64,000 bases of DNA from contig NZ_CANMDS010000002.1 in NCBI RefSeq assembly GCF_947496725.1, positions 496,001 to 560,000 on the forward strand, written 5' to 3'. A program made the position numbers and the translations under genes. How positions within the stretch are numbered: position 1 is the first letter of the stretch; every line of letters begins with the position of its first letter. Shown here piece after piece: positions 1-64,000 of the stretch. The notes under the pieces were generated by a model. The model was not told the DNA's origin, did not search any database, and was given only the letters and a program-made list of their open reading frames with translations. This DNA comes from an uncultured Dokdonia sp. (lineage in GTDB: Bacteria > Bacteroidota > Bacteroidia > Flavobacteriales > Flavobacteriaceae).

Positions 1-1
1 G

Positions 2-1588
2 CGTGGTCGTATGGTAAAGCACATTGATGATTATCCTACAATGCACAATGACCCTTGGGACAATAAATTTAAGGGTAGTAATCCTCGCGATATTGAAGCT
101 CGTTATGAGAAACAAGCGCGCACAGGTTACGTACATCAGGCAGATAGTCGTCACTTTTTTGTAGATGACGTAGATCACCCGTACAATGAGACAAAACGTT
201 TTGACTGGATACGTGGGTACCACGTAGGAGGGCGTTCTATTATGTGGGGAAGACAGAGTTATAGACTGTCTGATATAGATTTTGAAGCAAATAAAAAAGA
301 AGGCATAGCTGTAGACTGGCCAGTACGTTACAAAGATATCTCACCTTGGTATGATAAGGTAGAGGAGTATATCTCTGTATCTGGAGAAAAATTAGGTCTT
401 GATGTATTACCAGACGGAAAGTTTTCTCCTCCTATGGAGCTTAATTGTGTAGAAGAGGTTCTTAAAAAGAATATGGCCGAAAATTATAAAGACGGTCGTC
501 TTCTTACTATAGGTCGTGTGGCGCATATCACAGGTTCAAAAACCTATGATGGTCGTTCTGCTTGCCAGTTTAGAAATCGCTGTATGAGAGGATGTCCTTT
601 TGGAGGATATTTCTCAAGTAACTCATCTACACTTCCAGCTGCAGAGCGTACAGGAAATATGACATTACGTCCATTTTCTATCGTAACAGAAGTTATATAT
701 GATGATGCTACAGGAAAAGCTACTGGAGTAAAAGTGGTAGACCAAGAGACAAATGAAAAGTTAGAGTTTAAATCTAAAGTCGTTTTCCTTTGTGCATCTG
801 CTATAGCATCTGCAAGTATACTTATGCAATCTAAGAGTGACCGTTTCCCTAATGGTATGGGTAATGACTCTGGAGAGCTAGGGCACAACTTAATGGATCA
901 CCACTTTAAAGCGGGAGCTACTGCAAAGTGGGATGGAGATCTAGATAAATATTATAAAGGACGTCGCCCTAACGGGATTTACATACCTCGTTTTAGAAAC
1001 ATAGGAGGAGTAACAGACCAAAAAACCTTTAAGCGTGGTTACGGTTATCAAGGTGGTGCTGGTCGTGGTGATTATCAACCTCAAATTGCAGAGGCAGGAT
1101 ATGGCGCAGGACTTAAAAAAGCAATTCAAGAACCAGGAGGATGGACAATAGGTCTTATGGGCTTTGGAGAGTGTCTTCCTTACCACGAGAATAAAATGAC
1201 CCTAGATTATAATGATCTTGATAAATGGGGATTACCTAAGGTAAACTTTGATGCAGAGTGGAAAGAAAACGAGTGGGAAATGCGTAGGGATATGATTGCA
1301 AGTGCAAAAGATATGCTTAAAAATGCCGGCTTTAAAGATATCCAGACTATGGATGACCCAAGTGCACCAGGTAACGGAATACACGAGATGGGAACCGCAC
1401 GTATGGGTCGTGACCCAAAAACATCTGTTTGTAATGGTAATAACCAGCTACACGCAGTACCTAATGTATATGTGACAGATGGAGCGTTTATGACCTCTGC
1501 AAGTTGTGTAAACCCATCACTTACTTATATGGCTTTTAGTGCACGTGCTGCAAATCACGCTGCCGCTCAAATTAAAAAAGAAGCATAA
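2..1588 (+). CDS. GMC-family oxidoreductase, large (FAD) subunit, 5' truncated by the window
   Basis: FAD-dependent dehydrogenase of the glucose-methanol-choline family, of the type that partners a gluconate 2-dehydrogenase subunit 3. The reading frame is open to the left edge; the residues before the first ATG (R-G-R at 2-10) look like the end of the first FAD-binding strand, so the true start lies upstream. About 525 residues are visible. They include a cysteine-rich stretch (CQFRNRCMRGCP, about residues 185-196) typical of this subgroup and the GMC C-terminal domain with HEMGTARMG (from about 458) and N501-P of the catalytic region. The next gene starts one base after the stop, and the small subunit there carries a Tat signal, so the complex probably works in the periplasm. 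The substrate cannot be read from sequence; a sugar or sugar alcohol is likely. Confidence 0.9.
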   Translation, partial: RGRMVKHIDDYPTMHNDPWDNKFKGSNPRDIEARYEKQARTGYVHQADSRHFFVDDVDHPYNETKRFDWIRGYHVGGRSIMWGRQSYRLSDIDFEANKKEGIAVDWPVRYKDISPWYDKVEEYISVSGEKLGLDVLPDGKFSPPMELNCVEEVLKKNMAENYKDGRLLTIGRVAHITGSKTYDGRSACQFRNRCMRGCPFGGYFSSNSSTLPAAERTGNMTLRPFSIVTEVIYDDATGKATGVKVVDQETNEKLEFKSKVVFLCASAIASASILMQSKSDRFPNGMGNDSGELGHNLMDHHFKAGATAKWDGDLDKYYKGRRPNGIYIPRFRNIGGVTDQKTFKRGYGYQGGAGRGDYQPQIAEAGYGAGLKKAIQEPGGWTIGLMGFGECLPYHENKMTLDYNDLDKWGLPKVNFDAEWKENEWEMRRDMIASAKDMLKNAGFKDIQTMDDPSAPGNGIHEMGTARMGRDPKTSVCNGNNQLHAVPNVYVTDGAFMTSASCVNPSLTYMAFSARAANHAAAQIKKEA

Positions 1589-1589
1589 G

Positions 1590-2234
1590 ATGAAAAGAAG
1601 ACAATTAATAAAGAACTTAGGATTAGGTGGAGTGGCGCTCGTTGCAACACCTACAGTATTAAGCCTATTACAAAGCTGTAAAGCAGACGGGCCAGTGTTT
1701 GAACCTGTGTTTATTAATAACTCACAAGGTAAAGCGCTTCGTCATATTGTAGATCTTATCATCCCGTCAGACCAGGCGATACCAGGAGCTGTAGATGTAG
1801 GTGTGCATAAATTTATAGATAGCTACTGGAATGAAGTAATTACTTTAGAAAATCAAGCCCAACTTAAAGGAGGTTTTGATGCGCTAGAAAATAGATTGCA
1901 AGATGCAACTGGTAAAACTTTTGAAGATGCAGAAGCCGAAGATTATGACAAGCTACTAGCCAAATATCTAAATGCTTCAAAAGAACAAGAAGAGGTCTTT
2001 AATAAAAGTCTAGGAGAGTATTACCAAGCATACCAGAGAGACAAGACTGTAAAGGTAGATCCAGATGCTGGCGCTTTTAGTTTACTACAAAACGTAAGAG
2101 GTATGACTATCTGGGGGTGGAAAACTTCAGAAGAGATAGGAGAAAACGTACTTGCTTATGAGCCTATTCCGGGACAGCAAATAGGTTGCTTGCCAGTAGA
2201 GGAAGCAACAGGAGGAAAAGCATACTCACTGTAA
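1590..2234 (+). CDS. Gluconate 2-dehydrogenase subunit 3-like protein (Tat lipoprotein)
   Basis: Small subunit of a GMC-type membrane dehydrogenase, 214 aa. The N-terminus MKRRQLIKNLGLGG is a twin-arginine signal, followed by a hydrophobic stretch ending in LLQSC, so Cys30 is a plausible lipobox cysteine. The rest matches the subunit-3 fold as I remember it (LRHIVDLIIPSD near residue 50; TIWGWKTSEEIGENVLAYEPIPGQ near the end). I chose the ATG at 1590, one base after the stop of the oxidoreductase, because it places the RR signal at the N-terminus; an upstream in-frame ATG at 1539 would add 17 residues that overlap the previous gene. In this family the small subunit is exported by Tat and carries the FAD subunit with it. 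Confidence 0.87.
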   Translation: MKRRQLIKNLGLGGVALVATPTVLSLLQSCKADGPVFEPVFINNSQGKALRHIVDLIIPSDQAIPGAVDVGVHKFIDSYWNEVITLENQAQLKGGFDALENRLQDATGKTFEDAEAEDYDKLLAKYLNASKEQEEVFNKSLGEYYQAYQRDKTVKVDPDAGAFSLLQNVRGMTIWGWKTSEEIGENVLAYEPIPGQQIGCLPVEEATGGKAYSL

Positions 2235-2238
2235 TTAT

Positions 2239-3186
2239 ATGGACAGAAGAAAATTTATACAAAAAGGAGCTCTCACGGGTTCCTTTTTAGGTTTAGGGAC
2301 TGTAGGTATACACGCTATGGATGCGGTTGTGAGAGATTCCGCTTTCGCGAAAGCGGAAACAGAACCACACACTTTTAATCTCAACTATGCCCCGCACATA
2401 GGGATGTTTAAAGAGCTCGCTGGCGAAAATGTTATAGATCAGCTCAACTTTATGGCAGATCAAGGCTTTACCGCCTTTGAAGATAATGAGATGCGCAATC
2501 GCCCCATTGACGAACAAGAAGCAATAGCAGAGGTGATGCGTAGGCGTGGTCTTACTATGGGCGTTTTTGTGGCTCATAAAATACACTGGACAAAGCCAAA
2601 CCTAGCGAGCGGAAAACAAGAATGGCGTGAGGAGTTTCTGGCAGATATTAAGAGCTCTATTGAGGTAGCAAAACGTGTAAATGCAAAATGGATGACCGTG
2701 GTACCTGGTCACGTAGACTTGCGTCAGAATATTGATTTTCAGACGGCAAATGTAGTAGAGAGCCTTAGACAAGCAAGCGCCTTACTAGAACCGCACGGCA
2801 TTGTGATGGTGCTGGAGCCACTCAATTTTAGAAATCACCCAGGACTCTTTTTATCTAAGTCACCACAAGCATATCAAATTTGTAAAGCTGTAAATAGTTC
2901 GTCGTGCAAGATTCTTTTTGACATCTACCACCAGCAAATTCAAGAAGGAAATTTAATCCCAAATATAGAACAATGCTGGGACGAGATTGCTTATTTCCAG
3001 ATAGGAGATAACCCAGGACGCAATGAGCCTACCTCTGGTGAGATTAACTACAAAAATGTATTTAAATACATACACAGTCGTGGTTTCAAAGGAGTTTTAG
3101 GAATGGAACACGGTAACAGTATAGAAGGAAAAGAGGGCGAGCAGCGTGTGATAGATGCGTATGTGGAGAGTGATCAGTTTTTGTAA
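2239..3186 (+). CDS. Sugar phosphate isomerase/epimerase, hydroxypyruvate isomerase-like (Tat exported)
   Basis: TIM-barrel protein of the xylose-isomerase-like superfamily, 315 aa. MDRRKFIQKGALTGSFLG is a twin-arginine signal. The blocks VLEPLNFRNHPGLFL, LFDIYHQQI, IGDNPGRNEPTSGEINY and GMEHG resemble hydroxypyruvate isomerase and supply the usual Glu/Asp/His/Glu metal ligands. It follows the dehydrogenase subunits by 4 bases and ends the cluster, so it probably acts on the same sugar or oxidised sugar in the periplasm. Whether it truly isomerises hydroxypyruvate is doubtful given the export signal. Just after the signal, a copy of the 14-bp palindrome (2341-2354) encodes A-F-A-K-A between the signal and the mature domain. 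Confidence 0.85.
   Translation: MDRRKFIQKGALTGSFLGLGTVGIHAMDAVVRDSAFAKAETEPHTFNLNYAPHIGMFKELAGENVIDQLNFMADQGFTAFEDNEMRNRPIDEQEAIAEVMRRRGLTMGVFVAHKIHWTKPNLASGKQEWREEFLADIKSSIEVAKRVNAKWMTVVPGHVDLRQNIDFQTANVVESLRQASALLEPHGIVMVLEPLNFRNHPGLFLSKSPQAYQICKAVNSSSCKILFDIYHQQIQEGNLIPNIEQCWDEIAYFQIGDNPGRNEPTSGEINYKNVFKYIHSRGFKGVLGMEHGNSIEGKEGEQRVIDAYVESDQFL
2341..2354. repeat. Palindrome copy 1 (coding)
   Basis: Exact GCTTTCGCGAAAGC inside the hydroxypyruvate isomerase-like gene, encoding AFAKA. The arms extend symmetrically as TTCC...GGAA, giving a 22-bp palindrome. Confidence 0.97.
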
Positions 3187-3225
3187 ATCTGTATATTTAA
3201 TAATAATACAATCAGAATCTCTTCG

Positions 3226-3260
3226 TTTGATAACGGAGTGTGCAGGATTTACTACTTTTA
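3226..3260 (+). promoter_or_regulatory. Putative Bacteroidota promoter of ftsX
   Basis: TTTG at 3226-3229 and TACTTTTA at 3253-3260 are 23 bases apart, close to the Bacteroidota -33 (TTTG) / -7 (TAnnTTTG) pattern. The gap to the ATG is 16 bases. Predicted from sequence only. Confidence 0.45.
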
Positions 3261-3276
3261 CTCAAAACCCTAGCAA

Positions 3277-4155
3277 ATGAGTTCATCTTTTGAAAAATAC
3301 CAGAAAAGACGATTAATTACCTCCTATTTTTCGGTGGTGATTAGTATTGCTTTGGTTCTTTTTCTATTGGGGATTTTGGGGTTACTTGTCCTCAATACCA
3401 AGAAGGTAGCAGATTATTTTAAGGAGACTATTGCCGTAGGTGTTTATTTTAAAGACACTGCAAAAGATGTGGAGATGAAACAGCTAGAGAAAACACTTTC
3501 TCTTGCAGCGTACACAAAATCTATAAAATTTGTTTCAAAAGAAGAGGCTGCGGCAGCTCATAGTGAAGCCTTGGGAGAAAACTTTGTAGATTACCTTGGT
3601 GAGAACCCGCTTCAAAATAGCATAGACTTATACCTCAATGCAGATTATGTATCTGCAGAGAAGGTAGAAGAAATAGCAAACGAGATTGCATCAAAAGACT
3701 TTGTAGAAGAAGTAACTTATGATAAACCTCTCATATCATTGCTTAACGATAATATCAAAAAAATAAGCCTGTGGATACTCATTATCTCTGGCATATTTAC
3801 GTTTATCGCAGTACTGCTTATCAATAGCTCTATACGACTATCTGTGTATGCAAAGCGTTTTACAATAAAGACAATGCAAATGGTAGGTGCGACAAAACGT
3901 TTTATAAGACGTCCCTTTGTATGGAAGAGTGTGCGCCTAGGCATTATAGGTGCGCTTATCGCTATAGCAGGTATGGCAGGAGTGCTGTATTACGCAAATA
4001 AAGCATTTCCGCAACTCACATTACTAGATGACCCGCTTGTACTAGGAGCATTATTTGGAGGTGTGTTTTTAATGGGAATACTCATTACTTGGTTTAGTAC
4101 CTTTCTGGCAACACAACGTTTCTTAAATTTGCGCACAGACGAGCTATACTACTAG
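3277..4155 (+). CDS. ftsX: Cell division protein FtsX (ABC transporter permease-like)
   Basis: Membrane partner of the FtsE ATPase; in other bacteria the complex activates peptidoglycan hydrolases at the septum. The 292-aa protein has the FtsX layout: a cytoplasmic N-terminus (SSSFEKYQKRRL), a first membrane helix at about 20-42, a periplasmic domain (about 43-160), then three membrane helices, with the MKTMQMVGATKRFIRRPF-like cytoplasmic loop near residue 205 that contacts FtsE. ftsE is not nearby in this window. It heads a same-strand set with DUF3098, uppP and truB, an order I recall as conserved in Flavobacteriia. Confidence 0.93.
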   Translation: MSSSFEKYQKRRLITSYFSVVISIALVLFLLGILGLLVLNTKKVADYFKETIAVGVYFKDTAKDVEMKQLEKTLSLAAYTKSIKFVSKEEAAAAHSEALGENFVDYLGENPLQNSIDLYLNADYVSAEKVEEIANEIASKDFVEEVTYDKPLISLLNDNIKKISLWILIISGIFTFIAVLLINSSIRLSVYAKRFTIKTMQMVGATKRFIRRPFVWKSVRLGIIGALIAIAGMAGVLYYANKAFPQLTLLDDPLVLGALFGGVFLMGILITWFSTFLATQRFLNLRTDELYY

Positions 4156-4174
4156 CCGAATTAGTAGATGTATT

Positions 4175-4438
4175 ATGGGAGAACAAAAACGTAAAGAAGT
4201 ATCAAAACAAACTACCGAATTTATATTTGGGAAGAAAAATTTTACGTGGATGCTTATAGGCCTTGGAGTTATAGCCTTAGGTTTTATACTTATGTCTGGA
4301 GGAGGTAGTGATGACCCTAATGTGTTTAACCCAGAGATTTACTCTTGGAGACGCATACGTCTTGCCCCAGCAGTAATACTTATAGGTTTTGGTATAGAAG
4401 TATATGCCATCTTATTAAATCCTAATAAAGGTAAGTAA
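4175..4438 (+). CDS. DUF3098 family membrane protein
   Basis: 87-aa protein with a charged N-terminus (MGEQKRKEVSKQTTEFIFGKKNFTW), a membrane helix (about 26-42), a short loop with MSGGGSDDPNVFNPEIYSWRRI, and a second helix (about 62-80). This matches the DUF3098 family, which in Flavobacteriia sits between ftsX and uppP. Function unknown; the neighbourhood suggests a role in the division/cell-wall membrane machinery. Confidence 0.85.
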   Translation: MGEQKRKEVSKQTTEFIFGKKNFTWMLIGLGVIALGFILMSGGGSDDPNVFNPEIYSWRRIRLAPAVILIGFGIEVYAILLNPNKGK

Positions 4439-4441
4439 CAC

Positions 4442-4471
4442 TTGCCGCTTATAACTACAGTTTTATCTTTG
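4442..4471 (+). promoter_or_regulatory. Putative promoter of uppP, near-leaderless
   Basis: TTG at 4442 and a perfect -7 box TATCTTTG at 4464-4471 are separated by 19 bases. The ATG of uppP begins only 4 bases after the box, so the predicted transcript would start at or within a base or two of the start codon. Confidence 0.5.
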
Positions 4472-4475
4472 CCCT

Positions 4476-5270
4476 ATGAATAATCTTGACGCATTTATCC
4501 TTGGTGTCATTCAAGGACTCACAGAGTTTTTACCTGTTTCATCTAGTGGGCACCTCGAGCTAGGTAAAGCCATACTAGGAGATACTTCTGTACCAGAAGA
4601 GAGCCTTATGTTTACCGTAGTGGTACATTTTGCAACAGCACTTTCTACCATCGTAGTTTTTAGAAAAGATATCATAGAAATTCTAAGCGGATTGTTTTCA
4701 TTCCAGTGGAATGAAGAAACACAATTTTCGGCAAAAATTGTCTTGTCAATGATACCTGCAGTTATTGTAGGGCTCTTTTTTGAGGAGCAACTAGAAGCAC
4801 TTTTTGGTGGAAATATTATGCTTGTAGGCTGTATGCTGCTTGTGACAGCTGTACTACTATACTTTGCAGATAGAGCAAAAGACACTCAAAAGAATGTAAC
4901 TTTTTCAAATGCATTTATAATTGGCGTTTCTCAAGCAGTTGCTATGATACCTGGTATCTCACGAAGTGGAGCGACTATATCTACCTCTGTATTACTGGGT
5001 AATGATAAGAGTAAGGCAGCACGTTTTTCGTTTTTAATGGTGATTCCACTTATTTTTGGAAAAATTGCAAAGGACCTTATGGACGGTGCAATTACGACTC
5101 AAACAGGTAATGTCTCTGTACTAGTGATAGGTTTTATATCTGCCTTTGTTGCGGGACTTATAGCCTGCACCTGGATGATAAAACTTGTGAAGAAAAGTAA
5201 ACTCTCTTGGTTTGCTATATACTGCCTCATTGTAGGAGTTATTGCGATAGGTTTCTCACTTTATAACTAA
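4476..5270 (+). CDS. uppP: Undecaprenyl-diphosphate phosphatase UppP (BacA)
   Basis: Recycles the lipid carrier for cell-wall synthesis by removing one phosphate from undecaprenyl diphosphate; integral inner-membrane enzyme. The 264-aa protein carries both family signatures: GLTEFLPVSSSGH at residues 14-26 (Glu17 and the serine cluster) and PGISRSGATIS at 159-169 (Arg163). Multiple hydrophobic helices fill the rest. It also underlies intrinsic bacitracin tolerance. It is 4 bases upstream of truB and may have its own promoter within the operon. Confidence 0.96.
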   Translation: MNNLDAFILGVIQGLTEFLPVSSSGHLELGKAILGDTSVPEESLMFTVVVHFATALSTIVVFRKDIIEILSGLFSFQWNEETQFSAKIVLSMIPAVIVGLFFEEQLEALFGGNIMLVGCMLLVTAVLLYFADRAKDTQKNVTFSNAFIIGVSQAVAMIPGISRSGATISTSVLLGNDKSKAARFSFLMVIPLIFGKIAKDLMDGAITTQTGNVSVLVIGFISAFVAGLIACTWMIKLVKKSKLSWFAIYCLIVGVIAIGFSLYN

Positions 5271-5274
5271 GTCT

Positions 5275-6000
5275 ATGTCTAAGATAACGAGCCTTACAGA
5301 TCAAGATTTTAGAGATGGCCAAGTGCTTATTTTTGACAAGCCTCTTGAGTGGACTTCCTTCCAGCTAGTAAACAAAGTGCGCTGGCTTATACGTAAGAAC
5401 CGAAACATAAAAAAGATCAAAGTAGGGCACGCAGGCACACTAGACCCGCTAGCTACTGGTCTTATGATTATATGTACAGGTAAGTTTACAAAGCGTCTAC
5501 ACGAGTTTATGGGTCAGGAGAAGGAATATACTGGCACCATCACTCTAGGTGGCACCACGCCTAGTTATGACCTGGAGACAGCCATAGATAAAGAATACCC
5601 TACCGAGCATATCACTGAGGAGGATATATACGCTTTCGCGAAAGCGTATCAAGGAAAAATAATGCAGCGTCCACCTGTATTTTCGGCACTGAAGAAAGAA
5701 GGGAAGCGTCTGTATGAGTTTGCAAGAGCAGGTGAGGAAGTAGAAATTCCGAAGCGAGAGATACACATCTCATCTTTTGAAATCACACGCATTGAAATGC
5801 CCGAAGTAGATTTTAAAGTAAGCTGCAGTAAAGGTACTTATATACGATCACTAGCGTTCGATTTTGGAGAAGGGCTTAAAAGTGGTGCCCACCTTACGGC
5901 GCTTAGAAGAACCAAAATAGGCGACTATAGCGTAGATAATGCACACCTACTAGATGACTTTATAAGAGACATTACGCAGAGCAATCCTGCCGATATCTAG
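5275..6000 (+). CDS. truB: tRNA pseudouridine(55) synthase TruB
   Basis: Makes pseudouridine-55 in the T-loop of tRNAs. The 241-aa protein has the catalytic motif GHAGTLDPLATG with Asp57, the N-terminal block LIFDKPLEWTSFQLVNKVR, and the SKGTYIRSLAFDFGE motif near residue 190. It lacks a long C-terminal PUA domain, as is common in short TruB forms. A palindrome copy (5632-5645) encodes AFAKA within a helix just before QGKIMQRPPVFSALK, at a position where other TruBs vary. Last gene of the ftsX operon; a hairpin follows. Confidence 0.95.
   Translation: MSKITSLTDQDFRDGQVLIFDKPLEWTSFQLVNKVRWLIRKNRNIKKIKVGHAGTLDPLATGLMIICTGKFTKRLHEFMGQEKEYTGTITLGGTTPSYDLETAIDKEYPTEHITEEDIYAFAKAYQGKIMQRPPVFSALKKEGKRLYEFARAGEEVEIPKREIHISSFEITRIEMPEVDFKVSCSKGTYIRSLAFDFGEGLKSGAHLTALRRTKIGDYSVDNAHLLDDFIRDITQSNPADI
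5632..5645. repeat. Palindrome copy 2 (coding, truB)
   Basis: Exact GCTTTCGCGAAAGC with symmetric TAC...GTA arms, encoding AFAKA near residue 120 of TruB. Confidence 0.97.
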
Positions 6001-6016
6001 AGGCGCGCCACCTACG

Positions 6017-6033
6017 AGCCATAACTTATGGCT
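6017..6033 (+). terminator. Probable terminator after truB
   Basis: AGCCATAA/TTATGGCT inverted repeat with a very short loop, followed by TATTTTTTG. It ends the ftsX-truB operon. Confidence 0.55.
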
Positions 6034-6058
6034 TATTTTTTGTAACTTTTAAATACCT

Positions 6059-6772
6059 ATGAAATTATCCCCATCAGATAAGGCACTACTCATTACCGTT
6101 TTTGGAGCGAGTTTTCTAGTGCTTGTATTTTTCTTTTTGGGAGTAAAACCATATCAGGGTGAGATAGCAGAGGAGTTTATAGAAATACCCGTTATTACCC
6201 AAAATCTAGAAGAACCGGAGGAAGAAACCAAAACACCTGTACAGCAAAGAACTCGCATATCTAACAGAGCATACAACTCAAGTGAATTATCTAAAGCGCT
6301 GCAAGAAGAGGATGAGATAAGAAAGGTCATTGCACAGCGCCAGCAAAGCAGTGTTGAAAATCTTAATGAGCGCACAAATAATCAACTCAACGCCCTGCAA
6401 GAGGCTAGAGAAGCTGCTCTAGAAGAAAAGAAGAAAGAAGTACAAGCTACAATAGAGGCAAGGGAGGATGCTAGAGGTATTAAGAAAAAGAGCGCTTACA
6501 GACAGAGTACTGTTTCTTATAACTTAGTAGGTCGTACAGCTATTGCTTTACCTAACCCCGTGTATACTTGTGACGCTTTTGGGAAGGTGGTCATAAATAT
6601 TACTGTAAATGATAAGGGAGTTATTGTAAAAAAAACGTTTAATAAAAATGCTTCTTCAAGCGCAAATGGATGCCTTATAGATCAGGCTATGAAATATTTA
6701 AACAGAGCGTACTTTGATAAAGGAACAAAAGCCACACAGCTAGGCAGTGTGACTTTTGATTTTCAAGGATAA
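6059..6772 (+). CDS. Membrane-anchored TonB-like protein
   Basis: 237-aa protein with one N-terminal membrane anchor (about residues 10-30, LLITVFGASFLVLVFFFLG), a Glu/Gln/Arg-rich, probably coiled-coil middle (about 50-150), and a C-terminal domain (about 155-237) with a cysteine pair (YTCDAFGKVVINITVNDKGVIV ... NGCLIDQAMKYLN) resembling the TonB C-terminal fold. This is the layout of a protein spanning the periplasm towards an outer-membrane partner. I cannot tell whether it energises receptors; there is no ExbB/ExbD beside it. Close in genes of this type is the label energy transducer TonB. Confidence 0.6.
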   Translation: MKLSPSDKALLITVFGASFLVLVFFFLGVKPYQGEIAEEFIEIPVITQNLEEPEEETKTPVQQRTRISNRAYNSSELSKALQEEDEIRKVIAQRQQSSVENLNERTNNQLNALQEAREAALEEKKKEVQATIEAREDARGIKKKSAYRQSTVSYNLVGRTAIALPNPVYTCDAFGKVVINITVNDKGVIVKKTFNKNASSSANGCLIDQAMKYLNRAYFDKGTKATQLGSVTFDFQG

Positions 6773-6779
6773 GCTTAAT

Positions 6780-7400
6780 CTACTTTAATAGATGAAGTAA
6801 ATCTTCTACAGTGTTCTGGCCTTTGTCTTTATTATACCACACTTGTAAGTCTTGTTTAAACTCTGGTGTGAGTTTGCCGTGAGCTTCTTTATAATCATTT
6901 ACCATTTTTGTAGCTTCAGATGGACGTGGTCCCCAGTCTCCAAGTACTTCTTGAGTTTCATTGTCAAAGGCAATAAGTCTTGGGATAGACCGACCACCGT
7001 TGTATAAAAAGCGATCCATAAGCTCAAGATTTTCATCTCTTAGAATGACCTTAAAGTCAATGTTAGGGTTGAGGTCTGCAAACTTTTGCATTACAGGCAT
7101 TGTTTGTGCCGCGTCACCACACCAGCTTTCTGTTAGTACAAGCCAATTGGTTTTATTGTCATATTGCTTTATTGCGTTTTGAGCTTCTTCAGACAGTTTT
7201 ATAGTCTTATCTAGACGCTTCATACGTTTGTGATTGAGCATTGTATAGTTGTGCAATGCCTCTGTGACTTCTGGACCTGTATTTGTACCTTCTAGGGCGT
7301 GAGTTTCTGTAAGTACTCTATAATCTTGGTAAGAGATTGCCTCAGAGAGACTTTCTGTTACTAGTTGTGCTGTTGTTTTTTGCATAGTTTCCATAGCCAT
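6780..7400 (-). CDS. Thioredoxin-like family protein with a single active-site cysteine
   Basis: 206-aa cytoplasmic protein with a thioredoxin fold in its middle (LVLTESWCGDAAQTMPVMQKFADLNPNIDFKVILRDENLELMDRFL) followed by the cis-proline loop RSIPRLIAFD. The redox motif is WCGDA, so the second cysteine of CxxC is replaced by alanine; simple dithiol-disulfide exchange is therefore unlikely. Related thioredoxin-fold proteins with WCGD(C/A) are common in Bacteroidota. It is divergently transcribed from tag across a 62-bp gap, and it is convergent with the TonB-like gene, with only 7 bases between them. Confidence 0.8.
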   Translation of the reverse strand: MAMETMQKTTAQLVTESLSEAISYQDYRVLTETHALEGTNTGPEVTEALHNYTMLNHKRMKRLDKTIKLSEEAQNAIKQYDNKTNWLVLTESWCGDAAQTMPVMQKFADLNPNIDFKVILRDENLELMDRFLYNGGRSIPRLIAFDNETQEVLGDWGPRPSEATKMVNDYKEAHGKLTPEFKQDLQVWYNKDKGQNTVEDLLHLLK

Positions 7401-7428
7401 TATGTCGCAGGCTTTACTACAAACTTAC

Positions 7429-7436
7429 TATCTTTC
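7429..7436 (+). promoter_or_regulatory. Putative -7 box of tag
   Basis: TATCTTTC, one base off TAnnTTTG, 26 bases before the tag ATG in the divergent gap. Confidence 0.35.
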
Positions 7437-7462
7437 GAGTTAGAAAAACAAATTGTAACCGT

Positions 7463-8032
7463 ATGGAAAAACATAGATGTGGCTGGTGTGTGGGTGATGA
7501 CCTATATGAGGCTTATCACGATAACGAGTGGGGAACTCCGCTTAGGGATGAAGATCTACTCTTTGAGTTTTTGGTTCTTGAGACTTTTCAAGCGGGATTG
7601 AGCTGGATTACAATTTTAAAAAAGAGAGAAAACTTTAGAGTTGCCTTTAATAATTTTGATTACAAGCGCATTGCCGCTTATAAGGAAGATAAAATACAAT
7701 TGCTCCTGCAAGATGCTGGTATTATAAGAAACAAGCTAAAAGTACGTGGTACGGTTACAAATGCAAGGCTGTTTATGGAAATCCAAAAGGAATACGGCAG
7801 TTTTTCAAAATACCTATGGGATTATGTAGATAATACACCCATACAAAATCACTGGAATGATTATAAGGAATGCCCTGCAAATACACCTCTAAGTGATAAA
7901 ATATCTAAAGATCTAAAAAAGAGAGGCTTCAAGTTTGTGGGAAGTACCATTATCTATGCATTTATGCAGGCTATAGGGATGGTAAATGATCACGATGTAA
8001 ACTGTTTTAGGTACAAGATGGTACAAGAGTAG
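7463..8032 (+). CDS. tag: DNA-3-methyladenine glycosylase I
   Basis: Base-excision repair enzyme that removes 3-methyladenine from alkylated DNA. The 189-aa protein is the size of E. coli Tag and aligns with it by eye: CGWC start, AYHDNEWG, ETFQAGLSWITILKKRENFR, DAGIIRNKLKV. The structural zinc ligands of Tag (Cys4, His17, His175, Cys179 in E. coli) are all present at a constant +2 offset: Cys6, His19, His177, Cys181. It ends 8 bases from the convergent aat gene. Single-gene transcript likely. Confidence 0.96.
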   Translation: MEKHRCGWCVGDDLYEAYHDNEWGTPLRDEDLLFEFLVLETFQAGLSWITILKKRENFRVAFNNFDYKRIAAYKEDKIQLLLQDAGIIRNKLKVRGTVTNARLFMEIQKEYGSFSKYLWDYVDNTPIQNHWNDYKECPANTPLSDKISKDLKKRGFKFVGSTIIYAFMQAIGMVNDHDVNCFRYKMVQE

Positions 8033-8040
8033 TAAAGCTA

Positions 8041-8697
8041 CTATTTAAGATATTCTAAAAAGGTTTCTCTAGGTATTTCGGCGGCGCCTAGGCTTGCGAG
8101 ATGGTCTGTGTACATCTGGCAGTCTATGAGCTTGTATCCGTTTTTAGTAAGCTTTCGCGAAAGCGTAATAAATCCCACTTTACTAGCATTACTTACAGTG
8201 GCAAACATACTCTCGCCACAAAAAACACCTTTATCTTGCAAGTCTATGCCATACAGACCTCCTACGAGTTTGTCTTCATACCAGACTTCTACAGAGATGG
8301 CATAGCCTAGCTGGTGAAGTCTTAGGTAAGCTTCTACGACGTCATTTGTAATCCAGGTGCCTTGCTGTCCATCTCTTTTAATACGTTTACAGGCGAGTAT
8401 AACTTCTAGAAAATTTTGATTATAAGTAACTGTAAAAGGGTTGTCGCGCAGTAATTTGCGCATAGATTTTGATACGTGTACATCTTGCGGAGCCACTACC
8501 ATTCTAGGGTCTGGTGTCCACCATAAAATGGGTTGCCCCTCATTATACCAAGGAAAAATCCCAGATCTATAGGCAAGTAATAACCAGTCTGGGGTAAGAT
8601 CACCACCTACCATAAGGAGACCCTCTTCGTCTGCCAGATGGTGGTCTGGAAACCAAGGATCATTAGAAAACATATGGTGATCTGGTAGTGGTAGCAC
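8041..8697 (-). CDS. aat: Leucyl/phenylalanyl-tRNA--protein transferase
   Basis: Attaches Leu or Phe to the N-terminus of proteins bearing Arg or Lys, marking them for N-end-rule degradation. The 218-aa protein has the family blocks FPDHHLADEEGLLMVGGDLTPDWLLLAYRSGIFPWY, WWTPDPRMVV, and the catalytic-domain GGLYGIDLQDKGVFCGESMF. The start is a GTG at 8697; the next ATG would cut into the conserved N-terminus. A palindrome copy at 8151-8164 encodes LSRK (TLSRKL) near the C-terminus, replacing the usual helix there. Confidence 0.94.
   Translation of the reverse strand: MLPLPDHHMFSNDPWFPDHHLADEEGLLMVGGDLTPDWLLLAYRSGIFPWYNEGQPILWWTPDPRMVVAPQDVHVSKSMRKLLRDNPFTVTYNQNFLEVILACKRIKRDGQQGTWITNDVVEAYLRLHQLGYAISVEVWYEDKLVGGLYGIDLQDKGVFCGESMFATVSNASKVGFITLSRKLTKNGYKLIDCQMYTDHLASLGAAEIPRETFLEYLK
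8151..8164. repeat. Palindrome copy 3 (coding, aat)
   Basis: Exact GCTTTCGCGAAAGC. Read on the minus strand it gives L-S-R-K. The left arm does not extend the symmetry. Confidence 0.97.
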
Positions 8698-8727
8698 AAT
8701 TTAATTTAATAGGTAGGGCAAAGATAA

Positions 8728-9048
8728 CTATGCCTTATTACTATTAAACGCTTGTATGTGGTCAAAATTCTTTCTAGTGTATAAAATATATAAAAGTGCA
8801 GGGATGGTGTATATAATTGCAACGAGCGCTACTTGTGTGAGATTTTCTAGTAAAAGATAGCTTGTAACAAGCATTAGGCATCCCGTAATGGCTGCTTCTA
8901 TAATTGCGCTTGAGACACGTTTTGGAGAACTGGCACGTTCACACGACTTGCATATGGGTTTATTTAACTCATTTACAGGGTGTTTGATGCTAGTGTTACT
9001 AGCTGTAAAATTCTTATAGCAATTTTGACACAGGTGATAGACTTTCAT
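8728..9048 (-). CDS. Zinc-ribbon membrane protein (hypothetical)
   Basis: 106-aa protein starting at MKVYHLCQNCYKNF. Two CxxC pairs (HLCQNC and PICKSC) form a likely zinc ribbon over residues 6-40, followed by two membrane helices (about 55-95) and a short charged tail. The open frame extends upstream to 9114, but that extension runs through the hairpin terminator of the gene behind it, so I start at 9048. No close family recognised; the plan resembles short DUF3667-like ribbon/TM proteins. Confidence 0.7.
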   Translation of the reverse strand: MKVYHLCQNCYKNFTASNTSIKHPVNELNKPICKSCERASSPKRVSSAIIEAAITGCLMLVTSYLLLENLTQVALVAIIYTIPALLYILYTRKNFDHIQAFNSNKA

Positions 9049-9061
9049 AGCTTTAAAGTAA

Positions 9062-9094
9062 AAAACCCAAATCAATTGAGTTGATTTGGGTTTT
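9062..9094 (-). terminator. Terminator after the DUF3127 gene
   Basis: Perfect 14-bp stem (AAAACCCAAATCAA / TTGATTTGGGTTTT) with a 5-base loop. It lies directly downstream of the minus-strand DUF3127 gene. Confidence 0.8.
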
Positions 9095-9123
9095 AAACTG
9101 TTGCTAGTAAGCACTTTATCGAT

Positions 9124-9516
9124 TTAAAACGGTAGATCGTCGTGGTCGTCGCTATTAAGATTTGTTGCAGGTTCAAAAGAGTCTGCAGGAGGCATAGGAG
9201 GTAATGGTTGTCCTCCACCAGCATTTGCTGCTGCAAGATTCTCTATGCGCCATCCTTGTATTGAGTTAAAATATTTTGTTTCTCCCTGTGGGTTTACCCA
9301 CTCACGACCTCTTAGGTTAATGCTTATTTTTACATTTTGACCTACAGAGTAGTTATTAAGTAAGTCTGTTTTATCTTGTACAAACTCCACCATTATGTGC
9401 TGTGGATACTGCTCTTCTGTTGTGACAACAATCTCTCTCTTTCTAAACCCATTACTCCCAAAAGTTTGAGTCTCACCTATCATTTTTACTTTTCCTTGTA
9501 CTTCCATCGTGTTCAA
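9124..9516 (-). CDS. DUF3127 family protein (SSB-like)
   Basis: 130-aa protein of the DUF3127 family, which is largely restricted to Bacteroidota. A compact beta-rich domain covers about residues 4-95 (EVQGKVKMIGETQTFGSNGFRKREIVVTTEEQYPQHIMVEF ... VNPQGETKYFNSIQGWRIE). It is followed by a Gly/Pro-rich linker and an acidic tip ending DDHDDLPF. An OB-like body plus acidic DDLPF tail recalls single-stranded DNA-binding protein tails that recruit partners; this is an inference. ATG at 9507 is an alternative start. Confidence 0.85.
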   Translation of the reverse strand: MNTMEVQGKVKMIGETQTFGSNGFRKREIVVTTEEQYPQHIMVEFVQDKTDLLNNYSVGQNVKISINLRGREWVNPQGETKYFNSIQGWRIENLAAANAGGGQPLPPMPPADSFEPATNLNSDDHDDLPF

Positions 9517-9543
9517 TTATTAGGGTGTAAATCTATGAAAATT

Positions 9544-10419
9544 CTAACGTTTTGCGAGTAGAATCTTCCACGCGTTATTCACATTTTTTTGAGCCAATAA
9601 TTCTTGCGCTTTTTTGTGTATCACAAGGTCGTCGCCTGTTTTTACTAGTTCCTTTATATGTGCATCACTTGCTATAAATGTATCTATTTGTGCCTGGGTA
9701 GGGAGTTGCTCTACATTACCCAGCATCCCGAGGTCATTACCAGTAAGTATATCGCTCAGGCGTATGTTTTCTGGAATTTGATCTACGCCTATTCCTGTTT
9801 TTGCAATAGGTTTTGGCACTTCAAAAAGCCCTTCTTTTGCACGGCTATACCAGTTTGCGCCCATACGTGATACTTGATCTATTTTAAGTGGGTCTATGGC
9901 ACCAGCCTCTGTAAGAATGGTTTTATCTATATGCATTTTAAGAATCTCGCATATCACGAGGTTACCGGCGCCACCTTGATCACCTAGAGCTTTTACCTCG
10001 ATTACCTTACACTCAAACTGCACTGGAGATTCTGCCACGCGAGGAGGTGTTACCGTTTCTGAGGCAAGCTCTGTAAGACCAGCTTTTACAAATTCATTTA
10101 CGCCCTTTGCATAAGCTGTACTTGCGAGCGACATTTGCTGTACCATTGCATAGTTTACCATATTTACCGTACACTCTGCAACCTCTAGCACGTTATCTAG
10201 CGTGTTTTTTGTTGTATTATCTCTCCCGCTACGAGAGGGTGAGTACACAAGTATGGGAGGATTTGCCCCAAAGACATTAAAAAAACTAAAAGGAGCCAGA
10301 TTTACATTACCATCCTTATCTACAGTACTTGCAAATGCTATGGGACGTGGCCCCACTGCACCTGTAAGGTGACCAAATAACTCAGAAACAGGAATATCTT
10401 TTGGATCTATAGTAAGCAT
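9544..10419 (-). CDS. Flavin reductase family protein (FMN-binding split barrel)
   Basis: 291-aa protein with a flavin-reductase-like split-barrel domain over about residues 10-205 (HLTGAVGPRPIAFASTVDKDGNVNLAPFSFFNVFGANPP, SRSGRDNTTKNTLDNV). The C-terminal part (about 205-291) is helical. Such proteins bind FMN and either reduce free flavin or act as flavoenzymes on unknown substrates. A palindrome copy lies 57 bases upstream of the start, and TATTTTTG on the minus strand (10452-10445) is a candidate -7 box. Confidence 0.88.
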   Translation of the reverse strand: MLTIDPKDIPVSELFGHLTGAVGPRPIAFASTVDKDGNVNLAPFSFFNVFGANPPILVYSPSRSGRDNTTKNTLDNVLEVAECTVNMVNYAMVQQMSLASTAYAKGVNEFVKAGLTELASETVTPPRVAESPVQFECKVIEVKALGDQGGAGNLVICEILKMHIDKTILTEAGAIDPLKIDQVSRMGANWYSRAKEGLFEVPKPIAKTGIGVDQIPENIRLSDILTGNDLGMLGNVEQLPTQAQIDTFIASDAHIKELVKTGDDLVIHKKAQELLAQKNVNNAWKILLAKR

Positions 10420-10475
10420 ATAATTTCTTTTAAAATGTAAGGTTCAAAAATACCAAATCTTATAGGGTCTATTAC

Positions 10476-10489
10476 GCTTTCGCGAAAGC
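10476..10489. repeat. Palindrome copy 4 (intergenic)
   Basis: Exact GCTTTCGCGAAAGC upstream of the flavin reductase gene (minus) and of the 39-codon gene (plus). Confidence 0.97.
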
Positions 10490-10647
10490 TTAACACAAAA
10501 CAATAGATACAAACTAATCATAAGTTGCGATGAATGCACCCGTAGGATTAGGGGTAAAAACCCTAAGCAATATGCGCCATTATAGCTACATACTAATCTG
10601 TTTATGGTTGCATATTTGTGCTGTAGTAATCATTAAATAAAACAATT

Positions 10648-10767
10648 ATGAAATCGCAAACAGAAGAATGGGGACTTCTAGAGCAAATATGCCAAGATGA
10701 AGAATTTGACGTGTCATTTTTTTCTATCGAGTTTCCAGATGGTAGCTCCTATGAGTATCAGAATTAG
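10648..10767 (+). CDS. 39-aa small protein, unrecognised
   Basis: ATG frame of 39 codons in an otherwise empty 480-bp gap. The product is acidic (MKSQTEEWGLLEQICQDEEF followed by DVSFFSIEFPDGSSYEYQN) with alternating hydrophobic residues and no signal peptide. Evidence that it is a gene: isolated position, sensible codon composition like its neighbours, and a very strong rho-independent terminator 48 bases after its stop that no other gene claims. I do not recognise the family. It could instead be part of a small RNA ending at that terminator. Confidence 0.55.
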   Translation: MKSQTEEWGLLEQICQDEEFDVSFFSIEFPDGSSYEYQN

Positions 10768-10814
10768 AAAATCAAAAAATCTTAAGTTTGAATTAGCCTT
10801 TGCTTAGGCACTTT

Positions 10815-10852
10815 AAAACCGGCTATTGTTTGGGGGAACAATAGCCGGTTTT
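10815..10852 (+). terminator. Strong rho-independent terminator
   Basis: Perfect 16-bp stem (AAAACCGGCTATTGTT / AACAATAGCCGGTTTT) with loop TGGGGG, then more T. It terminates the 39-codon gene or an sRNA before the SPFH gene. Confidence 0.92.
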
Positions 10853-10902
10853 TTGTAACATTTTGTATCTTCAAGCCACCAATAGTTAAAACAACACAAC
10901 CT

Positions 10903-12042
10903 ATGGATATTTTTAGCAAGATTAAAGAGAAGCTCAGCAACGAGTTTATAGATATTGTAGAGTGGCTAGACTACACAGATGACACGATTGCACACCGTTT
11001 TGAACGTTATCAAAACGAGATTAAAAACGGTGCAAAGCTCATTGTACGTGAAGGACAGACAGCTGTATTTGTAAACGAGGGACAACTTGCAGATGTTTTT
11101 ACACCAGGTACATATGACCTTACTACGCAAAACTTACCCATTCTTTCAACACTAAAAGGGTGGAAATATGGCTTTAACTCTCCATTTAAAGCAGAAGTTT
11201 ATTTTGTAAACACACACTTATTTACAGATGAGAAGTGGGGGACTAAAAACCCTATAACATTAAGTGATGACCGTTTTGGACTAGTTGAGATTCGCGCTTT
11301 TGGTACTTATGCCTTTAAAATTGCAGATGCTGGGAAGTTTATTGTAGACATCGTAGGGACAGATAATAACTTTACAAATTTTGAAATTAATGAGCATCTT
11401 AAAAGTCTCATTGCTACTAGATTTACAGATACGGTAGGAGAAGCAAATCTCCCTATAGAGCTCTATGCGGCAAATACTTCTGAGCTTTCTGAGACGTGCC
11501 AAGAGGTGATGAAGCCAGAGTTTATGTCTGTGGGTATTTCTCTTGAGAAGTTTTACATCGAGAATGTATCGATGCCAGAAGACCTCAAGAAAGAAATATT
11601 TGAATATAGCCGTTTGGATAAAATAGACCTAGATAAACTTACTAAGTTCAAAACTGCCAAAGCTATAGAAGCTGCAGCAGCAAATGAAGGCGGTACAGCA
11701 GGTGCAGGAATGGGAATGGGAATGGGCTTTGTACTCGCACAACAAATGGGAGGAATGATGTCTCCACAAATGGGAGGACAACAACAAGCACAACCACAAA
11801 TGAATCAAGGTGGAATGATGCCGCCACCTATGCCAGCCGCCGTACAATATTTTTATGCAGTAAACGGTGCGCAACAAGGACCCGTAGGTATAGATCAGCT
11901 CAAGGCTTTATTTGCAAACCGCACTATCAATAAAGAGAGCCTTGTATGGAAGCAAGGTATGGCTGGATGGACAGCATTGCAGGAGGTAGAGGAGCTTAAG
12001 TCGTTTTTAGGAGGTAACACACCGCCGCCACTGCCGGTTTAA
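10903..12042 (+). CDS. SPFH-domain protein with C-terminal GYF_2 domain (YdjI-like)
   Basis: 379 aa. Residues about 1-245 form an SPFH/band-7-like domain of the YdjI/virion-core type (RFERYQNEIKNGAKLIVREGQTAVFVNEGQLADVFTPGTYDL ... VGISLEKFYIENVSMPEDLKK). A Met/Gly/Gln-rich low-complexity linker (about 260-305) follows, then a GYF_2/DUF4339 module at about 312-375 (YFYAVNGAQQGPVGIDQLKALF ... VWKQGMAGWTAL) ending in PPPLPV. In Bacillus the homologue is encoded with a PspA protein and a zinc-ribbon partner in a membrane-stress operon; here the next gene is a zinc-ribbon membrane protein. Probably a membrane-associated scaffold in envelope stress; no pspA is seen nearby. Confidence 0.85.
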   Translation: MDIFSKIKEKLSNEFIDIVEWLDYTDDTIAHRFERYQNEIKNGAKLIVREGQTAVFVNEGQLADVFTPGTYDLTTQNLPILSTLKGWKYGFNSPFKAEVYFVNTHLFTDEKWGTKNPITLSDDRFGLVEIRAFGTYAFKIADAGKFIVDIVGTDNNFTNFEINEHLKSLIATRFTDTVGEANLPIELYAANTSELSETCQEVMKPEFMSVGISLEKFYIENVSMPEDLKKEIFEYSRLDKIDLDKLTKFKTAKAIEAAAANEGGTAGAGMGMGMGFVLAQQMGGMMSPQMGGQQQAQPQMNQGGMMPPPMPAAVQYFYAVNGAQQGPVGIDQLKALFANRTINKESLVWKQGMAGWTALQEVEELKSFLGGNTPPPLPV

Positions 12043-12070
12043 AAATTTTACAATGTAATAGCCTATGTGC

Positions 12071-12084
12071 GCTTTCGCGAAAGC
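12071..12084. repeat. Palindrome copy 5 (intergenic)
   Basis: Exact GCTTTCGCGAAAGC in the 61-bp gap between the SPFH gene and the zinc-ribbon gene, 19 bases before the ATG of the latter. Confidence 0.97.
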
Positions 12085-12103
12085 GTAATTACCCTATGCC
12101 CAT

Positions 12104-13204
12104 ATGGAAGAAAACCCCAGACATAAAACCGAACTTAAAAAGGCCTGCATAAATTGCGGGGCAGAGCTCAAGTATAAGCCAGGTACCACAGCCATCACTT
12201 GTGAGTATTGCGGTCATAAAGAAGAGATATCACTAGAGACTAGCAAGTTTGAAGAGCTAGAACTGTATCCATACCTAGAAAGTATGGGTGATCAAAAAAA
12301 CAGCGAAGAAATCTCTATGTTGCATTGCAAAAATTGTGGAGCAAACCAGCACGTAGAAGAAAACTATAAATCCCTACACTGCGTGTATTGTAGTATGCCA
12401 CTCATACTTGAAGATGCCCGCAAGGAAGACTGGATATTACCAGGAGCTGTCTTGCCATTTCAGATAGATCAGAGTGCCTCTTTTACTATTTTTAAAAAGT
12501 GGGTAAACGGTCTATGGTGGGCGCCTAATAAACTGAAGAAAGCCTCACTAGACCCTCAGTTTACAAAGGGGCTGTACTTGCCTTATTGGACCTTTGATGC
12601 ACAGCTTGCTGCAAACTATACGGGACAGCGTGGTGAGTATTATTATGAGACACAAACCTATCGCGATAGTGATGGTAATAGAAAGAGCAGGCAGGTGCGT
12701 AAAACAAGATGGTATCCCGCCTCTGGTCACGTGTCTGGATTTGTAGATGACACGCTCATAAAAGCATCAAAACAACGCGCTGGTAGAGTTCCCTCTAAAA
12801 TTGCACGCTGGGATCTTAAAAAGCTACAACCCTTCAATAGCGGATTCTTATCTGGTTTTGTGACAGAAAAGTATACCATCCCTCTTAAAGATGGTCATAC
12901 CAAGTCACGTGAGACGGCAAAGCAAATCGCCACAAGCTGGGCCGCTGGAGATATAGGGGGCGACACGCAGCTAGTAACCTCTATAGATATGAAGCTTGCA
13001 GAGGAGACCTTTAAGCATATTTTATTACCCGTTTATGTGAGCTCTTATCGTTACAATGGTAAGGAGTATAACTTCTTTGTAAACGGTGAGACGGGCGCGC
13101 TTTCTGGTAAAAGACCTTATTCGTTCTGGAAAATATTTTTTGCCATACTTGCTGCACTTATTATTATAGGTGTGATTGTGGTTTTTGCTCAGGGAGCGGG
13201 ATAA
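12104..13204 (+). CDS. Zinc-ribbon membrane protein, partner of the SPFH protein (YdjG-like)
   Basis: 366-aa protein with two N-terminal zinc ribbons: CINCGAELKYKPGTTAITCEYC at about 15-36 and CKNCGANQHVEENYKSLHCVYC at about 75-96. A long mixed middle domain (about 110-335) has YLPYWTFDAQL, repeated aromatic/basic segments and WDLKKLQPFNSGFLSGF. One C-terminal membrane helix lies at about 343-362. The arrangement matches the zinc-ribbon partner of YdjI-type SPFH proteins; some databases name the family after a spurious helicase/PriA similarity. It is a separate transcription unit only if the palindrome gap holds a promoter; otherwise an operon with the SPFH gene. Confidence 0.75.
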   Translation: MEENPRHKTELKKACINCGAELKYKPGTTAITCEYCGHKEEISLETSKFEELELYPYLESMGDQKNSEEISMLHCKNCGANQHVEENYKSLHCVYCSMPLILEDARKEDWILPGAVLPFQIDQSASFTIFKKWVNGLWWAPNKLKKASLDPQFTKGLYLPYWTFDAQLAANYTGQRGEYYYETQTYRDSDGNRKSRQVRKTRWYPASGHVSGFVDDTLIKASKQRAGRVPSKIARWDLKKLQPFNSGFLSGFVTEKYTIPLKDGHTKSRETAKQIATSWAAGDIGGDTQLVTSIDMKLAEETFKHILLPVYVSSYRYNGKEYNFFVNGETGALSGKRPYSFWKIFFAILAALIIIGVIVVFAQGAG

Positions 13205-13255
13205 TTTTTGTGTTGTAAATCTTTGTTAAACGCAATGTTATAAGGTGTTAATGCC

Positions 13256-13269
13256 GCTTTCGCGAAAGC
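13256..13269. repeat. Palindrome copy 6 (intergenic, upstream of osmC)
   Basis: Exact GCTTTCGCGAAAGC with CC...GG arms. It covers the place of the -33 element relative to the -7 box at 13280. Confidence 0.97.
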
Positions 13270-13279
13270 GGAATACTTA

Positions 13280-13287
13280 TATCTTTA
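13280..13287 (+). promoter_or_regulatory. Putative -7 box of the OsmC gene
   Basis: TATCTTTA, one base off consensus, 13 bases before the ATG. The palindrome ends 10 bases upstream, so the -33 region falls inside it. Confidence 0.4.
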
Positions 13288-13300
13288 AACAAAAAAGACA

Positions 13301-13717
13301 ATGAAATTTACAAGAAGCGCAAGCGCACACTGGGAAGGAAGCGGAAAAGAAGGAAAAGGAACAATCTCTACCGAAAGTACCGTGCTAGATAAAGCACAAT
13401 ATGCCTTTGGGACCCGATTTGAAGACGGAGTAGGCACAAATCCAGAGGAACTTATAGGAGCAGCACATTCTGGATGTTATACAATGCAACTTAGTTTTTT
13501 ACTCAATGAAGAAGACTACGTAGCAGATGCTCTAGATACGAGTGCAGACGTAACTTTTGAAGATGGGGAGATTACAAAAATTCACCTCACCACAAAAGGT
13601 AAGGTTCCAAATATCTCAACAGAAGAATTTGAAAAAATAGCAACTAAGGCAAAAGAAGTGTGCCCACTATCTAAGCTTATGAAAGCCCAGATTACCCTAG
13701 ATGCCACATTGTTATAG
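13301..13717 (+). CDS. osmC: OsmC-family peroxiredoxin
   Basis: 138-aa thiol peroxidase of the OsmC type, which reduces organic hydroperoxides. The two redox cysteines are in conserved settings: HSGCYTMQLSF near residue 60 and EVCPLSKLMK near 125. The start SASAHWEGSGKEGKGTISTES is typical of OsmC. Single-gene unit with its own candidate promoter and a strong terminator. Confidence 0.92.
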   Translation: MKFTRSASAHWEGSGKEGKGTISTESTVLDKAQYAFGTRFEDGVGTNPEELIGAAHSGCYTMQLSFLLNEEDYVADALDTSADVTFEDGEITKIHLTTKGKVPNISTEEFEKIATKAKEVCPLSKLMKAQITLDATLL

Positions 13718-13738
13718 AAAAGAACTGTTTATGAAATT

Positions 13739-13772
13739 AAAGTCCGCTATGAAACATATCATAGCGGACTTT
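13739..13772 (+). terminator. Terminator after osmC
   Basis: 14-bp perfect stem (AAAGTCCGCTATGA / TCATAGCGGACTTT), loop AACATA, then T6. It can also serve the opposite strand. Confidence 0.92.
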
Positions 13773-13795
13773 TTTTATATGAAATATAGAGCTAT

Positions 13796-14458
13796 TTACG
13801 CTTTACCGTAATCGTGCTCGTCTTGCCATTTTTTAAGATCTGCCCACTTTCCTAGAGCGGCCATTTCGGCTTGCATAGGCCAGGTGCCTGGACGATGTAT
13901 TTCAAAGCGTTTACCACCAGAGTTAAGAACCTCTTGACACTTCTCTACAGAAGTGCTTGCAAGTGCTGCCCACGTTTTGATATCGTGATTATGGAAGAGC
14001 TCAGATATTTTTGGACCTATTCCTTCTACAATAGTAAGATCATCTTCTTTTATTCTTTTCTTACCATACACACCTTTTGCCGCTGCTGCATCAAATGGTA
14101 CGCCTATGATACCTATAGACGGTGATGGTGCACTCGTATTTGTATTTGCAATAACGGTCTCGCTTGTCGCTGCACCGGCTGCAAATGAGCTCGCCATACT
14201 TGCGGTGGTACTAGCTGCTGCTGGAGCCGCTGGTGGAGGTGTAGCCTTAAGCTTTGTTCTACACGCCTCTAGGTCTGCTTCTAGTGAGGCTGTTTTCTTT
14301 CTACACGCATCAAGATCTGCCTTGTAATCATAGGTGTCGTGAGTTGTTGTTTCTTCTTTAGAGCTACCAAAGAGTCTACCTAGTAAGTATCCTAAAATTC
14401 CGCATACTACTCCGGCTATAAGTGGCCAGATCCAGCAAGCTATATTTGAAAAATCCAT
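13796..14458 (-). CDS. Membrane protein with C-terminal helix-hairpin-helix domain
   Basis: 220-aa protein: one N-terminal membrane helix (CWIWPLIAGVVCGILGYLLGRLFG, about 8-31), a coiled-coil segment with a repeated LDACRKK/LEACRTK pattern (about 48-75), an Ala/Thr-rich linker, and a C-terminal helix-hairpin-helix-like domain (about 140-215, DLTIVEGIGPKISELFHNHDIKTWAALASTSVEKCQEVL). The domain is of the DUF4332/L21-like type often fused to OmpA or membrane anchors. It lies 19 bases downstream of the OmpA gene on the same strand, so the two are likely cotranscribed and may function together at the envelope. Confidence 0.75.
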   Translation of the reverse strand: MDFSNIACWIWPLIAGVVCGILGYLLGRLFGSSKEETTTHDTYDYKADLDACRKKTASLEADLEACRTKLKATPPPAAPAAASTTASMASSFAAGAATSETVIANTNTSAPSPSIGIIGVPFDAAAAKGVYGKKRIKEDDLTIVEGIGPKISELFHNHDIKTWAALASTSVEKCQEVLNSGGKRFEIHRPGTWPMQAEMAALGKWADLKKWQDEHDYGKA

Positions 14459-14477
14459 ATGTATATTTTTTAATGAG

Positions 14478-15428
14478 TTAGTTTATAGTTATTACGGCGC
14501 GTCTGTTTTGAGCGCGGCCTTCTTCTGTATCATTTGTTGCAATAGGGTTACGTTCTCCCTTTGTAACAGTTTTGATTTTTGCACCTGCAATCCCATTGTT
14601 TTGAAGGTATTGCTTGCCAAATTCTGCACGCTCAAGTCCCAGTCTATCATTTGTAGCCATACTACCTTGACTGTCTGTGTGTCCTTCTACCGTAATGCTA
14701 GATCCTTCTACCTTATCAAGATAACGTGTGATGTCTCCTAGTTTTTTACGCTGTTGCGCGTTGAGGTTTACAGAAGCCTCTGAGTAGTCAAAATAAATTA
14801 CTAGCGGGTCTGCCTTAATAGCTTCAGCCATATTTGCAAGGTCTTCTTGCGCTTTGGCCTCATCTTCGGCGGCTTGTGCGTAGAGATTGTATGAAACAGG
14901 TCCTCTATAAATATCTCCATCTGGAACTAATTCTTCGCGTAGCTCACCATAGGTGTTAATGCGACTTGAAGAGATACCTTGATCTACAAAGTAATTTTTT
15001 ACAGCAGTGGCACGTGCAAGACCTAGGTTTGCATAAGCCGAGTTGTTTACTTCATCACTGTCATAATAGCCAGTAATATTGACCATTTTGTTGTCATTAC
15101 CTTCTGCATCAAAATAGCCTTTAAGCTTTGCAATACCATTGTTTACATCTCCTGCTACAGGAGTAATGATGGCAAAGTCTGAACTATTAAAATTAAAATT
15201 GTCGTTGCTTGTAAAAGCAAAGTTTCCGTCTGTGCCTCTTAAATTGAAGCCCATTGAGGTGGCCGCTGTGGCAGCAGCTACTGCGTTTTGATCATCTACT
15301 GTTGTTTCTTGCTTATCTGTAGTAGAAGCAGCGCTTGCGCCGGCTCCACAACAAAAAATCCAAGCCAAAATCATACAAATGATAATCGTAAGTAGCATAC
15401 CAAGTAGGTATCCTGATTTCTTACTCAT
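14478..15428 (-). CDS. OmpA-family protein with two OmpA-like domains
   Basis: 316-aa protein with an N-terminal membrane helix (LLGMLLTIIICMILAWIFCCG, about 8-28) rather than a clear cleaved signal. A first, diverged OmpA-like region follows at about 85-175 (KMVNITGYYDSDEVNNSAYANLGLARATAVKNYFVDQGI). A canonical OmpA C-terminal domain lies at about 205-316 (VIYFDYSEASVNLNAQ ... VEGHTDSQGSMATNDRLGLERA ... NRRAVITI). The second domain should bind peptidoglycan. The inner-membrane anchor makes it resemble MotB/OmpA-type tethers rather than outer-membrane OmpA. Confidence 0.85.
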   Translation of the reverse strand: MSKKSGYLLGMLLTIIICMILAWIFCCGAGASAASTTDKQETTVDDQNAVAAATAATSMGFNLRGTDGNFAFTSNDNFNFNSSDFAIITPVAGDVNNGIAKLKGYFDAEGNDNKMVNITGYYDSDEVNNSAYANLGLARATAVKNYFVDQGISSSRINTYGELREELVPDGDIYRGPVSYNLYAQAAEDEAKAQEDLANMAEAIKADPLVIYFDYSEASVNLNAQQRKKLGDITRYLDKVEGSSITVEGHTDSQGSMATNDRLGLERAEFGKQYLQNNGIAGAKIKTVTKGERNPIATNDTEEGRAQNRRAVITIN

Positions 15429-15717
15429 ATTGGTTAGGTTTAAATGGTTCGTGTGACTTAAAGTTAGTTAAAATTTTAACATAACAGCATTTTATGCATT
15501 GATTGTTAGAAATTTATGTATTTCCTCGACGATTTTAATGGGTTTGTCGAGCATTTTTGGGAGTTCAATCCTTGTAAAACACATTGTTTAGTGTGTTTTG
15601 CTGATTTTCAAATGTTTACAAAAAGATAACTTCATAGGCTGTAAGTGGCAAGCCCTTATCTTAGTAAAATTACGGTGGAATGAGATTACGCTTTCGCGAA
15701 AGCGTAAAAAGAAAGAA
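15429..15717. other. 289-bp gap upstream of the OmpA gene
   Basis: No convincing gene. It holds a palindrome copy (15690) and two weak inverted repeats: CTCGAC/GTCGAG at 15525-15551 and AAAACACA/TGTGTTTT at 15576-15599. It should contain the OmpA promoter and the end of the MFS transcript. Confidence 0.6.
15690..15703. repeat. Palindrome copy 7 (intergenic)
   Basis: Exact GCTTTCGCGAAAGC with TTAC...GTAA arms and an A-tract on its right side, 15 bases beyond the 3' end of the MFS gene. Confidence 0.97.
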
Positions 15718-16881
15718 TTATCTACTTCTCATAGCTAGAAGCCCAAAAACGGGACCTATAGCGAGAAGTGGTAAGACATACATAAGTGGCATAAAGTTCT
15801 GTAATAACACAAGTGTCTGTATACTTATGATGGTAATAGCAAATCCTATACAATTTACCATTGTTAAAGCGGTACCTTTTACAGATGGGGCTGCTCGCTG
15901 GGCTACGAGTGTAGAAAAAAGCGGCGAGTCTGCAATGACGACCATACCCCAAAAAATGAGAAACGCAATGACAACTGGGTAATATGCTGTGCTTAATAAC
16001 AACGGCGCTATAAGGCAGCACATACCAGAAAAGAGTAAAAAGAGTTTTGCCATTTTTTGAACTCCTACTTTTTGTGATAGATATCCACCAGCTATACAAG
16101 CAATGGAGCCGGAACCTATAATAATAAATGAATACAAGCTTACAGATAAGCTCGTTTCTGGATGTTGTTTTAGATAGATGATTAGAATGGCAGGAACCAG
16201 CGTCCAGAAGGTGTATAATTCCCACATATGACCTATATATCCTAGTGCGGCCTTATTAAAATTAGGATCTTTAAATATATCTTTTAGCTGTTTAAAGCTT
16301 AAGGCGCTTCCGACCTTTCTGTATGGTCCGTCTGGCACCAGTAATTGTAATAAAACCCCACCAAATATTGCAGTGCAAGAGGTGACAAGCATCACGGTTT
16401 GCCAAGAGATGCTAGATAGCACATCACCCAGCAGGTGAGGAAAAGCGGTACCTAGCACAAGAGCGCCTACTAGATATCCCAGCGAGCGACCCAGTCCTTT
16501 GTCAAAATAATCTGCTGCTATTTTCATCCCTACAGGATATATTCCGGCTAGAAAAAAACCGGTGAGAAATCGCAATAAGAGCAATGTAGAGAGCGTGTTA
16601 CCTTGCCAAATCATAGCAAGATTAAACAAAGCGCCCGTGGTCGCACAAACTAGAAATACCCTAGAAGGAGAATATCTGTCTGCAATGGCAAAAATGGCAA
16701 ATAGAAGCGTACCTACTATAAACCCTAGCTGTACAGCAGTTGTAAGATGTGCTACGGCATTTTGATTAAGATAAAAATCACTTATGAGCCCAGGCATCAC
16801 CGCATTACCAGAAAACCATAATGACGTCCCACAAAATTGTGTAAAAACAATGGTAGGTAAAATATGTCGTGCCGGCTTCAA
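15718..16881 (-). CDS. MFS transporter
   Basis: 387-aa integral membrane protein with about 12 hydrophobic helices and MFS loop features (IADRYSPSRVFLV after helix 2; GGYLSQKVGVQKMAKLF in the second half). Substrate not predictable; no metabolic partner is adjacent. The start is TTG at 16881 (encoding the M of MKPARHILPT); there is no in-frame ATG nearby, and the N-terminal helix begins directly after. A candidate -7 box TATCTTTC lies on the minus strand at 16914-16907. Confidence 0.85.
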   Translation of the reverse strand: MKPARHILPTIVFTQFCGTSLWFSGNAVMPGLISDFYLNQNAVAHLTTAVQLGFIVGTLLFAIFAIADRYSPSRVFLVCATTGALFNLAMIWQGNTLSTLLLLRFLTGFFLAGIYPVGMKIAADYFDKGLGRSLGYLVGALVLGTAFPHLLGDVLSSISWQTVMLVTSCTAIFGGVLLQLLVPDGPYRKVGSALSFKQLKDIFKDPNFNKAALGYIGHMWELYTFWTLVPAILIIYLKQHPETSLSVSLYSFIIIGSGSIACIAGGYLSQKVGVQKMAKLFLLFSGMCCLIAPLLLSTAYYPVVIAFLIFWGMVVIADSPLFSTLVAQRAAPSVKGTALTMVNCIGFAITIISIQTLVLLQNFMPLMYVLPLLAIGPVFGLLAMRSR

Positions 16882-16906
16882 ATGTGATCTCGTAATTAAT
16901 GTGGTA

Positions 16907-16914
16907 GAAAGATA
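16907..16914 (-). promoter_or_regulatory. Putative -7 box of the MFS gene
   Basis: TATCTTTC read on the minus strand. The palindrome 16934-16947 starts 19 bases upstream of it. Confidence 0.35.
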
Positions 16915-16933
16915 GCTTTTTTGTGCGGGTGAC

Positions 16934-16947
16934 GCTTTCGCGAAAGC
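16934..16947. repeat. Palindrome copy 8 (intergenic)
   Basis: Exact GCTTTCGCGAAAGC upstream of the MFS gene, followed on the right by ATAAAAAAA and then the terminator of the aldehyde dehydrogenase. Confidence 0.97.
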
Positions 16948-16952
16948 ATAAA

Positions 16953-16981
16953 AAAACCGCTCCTATAAAAGAAACGGTTTT
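16953..16981 (-). terminator. Terminator after the aldehyde dehydrogenase gene
   Basis: AAAACCG/CGGTTTT inverted repeat, loop about 15 bases, flanked by A and T runs, so usable from either side. Confidence 0.65.
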
Positions 16982-17003
16982 TAATAATTATAAAGAGTAT
17001 AAT

Positions 17004-18557
17004 CTATAAATCAAACTTGATACCCTGTGCAAGCGGAAGCTCTGTGGTATAGTTTATTGTGTTAGTTTGTCTTCTCATATATACTTTCCAAGCATCAGAT
17101 CCAGACTCGCGTCCTCCACCTGTATCTTTCTCACCTCCAAAGGCTCCACCTATCTCTGCACCAGAGGTACCTATATTTACATTTGCAATACCACAGTCTG
17201 ATCCTGCCGCACTTAAGAAACGCTCTGCCTCACGTAAATTATTAGTCATAATTGCAGAAGATAGACCTTGTGCTACACCATTTTGTAACTCTAGTGCATC
17301 TATAACGTCTCCAGTATATTTTAATAAGTATAGAACAGGAGCAAATGTCTCGTGTTGTACAATCTCATACTCATTACTAGCCTCTGCTATTGCTGGTTTT
17401 ACATAGCAACCGCTCTCATAACCTTCACCTGCAAGAACACCACCTTCTACAATGATGTTACCACCTTCTGCTACCACACGCTCTAGGGCGTTATTATAAT
17501 TTGCAACAGCATCGGTATCTATAAGTGGCCCCACGTGGTTGTTTTCATCTAGTGGGTTACCTATGCGTAGTTGTCCATATGCTTTTACAATAGCATCTTT
17601 TACCGTATCATACACACTCTCGTGTATGATAAGACGACGTGTAGATGTACATCTTTGTCCTGCAGTACCTACCGCTCCAAAAACGGCACCTATAACGGTC
17701 ATCTTAATATCTGCGTCTGGTGTCACAATGATAGCATTGTTACCTCCTAGTTCAAGTAGCGATGTACCAAGACGCTCTCCTACAGTAGCAGATACAATCT
17801 TACCCATACGTGTAGATCCAGTAGCAGATACTAGAGGTATACGCTTATCTGTAGTCATCATTTCTCCTACTTTGTAATCTCCATTTATAAGACAAGAGAT
17901 ACCTTCTGGCATATCATTTGCCTTGAGCACCTCTGCGATAATGTTTTGACAAGCAACGCCACAAAGCGGTGTTTTTTCTGATGGTTTCCATACACATACA
18001 TCACCACAAACCCAAGCAAGAGCCGTGTTCCAAGCCCATACTGCTACAGGAAAGTTAAAGGCAGATATAATACCTACCACACCTAGTGGGTGGTATTGCT
18101 CATACATTCTGTGACCTGGTCTTTCTGAGTGCATTGTAAGACCGTGTAACTGGCGTGATAACCCCACCGCAAAGTCACAGATGTCTATCATCTCTTGTAC
18201 TTCACCTAGACCCTCTTGATATGATTTACCCATCTCATAAGAAACAAGTTTTCCTAATGGTTCTTTTACCTCACGTAGCTTGTTACCAAACTGACGTACA
18301 AGTTCTCCACGAGCAGGAGCGGGCATTGTTCTAAAATCTTTAAACGCCGCTGTAGCTGCACTCATTACCGTCTCATAATCTTCTTTTGTAGTGGTTTTTA
18401 CTTTACCTATAAGTTGACCATCTACTGGTGAGTGTGATTCAATAATCTCACCGTTACCAAAGTTTTTTTGACCCGTTGAGGTTCCTTCGTTTATGGCAGA
18501 AAGTCCGAGGATTTTCATCGCTTCGTCCATTCCAAAATCTTTTGCTACTGTGCTCAT
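17004..18557 (-). CDS. Aldehyde dehydrogenase, ALDH7 (antiquitin) type
   Basis: 517-aa NAD(P)-dependent aldehyde dehydrogenase. Motifs: HPLGVVGIISAFNFPVAVWAWN, LELGGNNAIIV with the catalytic Glu, GTAGQRCTSTRRLIIHESVYD with the catalytic Cys, and ETFAPVLYLLKY. The wording of these blocks is that of ALDH7 enzymes, which oxidise alpha-aminoadipic semialdehyde/piperideine-6-carboxylate in lysine breakdown. The neighbouring 3-hydroxyanthranilate dioxygenase could suggest a role after ring cleavage, but that step normally uses ALDH8-type enzymes, so I favour lysine or betaine-type substrates. Confidence 0.9.
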   Translation of the reverse strand: MSTVAKDFGMDEAMKILGLSAINEGTSTGQKNFGNGEIIESHSPVDGQLIGKVKTTTKEDYETVMSAATAAFKDFRTMPAPARGELVRQFGNKLREVKEPLGKLVSYEMGKSYQEGLGEVQEMIDICDFAVGLSRQLHGLTMHSERPGHRMYEQYHPLGVVGIISAFNFPVAVWAWNTALAWVCGDVCVWKPSEKTPLCGVACQNIIAEVLKANDMPEGISCLINGDYKVGEMMTTDKRIPLVSATGSTRMGKIVSATVGERLGTSLLELGGNNAIIVTPDADIKMTVIGAVFGAVGTAGQRCTSTRRLIIHESVYDTVKDAIVKAYGQLRIGNPLDENNHVGPLIDTDAVANYNNALERVVAEGGNIIVEGGVLAGEGYESGCYVKPAIAEASNEYEIVQHETFAPVLYLLKYTGDVIDALELQNGVAQGLSSAIMTNNLREAERFLSAAGSDCGIANVNIGTSGAEIGGAFGGEKDTGGGRESGSDAWKVYMRRQTNTINYTTELPLAQGIKFDL

Positions 18558-18696
18558 CGTTTTTTATGAATAACTGAGATAAGAAAACCAGTAAAGTTGC
18601 CTTACTCAAGGGTTAATTTCTATTTATACTTCTCAAACATATATGAGAAGTCTATGTGAGTCAAATCTAAGAATAATTCAAAGGTTTCCATAAAAA

Positions 18697-18720
18697 AGGG
18701 TGTATAATTAAATACACCCT
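18697..18720 (-). terminator. Terminator after nbaC
   Basis: AGGGTGTAT/ATACACCCT stem with loop AATTAA. On the minus strand it is followed by T6. Confidence 0.88.
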
Positions 18721-18741
18721 AAAAATTATTCTGTTTTTTTA

Positions 18742-19278
18742 TCAATCTGCTGTAAAACGTTCATCTACTTCCATCACCGTACCGCAGTTGTTGCACGTTC
18801 TAAGCTCCTCACTATTATAGAAGTCCTTAAAATGCGACTGGAAGTCTTTTTCTACATCGTGAAGTTTAAAGTATACCTCGTGTAGTTTGTTATTACAATT
18901 ATCACAGTACCATAAAAGACCGTCTGTTCCTTCTAGGTCTAGTCTTTTACGTTCTACTACGAGTCCTATTGAGTTGTCGTGGCGCACTGGCGAGTGCGGT
19001 ACCCCGGCTGGGTGTAAGTACATATCACCCGGACCTAGTTTCATCGTGCGCTTTACACCTTCGTCTTGTACGTGCACCTCAATATGTCCTTCTAGTTGAA
19101 AAAAGAGTTCTTCGGTCTCATTATAATGATAGTCTTTTCTGGCATTTGGTCCACCTACAATCATAACAATGTAGTCACCAGCGTCTTTGTAAAGATTTTT
19201 ATTACCTACGGGTGGTTTAAGAAGATCTCTATTTTCTTCTATCCATTTATTTAAATTAAAGGGAGGTGCTATGGCCAT
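18742..19278 (-). CDS. nbaC: 3-hydroxyanthranilate 3,4-dioxygenase
   Basis: Opens the ring of 3-hydroxyanthranilate in the kynurenine pathway from tryptophan to quinolinate (NAD) or to further catabolism. The 178-aa cupin has the iron ligands at the positions known for the bacterial enzyme: His51, Glu57 and His95 (DYHYNETEELFFQLEGH, HPAGVPHSPVR). The C-terminal rubredoxin-like site of the bacterial form is present as YCDNC and TCNNC. Other kynurenine genes are not in the window. A palindrome copy covers the -33 position of its candidate promoter. Confidence 0.96.
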   Translation of the reverse strand: MAIAPPFNLNKWIEENRDLLKPPVGNKNLYKDAGDYIVMIVGGPNARKDYHYNETEELFFQLEGHIEVHVQDEGVKRTMKLGPGDMYLHPAGVPHSPVRHDNSIGLVVERKRLDLEGTDGLLWYCDNCNNKLHEVYFKLHDVEKDFQSHFKDFYNSEELRTCNNCGTVMEVDERFTAD

Positions 19279-19299
19279 ATGTTTCTTATTTATTTACTA

Positions 19300-19307
19300 T
19301 AAAAGTA
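19300..19307 (-). promoter_or_regulatory. Putative -7 box of nbaC
   Basis: TACTTTTA on the minus strand, 21 bases before the ATG. The palindrome lies 13 bases upstream of it. Confidence 0.35.
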
Positions 19308-19320
19308 CAAAAAGTAGTAC

Positions 19321-19334
19321 GCTTTCGCGAAAGC
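19321..19334. repeat. Palindrome copy 9 (intergenic, upstream of nbaC)
   Basis: Exact GCTTTCGCGAAAGC with TAC...GTA arms and A8 on its right, next to the CAP-gene terminator. Confidence 0.97.
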
Positions 19335-19344
19335 GTAAAAAAAA

Positions 19345-19374
19345 CATCCCCACCTACTATAGCAGGTGGGGATG
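19345..19374 (-). terminator. Terminator after the CAP lipoprotein gene
   Basis: 11-bp GC-rich stem CATCCCCACCT/AGGTGGGGATG with an 8-base loop, followed on the minus strand by T8. Confidence 0.93.
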
Positions 19375-19404
19375 ATAATCAAAACAGATTTGGGGATTGT
19401 TTGG

Positions 19405-19902
19405 TTATCTAAAGAATAGCTGTGTGTAATAAGGTACACCCATTTCATTTTTTACGATACCTATACCTGTATGTGTGTAGTCACCTTCTAGTGCTTGTTT
19501 GTGTGATGGACTTCCTAACCAACCTTGTACAACAGACTCTGCATCCATATATCCATAAGCGACATTCTCACTTACTATATGTGCACCGTTATTTTGTAAA
19601 CTCGCCGAACGTGCATAAAAATTATCGTGGCTAGGCTCGCTCTGTATAACCATATAGTTAGAGTGACCTAAAGCAAGATCTTCAGAGTAGTTGTGCCATT
19701 GCAACTCACTAAGGCCTAATGTTGCCCTATGTGCATTTAAGACAGCTAGCACTTCGAGCGCTAGTTCGGTGTCGTTTTCAACCTCGATTGGTGCTTCAAG
19801 GTTTGTTGTGAGTTCTTCTGACTCATTAATTGGATCGGTACTGCAAGAGCAGATAAGTAGCATAGCTGCAATAAAGCAGAGACTTTGGTTAATCAGTTTC
19901 AT
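19405..19902 (-). CDS. CAP-domain lipoprotein
   Basis: 165-aa secreted protein. Signal peptide MKLINQSLCFIAAMLLICSC with lipobox cysteine near residue 20, a short acidic linker, then a CAP/SCP domain (about 48-165) with LNAHRATLGLSELQWHNYSEDLALGHSNYM, SENVAYGYMDAESVVQGWLGSPSHKQAL and the terminal YTHTGIGIV. Bacterial CAP proteins are extracellular with unsettled roles. Monocistronic, with its own terminator. Confidence 0.88.
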   Translation of the reverse strand: MKLINQSLCFIAAMLLICSCSTDPINESEELTTNLEAPIEVENDTELALEVLAVLNAHRATLGLSELQWHNYSEDLALGHSNYMVIQSEPSHDNFYARSASLQNNGAHIVSENVAYGYMDAESVVQGWLGSPSHKQALEGDYTHTGIGIVKNEMGVPYYTQLFFR

Positions 19903-20104
19903 AATTTGGGGTTATGATTTATGACTGCAAGATAATAACTTTTTGCACTTAATCGTACACTTTGTGTATTTAATCGATGAAATACACAAAAAATGTAGTT
20001 TTTTTAAAATTTTACAAGTAGGAAGTATCTGTATTGTTCGCTTTTGGTACGTTCAAATGCTTCTTTCTCCTTATATTAGACCTGTATATTTTAAGTAAAA
20101 CCTT

Positions 20105-21175
20105 ATGAAAAAGTTAGTTACGCTTGTTATGTTGTCTTTAATTGTATGTTCTTGCGATATGCCTGTTAAAGAAAAAGAAGATAAGATTAGTGCATCATCT
20201 ATACCTGCAGATCAAAAGTTTGGTCTTGTTATACACGGAGGTGCGGGTACTATTCTTAAAAAAAATATGACAGACTCTCTTGAAAGTGCATATCGAGCAA
20301 AACTTGATGAAGCCACAAGAGCTGGTCATAAGGTGCTCTCAGATGGAGGCACGAGTATGGAGGCGGTGACGGCAGCTATTAATATTATGGAAGATAGCCC
20401 ACTTTTTAACGCAGGAAAGGGTGCTGTATTTACACACGATGGTACAAATGAGCTAGATGCTAGCGTTATGGATGGTAATACCCTTAATGCGGGAGCCATC
20501 TCTGGTGTGACTACTGTAAAAAACCCCATTGACCTTGCGGTAGCAGTAATGAACAAGTCTGAGCACGTGATGCTTAGTGCAAAAGGAGCAGAGCAGTTTG
20601 CAGCAGAGCAAGGACTTGAGATAGTAGATCCTTCTTATTTTTATACAGAGAGAAGGTATAAATCGCTTCAAAAAATAATAGATAAAGAAAAAACGCAACT
20701 CGATCACGATCTAGATAAAAAGGTGACTTATATGGATCCTTTTATAAAGGATAGTAAATATGGAACTGTAGGTTGTGCAGCACTAGATAAGTACGGTAAT
20801 CTCGCAGCAGGTACCTCTACAGGAGGAATGACTAATAAAAGGTATAACCGCATAGGAGATGCACCTATTATAGGAGCAGGTACATATGCAAATAATGCAA
20901 GTTGTGCGGTAAGTAGTACTGGATGGGGAGAGTTCTTTATGCGTGGTATGGTAGCACACGATATTGCTGCTATTATGGAGTATAAGGAAGTTACATTACA
21001 AGAAGCGGCAGAAGAGGTAATCCAGAAAAAGCTCACAGATCTAGGCGGTACGGGAGGAATTGTCTCTATAGACCGAGACGGCAATGTAGCGATGGAGTTT
21101 AATACAGCGGGTATGTACCGTGCACATATGAATGCCGCAGGAGAGATAGATATAAAAATTTATAAGAACAACTAG
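20105..21175 (+). CDS. iaaA: Isoaspartyl peptidase/L-asparaginase (Ntn hydrolase), lipoprotein
   Basis: Plant-type asparaginase that also cleaves isoaspartyl dipeptides. The 356-aa precursor self-cleaves before the nucleophile Thr221 in YGTVGCAALDKYGNLAAGTSTGG. Supporting blocks are VIHGGAGTI near 42, GKGAVFTHDGTNELDASVMDG near 105 and RIGDAPIIGAGTYA after the nucleophile. The N-terminus MKKLVTLVMLSLIVCSC is a lipoprotein signal, so the enzyme is exported. The next gene starts one base after its stop. Confidence 0.93.
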   Translation: MKKLVTLVMLSLIVCSCDMPVKEKEDKISASSIPADQKFGLVIHGGAGTILKKNMTDSLESAYRAKLDEATRAGHKVLSDGGTSMEAVTAAINIMEDSPLFNAGKGAVFTHDGTNELDASVMDGNTLNAGAISGVTTVKNPIDLAVAVMNKSEHVMLSAKGAEQFAAEQGLEIVDPSYFYTERRYKSLQKIIDKEKTQLDHDLDKKVTYMDPFIKDSKYGTVGCAALDKYGNLAAGTSTGGMTNKRYNRIGDAPIIGAGTYANNASCAVSSTGWGEFFMRGMVAHDIAAIMEYKEVTLQEAAEEVIQKKLTDLGGTGGIVSIDRDGNVAMEFNTAGMYRAHMNAAGEIDIKIYKNN

Positions 21176-21176
21176 T

Positions 21177-21527
21177 ATGGATAGAACGTGTCCAGAATGT
21201 GGAGATAAAATTATAGGTAGAGCAGATAAGAAGTATTGTAGTTCTTCTTGTCGCAACGCTCGTAACAACAGCCAGAATAAGGACTCAAAAAATATGATGC
21301 GCAACATAAATAACCGGTTGCGCAAAAACTATCGTATACTAGAAAAACTCAACCCTGAGGAAAAGACAAAAACCACTAAGGCAAAACTAAACGCAGCGGG
21401 TTTTGACTTTAATTATTTTACAAGCATCTACACGACTAAAGCAGGTACTGTATACTATTTTATATATGACCAGGGATATTTACCGCTAGATGGTGACTTT
21501 TATGCACTCGTAAAAAGAAAGAATTAA
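21177..21527 (+). CDS. Small zinc-ribbon protein, hypothetical
   Basis: 116 aa. An N-terminal treble-clef-like site (CPECGDKIIGRADKKYCSSSCRN, Cys5/Cys8/Cys21/Cys25) resembles DUF2116-type ribbons. A basic helical middle follows (RNINNRLRKNYRILEKLNPEEKTKTT), then a C-terminal beta-rich part (YFTSIYTTKAGTVYYFIYDQGYL). Probably nucleic-acid or protein binding; no known function. It is tightly packed between the asparaginase and a GNAT gene. Confidence 0.75.
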   Translation: MDRTCPECGDKIIGRADKKYCSSSCRNARNNSQNKDSKNMMRNINNRLRKNYRILEKLNPEEKTKTTKAKLNAAGFDFNYFTSIYTTKAGTVYYFIYDQGYLPLDGDFYALVKRKN

Positions 21528-21528
21528 T

Positions 21529-22080
21529 ATGAAAATCTACGCCGAAACTAAGAACCTAATCCTTAGGGAGATTGTCATAGAAGATACGGGGGATATGTAT
21601 CGCTTAGATAGCGATCCCCTTGTACATAAATATCTAGGTAATAAACCTATAAGTTGTATGGGTAAAGCAAGGGCATATGTAGATTACATACGTATGCAGT
21701 ATGAAACTTATGGTATAGGCCGCTGGGCTGCTATAGAAAAATCTACAGGTGACTGGATAGGGTGGACCGGTTTAAAAATGAATTTTGAAAACGAGATGAA
21801 CGGTCATACAGATTTTTATGACATAGGTTATCGCTTTATGCCACAATACTGGGGCAAAGGTTATGCAACAGAGTCATCTATCGCCGCTAGAGATTACTTT
21901 TTTAAAAACTTCACTGGCAAAAAACTGTGCGGTATGGCAGAGCTGGGCAACGGTGCTTCTTGCCGTGTGCTAGAAAAAATAGGACTGGAGCGCAAAGATA
22001 ATTTTACCTACGAGCCAGAAAATATAGAGCTGGCCTGGTTTGAAAAAACAATGCAATCTATTTCCAAGTCTGACCATTAA
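21529..22080 (+). CDS. GNAT acetyltransferase, RimJ/RimL type
   Basis: 183-aa acetyltransferase. Blocks: LILREIVIEDTGDMYRLDSDPLVHKYLG, GIGRWAAIEKSTGDWIGWTGL, the acetyl-CoA loop YRFMPQYWGKGYATES, and NGASCRVLEKIGLERK. RimL-like enzymes acetylate protein N-termini or small amines; the substrate is unknown. Its 3' end overlaps the end of the convergent CBS gene by 23 bases. Confidence 0.88.
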   Translation: MKIYAETKNLILREIVIEDTGDMYRLDSDPLVHKYLGNKPISCMGKARAYVDYIRMQYETYGIGRWAAIEKSTGDWIGWTGLKMNFENEMNGHTDFYDIGYRFMPQYWGKGYATESSIAARDYFFKNFTGKKLCGMAELGNGASCRVLEKIGLERKDNFTYEPENIELAWFEKTMQSISKSDH

Positions 22081-22522
22081 GTTCTAAAGCAGCTTTAAGG
22101 ACATCCTTCTGGCTTATCTGGCCTACTAGTTTACCATTTTCTACTATAGGGAAGCGTCTATGTTTTGATTCCAAAAATTTATTTGCCGCATCAAAAACAT
22201 TCATATTACCATCTATAGTATCTACATTAGATACCATATGATTGCTCACTTTCATATTATCCATAGGCATATTATAATATCTACTCTCTGAGATTTGTTT
22301 CATACAGTCGCCTTCAGAAATTATCCCTAGCAGTTCATTTTGTTCATTTACCACGGGACCACCAGATATTTTATGCTTTATAAGACTATTCATTACCTCA
22401 AGAACAGATTGATCTGGAGAGAAGGTAATGAGTTTACGGCTCATATAATCACTTACTTTTATATCTGTTGAGGTGCTCTTTACCTCTTTTGCACGTTTAC
22501 CTATAAAACTTTTAATCGCCAT
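22058..22522 (-). CDS. CBS-domain pair protein
   Basis: 154-aa protein made of two CBS motifs (about 25-80 and 90-150) after a short basic N-terminus (MAIKSFIGKRAKEVKSTSTDIKVSDYMSRKLITFSPDQSVLEVM). CBS pairs sense adenine nucleotides and usually act as regulators. The frame is open further upstream to 22726, but that extension runs through the palindrome at 22580 and overlaps the divergent peptidase gene, so the ATG at 22522 is the start. Confidence 0.9.
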   Translation of the reverse strand: MAIKSFIGKRAKEVKSTSTDIKVSDYMSRKLITFSPDQSVLEVMNSLIKHKISGGPVVNEQNELLGIISEGDCMKQISESRYYNMPMDNMKVSNHMVSNVDTIDGNMNVFDAANKFLESKHRRFPIVENGKLVGQISQKDVLKAALELNGQTWK

Positions 22523-22579
22523 AACTATCTGATTTTGTTGTCTTAAAGTTAGTGATTTATATTTAATAAGTTGTGTTGC

Positions 22580-22593
22580 GCTTTCGCGAAAGC
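22580..22593. repeat. Palindrome copy 10 (intergenic, divergent gap)
   Basis: Exact GCTTTCGCGAAAGC between the CBS gene and the M28 peptidase gene. It covers the -33 position of the latter. Confidence 0.97.
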
Positions 22594-22607
22594 GTACTCC
22601 AAACCTA

Positions 22608-22615
22608 TAAATTTG
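22608..22615 (+). promoter_or_regulatory. Putative -7 box of the M28 peptidase gene
   Basis: TAAATTTG, a full TAnnTTTG match, 28 bases before the ATG and 14 bases after the palindrome. Confidence 0.5.
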
Positions 22616-22643
22616 TATTTTACAACCACCAAACCAAAAGCAA

Positions 22644-25007
22644 ATGAAACGCCTTAAACATTTCTTCTCATTTTTTGTACTTCTTTTTTTAGTGTGGTTT
22701 AGTTTTAAATCACTTATACCAGACACCGCCTCTTCTGGAGATGTCCCGCTTACTGAGTTCTCTACAGAACGTGCAATGAGCCAACTTAAAGTAATCTCTC
22801 AAAAACCACATTATGTAGGGTCACCTGCACACGCAGAAGTGCGTGGATATATTATAGACGAGCTTGAGAAATTAGGTCTTGAGCCTGCTGTGCAAGAGGG
22901 ATATGTACTAGACTCTTGGTGGGGGTCGAGTACCTTAGTAAAGCCAAAAAATATAGTGGCACGTTATAAAGGAACCGGTACGGGTAAGGCAGTATTGTTA
23001 ATGTCCCATTACGATAGTGCTCCACATAGTAAGTCTCACGGGGCGAGCGATGCAGGGTCTGGAGTGGTGACTGTGTTAGAAAGTTTAAGAGCCTATCTGG
23101 CTGCTGGAGTTGAGCCAGAAAATGATATTATCGTGCTATTTACAGACTCTGAAGAGTTAGGTCTAGACGGCGCAACGCTATTTGTAAAAGAACACCCTTG
23201 GGCAAAAGACGTGGGTATTGCCTTAAACTTTGAAGCTAGAGGCTCTTCTGGACCTTCTAATATGATTGTGGAGACTAATGGGGGTAATGAAAATCTCATT
23301 AAAGAGTTTGAGAAGGCTGGACTTGAGTATCCTGTAGCTACATCATTAATGTATAGTATATATAAAATGCTACCTAATGATACAGATTCTACAGTGTTGC
23401 GTGAAGATGGTGATATACCAGGTTTTTTCTTTGCTTTTATAGACAGTCATTATAATTATCATACGGTAAATGATACTGTAGATAATCTTGACCCGCGCAC
23501 ACTTGAGCATCAAGGACAGTACTTACTGCCGCTTATTAAGCATTTTGCTCAAGTAGATTTATCGACCATAAAATCTACTCAAGATCGAGTTTACTTTGAT
23601 ACACCTTTATTCACTTTTGCATCCTATCCTTTTGCTTGGGTGTTACCTATGTCTATCATCGCACTCGTAATTTTTATACTCTTACTTTTTAAAGGTTTTA
23701 GAGATAAGAAATTAAGTGGTAGGGCTGTAGGACGAGGATTTTTAGCACTTATTATTTCTTTGGGCTGTTCATTATTGTTATTGCAAATTTTTGCTTGGTT
23801 AATGCCGTCATTATATCCTCAGTATAATGATATGTTACCGGTGTTTATATATAACGGTCACTGGTATACCATTGCTTTTGTAGTAATGTCTCTTTCGTTT
23901 AGTTTTGGTTTTTACAGTCGCTTATGTAAGCTAGAACACACCCCAAGTACCTACGTTGCACCACTTACATTGTGGGTGATTATCAATATTCTTGTTGCTG
24001 TATATTTAAAAGGAGCAGGCTTTTTTGTTATTCCATTATTATTTGGTCTTGTTGCCTTTTTTGTAATGATTAAGCAAAAGAAACCAAGCGTTATTTTAAT
24101 GCTTCTTTTAGTCGCGCCAGGAGTATTTGTTTTTTCACCATTAGTACAATTCTTTCCTGTAGGTTTAGGACCATCTGCATACTGGATTTCTATACTTTTT
24201 ACAGTACTAGTATTTGGTTTATCATTACCAGTAATAGGCTATTATAAGAGTAAGCGTTTTTTAGGTTATATAGGTTTAATACTTACGTTTGTATTTTTAG
24301 GAGTAGCACACGCAAAGTCTGATTATACAGAAGAGAGGCAAAAACCTAATAGTTTATTGTATTACCATAAGGAGGGTGATGCAAAGGCATACTGGGTAAC
24401 GTATGACGATTATATAGACAGTTGGGTAGAAGGCTATCTAGGTAATGCGCCTAATGCTGCTAGTGATTATATAGCAAATGCTTCTGGTAGTAAGTACAAT
24501 ACCTCTTTTAGCTATGCAAAGGAAACCTCTGTTATAGACCTTGAAGAAACTATCATTATCAAAGAAAAGGATGAGGTTGTAGATGGAAATAGAGAGGTAA
24601 CACTGAGCATAAGACCACAGAGAGCGATAAATAGAATACGCCTCTTTGCAGATAAGGATACGCCTTTTAAAATGCTATCTTATAATAAGAAGGAGTACAA
24701 GCCAGATAGCACAGAGACCTTATATAAAAAACGTAGAACAAATGCGCTGTTAAGTTATTATATGGGTGAAGGTGAAGAGCTAGAATTTAGCTTTACAATA
24801 GCAGCAGGAGTAGATCCAAAAATAAGTTTTAGAGAATACTCTTTTGACTTACTTGAGCATCCTAAATTTACTGTCTCAACAAGACCAAAGACAATGATGC
24901 CAAAACCTTTTGTAGTAAACGATGCAATTATACAAGAACGCGTCATAAACGTAGATGAACTAGCCTTTGCTACTCCTCAAAACGACACATTGCAATTACA
25001 AGAATAA
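22644..25007 (+). CDS. M28-family membrane metallopeptidase
   Basis: 787-aa protein. After an N-terminal membrane anchor (LKHFFSFFVLLFLVWFSFKSL) comes an M28 zinc aminopeptidase domain (about 40-310) with all expected ligands: SHYDSAP (His), SDAGSG (bridging Asp), TDSEELG (Glu-Glu), NFEARGSSG and DSHYNYHT (His). Residues about 325-560 hold roughly eight membrane helices, followed by a C-terminal beta-rich extracytoplasmic domain. This is the layout of the large ER/vacuolar-like M28 membrane peptidases found in Bacteroidota. Probably digests peptides in the periplasm. Confidence 0.9.
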   Translation: MKRLKHFFSFFVLLFLVWFSFKSLIPDTASSGDVPLTEFSTERAMSQLKVISQKPHYVGSPAHAEVRGYIIDELEKLGLEPAVQEGYVLDSWWGSSTLVKPKNIVARYKGTGTGKAVLLMSHYDSAPHSKSHGASDAGSGVVTVLESLRAYLAAGVEPENDIIVLFTDSEELGLDGATLFVKEHPWAKDVGIALNFEARGSSGPSNMIVETNGGNENLIKEFEKAGLEYPVATSLMYSIYKMLPNDTDSTVLREDGDIPGFFFAFIDSHYNYHTVNDTVDNLDPRTLEHQGQYLLPLIKHFAQVDLSTIKSTQDRVYFDTPLFTFASYPFAWVLPMSIIALVIFILLLFKGFRDKKLSGRAVGRGFLALIISLGCSLLLLQIFAWLMPSLYPQYNDMLPVFIYNGHWYTIAFVVMSLSFSFGFYSRLCKLEHTPSTYVAPLTLWVIINILVAVYLKGAGFFVIPLLFGLVAFFVMIKQKKPSVILMLLLVAPGVFVFSPLVQFFPVGLGPSAYWISILFTVLVFGLSLPVIGYYKSKRFLGYIGLILTFVFLGVAHAKSDYTEERQKPNSLLYYHKEGDAKAYWVTYDDYIDSWVEGYLGNAPNAASDYIANASGSKYNTSFSYAKETSVIDLEETIIIKEKDEVVDGNREVTLSIRPQRAINRIRLFADKDTPFKMLSYNKKEYKPDSTETLYKKRRTNALLSYYMGEGEELEFSFTIAAGVDPKISFREYSFDLLEHPKFTVSTRPKTMMPKPFVVNDAIIQERVINVDELAFATPQNDTLQLQE

Positions 25008-25050
25008 TAAGTGCCTTTTAATACAATCCCTCTATATATGAGGAAAGCCT

Positions 25051-25854
25051 ATGAATAAAAGAATAACAATAGCAGGACTAGGGTGGTTAGGACAACCGCT
25101 TGCATCTCGTCTCAAACTTTTTGGATATCAAGTAAAAGGTAGCGTCACAGATACAGAGAAGGCAAAAGCACTTACAAAAAGTGGCATCACAGCTTATCCA
25201 GTTGTTATAGCAGAGGCTGGTGTGTCTGGACTTGTAGACACCTTGCTGGTTGATACGGATGTGCTTATGATAATGATTCCGCCGGGACTGCGTAGAAATA
25301 CTGGAGCAAATTATGCGCTTAAAATGGCTCACTTTTTACATCAAGTAGAGCAATCACAAATAGAAAAAGTCATCCTAGTAAGCAGTACCTCTGTATATGA
25401 TGACTCACAGGGTGTAGTTACAGAAAAAATCGCACCTAGACCTGAGACTAACGCCGGTAAGCAATTACACGATGTAGAACAAATTTTCTTTAACAACAGT
25501 GCTTTTAAGACTACAGTCGTGCGCTTTGGAGGGCTTTTTGGAGGTAACAGGAATCCTGTTAAGTTTCTCGCTGGTCGTAAGGGGCTTACTAATGGTAAGG
25601 CTCCCGTAAATATGATTCATAGAGATGATTGTATAGGTATTTTAATGGCAATTGTAAAGCAAGACGCCTTTGGCCATATTATAAATGCCGTTGCGCCTAG
25701 CCACCCGTCAAAAAAGACATACTATACACAGCAAGCACAAGAACTAGGCCTTGAGCCTCCAGAATACATAGAGGAGGATACAGCTACTTTTAAAGAGGTA
25801 AATAGTGTGGTTGTAAAACCTCTTTTGAACTATGAGTTTCAAGTTGAGTTATAA
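25051..25854 (+). CDS. SDR-family NAD-dependent epimerase/dehydratase-like (YeeZ type)
   Basis: 267-aa Rossmann protein. The nucleotide loop GLGWLGQPLASRL is of the GxGxxG type, followed by VSSTSVYDDSQG and VRFGGLFGGNRNPVKFLAGRKGL, then HRDDCIGI. This is the pattern of atypical extended SDRs such as YeeZ, which lack a clear YxxxK catalytic pair. Function unknown. Same strand as the M28 gene, 43 bases behind it. Confidence 0.8.
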   Translation: MNKRITIAGLGWLGQPLASRLKLFGYQVKGSVTDTEKAKALTKSGITAYPVVIAEAGVSGLVDTLLVDTDVLMIMIPPGLRRNTGANYALKMAHFLHQVEQSQIEKVILVSSTSVYDDSQGVVTEKIAPRPETNAGKQLHDVEQIFFNNSAFKTTVVRFGGLFGGNRNPVKFLAGRKGLTNGKAPVNMIHRDDCIGILMAIVKQDAFGHIINAVAPSHPSKKTYYTQQAQELGLEPPEYIEEDTATFKEVNSVVVKPLLNYEFQVEL

Positions 25855-25884
25855 GTTTTAGTAGCCATTAAATAGTTTAAGTAC

Positions 25885-25898
25885 GCTTTCGCGAAAGC
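25885..25898. repeat. Palindrome copy 11 (convergent gap)
   Basis: Exact GCTTTCGCGAAAGC followed by ATAAAAAAAA, directly beside the shared terminator of the SDR and M13 genes. Confidence 0.97.
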
Positions 25899-25904
25899 AT
25901 AAAA

Positions 25905-25931
25905 AAAACCGTCCCTATTTGAGACGGTTTT
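25905..25931. terminator. Bidirectional terminator
   Basis: AAAACCGTC/GACGGTTTT stem with A and T tracts on either side, between the convergent SDR and M13 peptidase genes. Confidence 0.85.
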
Positions 25932-25953
25932 TTAAGTTTATAAAGCGTTTAGA

Positions 25954-28014
25954 TTACCAAATACGCACTCTATCTTCTGGAGCTAGGTAATTTGCATCTC
26001 CTTCTTTTATATCAAATGCTTCATAAAAAGCATCTACATTAAGTAAAGGTTGTACAGCACGCACCATACCTGGAGAGTGTGGGTCTGTCTTGATTTGTGT
26101 TCTTAAAGCTTCATCACGGCTCTTAGTTCTCCATACGGTTGCCCAAGACATAAAGAAACGTTGTTCTGGCGTAAAGCCGTCTATGTTTTCTGGACGTCCA
26201 TTTTCTGCATAGTATTTCTGAAGACCGTCATAAGCACCTAGTACGCCTCCTAGGTCACCTATATTTTCACCTAGTGTAAACTTACCGTTTACAAAAACAC
26301 TGTCTAGTACTTCTACATTGCTATATTGTTCTGCAAGTGCATTACCACGTTTTGTGAATGCCTCAAGATCTGACTCTGTCCACCAGTTTTTAAGATTACC
26401 CTCTGCATCAAAACGTGCTCCACTATCATCAAAAGCGTGTGAGATTTCGTGACCTATTACGGCACCTATACCTCCATAATTTACAGCCTCATCTGCCGTG
26501 TAGTTGTAAAATGGTGGCTGTAATATTGCTGCAGGAAAAACAATCTCGTTGTTAAGTGGGTTAAAGTATGCATTAACCGTTTGTGGTGACATTCCCCACT
26601 TAGATTTATCTACAGGTTCACCTATATCTTCATAATTTTTAAGCTGCCCCCATTTACCTACGGCTGTCATATTTTCAAAATACGTCTTATCTGCAGATAC
26701 TTCCATTGTAGAGTAATCTTCCCACTTGTCTGGATATGCGATTTTAACGGTGAATTTGTCAAGCTTCTCGATTGCTTTTTCTTTAGTTTCTGCTCCCATC
26801 CAGTCTAGATTTTGGATACGATTTTTATAAGCATCAATAACGTTTGCAATCATTGTTTCTGCCTTTGCTTTTGCCTCTGGCGGAAACTTTGCATCTACAT
26901 ATAGCTGCCCTAGAGCTTCTCCTACAGTACCGTTTACCGTTGCAAGCGCACGCTCATCTGCTGGGCGTTGCTTTTTTGCACCGCTTAAATATTTACTATA
27001 AAACTCCCAGTTTGCTTTTTCAATATCTGTGCTTAGTCTACCAGATGCACTATTAAACGTATCCCAGCGCACAAGCGTTTTTATATCTTCAATAGATGTA
27101 TTATTTAAAAACTTGTCTAAGGCAGTAGTATACTTAAGCTGTGTTACCGTAAGCGTGTCAAATTCTTTTTTGATACCTAGATCTTTAATCATCTTTTTAA
27201 GATCTACAGATGTAAGCATTGCATCTGCCTCATCTACAGAACGTGGATTGTTAAAGTTACGAGCATCGCGACTTTCTACCTTGTCTAGTCGTGGTATTGC
27301 TAGTGCAGTTTCCATCTTAAGGATTTTTTCTGCGGCTGCTGTAGCATCTGCTTCAGAGTCACCTAGCTTTTGTAACATTCTTGAGATGTGCTTTTTGTAC
27401 TCTACACGTATTTCTTTAGACTTACTGTCTTCTAAGATGTAATAATCACGGTCTGGAAGTCCTAAACCATTTGCGCCTAGATAAACAGTGTTCATAGAAC
27501 TGTCATTAAGATCTGCTCCTGCGCCTATACTTAAAAATGGAGAAGATACTGCAGGGTTTGTAGCAAGTACGGTTTGTAACTCTGTGAGGTTTGTTACAGC
27601 GGCAATATCATCTAGTGCTGGTTGTAATGGTTTTAATCCGGCTTCATTTCGCGCAAGCGTATCTAACTTTGTATTAAAGATTGCGAGAGCTTTTGCTTGA
27701 TCTGTACCTGCAGTGTACTTTCCACTTTTTTCTGCTTCATCAAGTATAGCAAGAACATCTGCATCTGTAGATTTACGTAGTACAGAAAAGCCTCCCCAGC
27801 TTGTACGATCATCAGGTATCTCTGTGTTTTTCATCCAAGACCCGTTTACGTATTTGTAAAAGTCTTGATTAGGAGTTACAGAGGTATCCATATTTTCAAG
27901 TACAATACCTGGAATTTCTTCTGTTTTGGCTTCATCTTTTGAGCCGTCTGTTTTACAACTTGCCATAGCAAGTGCGCAAGAGGCTACAATTGCCACCGAT
28001 TTATAAAGTTTCAT
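25954..28014 (-). CDS. M13-family metallopeptidase (neprilysin-like) lipoprotein
   Basis: 686-aa zinc endopeptidase. The lipoprotein signal is MKLYKSVAIVASCALAMASC. The catalytic block VIGHEISHAFDDSGARFD carries HExxH, and ENIGDLGG supplies the third zinc ligand (Glu) downstream; NAYFNPLNNEIVFPAAILQPPF is also diagnostic. The C-terminal WATVWRTKSRDEALRTQIKTDPHSPG matches PepO/neprilysin. Probably degrades peptides at the cell surface or in the periplasm. Monocistronic. Confidence 0.95.
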   Translation of the reverse strand: MKLYKSVAIVASCALAMASCKTDGSKDEAKTEEIPGIVLENMDTSVTPNQDFYKYVNGSWMKNTEIPDDRTSWGGFSVLRKSTDADVLAILDEAEKSGKYTAGTDQAKALAIFNTKLDTLARNEAGLKPLQPALDDIAAVTNLTELQTVLATNPAVSSPFLSIGAGADLNDSSMNTVYLGANGLGLPDRDYYILEDSKSKEIRVEYKKHISRMLQKLGDSEADATAAAEKILKMETALAIPRLDKVESRDARNFNNPRSVDEADAMLTSVDLKKMIKDLGIKKEFDTLTVTQLKYTTALDKFLNNTSIEDIKTLVRWDTFNSASGRLSTDIEKANWEFYSKYLSGAKKQRPADERALATVNGTVGEALGQLYVDAKFPPEAKAKAETMIANVIDAYKNRIQNLDWMGAETKEKAIEKLDKFTVKIAYPDKWEDYSTMEVSADKTYFENMTAVGKWGQLKNYEDIGEPVDKSKWGMSPQTVNAYFNPLNNEIVFPAAILQPPFYNYTADEAVNYGGIGAVIGHEISHAFDDSGARFDAEGNLKNWWTESDLEAFTKRGNALAEQYSNVEVLDSVFVNGKFTLGENIGDLGGVLGAYDGLQKYYAENGRPENIDGFTPEQRFFMSWATVWRTKSRDEALRTQIKTDPHSPGMVRAVQPLLNVDAFYEAFDIKEGDANYLAPEDRVRIW

Positions 28015-28090
28015 AGTGTTATGAGTGTTTGAAATTATATTTGAATAAGACGTTATTAATTTTAGATTGTTACAAAGTTAATAAAACAAA

Positions 28091-28113
28091 AAGCCCTCTT
28101 TTGAAGAGGGCTT
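28091..28113 (-). terminator. Terminator after the large T9SS cargo gene
   Basis: AAGCCCTCTT/AAGAGGGCTT stem, 3-base loop, followed on the minus strand by TTTGTTTT. Confidence 0.85.
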
Positions 28114-28119
28114 GATTAA

Positions 28120-31100
28120 TTAGTGGCGTATCAGCTTTTTGGTTATTTGCTTTGTGCCTGTATTGAGTTTTAGTAAATATAAACCAGTGGCAAATGAGCT
28201 CATATCTAATGGATAGGCAGTCTCACCTGCAGCGGTTGTAATAGGTTTTACCACTACCTTACCTAAGATGTCATAAACTTCTATAGTAAGCGGAGTTCCT
28301 TGAGACCAATTAATATTAAAAATACCGTTAGATGGGTTTGGGTGTATACTAAGCCCTGAAACCGTTACCTCATCTATAGCAAGTGGGTCAAGACCTATAT
28401 GTAAATCATCTAAGAGCACTCCTTCTCTCACAGTGTTTTGATCAGAGTGGAAAACAAATCTAAAGATCATACTGGTCTCTGCGGCAAAGGCGGTAAGGTC
28501 ATAGCTATACTCGTTAAGAGAGGTGTCATTGTCACCTGTCCACTGTGCTCCTGGGCAGTTAAAGCAATTGTTACCAGGTAATGTGTCACTGTTATACCAG
28601 TTAGGATCATTTGCTGTTCCTAATATATTCCAAGTAACGCCATTATCTACGGTATACTCCATATACATTATATCCCAATCATTTTCTAGCTCAAAAGCCA
28701 TCTTGAAAGAGATTTGAGGAACGTCTAGTGCAGAAATATCATAACATTTAGTAGTTAAAAACTCTTTGATATTATCACCGTGATCACCGCTTAGATTAGT
28801 AGCATATACATTCTCTCCAGATGCTGCTTGGTTTAGAGCTGGGCCTGTAGGGATTCCTCTTTGCCAAGTTGTACTTGATGTATCACAATTACCTCCGTTG
28901 CTGTTTTCAGTTAGTATAAGAAGGGTGTCTTCTTCTGATTCAAAATCATTTATAAGATCGCCTTCACCTACTGCATTTACAGCTAGAGTTGTTCTTGAGT
29001 CATTATTATCAATTAACTGATCACCATCTAGTATAACCTCTGCGACCAGTTCATACGTACCAGTAGGAAGTCCCAGCACAGGTAACTCAACAGTGGTAGA
29101 TTCTTGAGATGCGAGCGACCCAGACCAATCTATTGTGTTTGAGATACCGCCAGCCATATAGTTTATAGTTGCAGCTGTAATCACATCTGTACCGCTATTT
29201 ATAAGAGTAAGCTCTGTAGGGATTTCTTCACAAGAGAGTGCTTGATTACCTAGAGGAACAAGTGAGGTGGTTGCTATGTCTAGCGCTATAGGCTCTGTAT
29301 CTATGTTAGTCTGCCAGATACCACGACCGTAGGTTGCTGCAGTTAGAATTCCGTTTGACTCATTAATATCTAAGTCACGTACAGCAGTATTAGGTAATCC
29401 ATTATCAAAGGTTTCCCAATCGTTTGTAATATCATCATACCTCCATACCCCTAGTGCGGTACCTAAGTAAAGTGGATTTTCAGAGTGCACATTTTGGTGT
29501 TTAATTACAAGTTTTGGCACTTCTGGTAATGACCCAGTAATTTCAGTTGCAACAATATCTGCTCCTGTAATTGTACCTTGATATACTCTACCTGATGTTC
29601 CAGCAGTTACGATATATATTGTAGAGCTATCTCCATATTTCACTTCAAGTGAAGAGATGTTATTTGAAAAATTAGTCACGAAATCAAAATTCTCGCCACT
29701 GTCAGAACTTTTGTATAGTTGATTATCAACTGCGACATACATTATCTCTGCATTGTTTGGATCTGTTTCAAGGTGGTCAATACGAGTCCCAAATGATGAC
29801 GAACGTTGTACCCAACTATTTGAACAAAAATCTAGCTCGTATACACTAGTATATCCTGCATATAGCTTACTGTCTTTTGCAAAGGCAAGAGGCGTTATCC
29901 AGTTACCAGTTTCTGGCGAGTTGAAAGCTCCTGCTAGTGATGCTCCACCATTGTTTGAAAAATATGGTCCACCACCACTTTGTATAAATCCATATACTCT
30001 ACTTGGGTCATTTGGATCAAATACATTTTCCATTCCATCTGCTCCGTAGTAGTTTTGCCATTGCTCATTAAGGCGAGCATAACCTCCGTTATCTTGTAAT
30101 CCTCCAGAAATAAGAGAGGCATCTGTTGCAGCTACATCTATTCTATAAAATTGTCCTATTGCTAGACCGTCTGTAATACTTGTAAAACTAGCGCCACCAT
30201 CTGTAGATGTATAAATACCACCATCACTACCGCAATAAAGTGTCCCGTTTATAAAGCGCAAATTATGAATATCTGCGTGGGTATATGCAGCTTGATTAGG
30301 AGAATCCCAACTGTTTAATTGAGTGAAGTTTGCACCACCATTAGTAGATTTCCACACGTTGAGTATTCCTGTATAAATTTCATCTTCATTTGTGTCTGAA
30401 ACTGCAAAAGCCATATCAAACCAGGCCTGCGTACTCTGGAAAATATCTTGACTTCCAGTAAAAGTCTCTACAAATGTATCTGCACTGTCTGTAGATTTAA
30501 ATATAGAACCAGACCCAAAACCAGTGTCAGATTTAAATACGTATAACACTTCTGGGTTTGCTGGGGTTACATCTAGTACGAGTCTGGCAGCTCCCGTTAT
30601 CACGCCAGCAGAGACATTTGTCCAAGTCTCACCTGCATCTGTAGATCTATAAACTCTATTTGTAGTAGCAGCATATACTATATCAGAGCTTCCTGGTTTT
30701 ACTTTTAAATCATCAAAGTTACCTGTGATTTTATTTTCCCAATTGAGGCCGCTGTCTATCGTTTTATATACACCCTCACTAGTCGCGAGCCATAGTGTCT
30801 TATTATCTGCAGGATCAAAGTAAATCTCATTCATTGTTAAAGGAGAATTACTTTCATTAAGACCTGTGGTGTTCCAAGTAACACCTCCATCTGTAGATTT
30901 CATAACACCTACACTTGTAGAGTCACCGGCATCATCATCACCAGTTGCAATGTATATGATATTACTATCGGTAGGATCAATAGCAATTCCAGACACTCCT
31001 ATTTGTGGTAATTGATCTGTAAGAGGTGTCCACGTGGCACCTGTGTCTGTAGACTTCCAGATACCTCCAGCTGGAGCACCTATATAAATAACAGCAGGGT

Positions 31101-31521
31101 TTGTTGGGTCTACAGCCATCGCGTTTACACGACCTTGACCAGCAGACCAAGAGCCTGTGTTAGTATGTGTAAGTGGCCCTATATTTACCCAGTCACTATC
31201 ATCTGCTTGCGCAGCACGTGAAGAGCTATTTACTTCTTGCCATACATCCCACAGTTGTTTTTGAGACATTACAGTACCATCATCATTAAGATAATTTTGA
31301 TGAAAGGATTCCCATCTTTTGAAAGGTTTGTAACCGCTTCCTTTTACGGTCTCATCTTTGTCTTCCCAGTATAGCTCAAAAGCATTTACAATTTCTTGAA
31401 AAGTAGGTTCTGTAATTCGGTTAGGATTGTTAAAAGTTTCCATCCAAGGGGCAGATGTACCTATCTGAGCGACAGATACTCCCGTGACTAGGCAGAAGCC
31501 TAGTAGTAGTAGTTTTTTCAT
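28120..31521 (-). CDS. BNR/sortilin-like repeat protein with T9SS type A sorting domain
   Basis: 1133-aa secreted protein. Signal peptide MKKLLLLGFCLVTGVSVAQ; I start at the ATG at 31521 because the 6 extra residues from 31539 would only push the signal inward. Residues about 120-750 hold many Asp-box/BNR units (KSTDTGATWTPL, KSTDGGVTWNTT, RSTDAGETWTNV), as in GH74/Vps10-type propellers. A CARDB-like and a jelly-roll-like segment follow, then the C-terminal sorting domain SIHPNPSNGIFNINW ... LYLLKLNTGTKQITKKLIRH. Exported by Sec and the type IX system to the surface. A hydrolase activity is possible but not shown by the sequence. Confidence 0.88.
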   Translation of the reverse strand: MKKLLLLGFCLVTGVSVAQIGTSAPWMETFNNPNRITEPTFQEIVNAFELYWEDKDETVKGSGYKPFKRWESFHQNYLNDDGTVMSQKQLWDVWQEVNSSSRAAQADDSDWVNIGPLTHTNTGSWSAGQGRVNAMAVDPTNPAVIYIGAPAGGIWKSTDTGATWTPLTDQLPQIGVSGIAIDPTDSNIIYIATGDDDAGDSTSVGVMKSTDGGVTWNTTGLNESNSPLTMNEIYFDPADNKTLWLATSEGVYKTIDSGLNWENKITGNFDDLKVKPGSSDIVYAATTNRVYRSTDAGETWTNVSAGVITGAARLVLDVTPANPEVLYVFKSDTGFGSGSIFKSTDSADTFVETFTGSQDIFQSTQAWFDMAFAVSDTNEDEIYTGILNVWKSTNGGANFTQLNSWDSPNQAAYTHADIHNLRFINGTLYCGSDGGIYTSTDGGASFTSITDGLAIGQFYRIDVAATDASLISGGLQDNGGYARLNEQWQNYYGADGMENVFDPNDPSRVYGFIQSGGGPYFSNNGGASLAGAFNSPETGNWITPLAFAKDSKLYAGYTSVYELDFCSNSWVQRSSSFGTRIDHLETDPNNAEIMYVAVDNQLYKSSDSGENFDFVTNFSNNISSLEVKYGDSSTIYIVTAGTSGRVYQGTITGADIVATEITGSLPEVPKLVIKHQNVHSENPLYLGTALGVWRYDDITNDWETFDNGLPNTAVRDLDINESNGILTAATYGRGIWQTNIDTEPIALDIATTSLVPLGNQALSCEEIPTELTLINSGTDVITAATINYMAGGISNTIDWSGSLASQESTTVELPVLGLPTGTYELVAEVILDGDQLIDNNDSRTTLAVNAVGEGDLINDFESEEDTLLILTENSNGGNCDTSSTTWQRGIPTGPALNQAASGENVYATNLSGDHGDNIKEFLTTKCYDISALDVPQISFKMAFELENDWDIMYMEYTVDNGVTWNILGTANDPNWYNSDTLPGNNCFNCPGAQWTGDNDTSLNEYSYDLTAFAAETSMIFRFVFHSDQNTVREGVLLDDLHIGLDPLAIDEVTVSGLSIHPNPSNGIFNINWSQGTPLTIEVYDILGKVVVKPITTAAGETAYPLDMSSFATGLYLLKLNTGTKQITKKLIRH

Positions 31522-31660
31522 TGTAGTTTTATTAGGCAATAAATATAATACAGGAATTGTATTCTACACAATTATTCACTTATAAAACAGCTAAAAAACT
31601 TAAAAAATATCAGTAAAAGGATTAAAACACTGCGGTTTTGACAATAAGCAGGTGGTTTGA

Positions 31661-32170
31661 TTAGTCTTTTTTGCGCATCTTCTTGATGTAAAGACTGTCC
31701 CATTCTTTTTTACTTTGTGTAAGCTCTGCTACATTTCCATTGGGCACAGCAATAGAGAGTACATAGTGCTGTATCTTCCAGCTGTCATCTACTTTTTTTA
31801 GAATACCTGAGCCTCTACATACACCCATTTGTGTATCTAGATGTTCATCAAACCAAGCGGTATTTTGAGAGGTGTCATCTAGATGTATATTTCTATTTAT
31901 TGAAGTAAATGACCAGGCACGACCTTTGTCAAAATGAGGTTTTGAGTAACTTTTAAAGGCTTTTACATCCCAGATCTCTGTAGCATCTGTACCTATAAAA
32001 ATGGCAGTATCTGTCATTAAAGCAAAGTAGGCTTCGAAATCTGCATTAGCAGCAGCTTGATGCCAGGCATCAAGAGTACCTTCTATGGTTTTTTTTGTTG
32101 TGTTTTTTTCTTGTCCAAGTAGGACAGTAGTCATACTTAAAAAAGCAATAAGAATTACATGTAGTTTCAT
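31661..32170 (-). CDS. Exported SnoaL/DUF4440-like protein
   Basis: 169 aa. Signal peptide MKLHVILIAFLSMTTVLLGQ, then an NTF2-like fold (TLDAWHQAAANADFEAYFALMTDTAIFIGTDATEIWDVKAFKSY ... SGILKKVDDSWKIQHYVLSIAVPN) of the DUF4440/SnoaL type, then a basic tail. Periplasmic; ligand or activity unknown. It lies 11 bases downstream of the lipoprotein gene on the same strand, so probably an operon. Confidence 0.8.
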   Translation of the reverse strand: MKLHVILIAFLSMTTVLLGQEKNTTKKTIEGTLDAWHQAAANADFEAYFALMTDTAIFIGTDATEIWDVKAFKSYSKPHFDKGRAWSFTSINRNIHLDDTSQNTAWFDEHLDTQMGVCRGSGILKKVDDSWKIQHYVLSIAVPNGNVAELTQSKKEWDSLYIKKMRKKD

Positions 32171-32181
32171 AGATACTAGTA

Positions 32182-32781
32182 TTATTGAGGCTCATTTTCT
32201 TCTTCTAGCTCCTCATCTGGCTGTTCCTTTTCAAGCTTTATTTCTTCTAGTAGATCTTCAAAGCTTGTATTAAAAGCCTCATTAAGTTGTAGGTTGAGGT
32301 CTTGATATGCATTAATGAGGTCTCCTATTTGTTGTGAGAGTGTTACAGCATTAGGTTCATTTAAGAAGGCTTCATTTTTAAGAACCTTTACTTTTGTCTC
32401 GATTGTTATAAGCCGCGCCCGTATAGCATTAGATAATGTTTCTTGAGGAGCAACTTGCACCTCTGCCTCTTCTGCCTCTTCCTTTGCTACATAAAGGTTA
32501 TCAAATCTCTTTATTTCTTTTTTGAGTACACCTAGTGTAGGGACTTGTAAACTATCTATAGCAGCCGATAGATCTCTATATAATGGCCAGTTTGCCACAC
32601 CTTCTCTTGCTTGTGGTGTGAGTCCTATTTTCGGCTTTAGATTTGTAGGTTTTGCAATAGATAAAGTATCCCTTGCATCTATTTTATCTGTGGTGGTAAC
32701 CTCTTGAGGAGTTTGTTTTTCGTCACAAGCACTTATAGCGAGAACAAAAAGAAATAATAATACAACAGATAAAAATCTCAT
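32182..32781 (-). CDS. Hypothetical lipoprotein, helical
   Basis: 199-aa lipoprotein: signal MRFLSVVLLFLFVLAISAC with the lipobox cysteine at 19. The mature part is rich in Glu, Leu and Lys, predicted largely helical/coiled coil (about 75-180), and ends in a strongly acidic tail. I do not recognise the family. First gene of a two-gene unit with the SnoaL-like protein. Confidence 0.7.
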   Translation of the reverse strand: MRFLSVVLLFLFVLAISACDEKQTPQEVTTTDKIDARDTLSIAKPTNLKPKIGLTPQAREGVANWPLYRDLSAAIDSLQVPTLGVLKKEIKRFDNLYVAKEEAEEAEVQVAPQETLSNAIRARLITIETKVKVLKNEAFLNEPNAVTLSQQIGDLINAYQDLNLQLNEAFNTSFEDLLEEIKLEKEQPDEELEEENEPQ

Positions 32782-32858
32782 AACTTAAATACTAAGGACA
32801 TAACAAAAGTAGGGCAAATGCATATATGCGAGCAATAATTATGACTAAGTTTGTCTAC

Positions 32859-32872
32859 GCTTTCGCGAAAGC
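32859..32872. repeat. Palindrome copy 12 (divergent gap, upstream of tdh)
   Basis: Exact GCTTTCGCGAAAGC with TAC...GTA arms, 20 bases before the tdh ATG. Confidence 0.97.
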
Positions 32873-32892
32873 GTACTTCAAAACACACACAT

Positions 32893-33843
32893 ATGAAATC
32901 TAGAATACTCATTATTGGAGCTTGCGGCCAGATAGGGACTGAGCTTACACTTACATTAAGAAACAGATTTGGTGCAGATAAGGTAGTTGCCAGTGATATA
33001 CGCGAGGGTAATGAAGATATAATGGGCGAGGGCCACTTTGAACTACTTGATGCCACAGACCTTGCCGCTGTAGAAGATGTTATTTTTAGATATAAAGTAG
33101 ATACAGTCTATTTAATGGCAGCAATGCTTAGCGCTATTGCAGAGCGTTTTCCTGCAAAGGCGTGGCATCTCAATATGACTTCTCTCTTTAACGTGCTTAA
33201 TCTAGCAAAAGACAAAAAAATAAAAAAAGTGTTCTGGCCGTCTAGTATAGCTGTTTTTGGAGAAACTACACCTGCACAAGATACACCACAACTTACCGTT
33301 ATGGAGCCATCTACCGTATACGGGATTTCAAAACAAACAGGAGAGCGCTGGTGTGAGTATTATCATAATAAATATGACGTAGATGTACGTAGTATACGTT
33401 ACCCAGGCCTTATAAGTTATACAACAGAGCCAGGAGGTGGTACGACAGACTATGCTGTAGACATCTATCATAGAGCTTTAAAACACGGCCAGTACCGTAG
33501 CTTCCTTAATAAAGGAACAATATTACCTATGATGTATATGGATGATGCCATAAGGGCAACCATAGGTATTATGGATGCGCCAAAAAAGAATATAAAAGTA
33601 CGCTCATCATATAATCTAGCTGGAGTAAGTTATGCTCCAGAAGATGTTGCAGCAAGTATACAAAAGGTAATACCTAACTTTGAGATAAGCTATGAGCCAG
33701 ACTTTAGACAAGCCATTGCAGACTCGTGGCCAGAGTCTATAGATGACAGTGTTGCGCGCAAAGATTGGGGCTGGGAACATAAATTTGACCTAGATGCCAT
33801 CACAAAAATAATGCTCGATAATCTAGAAGAAAGATATAAATAA
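32893..33843 (+). CDS. tdh: L-threonine 3-dehydrogenase, SDR type
   Basis: Oxidises L-threonine to 2-amino-3-ketobutyrate with NAD+. The 316-aa extended SDR has the loop [11 protein letters not shown], the catalytic YGISK, and the block [27 protein letters not shown], which I recognise from SDR-type threonine dehydrogenases of Bacteroidota. The start is the ATG at 32893; an in-frame ATG at 32851 would translate through the palindrome and give a non-homologous LSRKR extension. Confidence 0.9.
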
Positions 33844-33853
33844 GCACACTTAC

Positions 33854-33991
33854 GTGAAAAAGAGAGACCTCCCCACAAAAGATTGTCCCGTTTGTAAACG
33901 TCCATTTACCTGGCGTAAAAAGTGGGAAAAAAACTGGGCAGAGGTCATTTATTGCAGCGAGCGCTGCCGAAGAAATAAAAACAGTGCGTAG
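33854..33991 (+). CDS. DUF2256 family zinc-ribbon protein
   Basis: 45-aa protein beginning with [22 protein letters not shown], then [20 protein letters not shown]. The two Cys pairs (CPVC and CSERC) and the [11 protein letters not shown] core are diagnostic of DUF2256, a tiny zinc-binding family of unknown function often found beside oxidoreductases or deoxyribodipyrimidine photolyase-like genes. It is 10 bases after tdh, and its stop overlaps the start of arfB by 8 bases, so the three genes look cotranscribed. Confidence 0.85.
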
Positions 33992-34385
33992 AGAACAGCT
34001 CTTACAAGAACTATCATTTAAGGCTTCAAAGAGTAGTGGCCCAGGAGGGCAGCACGCAAATAAAACAAGTTCTAGAGTAGAGTTGAGCTGGTCGTTACCA
34101 GAAACCTTTGCCTTTACAGAAGAAGAAATAGTACGCCTTACTGATAAGCTTGCTCACAGACTCACTAAGGAAGGAGTGCTGCAGCTTGCTTCACAAGCGT
34201 CACGTAGCCAGCATAAAAATAAAGAGGATGTCATAAAGCGCTTTTTCTCTTTGCTAGAGGTTGCTATACAAGTACCTAAAGTGAGAAAGAAGAAACGGCC
34301 TTCTAAACTTGCCAAGCTAAAACGACTTAAAGCCAAAAAGGAACAGTCAGAAAAAAAGGCAAATCGCAAGCGCCCAGAGTTTTAG
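33984..34385 (+). CDS. arfB: Alternative ribosome-rescue factor ArfB
   Basis: 133-aa peptidyl-tRNA hydrolase that frees ribosomes stalled without a stop codon. The release motif GGQ is at residues 21-23 in [20 protein letters not shown], and the tail is very basic ([20 protein letters not shown]), as needed to enter the empty mRNA channel. The GTG start at 33984 lies inside the last codons of the DUF2256 gene, suggesting translational coupling. Confidence 0.93.
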
Positions 34386-34404
34386 AAGAGCTGTTGTGGA
34401 AAAA

Positions 34405-34443
34405 TAAAAAGCCCTGTAAACAATGCGTTTACAAGGCTTTTTA
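34405..34443. terminator. Bidirectional terminator between arfB and azurin
   Basis: Stem AAAAAGCC.TGTAAAC / GTTTACA.GGCTTTTT with one mismatch and loop AATGC. Confidence 0.88.
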
Positions 34444-34460
34444 TTTTATAATAGTGTAGA

Positions 34461-34967
34461 TTACTCTACAATAAATTTTCCTTTCATAAGTCCTGAGTGC
34501 CCTGGGAAGCTACATATAAAATCATACGTTCCAGCCTCTGGAGCAGTAAAGGTTACAGTAGTAGACTGCCCACCACCTATCATCTTAGTATGAGCAATGA
34601 TTTGATCTTCATTTGCAATCCAGTCACCAGCTTCACCAGTTGCCGCCGCTGCTGCCGAAAATTCTGGAATAGATGTACCTGGCTTAAGTAGTACAAAGTT
34701 GTGACCCATTATTTTTTTGCCAATTTTTCCTGTATGACGAAAAGTAAGAGTCACTTCTTGACCAGCTTTTACTTTAAGTTCGCTCTTGTCATATTTCATC
34801 TGGTCATTTCCTGCAAGTGCAAGATTTACAGATTTTCCGTCATCCTTTTTGGTTGTCTTTTTTGAGCCTATTTTTACTGATTCTTTTTCAGTTTTTTTCT
34901 CTTCGCCGCCGCAGCTTATCATAAGTCCCGCAAGTGCAAGAGCAGCTATAATTCCTTTAAATTTCAT
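34461..34967 (-). CDS. azu: Azurin-type blue copper lipoprotein
   Basis: Periplasm-facing single-electron carrier. The 168-aa precursor has a lipoprotein signal MKFKGIIAALALAGLMISC (Cys19), a Lys/Glu-rich linker, and an azurin cupredoxin domain (about 45-168). The copper ligands are His89 (MGHNFVLL), Cys152, His157 and Met161 (CSFPGHSGLMKG); the +5/+4 spacing equals that of Pseudomonas azurin. Membrane-tethered azurins in Bacteroidota are thought to serve respiratory chains. Monocistronic. Confidence 0.94.
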   Translation of the reverse strand: MKFKGIIAALALAGLMISCGGEEKKTEKESVKIGSKKTTKKDDGKSVNLALAGNDQMKYDKSELKVKAGQEVTLTFRHTGKIGKKIMGHNFVLLKPGTSIPEFSAAAAATGEAGDWIANEDQIIAHTKMIGGGQSTTVTFTAPEAGTYDFICSFPGHSGLMKGKFIVE

Positions 34968-35015
34968 AGTAGTTCAGTTTAGTTTAAGTTTCTAAAGATA
35001 ATCAACAACAACTTT

Positions 35016-35984
35016 TTACTCAATATAATTTTTAAAAAAGTCAAAGGTTCGTAGCTCATTGTAATAATAATCACCTTTCATATAAAAGCCTACGTGACCT
35101 CCGTGATCTGGCATTTCTAAATGTAAGATGTCAGACTGTTTTGCTTGTTCTATAGGGTAGCAGTCACCGTGTAAAAAACTATCATTTTTCGCATTAAGGA
35201 TAAGAGTAGGTACTTTAATGTTTTTTATAAACTGAGCGCTACTCGCCTTTGCATAGTAATCTAGTGCATCTTCAAACCCGTGAGCCGGCGCCGTGTATAT
35301 GTCATCAAAAGATTGTAGGCTATCAATTTTTTTATAAGACTGCCTACTCATTTTCTCAGGAAAGCGAGACATTTTTTTTCGATACTTTGCACGCAAGTGT
35401 ACTAAAAAAGAGGTGCGATAAATGATGTTTTCTTTTTTTGATAATTGCTCAAGTGACATACGTAAATCTGCCGGTACACCTATGCAGGAGGCTGCTTTAA
35501 CTTCTGTAGGAATATTTTTATGCTCTCCAAGATATTTTAAAACAGCATTACCTCCTAAGCTCACACCGTAGAGACCTATTTTTGTATAATTACGCTCAAT
35601 AAGCGTCTGTATAACAAATGCAATATCACCTGTGTCACCACTATGATAAGACCGGTAGAGTCTATTTTGCACTCCACTACAACCTCTTAAATTTACGGCA
35701 ACCACATCGTACCCATTTGCACTCAATATTTTTGCAGTCCCAAGCATATATGGGCGTTGTGCGTCACCTTCTAAGCCGTGCATTAATACTGCAACCTTTT
35801 TACTTTTAGATGCAATTATGGCTTGTGTCCAGTCTATATCTATAAAGTCACCATCGGGAAGTTCTAAACGCTCTCTAGACTGTTTAACTCCGTTTACCCT
35901 TCTAATTTTTGCAGAGTAAATGGTAGAAAAATGAGCATCTTTAAAGAGTCCGCTTGCGCGAAAATTTGATGAAACTATAGGCAT
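35016..35984 (-). CDS. Alpha/beta hydrolase, YheT/EMB8 family
   Basis: 322-aa hydrolase. The oxyanion/lid blocks VLMHGLEGDAQRPYMLG and VAVNLRGCSGVQNRLYRSYHSGDTGDIAFV, then the nucleophile elbow GLYGVSLGGNAVLKYLGEH and the terminal MPDHGGHVGFY with the catalytic His, are those of the YheT/EMB8 group. Substrate unknown, probably an ester or lipid. Monocistronic. Confidence 0.9.
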   Translation of the reverse strand: MPIVSSNFRASGLFKDAHFSTIYSAKIRRVNGVKQSRERLELPDGDFIDIDWTQAIIASKSKKVAVLMHGLEGDAQRPYMLGTAKILSANGYDVVAVNLRGCSGVQNRLYRSYHSGDTGDIAFVIQTLIERNYTKIGLYGVSLGGNAVLKYLGEHKNIPTEVKAASCIGVPADLRMSLEQLSKKENIIYRTSFLVHLRAKYRKKMSRFPEKMSRQSYKKIDSLQSFDDIYTAPAHGFEDALDYYAKASSAQFIKNIKVPTLILNAKNDSFLHGDCYPIEQAKQSDILHLEMPDHGGHVGFYMKGDYYYNELRTFDFFKNYIE

Positions 35985-36203
35985 TTAGGGTATGTAGCTT
36001 TATATATTTAATATTTTGTAGTACAACATACTACTATCACAAAATTACATAATTATGAGAGGCTAAGACCTATGTATAGTTATTCTGTAAAAGCTTATTA
36101 AGATATTTTTATAGAAAACAACTGTACCTCAAAGAAGCGATTATTGTAATTTTACTCAAAGACAGTATTGTCATAAAACTGATTTAACCAGAACAATTTA
36201 TAT
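35985..36203. other. Intergenic region, 219 bp
   Basis: AT-rich divergent gap between the YheT-like hydrolase and the thioesterase. No open frame of note, no hairpin, and no clear TAnnTTTG box seen. Confidence 0.6.
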
Positions 36204-36680
36204 ATGTACACAAAAGAATTTGATATACGATGGAGTGATATTGATGCAAATCGTCACCTAGCAAACTCAGCTTACGTAAATTTTATGTCTCATACACGTA
36301 TGGGATTTATGATTGAGAATGGACTAAGCCAGAAGGAAATGGTACAACATAATATAGGTCCTGTAATTTTTCACGAGCAAATATTCTTTTTTAAAGAAGC
36401 CTTTCAAGGTAGACCTATCACCGTGACCTTTGAGTTAGGAGGAGCTAGTGAGGATGGTATGTTCTTTAAATTTGTACATAACTTTTACGACCATAAAGGA
36501 AGAAACCTTGCTCGCGGAAGTATGCAAGGAGCTTGGATAGATCTTACTACACGTAAAACTACTGGCCTGCCAGAGGCATTAATGCCTATGCTCGCAAACG
36601 CTCCCAAAACACCAGATTATAAAGTCTTAACAAAAGAAGATATGAGATCTCACGGGCAAGCGCCTAGAGATAGAGAGTAA
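36204..36680 (+). CDS. Acyl-CoA thioesterase, 4-hydroxybenzoyl-CoA thioesterase fold
   Basis: 158-aa hotdog-fold protein with the 4HBT pattern: FDIRWSDIDANRHLANSAYVNFMSHTRMGFM at residues 6-36, where the Asp in SDID is the usual catalytic residue, followed by HEQIFFFKEAFQGRPITVTFELGG. Probably hydrolyses an acyl-CoA; the acyl group is not predictable. Single gene with a shared terminator downstream. Confidence 0.88.
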   Translation: MYTKEFDIRWSDIDANRHLANSAYVNFMSHTRMGFMIENGLSQKEMVQHNIGPVIFHEQIFFFKEAFQGRPITVTFELGGASEDGMFFKFVHNFYDHKGRNLARGSMQGAWIDLTTRKTTGLPEALMPMLANAPKTPDYKVLTKEDMRSHGQAPRDRE

Positions 36681-36687
36681 TTAAAAA

Positions 36688-36720
36688 ATCATAGGAGCAG
36701 TATGATGCTGCTCCTATGAT
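36688..36720. terminator. Terminator between convergent genes
   Basis: 13-bp stem ATCATAGGAGCAG/CTGCTCCTATGAT, loop TATGATG. An A6 run on the left gives T6 for the minus-strand SnoaL gene. Confidence 0.88.
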
Positions 36721-36727
36721 TATACTG

Positions 36728-37096
36728 CTATTGTCCAGGCATATCATAAAAGAATTGCTCTTGAACAATTTTTCCATCCTTTACTTGATACACTGCTATT
36801 TCTGAAGATGTACTGCGTTGCCCGCTAGGCTTATGTGTAGTATCCATATCAAATCTAACAGAAAACCAGTTTTCTGCCACTGTAGGCTCACTTACAGTAG
36901 TGCTATGCACGTCAAAAGTGTTTTCCCACCATTCTCCTTTTTTTCCTACGGCTTCCATACCTTCAGATCTTGAGTGTTCTGCCCACGATGGTTCTAAACT
37001 CACAATATTTGGGCTATAAAGCTCTTTGTAACATCTATCATACTCGCCATTATTGCACCACTTTACTAAGTTATTTGCGATTTCTTGTGTTTTCAT
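36728..37096 (-). CDS. SnoaL-like (NTF2-fold) protein
   Basis: 122-aa cytoplasmic protein, start at MKTQEIANNLVKWCNNGEYDRCYKELYSPNIVSLEP. The NTF2-like fold is seen also in WFSVRFDMDTTHKPSGQRSTSSEIAVYQVKDGKIVQEQFFYDMPG. Related proteins include polyketide cyclases and ester-type isomerases, but most are uncharacterised. An upstream in-frame ATG (37156) would add an unlikely hydrophobic leader. Confidence 0.85.
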   Translation of the reverse strand: MKTQEIANNLVKWCNNGEYDRCYKELYSPNIVSLEPSWAEHSRSEGMEAVGKKGEWWENTFDVHSTTVSEPTVAENWFSVRFDMDTTHKPSGQRSTSSEIAVYQVKDGKIVQEQFFYDMPGQ

Positions 37097-37271
37097 AATA
37101 TATTGATTGTTAGGTTGTTCCTGTAAATATAGCGACCATATTAGTAAAATGAGCAAGAAAACACAGGCTAAAACTCATATTAAATGTTAAATTTTTAACA
37201 TAATTTATTATCTTGAGAGAAATTTATAAGACAGACAACTATATGTAATAGTTTGTTTTTTGAACTAGTTA

Positions 37272-38402
37272 CTAGTTCTTAAATGGAGTATGTTGTTTGT
37301 ATTCTGTCATTTTAATCTGACGCACAAAAGGTTTAAATAACATATTTGCAACTGTACGGCGGTGTTTTATATAACATCTAAGCTGTTCTGGCGTTGCACC
37401 TAGAGTACTTTTAATTTCAGATGCTGTTCTGCCTAAGTTGATTTCTTTCACCCCTAATGAGAGGCCTTGTCTTATATAATCATTAAGCATTCTTTGGTAG
37501 ATGGCATCTGTTTTATTAAAATCATAATCAAGCCCAATAAAATGTGCTTCTAGCACATCATTCACAATAAAAGCTGTTGAGAAGCCTACAAGCTCTCCAT
37601 CTTTACTGTAAGCAGTAAACCTTACTTGATCCTTAAAGGCCTCTTTAAGTAACGCATATGTCTCGATAGCTATAGGAACAGTATTAAAAACAGCTTTAGA
37701 TACTACGTTGTTATAAAGGCCTTGTAGCTTGTGTATGTTGTCTCTTATTTGTGTTGCTGTAAATGATGTACTAATAAGATGTTTACTTAACGTATCTGCA
37801 CGATTTACTTTTACTCTATATTTTGATTTGAGTGAAGCTTTATAGGTTTCAAAATCTTGCCACCTCACGGCAAGTCTCATATTAGGCTCTACCGTAAAAG
37901 ATTGAAAGTGTTCTTTCTCAGCAATGCTGGCAGAGGCATCTTCTTGGGCATTAAAATCTTTAAGAAAAAAGATGCGTGGTTTTTTTGGTGTGGAGAGCTT
38001 TTTTAGCTTTCGCGAAAGCGTATTGTAAATTCTTCTTTTATCGCTTCCAGTTTTTACATAGAGGCCATATGCTCCACTCAGAAAGATGTTTCCACATACT
38101 AGTATATGTGTTTTCTTACCACTCAAATAGCACTGTAAGCTACGAGCTAGTTGCTGGGTGAGAGGAAGCTTTTCTGTAGCAGTCTCAAGAGAGATATCTA
38201 TAGCTTGAGTTATGGCAAGCGCTACTGGCTTGTTGTCAAGGGCGATGATGAGATAGGTGTAGGTGATGAGCTTGTTTGCTCTCTCAAATGCCTGTAAAAA
38301 GGGTTTTGAAAAATAGATAGTTTCTTCACAATCAAGCGCTTTAAACACTTGATTATCTATATCGTTTATACTGCTGTAAGTTGTACAGGTGTAGCTAGGC
38401 AC
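37272..38402 (-). CDS. GNAT/FemAB-like acyltransferase
   Basis: 376-aa protein with two halves. The C-terminal half (about 185-330) resembles the BioF2-like/peptidogalycan GNAT domain: LKSKYRVKVNRAD, LVGFSTAFIVNDVLEAHFIGLDYDF, and LGVKEINLGRTASEIKSTLGATPEQLRCYI. The N-terminal half is a diverged GNAT-like domain (about 25-150), in which a palindrome copy (38006-38019) encodes LSRK in TLSRKLKKL. It overlaps the upstream transporter gene by 8 bases, so the two are cotranscribed. Substrate unknown. Confidence 0.7.
   Translation of the reverse strand: MPSYTCTTYSSINDIDNQVFKALDCEETIYFSKPFLQAFERANKLITYTYLIIALDNKPVALAITQAIDISLETATEKLPLTQQLARSLQCYLSGKKTHILVCGNIFLSGAYGLYVKTGSDKRRIYNTLSRKLKKLSTPKKPRIFFLKDFNAQEDASASIAEKEHFQSFTVEPNMRLAVRWQDFETYKASLKSKYRVKVNRADTLSKHLISTSFTATQIRDNIHKLQGLYNNVVSKAVFNTVPIAIETYALLKEAFKDQVRFTAYSKDGELVGFSTAFIVNDVLEAHFIGLDYDFNKTDAIYQRMLNDYIRQGLSLGVKEINLGRTASEIKSTLGATPEQLRCYIKHRRTVANMLFKPFVRQIKMTEYKQHTPFKN
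38006..38019. repeat. Palindrome copy 13 (coding)
   Basis: Exact GCTTTCGCGAAAGC inside the GNAT-like gene. On the minus strand it encodes LSRK, in the same peptide TLSRKL as in aat. Confidence 0.97.
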
Positions 38403-39288
38403 TTTGTTTTTTTCTTTTGGTACTTAAATATACGCCTAGGAAAATGAGTGATGCCGCTACAATGCGTATTGTGGTAAGAGAATCTGCTCCTAGTATGATA
38501 GCTACGAGTGTTGCGATAAGTGGTTGCAGATATATAAATGCTCCTATAGTAGAAGGTTTGAGCTGTCGCAGGGCAAATACATTAAATAGATATGTTAGGT
38601 ATGTGGTGCCTATTACTACAAACAGCATTACACCTATAACCGAAGGTGGTAAACTAGACCACTGTACTTCGAGAAATTGAGGTAATGCAATGGGTGCGTT
38701 TGTAAATACTGCTATTAAAAAAAACCATTTCATAAGTGTGACCGAGGCATATTTGGCCGTGAGTGGTTTTACTAAAATTAGATAGACGGAGTAGGCAATG
38801 GCATTAATTATAAACAGCGTGTTACCTAGAGGTATATTGGGCGCATTAGCTTGAGTTTTTGCGCCAAATAATATAAGAATAAGAGCTCCTACTAGGCCTA
38901 TAGCAATACCAGACCCTTTGAGCCAAGTGATTTTTTCTTTTAAAAATAAAGCCGATAGAATAAGAAGGATAACTGGAGATAGGGTGATGACCACACTACT
39001 GTTTATAGGAGTAGACAGCTGTAACCCCTTAAAAAACATAAGCATATTAATAGTCATCCCAAAAAGAGCACAAAGTATAATGCGCCACCAGTCTTTACGG
39101 TCAATCTTTTCTGAGGGTAAAAACAAGCTTGTAATCCAGAATAGTATCGCTGCGCCTAACACTCTAAGCATAATGAACCCATATGCCTCAATATAGGTGG
39201 GCATAAGATCTTTTGCCAGCGTGTGATTTACACCATATATAAAACTAGCGCCAAAGGCAGCAAGAAATGCGAGATGACGCTTGCTCAT
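38395..39288 (-). CDS. EamA/DMT-superfamily transporter
   Basis: 297-aa inner-membrane protein with about ten hydrophobic helices in two EamA repeats (about 8-145 and 155-290). It starts LAFLAAFGASFIYGVNHTLAKDLMP and includes INSSVVITLSPVILLILSALFLKEKITWLKGSGIAIGLVGALIL. Drug/metabolite exporter type; substrate unknown. It is the middle gene of a minus-strand run: 6 bases downstream of the ArsC-like gene and overlapping the GNAT-like gene by 8 bases. Confidence 0.9.
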   Translation of the reverse strand: MSKRHLAFLAAFGASFIYGVNHTLAKDLMPTYIEAYGFIMLRVLGAAILFWITSLFLPSEKIDRKDWWRIILCALFGMTINMLMFFKGLQLSTPINSSVVITLSPVILLILSALFLKEKITWLKGSGIAIGLVGALILILFGAKTQANAPNIPLGNTLFIINAIAYSVYLILVKPLTAKYASVTLMKWFFLIAVFTNAPIALPQFLEVQWSSLPPSVIGVMLFVVIGTTYLTYLFNVFALRQLKPSTIGAFIYLQPLIATLVAIILGADSLTTIRIVAASLIFLGVYLSTKRKKQSA

Positions 39289-39294
39289 AATAAA

Positions 39295-39651
39295 CTATGC
39301 TTTTGAAAATGCCTCAACAGCAGCAGCAACAACCTTCTTGCTATTACCTACAAATATTTGATTGTCTACAATCATAACCGGGCGCTTTAAAAAAGTGTAG
39401 TGTTCAAGTATAAGGTTTTTAAAATCTTCTTCAGAGAGAGATTGCTCGTTAAGACCACGTTTACGGTAGAGTTGCGCTCGTTTACTAAAAAGCGACTCAT
39501 AACTACCGCTCATTTCTTTCATAGCCACAACTTGCTCTTCTGTAAGAGGTTCGGTTTTAATGTCTTGTAATATAACATCACTAGACGGGTTTATTTCAGA
39601 AATAATGCGCTGGCAAGTATTGCAAGTAGCTAAGTGTATGATTTTTTTCAA
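39295..39651 (-). CDS. ArsC/Spx-like reductase family protein
   Basis: 118-aa thioredoxin-like protein of the ArsC family: MKKIIHLATCNTCQRII with Cys10 and Cys13, LQDIKTEPLTEEQVVAMKEM, and HYTFLKRPVMIVDNQIFVGN. The conserved cis-Pro loop KRPVM is present. It may be an arsenate reductase, but YffB/Spx-like proteins of this size are equally likely, and no other ars genes are seen. Confidence 0.85.
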   Translation of the reverse strand: MKKIIHLATCNTCQRIISEINPSSDVILQDIKTEPLTEEQVVAMKEMSGSYESLFSKRAQLYRKRGLNEQSLSEEDFKNLILEHYTFLKRPVMIVDNQIFVGNSKKVVAAAVEAFSKA

Positions 39652-39735
39652 AATATGGTGACTTATTAAATTACTTTACAAAATTACCATCTAACTTATC
39701 TAAAATGAATTATTTTTAGACAAAAATTACACAAT

Positions 39736-40200
39736 ATGATCTATACTTTTGATATCTGTCTTAAAAGTAGACAACTCTTAGAACGCTTTATAAAAAGTCA
39801 TACTACAGAGGAGCTCAACACGATTCCAGAAGGTTTTAATAATAACATTATATGGAATATAGGTCATAGCATCGCCACACAGCAACTTCTTACATACGGA
39901 CTGTCTGGGCTTAAACCTAGGCTTGATATGGCATTTATAGATCGCTATAGAAAAGGTACAAAGCCAGAAGGGCTAGTTACTCAAGAAGAGGTGGCACAAA
40001 TGCATACACTCTTGTTTACAACACTAGCAGAGTTACAAGAAGATTATGAAGCTGGACTTTTTAAAGACTTTAAAGAATACACATTATCTACTACGGGCGG
40101 TACACTTACTAACGTCGCAGAAGCTCTGGAATTTAATAATTATCACGAAGGCTTACACTTAGGGTGCGTTATACAGTTGTCAAAACTTCTTAAAAAGTAA
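39736..40200 (+). CDS. DinB-family protein
   Basis: 154-aa four-helix-bundle protein. The putative metal ligands are His in WNIGHSIATQQLL (about 44) and the pair in NYHEGLHLGCVIQL near the C-terminus. DinB_2 proteins are metal-dependent thiol transferases or of unknown function. The last 11 bases overlap the end of the convergent DUF3298 gene. Confidence 0.85.
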   Translation: MIYTFDICLKSRQLLERFIKSHTTEELNTIPEGFNNNIIWNIGHSIATQQLLTYGLSGLKPRLDMAFIDRYRKGTKPEGLVTQEEVAQMHTLLFTTLAELQEDYEAGLFKDFKEYTLSTTGGTLTNVAEALEFNNYHEGLHLGCVIQLSKLLKK

Positions 40201-40912
40201 GATAACTTTCCGCTTCGTTCCAAGGTATAGTAACCACCATATTTTCCGAATATAATGCGTCTACCTCTGCATAATTAAGAATAACACCGTCTTCGGTAAA
40301 TCCTATTTCTTGTAGGTTTTCATTAAATGTAAGTACATTAAATAAATGCTCTTGCTGCGGGTATTCTTTTGTGAAGTACGCTTTCGCGAAAGCGTAAAAA
40401 TCTTCTGTAAATAGTGCTTCTTTAGATAATAGCTCTCCGTTTTGTGGATTTAGGTTGAGGTAGTTTGCTGTGTCATACCCACTTGCGCCACCAGAAAATT
40501 GATAGGTATAGTGCACAATAGAGAGTAAATTATTAGTCCCATATGAGAGGGCTGTTTCTATTTGAATTTCGTGAGCATCAGAGAGCTCAGTAGTTTCGGG
40601 GTATGAAATTTGAGACTCATTAATATATAAGTCTATAGCATCTGTTATGCTAAGGTCTGGCACTTTAGAAGCATTATACAAAGTGGAAGTTGTCTTATCA
40701 AGAATCCACTTATTTGCAATGTCTTTTACTGTCTCTGGTGAAGAGAAAGTAATAATCTCAATATCTATATCTGGACAGGGTTGCGCGGCGCATATGTTTA
40801 TATCACTAGTTGTATAGTGAGTGCTGTTTGTTTCATAAACAATTTCTTTCTCACAACTTACAGTGGTGATAAAAAGAATAATAAGCAGCAGGGGAGCCAG
40901 ATGTTTTTTCAT
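40190..40912 (-). CDS. DUF3298/DUF4163-type lipoprotein
   Basis: 240-aa lipoprotein (signal MKKHLAPLLLIILFITTVSC, Cys20). The mature part has an N-terminal DUF4163-like region (about 45-140) and a C-terminal DUF3298-like region (about 140-235, YTYQFSGGASGYDTANYLNLNPQNGELLSKEALF ... VTIPWNEAESYL), as in the extracytoplasmic part of RsiV. A palindrome copy encodes AFAKA in the helix FYAFAKAYFTKEY. Function unknown. Confidence 0.85.
   Translation of the reverse strand: MKKHLAPLLLIILFITTVSCEKEIVYETNSTHYTTSDINICAAQPCPDIDIEIITFSSPETVKDIANKWILDKTTSTLYNASKVPDLSITDAIDLYINESQISYPETTELSDAHEIQIETALSYGTNNLLSIVHYTYQFSGGASGYDTANYLNLNPQNGELLSKEALFTEDFYAFAKAYFTKEYPQQEHLFNVLTFNENLQEIGFTEDGVILNYAEVDALYSENMVVTIPWNEAESYLTF
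40380..40393. repeat. Palindrome copy 14 (coding)
   Basis: Exact GCTTTCGCGAAAGC with TAC...GTA arms inside the DUF3298 lipoprotein gene, encoding AFAKA on the minus strand. Confidence 0.97.
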
Positions 40913-40943
40913 TAGATAAAAGTAGGGTTAAGGCTCCAATAAA

Positions 40944-40975
40944 AAAAGGCTACTCATATATATGAGTAGCCTTTT
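40944..40975. terminator. Terminator after the small T9SS cargo gene
   Basis: 15-bp stem AAAAGGCTACTCATA/TATGAGTAGCCTTTT with A and T tracts on the outside. It lies 31 bases beyond the 3' end of the choice-of-anchor cargo gene. Confidence 0.88.
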
Positions 40976-40984
40976 AAAAATTTT

Positions 40985-41010
40985 TAGCTTATAAAGCTTA
41001 TAAAGCTTAT
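40985..41010. repeat. Short tandem repeat of about 9 bp
   Basis: Nearly three tandem copies of AGCTTATAA/AGCTTATA run into the stop region of the minus-strand cargo gene. Possibly slippage-prone; no function evident. Confidence 0.6.
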
Positions 41011-41786
41011 TGCTTGATAAACTTGTAAGTTCCTGTTTGACCTTCTGCAGTTACTTGTACTAAGTAAGCGCCAGATTTTAAATCTGATACGTTTATAGCG
41101 TCAGAAAGAGCATCAATTCTTTGGTTTACTACTACTTGACCTAGTAAGTTCATTACTTTAACACTAGAGATTGTAGAAGCTGCTGTTACATTTAAAACGT
41201 CAGCCGCAGGGTTTGGAAACATTGAGAATCCGTTTATAGTATTTGATTCTGTAGATAGTGTTCCATCTATAGAAAAGGTATCTACACCTGCTCCCCAGGC
41301 CCAAGCCCCTTCGTCATCATATGTAAATCTTACTTGAAAAGCATCGTTTATAAATGAAGTAACATCTATTGCAGACTCCATTGTAGGTGCGATATCCGCA
41401 TCATCATATAATGCAATTTCTTGCCACTCTGCTCCATCCCAAACATCTACTTTAAGAAAACCATCGCCTATAAAGTCTTGTAAAGAATACTCATAAGTAA
41501 CAGATGCATCTGCATATTCTGTTAAGTCTATGGCAGGAGAAATAAGTTCTCCACCCCCTACACTCGCACTACCTGCACCATCATCATCAAAAATAGCTGC
41601 ATTTGAAGTAAAAGGATCTCCTGTAGGCATAGCTGGACTACCAAAAGCCCATTCTGCAGTACCACCTATAATGTTTGATGTCCATCCGTCAGGTAACGTA
41701 TCACCTTCAAAATCCTCTGTTTGGATTTGAGCATAGCTCGTTGTTGCAAATACCATAGAGGCAATAAAAAGAGTAATTTTTTTCAT
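41007..41786 (-). CDS. T9SS cargo with jelly-roll (choice-of-anchor J-like) domain
   Basis: 259-aa secreted protein: signal MKKITLFIASMVFATTSYAQ, then an acidic beta-sandwich (about 22-170, TEDFEGDTLPDGWTSNIIGG ... VRFTYDDEGAWAWGAGVDTFSI), then a type A C-terminal sorting domain (GFSMFPNPAADVLNVTAA ... SGAYLVQVTAEGQTGTYKFIKQ). Exported to the surface through the type IX system whose PorZ is encoded 4 kb away. It has no enzymatic motif; it may be adhesive or carbohydrate binding. Confidence 0.85.
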   Translation of the reverse strand: MKKITLFIASMVFATTSYAQIQTEDFEGDTLPDGWTSNIIGGTAEWAFGSPAMPTGDPFTSNAAIFDDDGAGSASVGGGELISPAIDLTEYADASVTYEYSLQDFIGDGFLKVDVWDGAEWQEIALYDDADIAPTMESAIDVTSFINDAFQVRFTYDDEGAWAWGAGVDTFSIDGTLSTESNTINGFSMFPNPAADVLNVTAASTISSVKVMNLLGQVVVNQRIDALSDAINVSDLKSGAYLVQVTAEGQTGTYKFIKQ

Positions 41787-41992
41787 ACTAAAATTGTTTA
41801 AGGTTACTAATGTGTTAAATATAAGTTATTTAATTAGCCAGAATATTTTATGGGAGTAGAAATTTGTCTTTTTTCGTTAAAGAGCATTATTCTTAGACTT
41901 ATTTGTAGACAAAAACCTACAAAAACAAATTAACAAACGTTAGTATGTTAAATCATTAGGTATTTAATAATTTTTCGAAGCGCTCAGCAGGG

Positions 41993-42021
41993 TTGTTTTT
42001 TACTATAGTTAAGTAGCTTTG
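41993..42021 (+). promoter_or_regulatory. Putative promoter of the cystathionine gamma-synthase gene
   Basis: TTG at 41993 and TAGCTTTG at 42014-42021, 18 bases apart, 20 bases before the ATG. It is one of the best Bacteroidota-type promoters in the window. Confidence 0.6.
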
Positions 42022-42041
42022 CAAGGTGCAAAAATCTACTT

Positions 42042-43181
42042 ATGAAATTTAACACGAAAACGATACACGGTAACCAGCAGCCAGATGCAGCTTATGGATC
42101 TGTTATGCCACCCATTTACCAAACCTCTACTTATGCTCAAGAGTCACCAGGTAATCATAAGGGATATGCCTACAGCAGATCTGCAAACCCTACACGTCAC
42201 GCACTTGAGCAATCTCTTGCAAGTATAGAAAATGGAGCATTTGGTATGGCATTTGCCTCTGGTATGGCTGCGATAGATGCGGTAATGAAACTACTTAAAC
42301 CAGGTGACGAGGTTATCACTACAAATGATATTTATGGCGGTTCTTTTCGCTTATTTACTAGAATATTTGAGGGATATGGTGTCGTTTTTCATTTTGTAGA
42401 TATGAGTGATATTCAAAATATCAAAACTCAAATTACAAATAATACAAAGATGATCTGGATGGAGTCTCCCACAAACCCGATGATGAATATTTTTGACATA
42501 CAAGCCGTTGCCAAACTTGCAAATCAAAACAACATACTCCTTGCTGTAGATAATACCTTTGCGACACCTTACCTTCAGACTCCTCTGGATCTGGGGGCGC
42601 ATATTGTGATGCATAGTGCTACAAAATATATAGGAGGTCACAGTGATCTAGTAATGGGAGCGCTCATTGTAAATGAAAAGACGCTAGCGGAAAAGCTTTA
42701 CTTTATACAAAATGCATCTGGAGCAATATGTGGTCCTCAAGATGCGTTTCTTGCGCTGCGCGGTATTAAAACGCTGCACGTTCGTATGGAGAGACATTGT
42801 CAAAACGGGCGTGCAATTGCCCATTATCTTAAAAATCATTCTAAAGTTGAAAACGTTTACTGGCCAGGTTTTGAAGACCACCCTAGCCATCATATTGCTA
42901 CGAGACAAATGAAAGATTTTGGAGGGATGTTATCATTTTCTACCTATGGAGATAGCACAGAAGATGCACTTAAGGTTATAAAAAATTTAAAAATCTTTAC
43001 CCTAGCCGAAAGTCTTGGAGGGGTTGAGAGTCTAGCCGGTCACCCAGCCACAATGACGCACGCTGCAATACCTAAAGAAGATAGGCTTAAAATAGGCTTA
43101 ACAGATTCTTTAATACGACTAAGTGTGGGGATAGAAGATGTAGATGATTTAATAGAAGATCTTGAGCAGGCTCTTGGGTAG
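42042..43181 (+). CDS. metB: Cystathionine gamma-synthase
   Basis: PLP enzyme of the Cys/Met metabolism family; joins cysteine and an activated homoserine into cystathionine on the way to methionine. The 379-aa protein has YSRSANPTRHALE, FASGMAAIDAV, the PLP lysine Lys195 in HSATKYIGGHSD, and ESLGGVESLAGHPATMTHAAIP. Closely related cystathionine beta- or gamma-lyases share these motifs, so the exact reaction is an inference from length and wording. A palindrome copy begins 6 bases after its stop. Confidence 0.85.
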   Translation: MKFNTKTIHGNQQPDAAYGSVMPPIYQTSTYAQESPGNHKGYAYSRSANPTRHALEQSLASIENGAFGMAFASGMAAIDAVMKLLKPGDEVITTNDIYGGSFRLFTRIFEGYGVVFHFVDMSDIQNIKTQITNNTKMIWMESPTNPMMNIFDIQAVAKLANQNNILLAVDNTFATPYLQTPLDLGAHIVMHSATKYIGGHSDLVMGALIVNEKTLAEKLYFIQNASGAICGPQDAFLALRGIKTLHVRMERHCQNGRAIAHYLKNHSKVENVYWPGFEDHPSHHIATRQMKDFGGMLSFSTYGDSTEDALKVIKNLKIFTLAESLGGVESLAGHPATMTHAAIPKEDRLKIGLTDSLIRLSVGIEDVDDLIEDLEQALG

Positions 43182-43187
43182 TATTCC

Positions 43188-43201
43188 GCTTTCGCGAAAG
43201 C
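43188..43201. repeat. Palindrome copy 15 (convergent gap)
   Basis: Exact GCTTTCGCGAAAGC with TTCC left and GTAA right arms, between the ends of metB and the barrel gene. Confidence 0.97.
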
Positions 43202-43225
43202 GTAACTCTCCACCTTATTAGCATT

Positions 43226-44068
43226 TTAATCTAGGTAATAGATATACCCTACATTCATCCAGAATATCCAGTCGTTTACTCTGTTTACAGGTCTTGGGTC
43301 TGGATTAAGTCCATCTACCCAGTTTGATGTGTAGTAGTGCCATCTCAAATCTATATTAAGATCACTTAATATACCTAGTTTATAACGAGTACCTACACTC
43401 CAAGTGATTGCCCAAGTATCACCCACACGGGTATCTATACCTGTGCCCATTTGCCCTTCACCTACATTAAAACCTTCTATAATAGCAGGACCTGTATCTG
43501 TAGGGTCTGATGTAAAAGGATTGAGTACTTGTCCAAATATATTACCATCCTCGCGTAGTGAAGTTGTAGCACTAGGATTAAAGGAAACAAAGTGAGCTCC
43601 TACACTTACATATGGAGCAAACTTATAGGCTCCTGCAGAGAAGTCACGTATGCTCATAGGGAAGTATTCTAGTTGTGAGCCTATCTCTAGTACTTGAGTT
43701 CTACCTGTATGTGCACGTAGTCGCATACCTCCAAAATCGTTATCACTCGCCTCTGGGCCAAAGTTGTCTAAGTTTGTTATATGGAAGTCTATCTCATTTC
43801 TTACTTTAAAATGATCATTAAAGTAGGTGTACTTTGAGTAACAGTTACAGTCTGCTTGGTAAGCAAAGTTTAGGTAGTGCACTATCCCCACGCCAAAGCC
43901 CACATTACCAAGATTGGTCTCCACATTACTGCGCTCACCATAGTCAGATTGAAACGCAACTGGACCGGCTATAACGCCAAGCTCGTGTGAAAACCCAAAC
44001 TGAGCATTTAAGCTCTGCTGTGTGATCACCATTAATAATAATGCCAGCAGTAGGTACTTGGCTCTCAT
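43226..44068 (-). CDS. Outer-membrane beta-barrel protein, THC0290_0291-like family
   Basis: 280-aa precursor: signal MRAKYLLLALLLMVITQQSLNAQ, then a beta-strand-rich protein (FGFSHELGVIAGPVAFQSDYGERSNVETNLGNVGFGVGIVHYLNF ... NDWIFWMNVGYIYYLD). The start block is that of the Flavobacteriia family I know as THC0290_0291. Outer-membrane barrel of about 8-10 strands; role unknown. I start at the ATG at 44068; an upstream in-frame ATG (44113) would bury the signal. Confidence 0.75.
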   Translation of the reverse strand: MRAKYLLLALLLMVITQQSLNAQFGFSHELGVIAGPVAFQSDYGERSNVETNLGNVGFGVGIVHYLNFAYQADCNCYSKYTYFNDHFKVRNEIDFHITNLDNFGPEASDNDFGGMRLRAHTGRTQVLEIGSQLEYFPMSIRDFSAGAYKFAPYVSVGAHFVSFNPSATTSLREDGNIFGQVLNPFTSDPTDTGPAIIEGFNVGEGQMGTGIDTRVGDTWAITWSVGTRYKLGILSDLNIDLRWHYYTSNWVDGLNPDPRPVNRVNDWIFWMNVGYIYYLD

Positions 44069-44218
44069 AAGTAGGTAATTAGTTGAGCAAATATATAAAA
44101 ATATGTCAAACATCGAGTTTTTTTAGTTAAATTGATATTTGTAGTAAGTATAATCTTACAAGCGTATATATTTAATTACGATATTCTAAAAAAAATACGC
44201 TAAAAATCAAGGATAATG

Positions 44219-44226
44219 TATATTTG
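44219..44226 (+). promoter_or_regulatory. Putative -7 box of gdhA
   Basis: Perfect TATATTTG, 49 bases before the ATG. No good -33 TTTG was seen at the expected distance. Confidence 0.5.
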
Positions 44227-44266
44227 TAGCTCTAACAGAACAATGTTTAAAGCATTGTCATAATAG

Positions 44267-45619
<1,353 letters not shown>

Positions 45620-45646
45620 TAAGTCACACACATAATATAATATTAC

Positions 45647-45672
45647 AATCAGACAGCTCAGGCTGTCTGATT
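45647..45672 (+). terminator. Terminator after gdhA
   Basis: AATCAGACAGC/GCTGTCTGATT stem, loop TCAG, then T5. Confidence 0.93.
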
Positions 45673-45691
45673 TTTTTATGGGTTGTATTAC

Positions 45692-45705
45692 GCTTTCGCG
45701 AAAGC
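45692..45705. repeat. Palindrome copy 16 (intergenic)
   Basis: Exact GCTTTCGCGAAAGC with ATTAC...GTAAT arms (24-bp palindrome), between gdhA and porZ. Confidence 0.97.
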
Positions 45706-45771
45706 GTAATCAGAATACCTAACTATCTTATGCATTACCTCGCTCCATTTCTGTGCTCAAAGCAATAATTG

Positions 45772-45779
45772 TACATTTG
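45772..45779 (+). promoter_or_regulatory. Putative -7 box of porZ-recO
   Basis: Full-match TACATTTG 31 bases before the GTG start of porZ. Confidence 0.45.
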
Positions 45780-45810
45780 ATCGTTTTATACAAATAAACA
45801 GTTACCGGTA

Positions 45811-48090
45811 GTGAAGACGCGTTTTTTCTTATTGATTCTTCTCACATCATTTACAGTGATGTCGCAAGACTTTTCAGAAAACTGGACAGCACATTACTCA
45901 TATAACCGAGTGTCTGATATGACCTCTGGTAATGATAGAGTATACGTGGCCTCAGAAAATGCTGTTTTTATATATTATACACTTGACGAGTCTATAGAGA
46001 CTAGAACCACCGTAAATGGTCTTTCTGGTAATGTAATATCTGCTATTTATTATAGTGAAGGTTTTGACACACTCTTTATAGGGTATGAAAATGGTGTTAT
46101 AGATGTTGTAGTGGGAAATAGCACAGATGTTCTTACTGTGGTAGATATTTTTAATAAACCTGCTATCCCACCAGACCGTAAGCGCATTAATCATTTTGAA
46201 GAGTATAATGGCTTTGTTTATATATCCTCTAGTTTTGGTATTTCCTTATTTGAGCTTAGTCAGTTAGAGTTTGACGATTCTTATTTTATAGGTGATGGCG
46301 GTGGCTTACTAGATATAGGTGGTGTAGCCATACAAGAGCCATACATCTATGCAGCATCTATAGACGGGGGTGTACGTAGAGCGCTTGTTGCAAATGATAA
46401 TATTATAGATTTTAATAACTGGGAGACTATACGTACTGGATCTTACCAGGAGATTGTAAGTTTTAATGATGACCTTTACTTACAAGAAGACAACCAGATT
46501 ATTATCTCTCAAAATGGAGTAGATTATAGCATTTTTGAATCATACCCCGAGACGGTAATAGACATTAGGCCTAATGAAGATTTCTTATCTGTAACATATA
46601 ACGCTACCGTCTTGCTCTATGATGAAAATCAAAATCTAGCTCAAACCTATGGTGCGATAGAAGGTTTTACAACAAGATATACTACTACATTAACACTTCA
46701 AGGAGAAATCTTTGTTGGGACACTGGGTTCTGGTGTGGCGCGATTTTCTACTGATAATATTTCTGATGTAGCAAGGCTACTTCCTAATGGTCCGCTAGAA
46801 AATGAACATTTTGATGTAGCAGCAAGTGCTGGAAACGTGTGGTCTGTTTTTGGAGATTTTGATGTTTCGTACAATCCTTTCCCACTCAAAACACAGGGAA
46901 TAAGTAGATATGAAGAGGGTTTGGGGTGGAGTTTTATAAACCCTGGAGATCTTTTTGGGGCGACAAATTTTGTGCACGTTGCTATAAACCCCTTAGACCC
47001 TACACAGCTGTATGCAAGTTCTTTTAATGGAGGTTTAGTTGAGGTGCTAGATGCAACGCCTAGTATTTTATATGATGAAAATAATAGTTCGTTATCTCCT
47101 GTTTCATCAACTATAGATGATGTACGTGTAAACGGAGGAGCGTTTGATGCTGAGGGTAATTTCTGGGTGACTAATGCAAGATCACCCCTAGGCTTGCATA
47201 AGGTAAGTCCAGCAGGACAATTTTCTTCTTTTAACACAGAGGAGATTCTAGCCGGAAGTGATGCAAATCTTGATGCCCTTGCAATAGGTCTTGATGGCGT
47301 TGTGTTTTTTGGGACAGATACCAGAGGTGTGATTGCTTATAATCCCGCTACTAATGAGTTTGCAAGAATTGCGGGAGAAGATGGAGCAGCAAATTTACCT
47401 ATAGATGATATACGCTCGCTAGCAATAGATAGAAACGGGGCCTTATGGATTGGAACACGATTAGGTCTTAGAGTACTATTTGGCCCATCACAAATTTTTG
47501 AAAACCCACAGATAAGCGCAAATGCAATTATATTTTTAGAGGATGGTCTAGCTCAAGAATTGCTTAATGACCAAGTGATAACAGATATTATTGTAGATGG
47601 AGCAAATAATAAGTGGCTAGCCACTGCAGACTCTGGTGTGTTTTACGTGAGTCCTAATGGTCAAGAAACTATTTTTCACTTCACTACAGATAACTCACCA
47701 CTGCCGTCTAACACGGTACAATCTATTGCGATAGATCCAGAGACGGGGAGTGTTTACTTTGGTACCGTAAGAGGTATGGTATCTTTTGATGGTACTTCTA
47801 CCGCTCCTGCAGATAATCTGGAGAATGTACTTATATATCCTAACCCTGTGAGACCAGGCTTTAATGGTAACGTGCGTATAGAAGGACTTACCGCTCGTAC
47901 TAATGTAAAAATTACAGACCTAGTAGGTAACCTCGTTTATGAAGAAAATACCACAGGTGGCAGCATAGAGTGGGATACAACAGCCTTTGGCCGTCATAAG
48001 GTGGCTTCTGGGGTATACTTATTACTCATTACCGGCCCTCCAGAAGAAATGCAAGAGACTACCATAGAAAAAGTAATGATCATACGATAA
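45811..48090 (+). CDS. porZ: PorZ-like type IX secretion protein with C-terminal sorting domain
   Basis: Component of the cell-surface attachment complex (PorU-PorV-PorQ-PorZ) that links A-LPS to T9SS cargo. The 759-aa protein has a signal peptide (MKTRFFLLILLTSFTVMSQ), two N-terminal beta-propellers of the two-component-regulator type (WTAHYSYNRVSDMTSGNDRVYVASENAVFIY at about 25; DRNGALWIGTRLGLRVLFGPSQ at about 545; DGANNKWLATADSGVFYVSP), and a Por sorting domain (LIYPNPVRPGFNGNVRIEG ... KVMIIR). The start is GTG. Its TAA overlaps the ATG of recO by one base, a link I recall as common in Flavobacteriia. Confidence 0.87.
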   Translation: MKTRFFLLILLTSFTVMSQDFSENWTAHYSYNRVSDMTSGNDRVYVASENAVFIYYTLDESIETRTTVNGLSGNVISAIYYSEGFDTLFIGYENGVIDVVVGNSTDVLTVVDIFNKPAIPPDRKRINHFEEYNGFVYISSSFGISLFELSQLEFDDSYFIGDGGGLLDIGGVAIQEPYIYAASIDGGVRRALVANDNIIDFNNWETIRTGSYQEIVSFNDDLYLQEDNQIIISQNGVDYSIFESYPETVIDIRPNEDFLSVTYNATVLLYDENQNLAQTYGAIEGFTTRYTTTLTLQGEIFVGTLGSGVARFSTDNISDVARLLPNGPLENEHFDVAASAGNVWSVFGDFDVSYNPFPLKTQGISRYEEGLGWSFINPGDLFGATNFVHVAINPLDPTQLYASSFNGGLVEVLDATPSILYDENNSSLSPVSSTIDDVRVNGGAFDAEGNFWVTNARSPLGLHKVSPAGQFSSFNTEEILAGSDANLDALAIGLDGVVFFGTDTRGVIAYNPATNEFARIAGEDGAANLPIDDIRSLAIDRNGALWIGTRLGLRVLFGPSQIFENPQISANAIIFLEDGLAQELLNDQVITDIIVDGANNKWLATADSGVFYVSPNGQETIFHFTTDNSPLPSNTVQSIAIDPETGSVYFGTVRGMVSFDGTSTAPADNLENVLIYPNPVRPGFNGNVRIEGLTARTNVKITDLVGNLVYEENTTGGSIEWDTTAFGRHKVASGVYLLLITGPPEEMQETTIEKVMIIR

Positions 48091-48809
48091 TGCTAGTAAA
48101 AACAGAAGCTATCGTATTCTCTGCGCTCAAGTATGGTGAGGCAGATCTTATTGTAAAGGCTTTTACAAAAAGCAGCGGTGTCAAGTCGTACCTACTCAGA
48201 AACATTCTTAAATCTAAAAAAGGAAAGCTACGTGTAGCGATGTTTCAGCCGCTCACCCATCTTGAGATAGAAGCAAATCATAAAGACAAGGGGACCCTCG
48301 AGAGTATAAGAGAAGCAAAAGTCATCACTCATTATACGAGCCTGCACACGCAGGTGGCAAAGAGTGCTATCGTTTTCTTTATATCAGATATGCTGCGATC
48401 TTCTGTGCAAGAGGAAGAAGAAAATGCTTCGCTATTTGAGTTTCTGGTTGCCTCAAGCTTATGGCTAGATTTACATAGTGATATTGCAAATTTTCATCTA
48501 CTATTTTTAGTGAAGTTAAGCGGTTATCTAGGCTTCTATCCAGATGATAGTGAGGCACATCAACTATATTTTAATTTGCTAGATGGTTATTTTGAGTCTT
48601 CAGAGCGCACCTTGTATAGTAGATCTGGAGAAGAAATTGAGTTGTTAAAAAGGTTCTTAGGCATAAATTTTGATGCACTTATACAAATCAAACTAAACCA
48701 AAAACAACGCACCTCCTTTCTCAATATACTGTTACAGTATTATGAGTTACATTTGCAAGGTTTTAAGAAACCTCGCTCACTAGCGGTGCTTAACTCAATT
48801 TTTAGCTAA
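48090..48809 (+). CDS. recO: DNA repair protein RecO
   Basis: Recombination mediator that loads RecA with RecR and binds SSB. The 239-aa protein starts MLVKTEAIVFSALKYGEADLIVKAFTKSSGVKSYLLRNI, the OB domain typical of RecO, followed by an all-helical C-terminus (SLWLDLHSDIANFHLLFLVKLSGYLGFYPD). It lacks the usual zinc cysteines of some RecO proteins, as expected in Bacteroidota. Translationally coupled to porZ, and the TonB receptor gene starts directly after its stop. Confidence 0.93.
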   Translation: MLVKTEAIVFSALKYGEADLIVKAFTKSSGVKSYLLRNILKSKKGKLRVAMFQPLTHLEIEANHKDKGTLESIREAKVITHYTSLHTQVAKSAIVFFISDMLRSSVQEEEENASLFEFLVASSLWLDLHSDIANFHLLFLVKLSGYLGFYPDDSEAHQLYFNLLDGYFESSERTLYSRSGEEIELLKRFLGINFDALIQIKLNQKQRTSFLNILLQYYELHLQGFKKPRSLAVLNSIFS

Positions 48810-51221
48810 ATGCGCATACTTTTATCCCTATTTCTGCTGCTGTCTTTTACTTCTTACTCGCAGGTCATTACAGTACTAGATGTAGACACGCGTGAGCCTA
48901 TAATAGGGGTTGCTATCTTTAATAATGACAAGAGTAAAAGTGCACTCACAGATTTTGATGGTAAGGCAGATGTGACCGCTTTCGCGAAAGCGGAAACCCT
49001 TTATTTTCAAGAAGTCGCACATAAGGACGCTCAGTATACAAAAGCACAAGTAGCAGCATTTTCTAACCGAATTTTTCTCAAACAAAAAGATAACCAGCTT
49101 ACAGAAATTGTGCTATCTGCAAGCAAATTTGCACAAAGCCGAAAGAATGTACCTCAGAAAATAGTAGGCCTCACCTCAAAAGATATTATAAGGGCAAACC
49201 CGCAAACAGCGGCAGATTTACTAGAGACAAGTGGGTCTGTTTTTGTTCAAAAAAGTCAGCAGGGTGGAGGTAGTCCCCTCATACGAGGATTCTCTACAAA
49301 TAGGCTACTCATCACATTAGACGGTGTGAGATTTAACACGGCAATATTTAGAGGAGGAAACGTGCAAAACGTGATATCTATTGATCCTTTTATTATAAAC
49401 CGCACAGAAGTTTTATTAGGTCCAGGTTCGGTAATTTATGGTAGTGACGCTGTAGGTGGAGTGATGAATTTTTATACAAAACAGCCCAAACTATCTTTTT
49501 CAGACAGCCTTACGGTAACAGGTACAGCTGTAGCCAGAGTAAATACGGCCAATAATGAGAAGACTGGTCACTTTGATATCACACTGGGTAAAAGGCAGTG
49601 GTCTTTCCTCACAAGTGCTAGTTACTCAGATTATGATAACCAGCGACAAGGGAAGCACGGCCCAGATGATTACCTGCGTTCTGAATATGTACAGACTATA
49701 GATGGGGTAGATGTAGCTGTCACAAATGATGACCCACTTGTACAAGTAGGCTCTGCTTTTAACTCACTTAATCTAATGCAAAAAGTGAGATATACGCCTA
49801 ATGAAAAGTGGGATTTTAACCTTGGGGTGATTTATGCTGCCACATCAGATTATGATCGTTATGATAGATTAACGAGAAAACGTGATGGCGAATTTAGATC
49901 GGCAGAGTGGTTTTATGGTCCACAAAAGTGGTTTATGACTAACCTCCAGGTTAATAAAGAAGGTAATGGTCAGTACTACGATAGAGTGATAGGTACCTTT
50001 ACTTACCAGAATTCTAAAGAAAGTAGAAATGACCGGGATTTTAACGCGACAGACTTCTTTGAGACAGATGAGAGTGTAGATGCAATATCTGTAGGTTTAG
50101 ATTTTGTTAAGAAGCTTAAGACTAAGAGAAACAAAATATTTTATGGCCTTGAGTATATACATAACAAAGTACACTCAGATGGTCAAGTAACAGACATTAC
50201 TACGGGTGACATTACAAACACAGCGTCTAGATATCCAGATGGCTCTACCTGGCAATCGCTAGCAGCTTATGCCAGTGCACAAATAGAGCTTTCTGATAAC
50301 ACACATTTACAAACGGGATTACGTTATAATCATATCTTACTAGCAGCAGACTTTTCTGATAATAATGAGTTTTTTGCATTTCCTTTTCAAAACGCAGACT
50401 TGAGTACGGGTAATCTCACTGGAAGTTTTGGAGTGACTCACGAGGTGTCAAAAAAAGTAAGTGTTAAGGCAAATGTAGGTACAGCTTTTAGAGCACCTAA
50501 TATAGATGACGTGGGTAAAATTTTTGATAGCGAGCCGGGTTCTGTTGTTGTGCCTAACCCTGATCTTAAATCTGAATATGCCTATAATGGAGAGCTGGGC
50601 GTGAGTCTTAATTTTTCTAACGTACTACAGTTTGATGTAAACGGGTATTATACACTGCTGGAGAACGCGCTGGTGCGCCGTGATTTTAATCTTAATGGTG
50701 TTACAGAGATAGAGTATCAAGGTGAGACAAGTAATGTGCAAGCTATTCAAAACGCGTCTAAGGCAGAGGTATATGGTGTAGAGATAGGTGCAAATGCAAA
50801 CCTCACAAAGCATTTAAAGCTCACAAGCCAGTTTAATTACACGAGTGGAGTAGAGCAAGAAGAAGATGGGAGTTATGTGCCTTTTAGACACGTGGCACCA
50901 CTCTTTGGAAATGGACATTTAATCTGGGCAAAAGATAAGTGGACACTTGATGCCTCTGTGGCATATAGCGGTAAGTTTGATTTTGATGAGCTTGCTCCTA
51001 GCCAGCAAAGTAACTCACACCTTTATGCACTAGACGGAGATGGTAATCCCTTCTCACCTAGCTGGTATGACTTGAGTATTGCGAGTAGATATGTACTTTC
51101 AGATAGTTGGTCTTTTACAGCAAATCTGGAGAATATTACAGACCAGCGATACCGTACGTATTCTTCTGGAATAGCTGCTGCGGGAAGAAATTTAATACTT
51201 GCAGCGACTTATAATTTTTAA
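48810..51221 (+). CDS. TonB-dependent receptor
   Basis: 803-aa outer-membrane receptor. After a signal peptide (MRILLSLFLLLSFTSYSQ) come a short carboxypeptidase-regulatory-like domain (about 18-85) and a plug domain (about 105-225, PQTAADLLETSGSVFVQKSQQ, SPLIRGFSTNRLLITLDGVRFN). A 22-strand barrel follows, ending AAGRNLILAATYNF. The plug resembles heme/hemoglobin-type receptors, but no heme-uptake genes are adjacent, so the substrate is open. A palindrome copy (48978-48991) encodes AFAKA in the regulatory domain. Confidence 0.88.
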   Translation: MRILLSLFLLLSFTSYSQVITVLDVDTREPIIGVAIFNNDKSKSALTDFDGKADVTAFAKAETLYFQEVAHKDAQYTKAQVAAFSNRIFLKQKDNQLTEIVLSASKFAQSRKNVPQKIVGLTSKDIIRANPQTAADLLETSGSVFVQKSQQGGGSPLIRGFSTNRLLITLDGVRFNTAIFRGGNVQNVISIDPFIINRTEVLLGPGSVIYGSDAVGGVMNFYTKQPKLSFSDSLTVTGTAVARVNTANNEKTGHFDITLGKRQWSFLTSASYSDYDNQRQGKHGPDDYLRSEYVQTIDGVDVAVTNDDPLVQVGSAFNSLNLMQKVRYTPNEKWDFNLGVIYAATSDYDRYDRLTRKRDGEFRSAEWFYGPQKWFMTNLQVNKEGNGQYYDRVIGTFTYQNSKESRNDRDFNATDFFETDESVDAISVGLDFVKKLKTKRNKIFYGLEYIHNKVHSDGQVTDITTGDITNTASRYPDGSTWQSLAAYASAQIELSDNTHLQTGLRYNHILLAADFSDNNEFFAFPFQNADLSTGNLTGSFGVTHEVSKKVSVKANVGTAFRAPNIDDVGKIFDSEPGSVVVPNPDLKSEYAYNGELGVSLNFSNVLQFDVNGYYTLLENALVRRDFNLNGVTEIEYQGETSNVQAIQNASKAEVYGVEIGANANLTKHLKLTSQFNYTSGVEQEEDGSYVPFRHVAPLFGNGHLIWAKDKWTLDASVAYSGKFDFDELAPSQQSNSHLYALDGDGNPFSPSWYDLSIASRYVLSDSWSFTANLENITDQRYRTYSSGIAAAGRNLILAATYNF
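48978..48991. repeat. Palindrome copy 17 (coding)
   Basis: Exact GCTTTCGCGAAAGC with CC...GG arms inside the TonB receptor gene, encoding AFAKA. Confidence 0.97.
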
Positions 51222-51227
51222 GGTTAC

Positions 51228-51241
51228 GCTTTCGTGAAAGC
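51228..51241. repeat. Palindrome variant 18 (convergent gap)
   Basis: GCTTTCGTGAAAGC, one base off in the centre, with TTAC...GTAA arms and A8 on the right. It lies between the ends of the receptor and rsmI genes. Confidence 0.95.
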
Positions 51242-51259
51242 GTAAAAAAAACCATTTAA

Positions 51260-51934
51260 CTACTTGCTTTTACCACCTACTATGATGACAATCTCACCCT
51301 TAGGAGGTTTGTTTGTATAATGTGCTAGCACCTCTGCTGCGTTACCTCTCACGGTTTCTTCGTGTAGTTTTGTAATCTCTCTAGATACTGAGACAGGTCT
51401 ATCTTCTCCAAAATATTCTACAAAGTGGCCTAAGGTCTTTACTAGTTTGTGAGGCGACTCATAAATAATCATCGTGCGTGTCTCTTCTTTAAGTGCAAGA
51501 AAACGAGTCTGGCGACCTTTCTTTACAGGGAGAAAACCCTCAAAAACAAACTTATCGTTAGGGAAGCCACTATTTACAAGTGCAGGTACAAATGCCGTTG
51601 CGCCTGGTAAACAGTCTACCTCTATACCTGCCTCTACACAAGCACGCGTAAGTAAAAAACCAGGGTCAGAAATTGCTGGTGTACCTGCGTCACTTATACA
51701 AGCTATGGTCTCTCCGGCTGCAATGCGCTTTACGATAGCATCTACCGTTTTGTGCTCATTATGCATATGGTGACTCATCATCTGGGTGTCTATCTCATAG
51801 TACTTGAGTAGTTTGCCGCTAGTGCGTGTATCTTCTGCAAGAATAAGATCTGCCTCCTTAAGTATGCGTATAGCACGGAAGGTCATATCTTCAAGATTAC
51901 CTATGGGTGTGGGTACGAGATAAAGTTTTGACAT
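51260..51934 (-). CDS. rsmI: 16S rRNA (cytidine(1402)-2'-O)-methyltransferase RsmI
   Basis: SAM-dependent methyltransferase of the tetrapyrrole-methylase fold. The 224-aa protein has LYLVPTPIGNLEDMTFRAIRIL, AEDTRTSGKLLKYYEI, ACISDAGTPAISDPGFLLTRAC, LPGATAFVPALVNSGFPNDKFVFEGFLP and the ending KPPKGEIVIIVGG, all diagnostic for RsmI. The family's C-terminal extension is short here. It is not closely coupled to its neighbours. Confidence 0.95.
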   Translation of the reverse strand: MSKLYLVPTPIGNLEDMTFRAIRILKEADLILAEDTRTSGKLLKYYEIDTQMMSHHMHNEHKTVDAIVKRIAAGETIACISDAGTPAISDPGFLLTRACVEAGIEVDCLPGATAFVPALVNSGFPNDKFVFEGFLPVKKGRQTRFLALKEETRTMIIYESPHKLVKTLGHFVEYFGEDRPVSVSREITKLHEETVRGNAAEVLAHYTNKPPKGEIVIIVGGKSK

Positions 51935-51975
51935 ACCGCAAAGTTAGTGATTAATGATAGTTTGTGGCTGTAAAA

Positions 51976-52338
51976 CTAGCGATACATAGGTCGTACCTCT
52001 CTACCAAAAAAATATGATGTAAGTACGAGAACCGTTGCGACAAGTGTGAGGGTAATATCTTGGTCTGCATTATAATGTGCCGCCGCAGCGAGTACAACAT
52101 CTATAAAAATACCAGCATATGCCCACTCTGTAAGCCAGGGAATACCTCGCCAGAGTACCATCGCAACACCTGCAATTTTTAATATGGCTAGCGGTATAAC
52201 AATGTATGTGGGGTAGTTTAAAGATTCAAAAAAACCCTCTACCATTGCCGTATTTCTAAAATACATTTGTGCAGAGTATAACATAATGGCACAAATACCT
52301 ATGGTAGCAATCCAGTAAATGATACGTTGTGTTTTCAT
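51976..52338 (-). CDS. DoxX-like membrane protein
   Basis: 120-aa protein with four membrane helices: IIYWIATIGICAIMLYSAQMY, PTYIVIPLAILKIAGVAMVLW, EWAYAGIFIDVVLAAAAHY and DITLTLVATVLVLTSYFFG. DoxX-like family; function unknown. Its first codon overlaps the end of the upstream AT-rich gene by 4 bases. Confidence 0.85.
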   Translation of the reverse strand: MKTQRIIYWIATIGICAIMLYSAQMYFRNTAMVEGFFESLNYPTYIVIPLAILKIAGVAMVLWRGIPWLTEWAYAGIFIDVVLAAAAHYNADQDITLTLVATVLVLTSYFFGREVRPMYR

Positions 52339-52727
52339 AAGTTGGTATTATTAAGGTTAGAATTGAATTTCAGTAACTGAGATTTAAGCTCTTTGCCTTC
52401 GTCGTAAGTAATTCTAAAAACTTTTAATGATTTTTTAAAAACACCACTTTGAGTCGTAACTATTATTTGCTCTTTTAGTCCATCATAACTTATGAAGTTT
52501 ATGCTCTCAAAATCTTTTTTTAAAATTGTTTTATTAGAAATAATTAATTGTAAATGATTTTCTGAAACAATTATTCTGTCAGTTTTGGTCTTTCTTAATT
52601 TTAATATAAGAAACAGCAGAAAGTTATTATTGAAAATTGCATTTTCCACAAAAGTGGAGGCAGATTTTTTATTTAAAACAGTGATAGACAAAGCAGTCTT
52701 GAATAAATTACGCGTATCGACTTTCAA
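52335..52727 (-). CDS. AT-rich orphan protein, possibly PH-like
   Basis: 130-aa protein in a segment clearly richer in A+T than both neighbours. It is basic, with Asn/Lys/Ile/Leu-rich composition; a hydrophobic stretch NNNFLLFLILKL lies at about 33-44, and an alternating-strand C-terminal half (SENHLQLIISNKTILKKDFESINFISYDGLKEQIIVTTQSG) recalls a PH-like barrel, but I do not recognise a family. It overlaps the upstream gene by 20 bases and the DoxX gene by 4. The composition suggests recent acquisition or fast drift. Confidence 0.5.
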   Translation of the reverse strand: MKVDTRNLFKTALSITVLNKKSASTFVENAIFNNNFLLFLILKLRKTKTDRIIVSENHLQLIISNKTILKKDFESINFISYDGLKEQIIVTTQSGVFKKSLKVFRITYDEGKELKSQLLKFNSNLNNTNL

Positions 52728-53544
52728 CTACCTCCATAAACCGCTCCTCTTGTGCTTCTTTGCCTTCCCAGTTATTGTAGTCTGGCTTTACCATCTGTGT
52801 AATAAAGTTTCTCGCCTCGCTAGCAGAAGCAAATGTTTCTAGCTGGCTCAACACGCGGTTATAGTCAGACGTACTTCCGGCAAAGAGGTGTTTTATAAAA
52901 GAGAGTTTGTCATTAAGACCTATTTTAAGTCCTGTCTTTAAGCGATCATTAAGATTTTTAGGTTTTTCTTCTTCTTTGGGGGTCTCGGTAGTTGTTTCTT
53001 TTGGTTCAAATACAGGGGTTTGACCATACTCAGAGCCTATTGTAAAGCTATCATTTTTACCTACAGCAGGTTCTTGAGGGATGATGGAGTCTATCACCTT
53101 ATCAATATCTGCCGCCTCTGGTGCCATCTCGGGCCACATATCTTTAATTTTTTCTATAACTGGCTCGTGTACCGGTTCTTCATCATTGTATTCTGTTCCA
53201 TCAGGTCTGTGGTGATCTGTTGTTCCCTTTGCTTCTGCATAGCGTGCTTGATTTTCGGCAAGTATTTGCGCTGGAGTTTTTGCGGGCTCATTTTCTTCAG
53301 GTTGAGAAAACAGGTCTTGCTTTTTCGTATCATCCTGCTCTATAGTCTCAAGATTGTCTTCTACCTGTTTGAGACCTATAGTAGGCACACCCGTTTTTTC
53401 TAGCTTTTCTGCATAGGCTAGTACGGTTAATTTTTCGTGTAGTTCTCTAGAGGTAGCTGCCAGCTTAGCATAATCTGCTGTGTCGCGTAGTTGTAATATT
53501 TTGTGTGCTAGGCTTACAAGGTCTGCCTTGATGGATTTCTTCAT
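52708..53544 (-). CDS. Conserved hypothetical protein upstream of tdk
   Basis: 278-aa hypothetical: N-terminal helical region (MKKSIKADLVSLAHKILQLRDTADYAKLAATSRELHEKLTVLAYAEKLEKT, about 1-55), a long acidic Pro/Glu-rich linker (about 60-190), and a conserved-looking C-terminal helical part (NDRLKTGLKIGLNDKLSFIKHLFAGSTSDYNRVLSQLETFASASEARNFITQM). I recall such proteins beside tdk in Flavobacteriia. Start at the ATG at 53544. Function unknown. Confidence 0.8.
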   Translation of the reverse strand: MKKSIKADLVSLAHKILQLRDTADYAKLAATSRELHEKLTVLAYAEKLEKTGVPTIGLKQVEDNLETIEQDDTKKQDLFSQPEENEPAKTPAQILAENQARYAEAKGTTDHHRPDGTEYNDEEPVHEPVIEKIKDMWPEMAPEAADIDKVIDSIIPQEPAVGKNDSFTIGSEYGQTPVFEPKETTTETPKEEEKPKNLNDRLKTGLKIGLNDKLSFIKHLFAGSTSDYNRVLSQLETFASASEARNFITQMVKPDYNNWEGKEAQEERFMEVVESRYA

Positions 53545-53657
53545 AACTTTGAGATATGTGGAGTCGGTTTCGACGTAATTTTGATACATTTACCTACTCC
53601 TAATCAATGGGATTGTTAAAACGAAATTAAACTCGTTTTGGTGTAGAAAAGTACAAA

Positions 53658-54314
53658 ATGTTTCTCGAAAATACAGTAAATCATAAAGAGCAATTTGGCT
53701 GGATAGAAGTCATTTGTGGGTCGATGTTCTCTGGTAAAACGGAAGAACTCATCCGTAGGCTCAAGCGCGCGCAGTTTGCAAAACAAAAAGTAGAAATCTT
53801 CAAACCTGCGGTAGACGTGCGCTATGATGAAGAAATGGTAGTCTCTCACGACTCAAATGAGATACGATCTACACCTGTACCAGCAGCAGCAAATATTCCT
53901 ATTCTTGCAGATGATTGTGATGTGGTAGGTATAGATGAAGCACAGTTTTTTGACGATGAGATTGTAAAGGTTTGTAATGATCTTGCAAACCGAGGCATAA
54001 GAGTAATCGTTGCTGGACTTGATATGGATTTTAAAGGAAACCCCTTTGGGCCTATGCCTAACCTTATGGCAACAGCAGAGTATGTGACTAAGGTACACGC
54101 AGTTTGTACTCGCACAGGTAATCTAGCACAATACAGTTATAGAAAAGCACAGGGGCAAGATATTGTGATGCTGGGTGAGACAGAAGAGTATGAGCCGTTA
54201 TCTAGAGCTGCATATTATAAGGCAATGCTGCGTGACCGTCTCCGTACGATGGATGTAGATCAACCAGAAGAGATAACACCTTCTTCAAAAGAGGCTCCTC
54301 AAGACCCTAGCTAG
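53658..54314 (+). CDS. tdk: Thymidine kinase (type II) with incomplete zinc site
   Basis: Salvage enzyme that phosphorylates thymidine. The 218-aa protein has the P-loop [19 protein letters not shown] near 21-39, the Walker B DEAQFF near 93, and the base-binding [20 protein letters not shown]. The usual four-ligand zinc lasso is reduced: CTRT replaces CxxC, and SRAA replaces the second pair. alr begins at the base after its stop, so the two are cotranscribed. Confidence 0.94.
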
Positions 54315-55415
54315 ATGGCTATAACACGTTTAGAAATAGATCTCAGTGCATTAAGACACAACTACGCATATATGCGCAGTAAAGTAACGCCAGGTGTAAA
54401 AATGATGGCCGTGGTAAAGGCATTTGCATATGGTAGCGATGCACAAGTGATTGCTCAAGAGTTAGAAAAACTCAAAGTAGATTACTTTGCGGTGGCATAC
54501 GTTTCAGAAGGTGTTGCGCTGAGAGATGCAGGAGTTACAACTCCTATTTTAGTACTGCACCCACAACCAGATAATTTTGAAACGCTGCTAGAGCGCTGTT
54601 TGGAGCCTAATATTTATAGCAGGAGAATGCTGGAAATGTTTTCCGCTTTCGCGAAAGCAAAAAAGCAAACCGCATATCCCATTCATCTTAAGTTTAATAC
54701 AGGTCTTAATAGGTTAGGGTTTACAGCAGAAGATGTACCTTGGATTGTCAAAAACGTACTCAAATCCGAGCATCTAAAGGTGAAATCCTTATTCTCACAC
54801 CTAGCGGCTAGTGAAGATCTTGATGAGCGCGACTTTACTTTACATCAAATTGCCCAGTTTGATGAAATAGCGCAAGAAATAAAGACCCAATTAGGTTATG
54901 CACCATTTATGCATATGACCAATACTTCTGGGATTATTAATTATCCCAGTGCTCACTATGATTGTGTGCGCACAGGTATAGGATTATACGGATATGGTAA
55001 TGCACCAGAAGAGACGGCAAACTTAAAACCAGTTGCTCGTCTTAAGTCTGTAATCTCACAAAAACATATTATCAACCCAGGTGATAGTGTAGGTTATAAC
55101 AGAGCCCTTGTGGCAAAAGAGAAGATGGTAACCGCTACAATACCTATAGGTCACGCAGATGGTATTTCTAGAGCCTACGGCAATGGCGTGGGTTACGTAA
55201 CAATTGCGGGAGAGAAAGCTCCTTTTGTTGGGAACGTCTGTATGGATATGATTATGGTAAACGTTACAAACATTGCCTGTAAGGAGGGAGATGATGTAGA
55301 GATTTTTGGAACACAAACAGGTGCAGATGCTTTAGCTCAAGAAGTGCAGTCTATCTCTTACGAATTACTTACAATGGTTGGTCAGCGTGTAAAACGTGTC
55401 GTTCTCCGAGACTAG
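54315..55415 (+). CDS. alr: Alanine racemase
   Basis: PLP enzyme interconverting L- and D-alanine for peptidoglycan. The 366-aa protein has the PLP lysine Lys35 in VVKAFAYGSD, FNTGLNRLGF, MHMTNTSGIINYPSAHYDCVRTGIGLYGY, the catalytic tyrosine in SVGYNRALVAKEKM, and GNVCMDMIMVNVT. The usual VKANAYGHG is changed to VKAFAYGSD. A palindrome copy encodes AFAKA at about residues 111-115, in a surface helix before the HLKFNTGLNRLG strand. Confidence 0.94.
   Translation: MAITRLEIDLSALRHNYAYMRSKVTPGVKMMAVVKAFAYGSDAQVIAQELEKLKVDYFAVAYVSEGVALRDAGVTTPILVLHPQPDNFETLLERCLEPNIYSRRMLEMFSAFAKAKKQTAYPIHLKFNTGLNRLGFTAEDVPWIVKNVLKSEHLKVKSLFSHLAASEDLDERDFTLHQIAQFDEIAQEIKTQLGYAPFMHMTNTSGIINYPSAHYDCVRTGIGLYGYGNAPEETANLKPVARLKSVISQKHIINPGDSVGYNRALVAKEKMVTATIPIGHADGISRAYGNGVGYVTIAGEKAPFVGNVCMDMIMVNVTNIACKEGDDVEIFGTQTGADALAQEVQSISYELLTMVGQRVKRVVLRD
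54645..54658. repeat. Palindrome copy 19 (coding, alr)
   Basis: Exact GCTTTCGCGAAAGC inside alr, encoding AFAKA. Confidence 0.97.
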
Positions 55416-55503
55416 TGTTTTTAACATCAAAAAAATTAACGTTTCTTTAGGCTTTACTTTTTTTGCTTACCTTGCTTAAAAATTAACCTTAAAACAAACT
55501 AAA

Positions 55504-55911
55504 ATGTTAAAAGAATTTAAGAATTTTATAATGACGGGTAACGTTGTTGAATTTGCTGTCGCAGTAATCTTAGCAGGAGCTATAGCACTTGTGATTAACG
55601 GATTTGTAGGAGATATAATGATGCCTATTATTGGTCACTTTGCAGGTGGTATTGACTTTGCAGATATGAAAGTGGTACTTGATGCAGCAGTTGTAGCAGC
55701 AGATGGAACGGTAACTTCACCAGAAAATGCAATTATGTATGGTAAGTGGATCAACGCAATCATAAACTTAATCATTGTAGGATTTGTATTATTTATGATG
55801 GTTAAAGCTTACAACAAAACTAAGAAGCCTGTTGTAGAAGAAGCTCCAGCAGATCCAGGACCATCTGAGATTGATTTATTAAAAGAGATCAGAGATTCTC
55901 TTAAGAAATAA
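55504..55911 (+). CDS. mscL: Large-conductance mechanosensitive channel MscL
   Basis: Emergency osmotic release channel in the inner membrane. The 135-aa protein has the N-terminal amphipathic helix MLKEFKNFIMTGNVVEFAV, the pore helix VAVILAGAIALVINGFVGDIMMPII, a periplasmic loop, a second helix WINAIINLIIVGFVLFMMVKAYN, and the cytoplasmic helix EIDLLKEIRDSLKK. Monocistronic with a strong terminator. Confidence 0.96.
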   Translation: MLKEFKNFIMTGNVVEFAVAVILAGAIALVINGFVGDIMMPIIGHFAGGIDFADMKVVLDAAVVAADGTVTSPENAIMYGKWINAIINLIIVGFVLFMMVKAYNKTKKPVVEEAPADPGPSEIDLLKEIRDSLKK

Positions 55912-55949
55912 TTACTCGTAGCAACCGCTACACTATTATATTCTAACTT

Positions 55950-55980
55950 AAACCACCTTGTTTATCTAACAAGGTGGTTT
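55950..55980 (+). terminator. Terminator after mscL
   Basis: 13-bp stem AAACCACCTTGTT/AACAAGGTGGTTT, loop TATCT, then T4. Confidence 0.93.
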
Positions 55981-56089
55981 TTTTATGCAATTAAAACAAA
56001 GTTTGATGTATTGTTATATATCTAACTAACTTTTAAGATTTCAACGGCTTATAAATCGTTAATGCGTGCTAACTTTGACGTTCTATAAA

Positions 56090-56103
56090 GTTTTCGCGAA
56101 AGC
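56090..56103. repeat. Palindrome variant 20 (intergenic, upstream of asd)
   Basis: GTTTTCGCGAAAGC, one base off in the left arm, 38 bases before the asd ATG. Confidence 0.9.
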
Positions 56104-56141
56104 GAAGCTCATTTTTAAAACAACCTCTTTAAAACGATACT

Positions 56142-57131
56142 ATGAAAGTAGCGGTAGTAGGAGCCACCGGGATGGTAGGCCAAGTGATGTTAAAAGTTCT
56201 TGCAGAACGTGATTTCCCAATTACAGAGTTAATACCTGTAGCCTCAGAGCGCTCTGTAGGTAAAAAGGTTACTTATAAAGACAAGGAGTACACGATTCAC
56301 TCTATGGAAGATGCCATTGCAGCAAAGCCACAAATAGCAATCTTCTCTGCTGGAGGAAACACCTCAAAGGAGTTTGCTCCTAAGTTTGCAGAGGTAGGCA
56401 CAACAGTAATAGATAACAGCTCTGCCTGGAGAATGGACCCTACAAAGAAGCTTGTAGTGCCAGAAATAAACGCAACCTCACTAACTAAAGAAGATAAGAT
56501 TATTGCAAACCCTAATTGCTCTACCATACAGATGGTGCTAGCAATGTCTCCTTTACATAGAGAGTACGGTATTAAGAGATTAGTCATATCTACTTATCAA
56601 TCTATTACTGGTACGGGAGTAAAAGCAGTAGAGCAACTAGAAAATGAATATGCGGGTGAAAAAGGTGAGATGGCATACCCATACCCTATACACCGCAACG
56701 CCATACCAGCGTGTGATGTTTTTGAAGAAAATGGATACACAAAGGAAGAACTTAAACTGGTAAACGAAACTCAAAAAATACTAGATGATCGCTCTATAGC
56801 TGTTACAGCTACCGCAGTACGTATTCCAGTAGTAGGAGGACATAGTGAATCTGTAAATGTAGAGCTGCGTGCGCCTTTTGAAGAGAAGGACATTCGTAAG
56901 GTTCTTAATGAAACTTCTGGAGTAACTGTACAAGACAACCCAGATACAAATACGTACCCTATGCCTATTTATGCAGAGGGTAAAAATGATGTTTTTGTAG
57001 GTCGTATACGTCGTGATTACTCACAAGAGAATACGGTAAATATGTGGATTGTGTCTGATAACCTTCGTAAGGGAGCAGCAACAAATGCAGTGCAAATAGG
57101 TGAGTACCTAGTAGCAAACGGACTAGTGTAA
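56142..57131 (+). CDS. asd: Aspartate-semialdehyde dehydrogenase
   Basis: Makes aspartate semialdehyde for lysine/DAP, threonine and methionine synthesis. The 329-aa protein has the NADP loop VVGATGMVGQVMLKVL, SAGGNTSKEFAP, the catalytic Cys126 in NPNCSTIQM, and the active-site His in RIPVVGGHSESVNVEL. Typical length. Strong terminator after the gene. Confidence 0.97.
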   Translation: MKVAVVGATGMVGQVMLKVLAERDFPITELIPVASERSVGKKVTYKDKEYTIHSMEDAIAAKPQIAIFSAGGNTSKEFAPKFAEVGTTVIDNSSAWRMDPTKKLVVPEINATSLTKEDKIIANPNCSTIQMVLAMSPLHREYGIKRLVISTYQSITGTGVKAVEQLENEYAGEKGEMAYPYPIHRNAIPACDVFEENGYTKEELKLVNETQKILDDRSIAVTATAVRIPVVGGHSESVNVELRAPFEEKDIRKVLNETSGVTVQDNPDTNTYPMPIYAEGKNDVFVGRIRRDYSQENTVNMWIVSDNLRKGAATNAVQIGEYLVANGLV

Positions 57132-57155
57132 ATCCAGCTTTAACATATCTTAGTG

Positions 57156-57190
57156 TATAAAAAGTCCCTCATCGCGAGGGACTTTTTATA
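57156..57190 (+). terminator. Terminator after asd
   Basis: 15-bp perfect stem TATAAAAAGTCCCTC/GAGGGACTTTTTATA with a 5-base loop. Confidence 0.92.
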
Positions 57191-57194
57191 TTTG
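57187..57194 (+). promoter_or_regulatory. Putative -7 box of the CAT-like gene
   Basis: Perfect TATATTTG overlapping the last bases of the asd terminator, 18 bases before the TTG start. Confidence 0.45.
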
Positions 57195-57212
57195 TGATAA
57201 ATACCTCAAGCA

Positions 57213-57845
57213 TTGAAAAAAATAGACATCACCACCTGGAAACGTAAGAAGCATTTTGAGTTTTTCTCACAATTTGAAGAGCCTTACTTTGGGATCACCT
57301 GGCAAGTAGATATGACACTTGCAAAGCAACGAGCAAAAGAGCAGGGTATCTCACTTTTTGTGTACTACCTGCATAAATCTCTTGAGGCGGCTATGGCTAT
57401 AGAAAACTTTAGATACCGCATTAGACCTAATGGAGAGGTGGTCTTGCTAGATACTATAAGCGCGAGCGCTACGCTTATGAGAGACAATGAGACGTTTGGG
57501 TTTAGTTACATTCCTTACGATGCAGATATGACGGTTTTTACAAAATCTGTAGAGCGTGAGGTGGAGCGTGTAAAGGAGTCAGATGAGCTTTTTCCGCCTA
57601 TTAATACAGATGATGTGATGCATTGCTCTGCCATACCTTGGATGGATTTTACAGCAATCACACATTCAAGACTCTTTAAAGCAAAAGACAGTGTTCCAAA
57701 AATTTCTTACGGCCAGATTACTCAGAAGGAGCCAGGAGTTTACACTATGCCTGTTGCCTTGTACGTACACCACGGTCTTATAGATGGTTTGCATCTCTCT
57801 AGGTATAAGATCAAATTTCAAGAGCTGCTAGACGGTAAAGAGTAG
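57213..57845 (+). CDS. Chloramphenicol acetyltransferase-like protein
   Basis: 210-aa CoA-dependent acyltransferase of the CAT fold. It starts KKIDITTWKRKKHFEFFSQFEEPYFGITWQVDM and ends with the active-site block YVHHGLIDGLHL, in which His187 and Asp191 correspond to the catalytic His and Asp of CAT enzymes. The start codon is TTG at 57213. Chromosomal position among housekeeping genes and neighbour-like base composition suggest a resident gene; it may acetylate chloramphenicol or something else. Confidence 0.87.
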   Translation: MKKIDITTWKRKKHFEFFSQFEEPYFGITWQVDMTLAKQRAKEQGISLFVYYLHKSLEAAMAIENFRYRIRPNGEVVLLDTISASATLMRDNETFGFSYIPYDADMTVFTKSVEREVERVKESDELFPPINTDDVMHCSAIPWMDFTAITHSRLFKAKDSVPKISYGQITQKEPGVYTMPVALYVHHGLIDGLHLSRYKIKFQELLDGKE

Positions 57846-57904
57846 GTCTTGTAATTAAGTGCTGCTCACTTCGTCTAAGGTTAGGAACAATAAAACCAAC
57901 CATA

Positions 57905-58279
57905 ATGAAATTAGCACACACAATTATAAGAATAGGCCTAGGACTTATGTTACTTGTCTTTGGTCTCAATAAATTTTTCTGGTTTATGCCAGATTTTGAA
58001 TTTGGTGATAACGTAGGCGCAGCAAATCTTTTTCAGGCATTTACAGATAGTGGTTATATGTGGCCACTTGTGGGAGGACTTGAGGCGATTATCGGAGTAC
58101 TATTTATTACTAAAAAAGCATTTCCTGCGGCATTACTAGCACTTATACCTATTTCGGTAAATATTGTGCTCTTTCACGCAGTGCTTGATCCGCCTAATAT
58201 TGCGCCAGCTTTACTAGTTGCTATCCTCAATGGTTACTTCATTTATCGCAACTGGTCTTATTACAAGGATTTAGTGTAG
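57905..58279 (+). CDS. DoxX-family membrane protein
   Basis: 124-aa protein with four membrane helices (ITIIRIGLGLMLLVFGLNKFFWFMP-like start; VGGLEAIIGVLFITKKAFPAALLALIPISVNIVLFHAVLD). The FGLNKFFWFMPD motif marks DoxX-like proteins. Function unknown. It lies 59 bases after the CAT-like gene and is followed by a terminator. Confidence 0.85.
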   Translation: MKLAHTIIRIGLGLMLLVFGLNKFFWFMPDFEFGDNVGAANLFQAFTDSGYMWPLVGGLEAIIGVLFITKKAFPAALLALIPISVNIVLFHAVLDPPNIAPALLVAILNGYFIYRNWSYYKDLV

Positions 58280-58304
58280 GTCGTGCGCACCATAACATAT
58301 TTAT

Positions 58305-58324
58305 ACCCACTTATTTGAGTGGGT
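58305..58324 (+). terminator. Terminator after the DoxX gene
   Basis: ACCCACT/AGTGGGT stem, loop of about 6 bases, then T7; immediately followed by a palindrome copy. Confidence 0.82.
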
Positions 58325-58332
58325 TTTTTTAT

Positions 58333-58346
58333 GCTTTCGCGAAAGC
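58333..58346. repeat. Palindrome copy 21 (intergenic, upstream of prolyl oligopeptidase)
   Basis: Exact GCTTTCGCGAAAGC covering the -33 position of the next gene. Confidence 0.97.
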
Positions 58347-58358
58347 GTAATAACTCGT

Positions 58359-58366
58359 ATCTTGAA
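58359..58366 (+). promoter_or_regulatory. Putative -7 box of the prolyl oligopeptidase gene
   Basis: TATCTTGA, 24 bases before the ATG and 12 bases after the palindrome. Weak match. Confidence 0.35.
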
Positions 58367-58390
58367 TCTCCATTCAAACACCCACACGTT

Positions 58391-60559
58391 ATGAAAAAAC
58401 TAGTTCTATTTGCACTGGCTACAACCGCAATAATAAGCTGTAATCAAGACGCCGAAAAACAATCAACATCGATGGCTGTAACTTATACTGAAACAAAAAA
58501 AGTAGATACGGTAGACACCTATTTTGGCACAGAAGTGCAAGATCCTTATCGCTGGCTAGAAGACGATCGCAGTGAGGAAACAATGGACTGGGTAAAGCGT
58601 GAAAACAACACTACGCAAGACTACCTCAAGAATATTCCTTTTAGAGCAGAGCTTAAAGATAGACTCGCTACTTTATGGAACTATGAGAAAGTAGGTTCAC
58701 CTTTTAAAGAAGGTGATTATACGTACTTCTATAAAAACGACGGACTCCAAAATCAATATGTAATTTACCGCTACAAAACAGGTGAAGATCCTAGTACAGC
58801 TACGGTATTTCTAGATCCAAACACCTTTGCCGAAGATGGTACTATTTCCTTAGGAGGAGCAAGCTTCTCTGAAGATGGATCTATTCTTGCTTATGCCATT
58901 TCTGAGGGAGGAAGTGACTGGCGCAAGATTCTGGTAATGGATACTGAGAAAAAAGAAATTGTAGAAGATACCCTAGTAGATGTAAAATTCTCAGGAATGT
59001 CTTGGTATAAAAATGAAGGTTTTTATTACTCTAGTTATGATAAGCCTAAGGGCAGCGAACTATCGGCAAAAACAGATCAGCATAAATTATACTATCATAA
59101 ATTAGGTACAGCACAGTCTACAGATAAGCTCATCTTTGGCGGGACAGCTGCAGAGAAACACCGTTATGTAGGTGGAAGTGTGACAAAGGATAACCGCTAC
59201 CTGCTTGTGAGCGCTCGTAGCTCTACCTCTGGAGGAAAGTTATTTATGAAAGATCTTACTAAGTCAGGTAGTGACTTTGTAATCATACTTGGTCACGAAG
59301 ATTCTGATAGCTACGTGATGGAAAACGTAGGAAGCAAGCTTTTTATAGCAACTAATCTTGATGCGCCCAATATGCGTGTTGTAACGGTAGAAGCATCTAA
59401 CCCTACACCAGAAAACTGGGTAGATTTTATACCAGAAACAGAAAATGTATTGAGCCCAAGTACTGGAGGAGGATCATTTTTTGCACGTTATATGGTAGAT
59501 GCAGTTTCAAAGGTAAAACAGTATGACTACAGCGGTAAGCTAGTGCGCGATGTAGAATTACCAGGAGTAGGAAGCGTAGGAGGTTTTGGCGCAGAAAAAG
59601 ACGAAAAAGAATTGTACTATAGTTTTTCAAACTATAAAACGCCAGGGAGCATTTATAAATACGACATCGCATCTGGTACCTCAGAATTATTTATCAAGCC
59701 AGATATAGATTTTGACCCAGAAGCTTACGAGAGCAAGCAGGTGTTTTATAACTCAAAAGATGGTACTAAAGTGCCTATGATTATCACATATAAAAAGGGA
59801 ACTGAGCTCAATGGCAAGAACCCTACTATTTTATATGCTTACGGAGGTTTTAATGTAAGTCTTACACCTAGCTTTAGCATTGCAAATGCTGTGTGGATGG
59901 AGCAAGGTGGAGTGTATGCAGTGCCTAACTTAAGAGGTGGTGGTGAATATGGTAAAAAATGGCACGATGCAGGAACTAAAATGCAAAAGCAAAATGTCTT
60001 TGATGATTTTATTGCAGCCGCAGAGTATCTTATTGATAACAAATACACCTCAAAAAAGTACTTAGCAATACGCGGTGGTTCTAACGGAGGTTTACTTGTA
60101 GGAGCAACAATGACACAACGTCCAGATCTTATGCAAGTAGCATTACCAGCAGTAGGTGTAATGGATATGTTACGTTACCACACCTTTACAGCAGGTGCAG
60201 GATGGGCATATGATTATGGTACAGCAGAGGATAGTAAAGAAATGTTTGAATATCTTAAAGGGTATTCTCCAGTACACAATGTAAAAGCGGGAACGTCATA
60301 CCCTGCAACAATGGTTACTACGGGAGATCACGATGATCGTGTAGTACCTGCTCACTCATTTAAATTTGCTGCAGAGCTTCAAGAAAAGCAAGCAGGAGAT
60401 GCCCCAGTACTTATACGTATTGAGACAGACGCTGGTCACGGTGCTGGTACGCCAGTAGCAAAAACTATTGAGCAGTATGCAGATATCTTTGGGTTCACAT
60501 TATATAATATGGGCTACGAGGTACTACCAGAAAAGGTAGGCAACGTGATGAAAAAGTAA
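58391..60559 (+). CDS. Prolyl oligopeptidase (S9A) lipoprotein
   Basis: 722-aa serine peptidase cutting short peptides after proline. Lipoprotein signal [17 protein letters not shown]; beta-propeller domain (about 75-430); alpha/beta hydrolase domain with [16 protein letters not shown], the nucleophile Ser564 in [26 protein letters not shown] with the catalytic Asp, and His683 in [10 protein letters not shown] start at the ATG at 58391; the in-frame ATG at 58319 would read through the palindrome and delay the signal. Probably surface or periplasmic. Confidence 0.95.
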
Positions 60560-60586
60560 CTAGCATAATTAAGACATAAAATACAG

Positions 60587-61588
60587 ATGATGAGTAAACC
60601 CACATTTGGAGTTATAGGAGGAGGAAGCTGGGCGACCGCTATTGTAAAAATGCTATGTGAAAACCTAGAGACTGTAGGCTGGTATATGCGCAGTAACTAC
60701 GCACTTGAGCACATCAAACGCGAAGAGCATAACCCAAGTTACCTAAGCTCTGTAGAGTTTAAGCCAGAACAACTTAAGTTAAGTAATGATATAAACGAGA
60801 TTGTTGCTTATGCAGATGTAGTCATCTTTGCAGTGCCATCTGCTTTTATAGGCGGTGAGCTAGCAAAGCTCACGGCTTCTTTAGAAAATAAACTCATTAT
60901 TTCTGCTATAAAAGGTATAATGCCAGAGAGTGGTAAGCTGGTGGGTGATCACTTTCACAATGTATATAACATACCTTTTGAAAATATAGGCGTTATTGCT
61001 GGCCCTTGTCACGCAGAGGAGGTGGCGCTTGAGCGCTTGTCATATCTTACAATAGCTTGTGCAGATAAAGAAAATGCAAAGCTGGTGGCAAAAAACCTAT
61101 CTAGTGATTATATAAAATGTACCACTAGTGATGACATTATCGGGATTGAGTATGCTGCTACGCTCAAAAATATTTATGCCATCGCGGCTGGTATTGCACA
61201 CGGATTAGGCTACGGAGATAACTTTCAAGCGTTGTTAATGAGTAACGCTATACGTGAGATTAAACGTTATGTAAAACGTGCTCATAAGATGAAGAGAGAC
61301 ATTAATGGCTCTGCTTATTTAGGAGATTTATTAGTGACGGGTTATTCTGTCTTTAGCCGTAACAGAATGTTCGGTAATATGATAGGGAAGGGCTACACGG
61401 TAAAAAGCGCACAGATGGAAATGTCTATGATAGCCGAAGGCTATTATGCAGCAAAAAGTGCTTTAGAACTTAATGAGTCTCGCGAAAAACAAGCTAAAAT
61501 TCCAATTATCGAGGCCGTGCATTGTATTCTCTATAAAGGAAAAGACCCTAAGAAGGTATTTAAAAAGCTTACAGAGAAGCTTAATTAA
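60587..61588 (+). CDS. gpsA: Glycerol-3-phosphate dehydrogenase [NAD(P)+]
   Basis: Makes sn-glycerol 3-phosphate for phospholipid synthesis. The 333-aa protein has the loop GVIGGGSWATAIVKML, ISAIKGIMPESGKLVGDHF, IAGPCHAEEVAL, the catalytic Lys in EYAATLKNIYAIAAGIAHGLGYGDN, and RNRMFGNMIGKGY. The ATG at 60590 is an alternative start one codon in. A palindrome copy follows its stop by 13 bases. Confidence 0.95.
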   Translation: MMSKPTFGVIGGGSWATAIVKMLCENLETVGWYMRSNYALEHIKREEHNPSYLSSVEFKPEQLKLSNDINEIVAYADVVIFAVPSAFIGGELAKLTASLENKLIISAIKGIMPESGKLVGDHFHNVYNIPFENIGVIAGPCHAEEVALERLSYLTIACADKENAKLVAKNLSSDYIKCTTSDDIIGIEYAATLKNIYAIAAGIAHGLGYGDNFQALLMSNAIREIKRYVKRAHKMKRDINGSAYLGDLLVTGYSVFSRNRMFGNMIGKGYTVKSAQMEMSMIAEGYYAAKSALELNESREKQAKIPIIEAVHCILYKGKDPKKVFKKLTEKLN

Positions 61589-61601
61589 GTTGTGGTGTTA
61601 C

Positions 61602-61615
61602 GCTTTCGCGAAAGC
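61602..61615. repeat. Palindrome copy 22 (convergent gap)
   Basis: Exact GCTTTCGCGAAAGC followed by ATAAAAAG, between the ends of gpsA and the minus-strand hypothetical gene. Confidence 0.97.
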
Positions 61616-61623
61616 ATAAAAAG

Positions 61624-62019
61624 TTACACTGCTAGTACACCATCTTTATCCATTACAGGAAGCGCTACGGCGCTTTCTGCTTTTATGGTATGTGCAGGAA
61701 ACTCAAAACGCTTCTCATACATCTTGTTATCTAGAAAATATGTAACCGAATAGAAGTTATCAAGCTTAAAGATATCTTCTTGCATAAACTCAATCTTTGC
61801 AAACCCCTTTGCTGGTAGCACTTTTATGGTGTGACGCGTGTGCGTGGTCATTTGCTTATCATTATAGCCTTGTACGGTAAGAAGTACCATCTCGAGTGGT
61901 GCTAGGCCATCGTTTATGATATATGCATTCCAGTCTAGTGTTTTAAACTCCTCGTGCATTTCTTGCACAGCAGCGATATAAACGTCTTTTACTTCTGGTA
62001 TGATAATGTCTTTGCGCAT
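61624..62019 (-). CDS. Conserved hypothetical protein
   Basis: 131-aa soluble protein, mostly beta strands: MRKDIIIPEVKDVYIAAVQE, WNAYIINDGLAPLEMVLLTVQGYND, FYSVTYFLDNKMYEKRFEF and the ending ALPVMDKDGVLAV. I recall homologues next to pheS or elsewhere in Flavobacteriia, but no function. An immunoglobulin-like or C2-like fold is plausible. Same strand as pheS, 86 bases downstream of it. Confidence 0.75.
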   Translation of the reverse strand: MRKDIIIPEVKDVYIAAVQEMHEEFKTLDWNAYIINDGLAPLEMVLLTVQGYNDKQMTTHTRHTIKVLPAKGFAKIEFMQEDIFKLDNFYSVTYFLDNKMYEKRFEFPAHTIKAESAVALPVMDKDGVLAV

Positions 62020-62074
62020 AGCTCTAATCTGGTCAAGCGCAGTAAAGACCTATTTAATAAAGAAATGATGTTTC

Positions 62075-62088
62075 CCACGACTGCGCTC
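62075..62088. repeat. Possible remnant of a dispersed Bacteroidota repeat
   Basis: The string CACGACTGCGCTCG in the short gap between pheS and the hypothetical gene resembles dispersed intergenic motifs (TTCGACTGCGCTCGA-like) that I remember from other Flavobacteriia. Only one copy is present here, so this is weak. Confidence 0.25.
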
Positions 62089-62105
62089 GAGGGGATAGTA
62101 TGACT

Positions 62106-63122
62106 TTAAAAAGCAGATTTAAACTGCTCTAAGAAACGAGCATCGTTCTCACTAAGCATTCTAATGTCTGAGATCTGGTGTAATAATAGTGCAATACGAT
62201 CTATACCCATACCAAATGCGAAGCCACTGTACTCTTTTGAATCAATACCACAGTTTTCAAGTACATTAGGATCTACCATACCACAGCCCATAATCTCAAG
62301 CCATCCGGTTCCTTTTGTCATTTTGTAATCTGTTTCTGTCTCAAGACCCCAGTATACGTCTACCTCTGCACTAGGCTCTGTAAATGGGAAGTATGATGGA
62401 CGTAAACGTATTTTACTTTTTCCAAACATCTCTGTAGTGAAGTACTGCAGTGTTTGTTTAAGATCTGCAAATGATACGTCTTTATCTATGTATAATCCTT
62501 CTACCTGGTGAAAGAAACAGTGTGAACGACCACTTATAGCCTCGTTACGATATACACGACCTGGAGAGATTGTACGTATAGGTGGTTTGTTATTTTCCAT
62601 ATATCTCACCTGTACAGATGAGGTATGCGTGCGTAATAATACGTCTGGATCTGTTTGAATAAAGAAGGTATCCTGCATATCACGTGCTGGGTGATACTCA
62701 GGAAGATTTAAGGCAGTAAAGTTATGCCAGTCATCTTCTATTTCTGGACCTTCAGAAACGTTGAAACCTATGCGAGAAAAAATATCAATAATTTGATTTT
62801 TTACAATAGAGATAGGGTGGCGTGCTCCTATTTCAATAGGTTCACCTGGACGTGATAAATCTCCGGTAGCCGTTTCTTCTTCGGCGCCTTCTAGCTTTTC
62901 TTTAAGCTCGTTTACTTTTTCAAGAGCACTCGCTTTAAGGGTGTTAATTACCTGTCCATACTCGCGCTTCATCTCATTAGGCACATTGCGAAAATCTGCC
63001 ATAAAATCATTAACGAGCCCTTTCTTTCCAGAATACTTAATTCTGAACGCCTCTACCTCTTCTAAAGTTTGGGCATTAAAGGCCTTTACTTTTTCAATGT
63101 GTTCTTTGATTTTATCTAACAT
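62106..63122 (-). CDS. pheS: Phenylalanine--tRNA ligase alpha subunit
   Basis: Catalytic alpha subunit of PheRS; charges tRNA-Phe. The 338-aa protein has the N-terminal coiled coil, HPISIVKNQIIDIFSRIGF, NFTALNLPEYHPARDMQDTFF, RTHTSSVQVRYM, GRVYRNEAISGRSHCFFHQVEGLYID and the class II motif 3 region FAFGMGIDRIALL. The beta subunit gene is not in the window. Confidence 0.97.
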   Translation of the reverse strand: MLDKIKEHIEKVKAFNAQTLEEVEAFRIKYSGKKGLVNDFMADFRNVPNEMKREYGQVINTLKASALEKVNELKEKLEGAEEETATGDLSRPGEPIEIGARHPISIVKNQIIDIFSRIGFNVSEGPEIEDDWHNFTALNLPEYHPARDMQDTFFIQTDPDVLLRTHTSSVQVRYMENNKPPIRTISPGRVYRNEAISGRSHCFFHQVEGLYIDKDVSFADLKQTLQYFTTEMFGKSKIRLRPSYFPFTEPSAEVDVYWGLETETDYKMTKGTGWLEIMGCGMVDPNVLENCGIDSKEYSGFAFGMGIDRIALLLHQISDIRMLSENDARFLEQFKSAF

Positions 63123-63242
63123 AACGGATGATTTTACCCTCTAAAAGGAAAGCGCAAATTTAAGAATAAAATTGGGGTGTAGCCTTAAAAAGAGCGTGCG
63201 AAAATAAACACCCACAAAATCTGAGTTTGCTATTAGTAAGAT

Positions 63243-63605
63243 TTAAGAAATAAGTCCTTTTTCTAAAAAGTACTGCACGATGGCATCTTTCATAAGTATT
63301 TGTTGCTCACCAGCTTTAAGTGGTGGTAAGGCTTCTAGTACTTTGTAATGCGGCCATCCATCTGGATCATCATAATCGTACTGGTAGTACCCAAAAGGTT
63401 CTAGTAAACGGCATATGGCTATATGCATCAAGTTCATCTTTTCATCCTTCTTAAAGGTTTTATCTAGTTGCCCTAGCTCTTGTATACCTATGAGGTATAT
63501 AATGCTGTCTAGATCCATCGCTCCCGTATCTCCCTCTGCAAAGCGGTCGGCTAGTTTTTGTACTACCGCTTCATATCTCTCTTTAAGTTGCTCGTCTCTT
63601 GCCAT
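63243..63605 (-). CDS. Conserved hypothetical protein
   Basis: 120-aa acidic, helical protein (MARDEQLKERYEAVVQKLADRFAEG, DLDSIIYLIGIQELGQLDKTFKKDEKMNLMHIAICRLLEPFGYYQYDYDDPDGWPHY). The block YQYDYDDPDGWPHY looks like a conserved signature, and I recall homologues in Flavobacteriia of unknown function. It is divergent from cvpA. Confidence 0.78.
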   Translation of the reverse strand: MARDEQLKERYEAVVQKLADRFAEGDTGAMDLDSIIYLIGIQELGQLDKTFKKDEKMNLMHIAICRLLEPFGYYQYDYDDPDGWPHYKVLEALPPLKAGEQQILMKDAIVQYFLEKGLIS

Positions 63606-63772
63606 AAATGTGCATCATCGGGAGTTTAGTCCCGCAGTTGTGATCCTATTTTATTACGAAAATAATGATGGGTCTTACAAGTTAAGATATCCATCAAGTG
63701 TAAGATAACAAAGATACAATGCGTAGGTGAGCTACTTGCACAATATCAAAATTCATTAATCTGTAAAAAACT

Positions 63773-63780
63773 TATCTTAG
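63773..63780 (+). promoter_or_regulatory. Putative -7 box of cvpA
   Basis: TATCTTAG ends 4 bases before the cvpA ATG, suggesting a leaderless or near-leaderless transcript. Confidence 0.35.
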
Positions 63781-63784
63781 CCAT

Positions 63785-64000
63785 ATGAACACAATAGACA
63801 TCGTTTTTGGGATCATTTTGATTCTAGGTTTAGTACAAGGGATACGTAAAGGCTTTTTTGTAGAACTTGCCTCACTGGTAGGTCTTATTGCAGGTATTTA
63901 TGGAGCCATACATTTCTCATATTATGTGGCAGACTGGCTTGTTGAGAAAACGGCGTGGGGAGAGCAAATTATAAAGCTTACCTCATTTGCAATAACATTT
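63785..64000 (+). CDS. cvpA: CvpA family protein, truncated by the window end
   Basis: The first 72 residues are visible: MNTIDIVFGIILILGLVQGIRKGFF, then VELASLVGLIAGIYGAIHFSYYVADWLVEKT, the two N-terminal membrane helices of CvpA (colicin V production family) with the conserved G-x-x-K-G-F-F turn between them. The frame stays open to the right edge. In other bacteria CvpA contributes to envelope integrity. Confidence 0.85.
   Translation, partial: MNTIDIVFGIILILGLVQGIRKGFFVELASLVGLIAGIYGAIHFSYYVADWLVEKTAWGEQIIKLTSFAITF

Follow-up and report, generated by a model that had tools for sequence, protein, structure and literature searches.

A 14-base palindrome, GCTTTCGCGAAAGC, recurs 20 times exactly in the 64,000-nucleotide stretch of flavobacterial DNA analyzed here (hereafter, the window), which raises the question of what kind of system could read a word repeated in such a way. 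All the 20 exact sites of the original prediction, along with its two one-base variants at 51228..51241 (center CGTG) and 56090..56103 (outer arm), were found at the positions it had given. Its estimate of less than one copy expected by chance was borne out as well: with up to two mismatches allowed, the window contains 22 matches, as compared with a mean of 0.08 and a maximum of 1 in dinucleotide-preserving shuffles. The excess extends far beyond the window, with 905 exact copies in the genome of the organism (3,291,590 bases; mean distance between copies of ~3.6 kb along the chromosome) vs. 0 copies of the reversed-pattern control, so the motif is genome-wide and is presumably recognized by something site-specific, as proposed earlier.

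The sites of the window occupy diverse positions relative to genes. Exact copies are harbored by genes at 2341..2354 (AP_endonuc_2-like), 5632..5645 (truB), 8151..8164 (Leu/Phe-tRNA-protein transferase), 38006..38019 (a weak acetyltransferase match), 40380..40393, and 54645..54658 (alanine racemase); the copy at 48978..48991 is situated close to the 5' end of a gene for a TonB-dependent receptor. Intergenic copies are located between divergent genes (10476..10489, 22580..22593, and 32859..32872), between convergent genes (25885..25898, 43188..43201, and 61602..61615), and between tandem genes (12071..12084, 13256..13269, 15690..15703, 16934..16947, 19321..19334, 45692..45705 upstream of porZ, and 58333..58346 upstream of a prolyl oligopeptidase gene). 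In the same-genus genome G206 (68–77% identity), the 10-base core is kept at six of the seven alignable sites: the copies at 13256, 22580, 54645, and 61602 are identical, that at 2341 keeps the core, and that at 19321 has one mismatch; at 56090, where the window has a one-armed form with the core kept, G206 carries the full motif. Three of the eight window-site alignments are gapped and two of these three keep the core; the site at 12071 is gapped and not kept in G190.

The word is maintained with high fidelity. A sample of 864 kb, composed of the window and 800 kb from contig C1, contains 242 exact copies of GCTTTCGCGAAAGC and 14, 35, and 44 copies with one, two, and three mismatches, respectively; control palindromes with shuffled half-sites (up to 200 of them, in a 464-kb sample) had mean match counts of 0, 0.055, and 0.9 with 0, 1, and 2 mismatches. 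The unit consists of the 10-base core TTTCGCGAAA and a GC arm on one or both sides: such an arm adjoins all 279 of the 279 cores; in 37 of them it is found on one side only, so perfect symmetry is dispensable. The original prediction described the copies as sharing the core and a few adjacent bases: these are indeed common to them, but a weak symmetric flank of ~20–30 bases on each side, comprising TTAC adjoining the core and then a C-poor, G/T-rich stretch, has to be added. No longer sequence common to the copies was found. An anti-correlation between the two outer flanks was suspected, tested, and dropped.

The distribution of the word among relatives, counted in related genera as well, is narrow. 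It is abundant (408–905 copies) in 5 of the 299 sampled genomes of the family, belonging to three genus codes, and the other 294 genomes contain 0–19 copies; in a draw from the phylum, any match was encountered in 16 of 296 genomes, with no more than 4 copies apart from the own genome. A Nonlabens MAG locus (L235) carries two exact copies in 11.6 kb, the only such case among the 80 relatives of one protein listed; the genus coded g11 is probably Nonlabens, judging from its 92–93% identity to L235 in that protein. Some other genera accumulate a second word, TTTCCGAAG, which is asymmetric, unlike the palindromic GCTTTCGCGAAAGC: there are 20 copies vs. 0.21 expected in 80 kb of the genome G076, and its counts are high in further genera. 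Its spacing is more irregular than that of the first word (coefficient of variation, CV, of 1.18 and 0.71; in G076 the spacing is not even). In the genomes rich in the first word, TTCCGAAG is below expectation (9 vs. 24.5).

Considering these features together, GCTTTCGCGAAAGC is probably the DNA uptake sequence of a few Flavobacteriaceae-type genera (Bacteroidota), a reading absent from the original prediction; an uptake-sequence system with dialects probably exists in Bacteroidota. This reading fits more of the evidence than a methylase target or a purely chromosome-organizing site because the rich genera are few, the spacing is even in genes and gaps, a second dialect is present in related genera, and an outer-membrane receptor appears to be partially tracked (see below). 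Mechanistically, a surface receptor of the transformation machinery would bind free DNA bearing the word and the word would enhance uptake; the likeliest receptor seems to be a CarboxypepD_reg outer-membrane protein acting with the DUF5689 lipoprotein whose gene is adjacent, and ComEC and DprA (both found) with RecA (proposed) would import and recombine the DNA. Fragments bearing the word would be imported more often, hence the word would accumulate and be repaired at permissive positions up to a density of about one per importable fragment. Such a preferential import would account for the regular spacing and the fidelity of the word and for its being missing from recently acquired DNA.

In known systems, the uptake sequences (DUS) of Neisseriaceae are not palindromic, and a subunit of the type IV pilus recognizes them; we know of no palindromic uptake word. 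According to Frye 2013, DUS reportedly form dialects among the genera of Neisseriaceae. The present word resembles DUS in being short, genome-wide, conserved, and apparently split into dialects among genera; it differs in its palindromic structure, in the phylum, and in the candidate receptor, an outer-membrane protein with a lipoprotein. In the literature consulted, such words are reported from Neisseriaceae and Pasteurellaceae (PMC7811141), and the traits of GCTTTCGCGAAAGC match those published for DUS and USS (PMC2397512 and PMC1939737). DUS occupy permissive places yet are conserved, are lacking in recently acquired genes, and are spaced similarly to recombination tracts (PMC2397512). The uptake signal of Pasteurellaceae (USS) is evenly spaced, with 1471 exact vs. 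764 singly mismatched copies and a suggested origin by point mutation (PMC1939737), and 1,465 copies of its core are reported with weaker flanking segments (PMC7811141). Unlike the 14-base palindrome with G/T-rich flanks recurring every ~3.6 kb, USS has an asymmetric 9-base core with AT tracts and is repeated ~1 kb apart.

The genetic determinants of the putative system have relatives in a transformable member of the family. In Riemerella, placed in Flavobacteriaceae by PMC8459023 and PMC7965970, natural transformation requires surface genes whose relatives are present in the own genome (PMC8459023): a gene of the CarboxypepD_reg outer-membrane protein and the adjoining gene of the DUF5689 lipoprotein, the same as the Riemerella pair in domains and order, accompanied by ComEC and DprA. 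Riemerella columbina is reported to prefer its own DNA, and the entries of its k-mer table (7 to 10 bases) covered here are A-rich words, with none of the GCTTTCGCGAAAGC kind (PMC7965970). In the literature searched, there was no report of competence in the organism under study. The Riemerella-type surface pair, ComEC, and DprA are also present in the tested word-poor relatives; the lipoprotein was detected in 27 of 28 genomes and the outer-membrane protein in 29 of 30 and in 285 of 299, so the presence of this nearly universal pair by itself proves nothing.

The presence of the second word appears to follow the type of the outer-membrane receptor in part. One receptor clade comprises 18 genomes, all 18 bearing a word, in a tree whose 30 genomes were picked partly by word count (29 of the 30 are in the rpoB tree, where G243 had no rpoB hit, and 29 of 30 in the receptor tree, where G202 had no receptor hit). 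The genome group g46 possesses the second word and the receptor of this clade and its rpoB sister G029 has neither (p 0.003 in an AU test named after the trees were seen), a candidate case of receptor replacement. At the same time, five genomes with the second word fall outside the clade, and no clear dispersed word stood out in ten receptor-similar, word-poor genomes (40 kb each). An independent-pairs test (28 rows, G202 out) yielded about two agreeing and no opposing pairs (p 0.5), too few to be decisive. The contingency of the second word (TTTCCGAAG at least 25 copies and at least 3x control) with the receptor (match of at least 1150 bits) was 16/44 vs. 9/250 in a hand tally with post hoc thresholds and uncontrolled ancestry, leaving out the five first-word genomes. 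The lipoprotein tree (28 of 29 genomes; G279 was dropped because no lipoprotein was recognized in its locus) was poorly resolved, with the word-bearing genomes not grouped. PDB sequence searches with the own receptor pair returned nothing usable; the model of the outer-membrane homolog (pLDDT 36) was uninterpretable, and that of a lipoprotein homolog (L203, pLDDT 65) suggests a C-terminal part similar to the jelly-rolls of MAM, CBM, and gingipain adhesins.

More tentatively, and with somewhat less than even confidence, it can be suggested that Bacteroidota possess uptake "languages" of their own: clade-specific words, GCTTTCGCGAAAGC or TTTCCGAAG, would be read on the cell surface by the outer-membrane protein and its DUF5689 partner in place of a type IV pilus, and a horizontal replacement of the receptor would switch the word being accumulated. 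If so, sequence-biased gene exchange has evolved once more with different receptor hardware; the words would offer a direct readout of DNA-exchange partners and mark horizontally moved islands, e.g., those of metal efflux, and the question "drive or benefit?" would become testable in a new lineage. In the literature covered, which includes few subscription journals, the 14-mer had no full-text match, the 10 papers matching the 10-mer core included none relevant by title, and searches on flavobacterial palindromes, uptake sequences, transformation, and uptake-sequence spacing gave no description of the word.

The main rival of the uptake sequence is a chromosome-organizing site, i.e., regular palindromes needed by a cytoplasmic binder such as a nucleoid-associated, SMC-loading, or segregation factor. 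Already named in the original prediction, this reading is retained as a possibility of appreciable though minor weight, less favored than uptake as the sole role. The symmetry of the palindrome suits a dimeric binder, and conservation, indifference to transcription, and even spacing, all of which suit the uptake reading too, fit as well: the spacing CV is 0.50 over 400 kb vs. 0.94–1.06 in four null models (0 of 2000 simulations each) and 0.64 over 800 kb, the core spacing reaching 0.52 once three gaps of at least 9 kb are removed. A lattice-like arrangement, considered from a Fano factor of 0.07 at 40 kb in the first 400 kb, was dropped, as over 800 kb the factor (~0.3) was no better than that of a renewal process. 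The apparent absence of GCTTTCGCGAAAGC from acquired DNA, looked at in the largest gap and one weaker region, is also compatible with both; serine recombinase, type I methylase, and UvrD helicase genes are located in that gap of 19.6 kb, which by its gene content represents a recombinase/restriction island. However, an organizing role alone gives no reason to expect a second word in relatives, and the partial agreement with the type of an outer-membrane receptor, seen across species, does not follow from it either. The organizing sites known to us (matS, parS, and those of Noc) are less numerous, confined to certain regions, or more degenerate. ParB/parS and Noc rely on few clustered sites near the origin with the consensus TGTTTCACGTGAAACA or a relative, unlike the 905 dispersed copies here, and by eye the core is offset by one base from the parS consensus. 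HIP1 of cyanobacteria, GCGATCGC, is a highly iterated 8-base palindrome of genes and gaps with an unsettled function, differing from GCTTTCGCGAAAGC in sequence and phylum. Should the word be an organizing site after all, the literature searched likewise offers no description of it.

A methylase, nuclease, or break-processing complex reading the word as a self/non-self tag, i.e., an epigenetic or restriction mark, is improbable. It would be consistent with the high fidelity, the absence from the acquired island, and the strand bias of either flank, poor in C and rich in G/T, but a single arm suffices, and metal-efflux islands with the word persist in word-poor genera. The methylase target proposed originally is less favored because 14 specified bases with one-arm tolerance are too long for, and unlike, any methylase known to us.

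A transcription signal, either terminator or operator, has a very low probability. By its sequence, a short hairpin could form from the 14-mer, and convergent gaps show a mild excess (14 sites vs. ~7 expected). Still, out of 140 sites 69 are in genes and 71 in gaps, the latter constituting 9.3% of the sequence; tandem, divergent, and convergent gaps are all used, the first two about as expected; and one reading frame (AFAKA) accounts for 42 of the 69 genic sites, indicating that coding tolerance shapes the position of the word. Unlike intrinsic terminators, the sites are not confined behind genes, and no stem-like covariation was found in their outer flanks.

Slighter still are the chances of a REP-like short mobile palindrome or another copy-and-insert element, already disfavored in spite of the high copy number and the palindromic core. 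A recount covered 95 island alignments: the word is preserved in 62, differs through ungapped substitutions in 24 (single-base in 9 of these), and coincides with a gap in the remaining 9. Hence 24 of the 33 non-identical homologous alignments are in-place substitutions against 9 gapped ones, which speaks against a mobile element; a further set of four non-identical pairs is entirely ungapped. One signal peptide shows two copies of the word shifted by several bases, and, unlike REP/BIME, there are no inserted copies of a longer element, as had been anticipated. Judging from these alignments, GCTTTCGCGAAAGC does not look mobile, and its gain and loss apparently proceed mainly through in-place substitution. 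In Neisseria, however, recombination and not point mutation seems to have created many recent DUS (PMC2397512), so that such substitutions do not point to uptake specifically.

The least probable reading, a mutational or codon-usage bias without selection, could invoke the dominant frame in genes but is already disfavored by even spacing and fidelity (242 exact vs. 14 one-mismatch copies), with half of the sites being non-coding. Viral contigs, among the matches listed, carry mostly single copies of the word.

Every copy claimed in the original prediction, i.e., 20 exact occurrences of a 14-bp palindrome and two one-base variants, was recovered in the window, where shuffled sequences average 0.08 copies. 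The excess extends from the window, which lies on contig C2, to the whole 3.29-Mb draft genome of this Dokdonia sp. (905 exact copies; reversed control, 0). In 864 kb of it, 242 copies are exact, 14 have one mismatch, and 35 have two. The same 864 kb contain 279 TTTCGCGAAA cores, all of them flanked by a GC arm (both sides, 242; one side, 37; none, 0). Since every core has at least one arm, the unit comprises the core and a single arm, with the perfect palindrome as the preferred form. The consensus with flanks reads TTAC-GCTTTCGCGAAAGC-GTAA; the flanks are C-poor and G/T-rich for about 20–30 bases into each side, with the same pattern at genic (n = 112) and intergenic (n = 130) sites. Stem-like covariation of the outer flanks was looked for at the sites of this genome and was absent, and the innermost three flanking bases are mildly correlated (r 0.22).

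The palindrome is abundant (408–905 copies) in only five of the 299 sampled genomes of the family: this one, G206 of the same genus, G242, G010, and G190. Any copy at all is found in 61, the 56 low-count genomes having 1–19 copies, with 19, 17, and 16 as the next-highest counts; in a draw from the phylum, 16 of 296 genomes have a copy, with a maximum of 4 apart from the present genome. The rpoB tree groups Dokdonia with G190 (98/100) and places genus g11 without resolution; a single clade of all five rich genomes is not rejected (p-AU 0.35).

According to a simple hexamer caller used without annotation, 71 palindrome sites in a 464-kb sample are intergenic and 69 genic, with intergenic gaps accounting for 9.3% of the bases. 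By gap type, 41 sites are tandem, 16 divergent, and 14 convergent (expected by length: ~46, ~18, and ~7). The reading frame is Ala-Phe-Ala-Lys-Ala at 42 of the 69 genic sites, and 25 of these 69 are found within the initial fifth of their gene. Signal-peptidase sites follow the AXA rule; the palindrome recurs in signal peptides (L051:7431, L052:17944, L355:13389), in which Ala-Phe-Ala-Lys-Ala gives a signal-peptidase-like AXA motif. The window also encodes PorZ of the type IX secretion system (T9SS; 45811-48090) and a T9SS sorting-domain protein (28120-31539).

The copies are evenly spaced: the coefficient of variation (CV) of the spacing is 0.50 over the first 400 kb vs 0.94–1.06 in four null models, some respecting the intergenic preference, and the observed value was matched in 0 of 2000 simulations of each. 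Over 800 kb, with a 19.6-kb gap included, the CV is 0.64; for the core, with three long gaps removed, it is 0.52 (uniform placement, 0.99). The 19.6-kb gap without an exact palindrome (C1:525,933-545,538; L297, L298) contains type I methylase and UvrD helicase genes together with one for a large serine recombinase, a content which points to acquired DNA. It is a defence-type island that also encodes a protein weakly matching HSDR_N and an ATPase. Another long gap, near C1:716-739 kb, is interrupted by relaxed core sites; its genes include those for an O-antigen ligase and a Schlafen-type helicase.

Uptake sequences of Neisseria and Haemophilus are described as core-genome words at permissive sites, highly conserved, evenly spaced, with few single mismatches, and absent from acquired genes (PMC2397512, PMC1939737, PMC7811141). 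The trait pattern of the palindrome is largely the same, its absence from acquired DNA being suggested by the 19.6-kb gap, and by this analogy it probably represents an uptake-sequence system, behaving like a DNA uptake sequence (DUS). The main rival, a chromosome-organising site, appears rather unlikely. As to the origin of uptake sequences, point mutation has been suggested in one of these sources (PMC1939737), and recombination for many Neisseria DUS in another (PMC2397512).

Conservation of the putative uptake sequence was followed in 95 homologous, non-independent alignments spanning it (32 copies as queries): 62 keep the palindrome, 24 show ungapped substitutions (9 single-base), and 9 are gapped. 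Two copies within a single signal peptide are offset by several bases. Alignment to G206 covers 37.9% of the window, with 7 of its 22 sites; 6 of these 7 keep the 10-base core (68–77% identity; two in gapped alignments).

Clustered copies were inspected in 14 stretches from nine low-count genomes (32 exact, 6 one-mismatch, and 2 two-mismatch copies). Eleven (L051-L057, L059-L062) share DNA across seven genomes (G078, G215, G087, G101, G201, G012, G111) at up to 97% identity over 1 kb or more; L058, L063, and L064 hold none of this common DNA. The genes of one stretch, L051, were read individually and show a metal-efflux island with CusA/CusC-like proteins, P-type ATPases, and a multicopper oxidase (names assigned by eye). 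The palindrome is thus carried, also as a pair 933 bases apart, on stretches common to more than one genus of the family, where it may be a marker of the donor lineage. Mismatch positions differ: 5 of the 6 one-mismatch changes in the stretches affect the inner core, and 10 of the 14 in the present genome the outer two bases. These small numbers fit a motif that is selected or driven in its home clade and decays elsewhere.

Other genera of the family possess a second, asymmetric word. In genus g77 it is TTTCCGAAG, with 20 copies vs 0.21 expected in 80 kb of G076, where even spacing was looked for and not found, and 13 vs 0.67 in 80 kb of G287. Scanning the family for ATTTCCGAAGA on both strands gave top counts of 181, 146, 135, 107, and 92 (reversed controls, 4–11); G000 (the present genome), G010, G242, G206, and G190 have 0, 0, 0, 5, and 2 (reversed controls 9, 8, 4, 0, and 2). 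TTCCGAAG is in excess in 5 of the 80 named loci listed (Subsaximicrobium, Psychroserpens, Aestuariivivens, and two MAG loci) and below expectation in the palindrome-rich genomes (9 vs 24.5). TTTC and CGAA are common to both words. GCTTCCGCGGAAGC, a palindrome built like the first, occurs twice in 21.5 kb of Mesonia sp. K7 (L245:3097 and 16281) and is possibly a third word. In G190 (L065-L068, L287-L290), GTTACCGTGA, GTATAGGTGA, and GATCACTAC are also over-represented beside the palindrome; these could be repeats or another signal.

Natural transformation of Riemerella requires, according to a transposon-mutant study, ComEC, DprA, ComF, and RecA, plus four further proteins; two of these, a CarboxypepD_reg outer-membrane protein and a DUF5689 protein, are neighbours (PMC8459023). 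The present genome has ComEC, DprA, and an adjacent pair of candidate receptor (the outer-membrane protein) and lipoprotein (DUF5689) on the minus strand (L355:10431-13208 and 8998-10404). Its domains and gene order suggest orthology to the Riemerella pair. As nearly every genome of the family has the pair, only its variation is informative. A receptor tree of 29 genomes contains one clade (100/99) of 18 genomes, each bearing a word (the first in 5, the second in 13), with 6 word-poor and 5 second-word genomes outside it. Genus g46 (60 and 107 second-word copies) is the rpoB sister of word-poor G029 (100/99); unlike its rpoB position, its receptor is of the 18-genome type, and a tree in which it joins its rpoB clade is rejected (p-AU 0.003; group named after the trees were seen). 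Among the 299 genomes, 16 of 44 with a strong receptor match are second-word-rich vs 9 of 250 others, with thresholds chosen afterwards and ancestry uncontrolled. An independent-pairs test of word vs receptor gave about two pairs for and none against, too few to be decisive. In ten receptor-similar, word-poor genomes, no further word stood out clearly in the 40 kb read per genome, and word-bearing genomes do not group in the lipoprotein tree.

The receptor pair is adjoined by a leader-bearing Exo_endo_phos_3 nuclease (L355:13344-14396), the leader of which contains an exact palindrome (L355:13389) read as TAFAKAQ. Of 29 receptor loci, each read at one end, 13 showed a similar protein there, and the nuclease is a possible DNA-processing partner.
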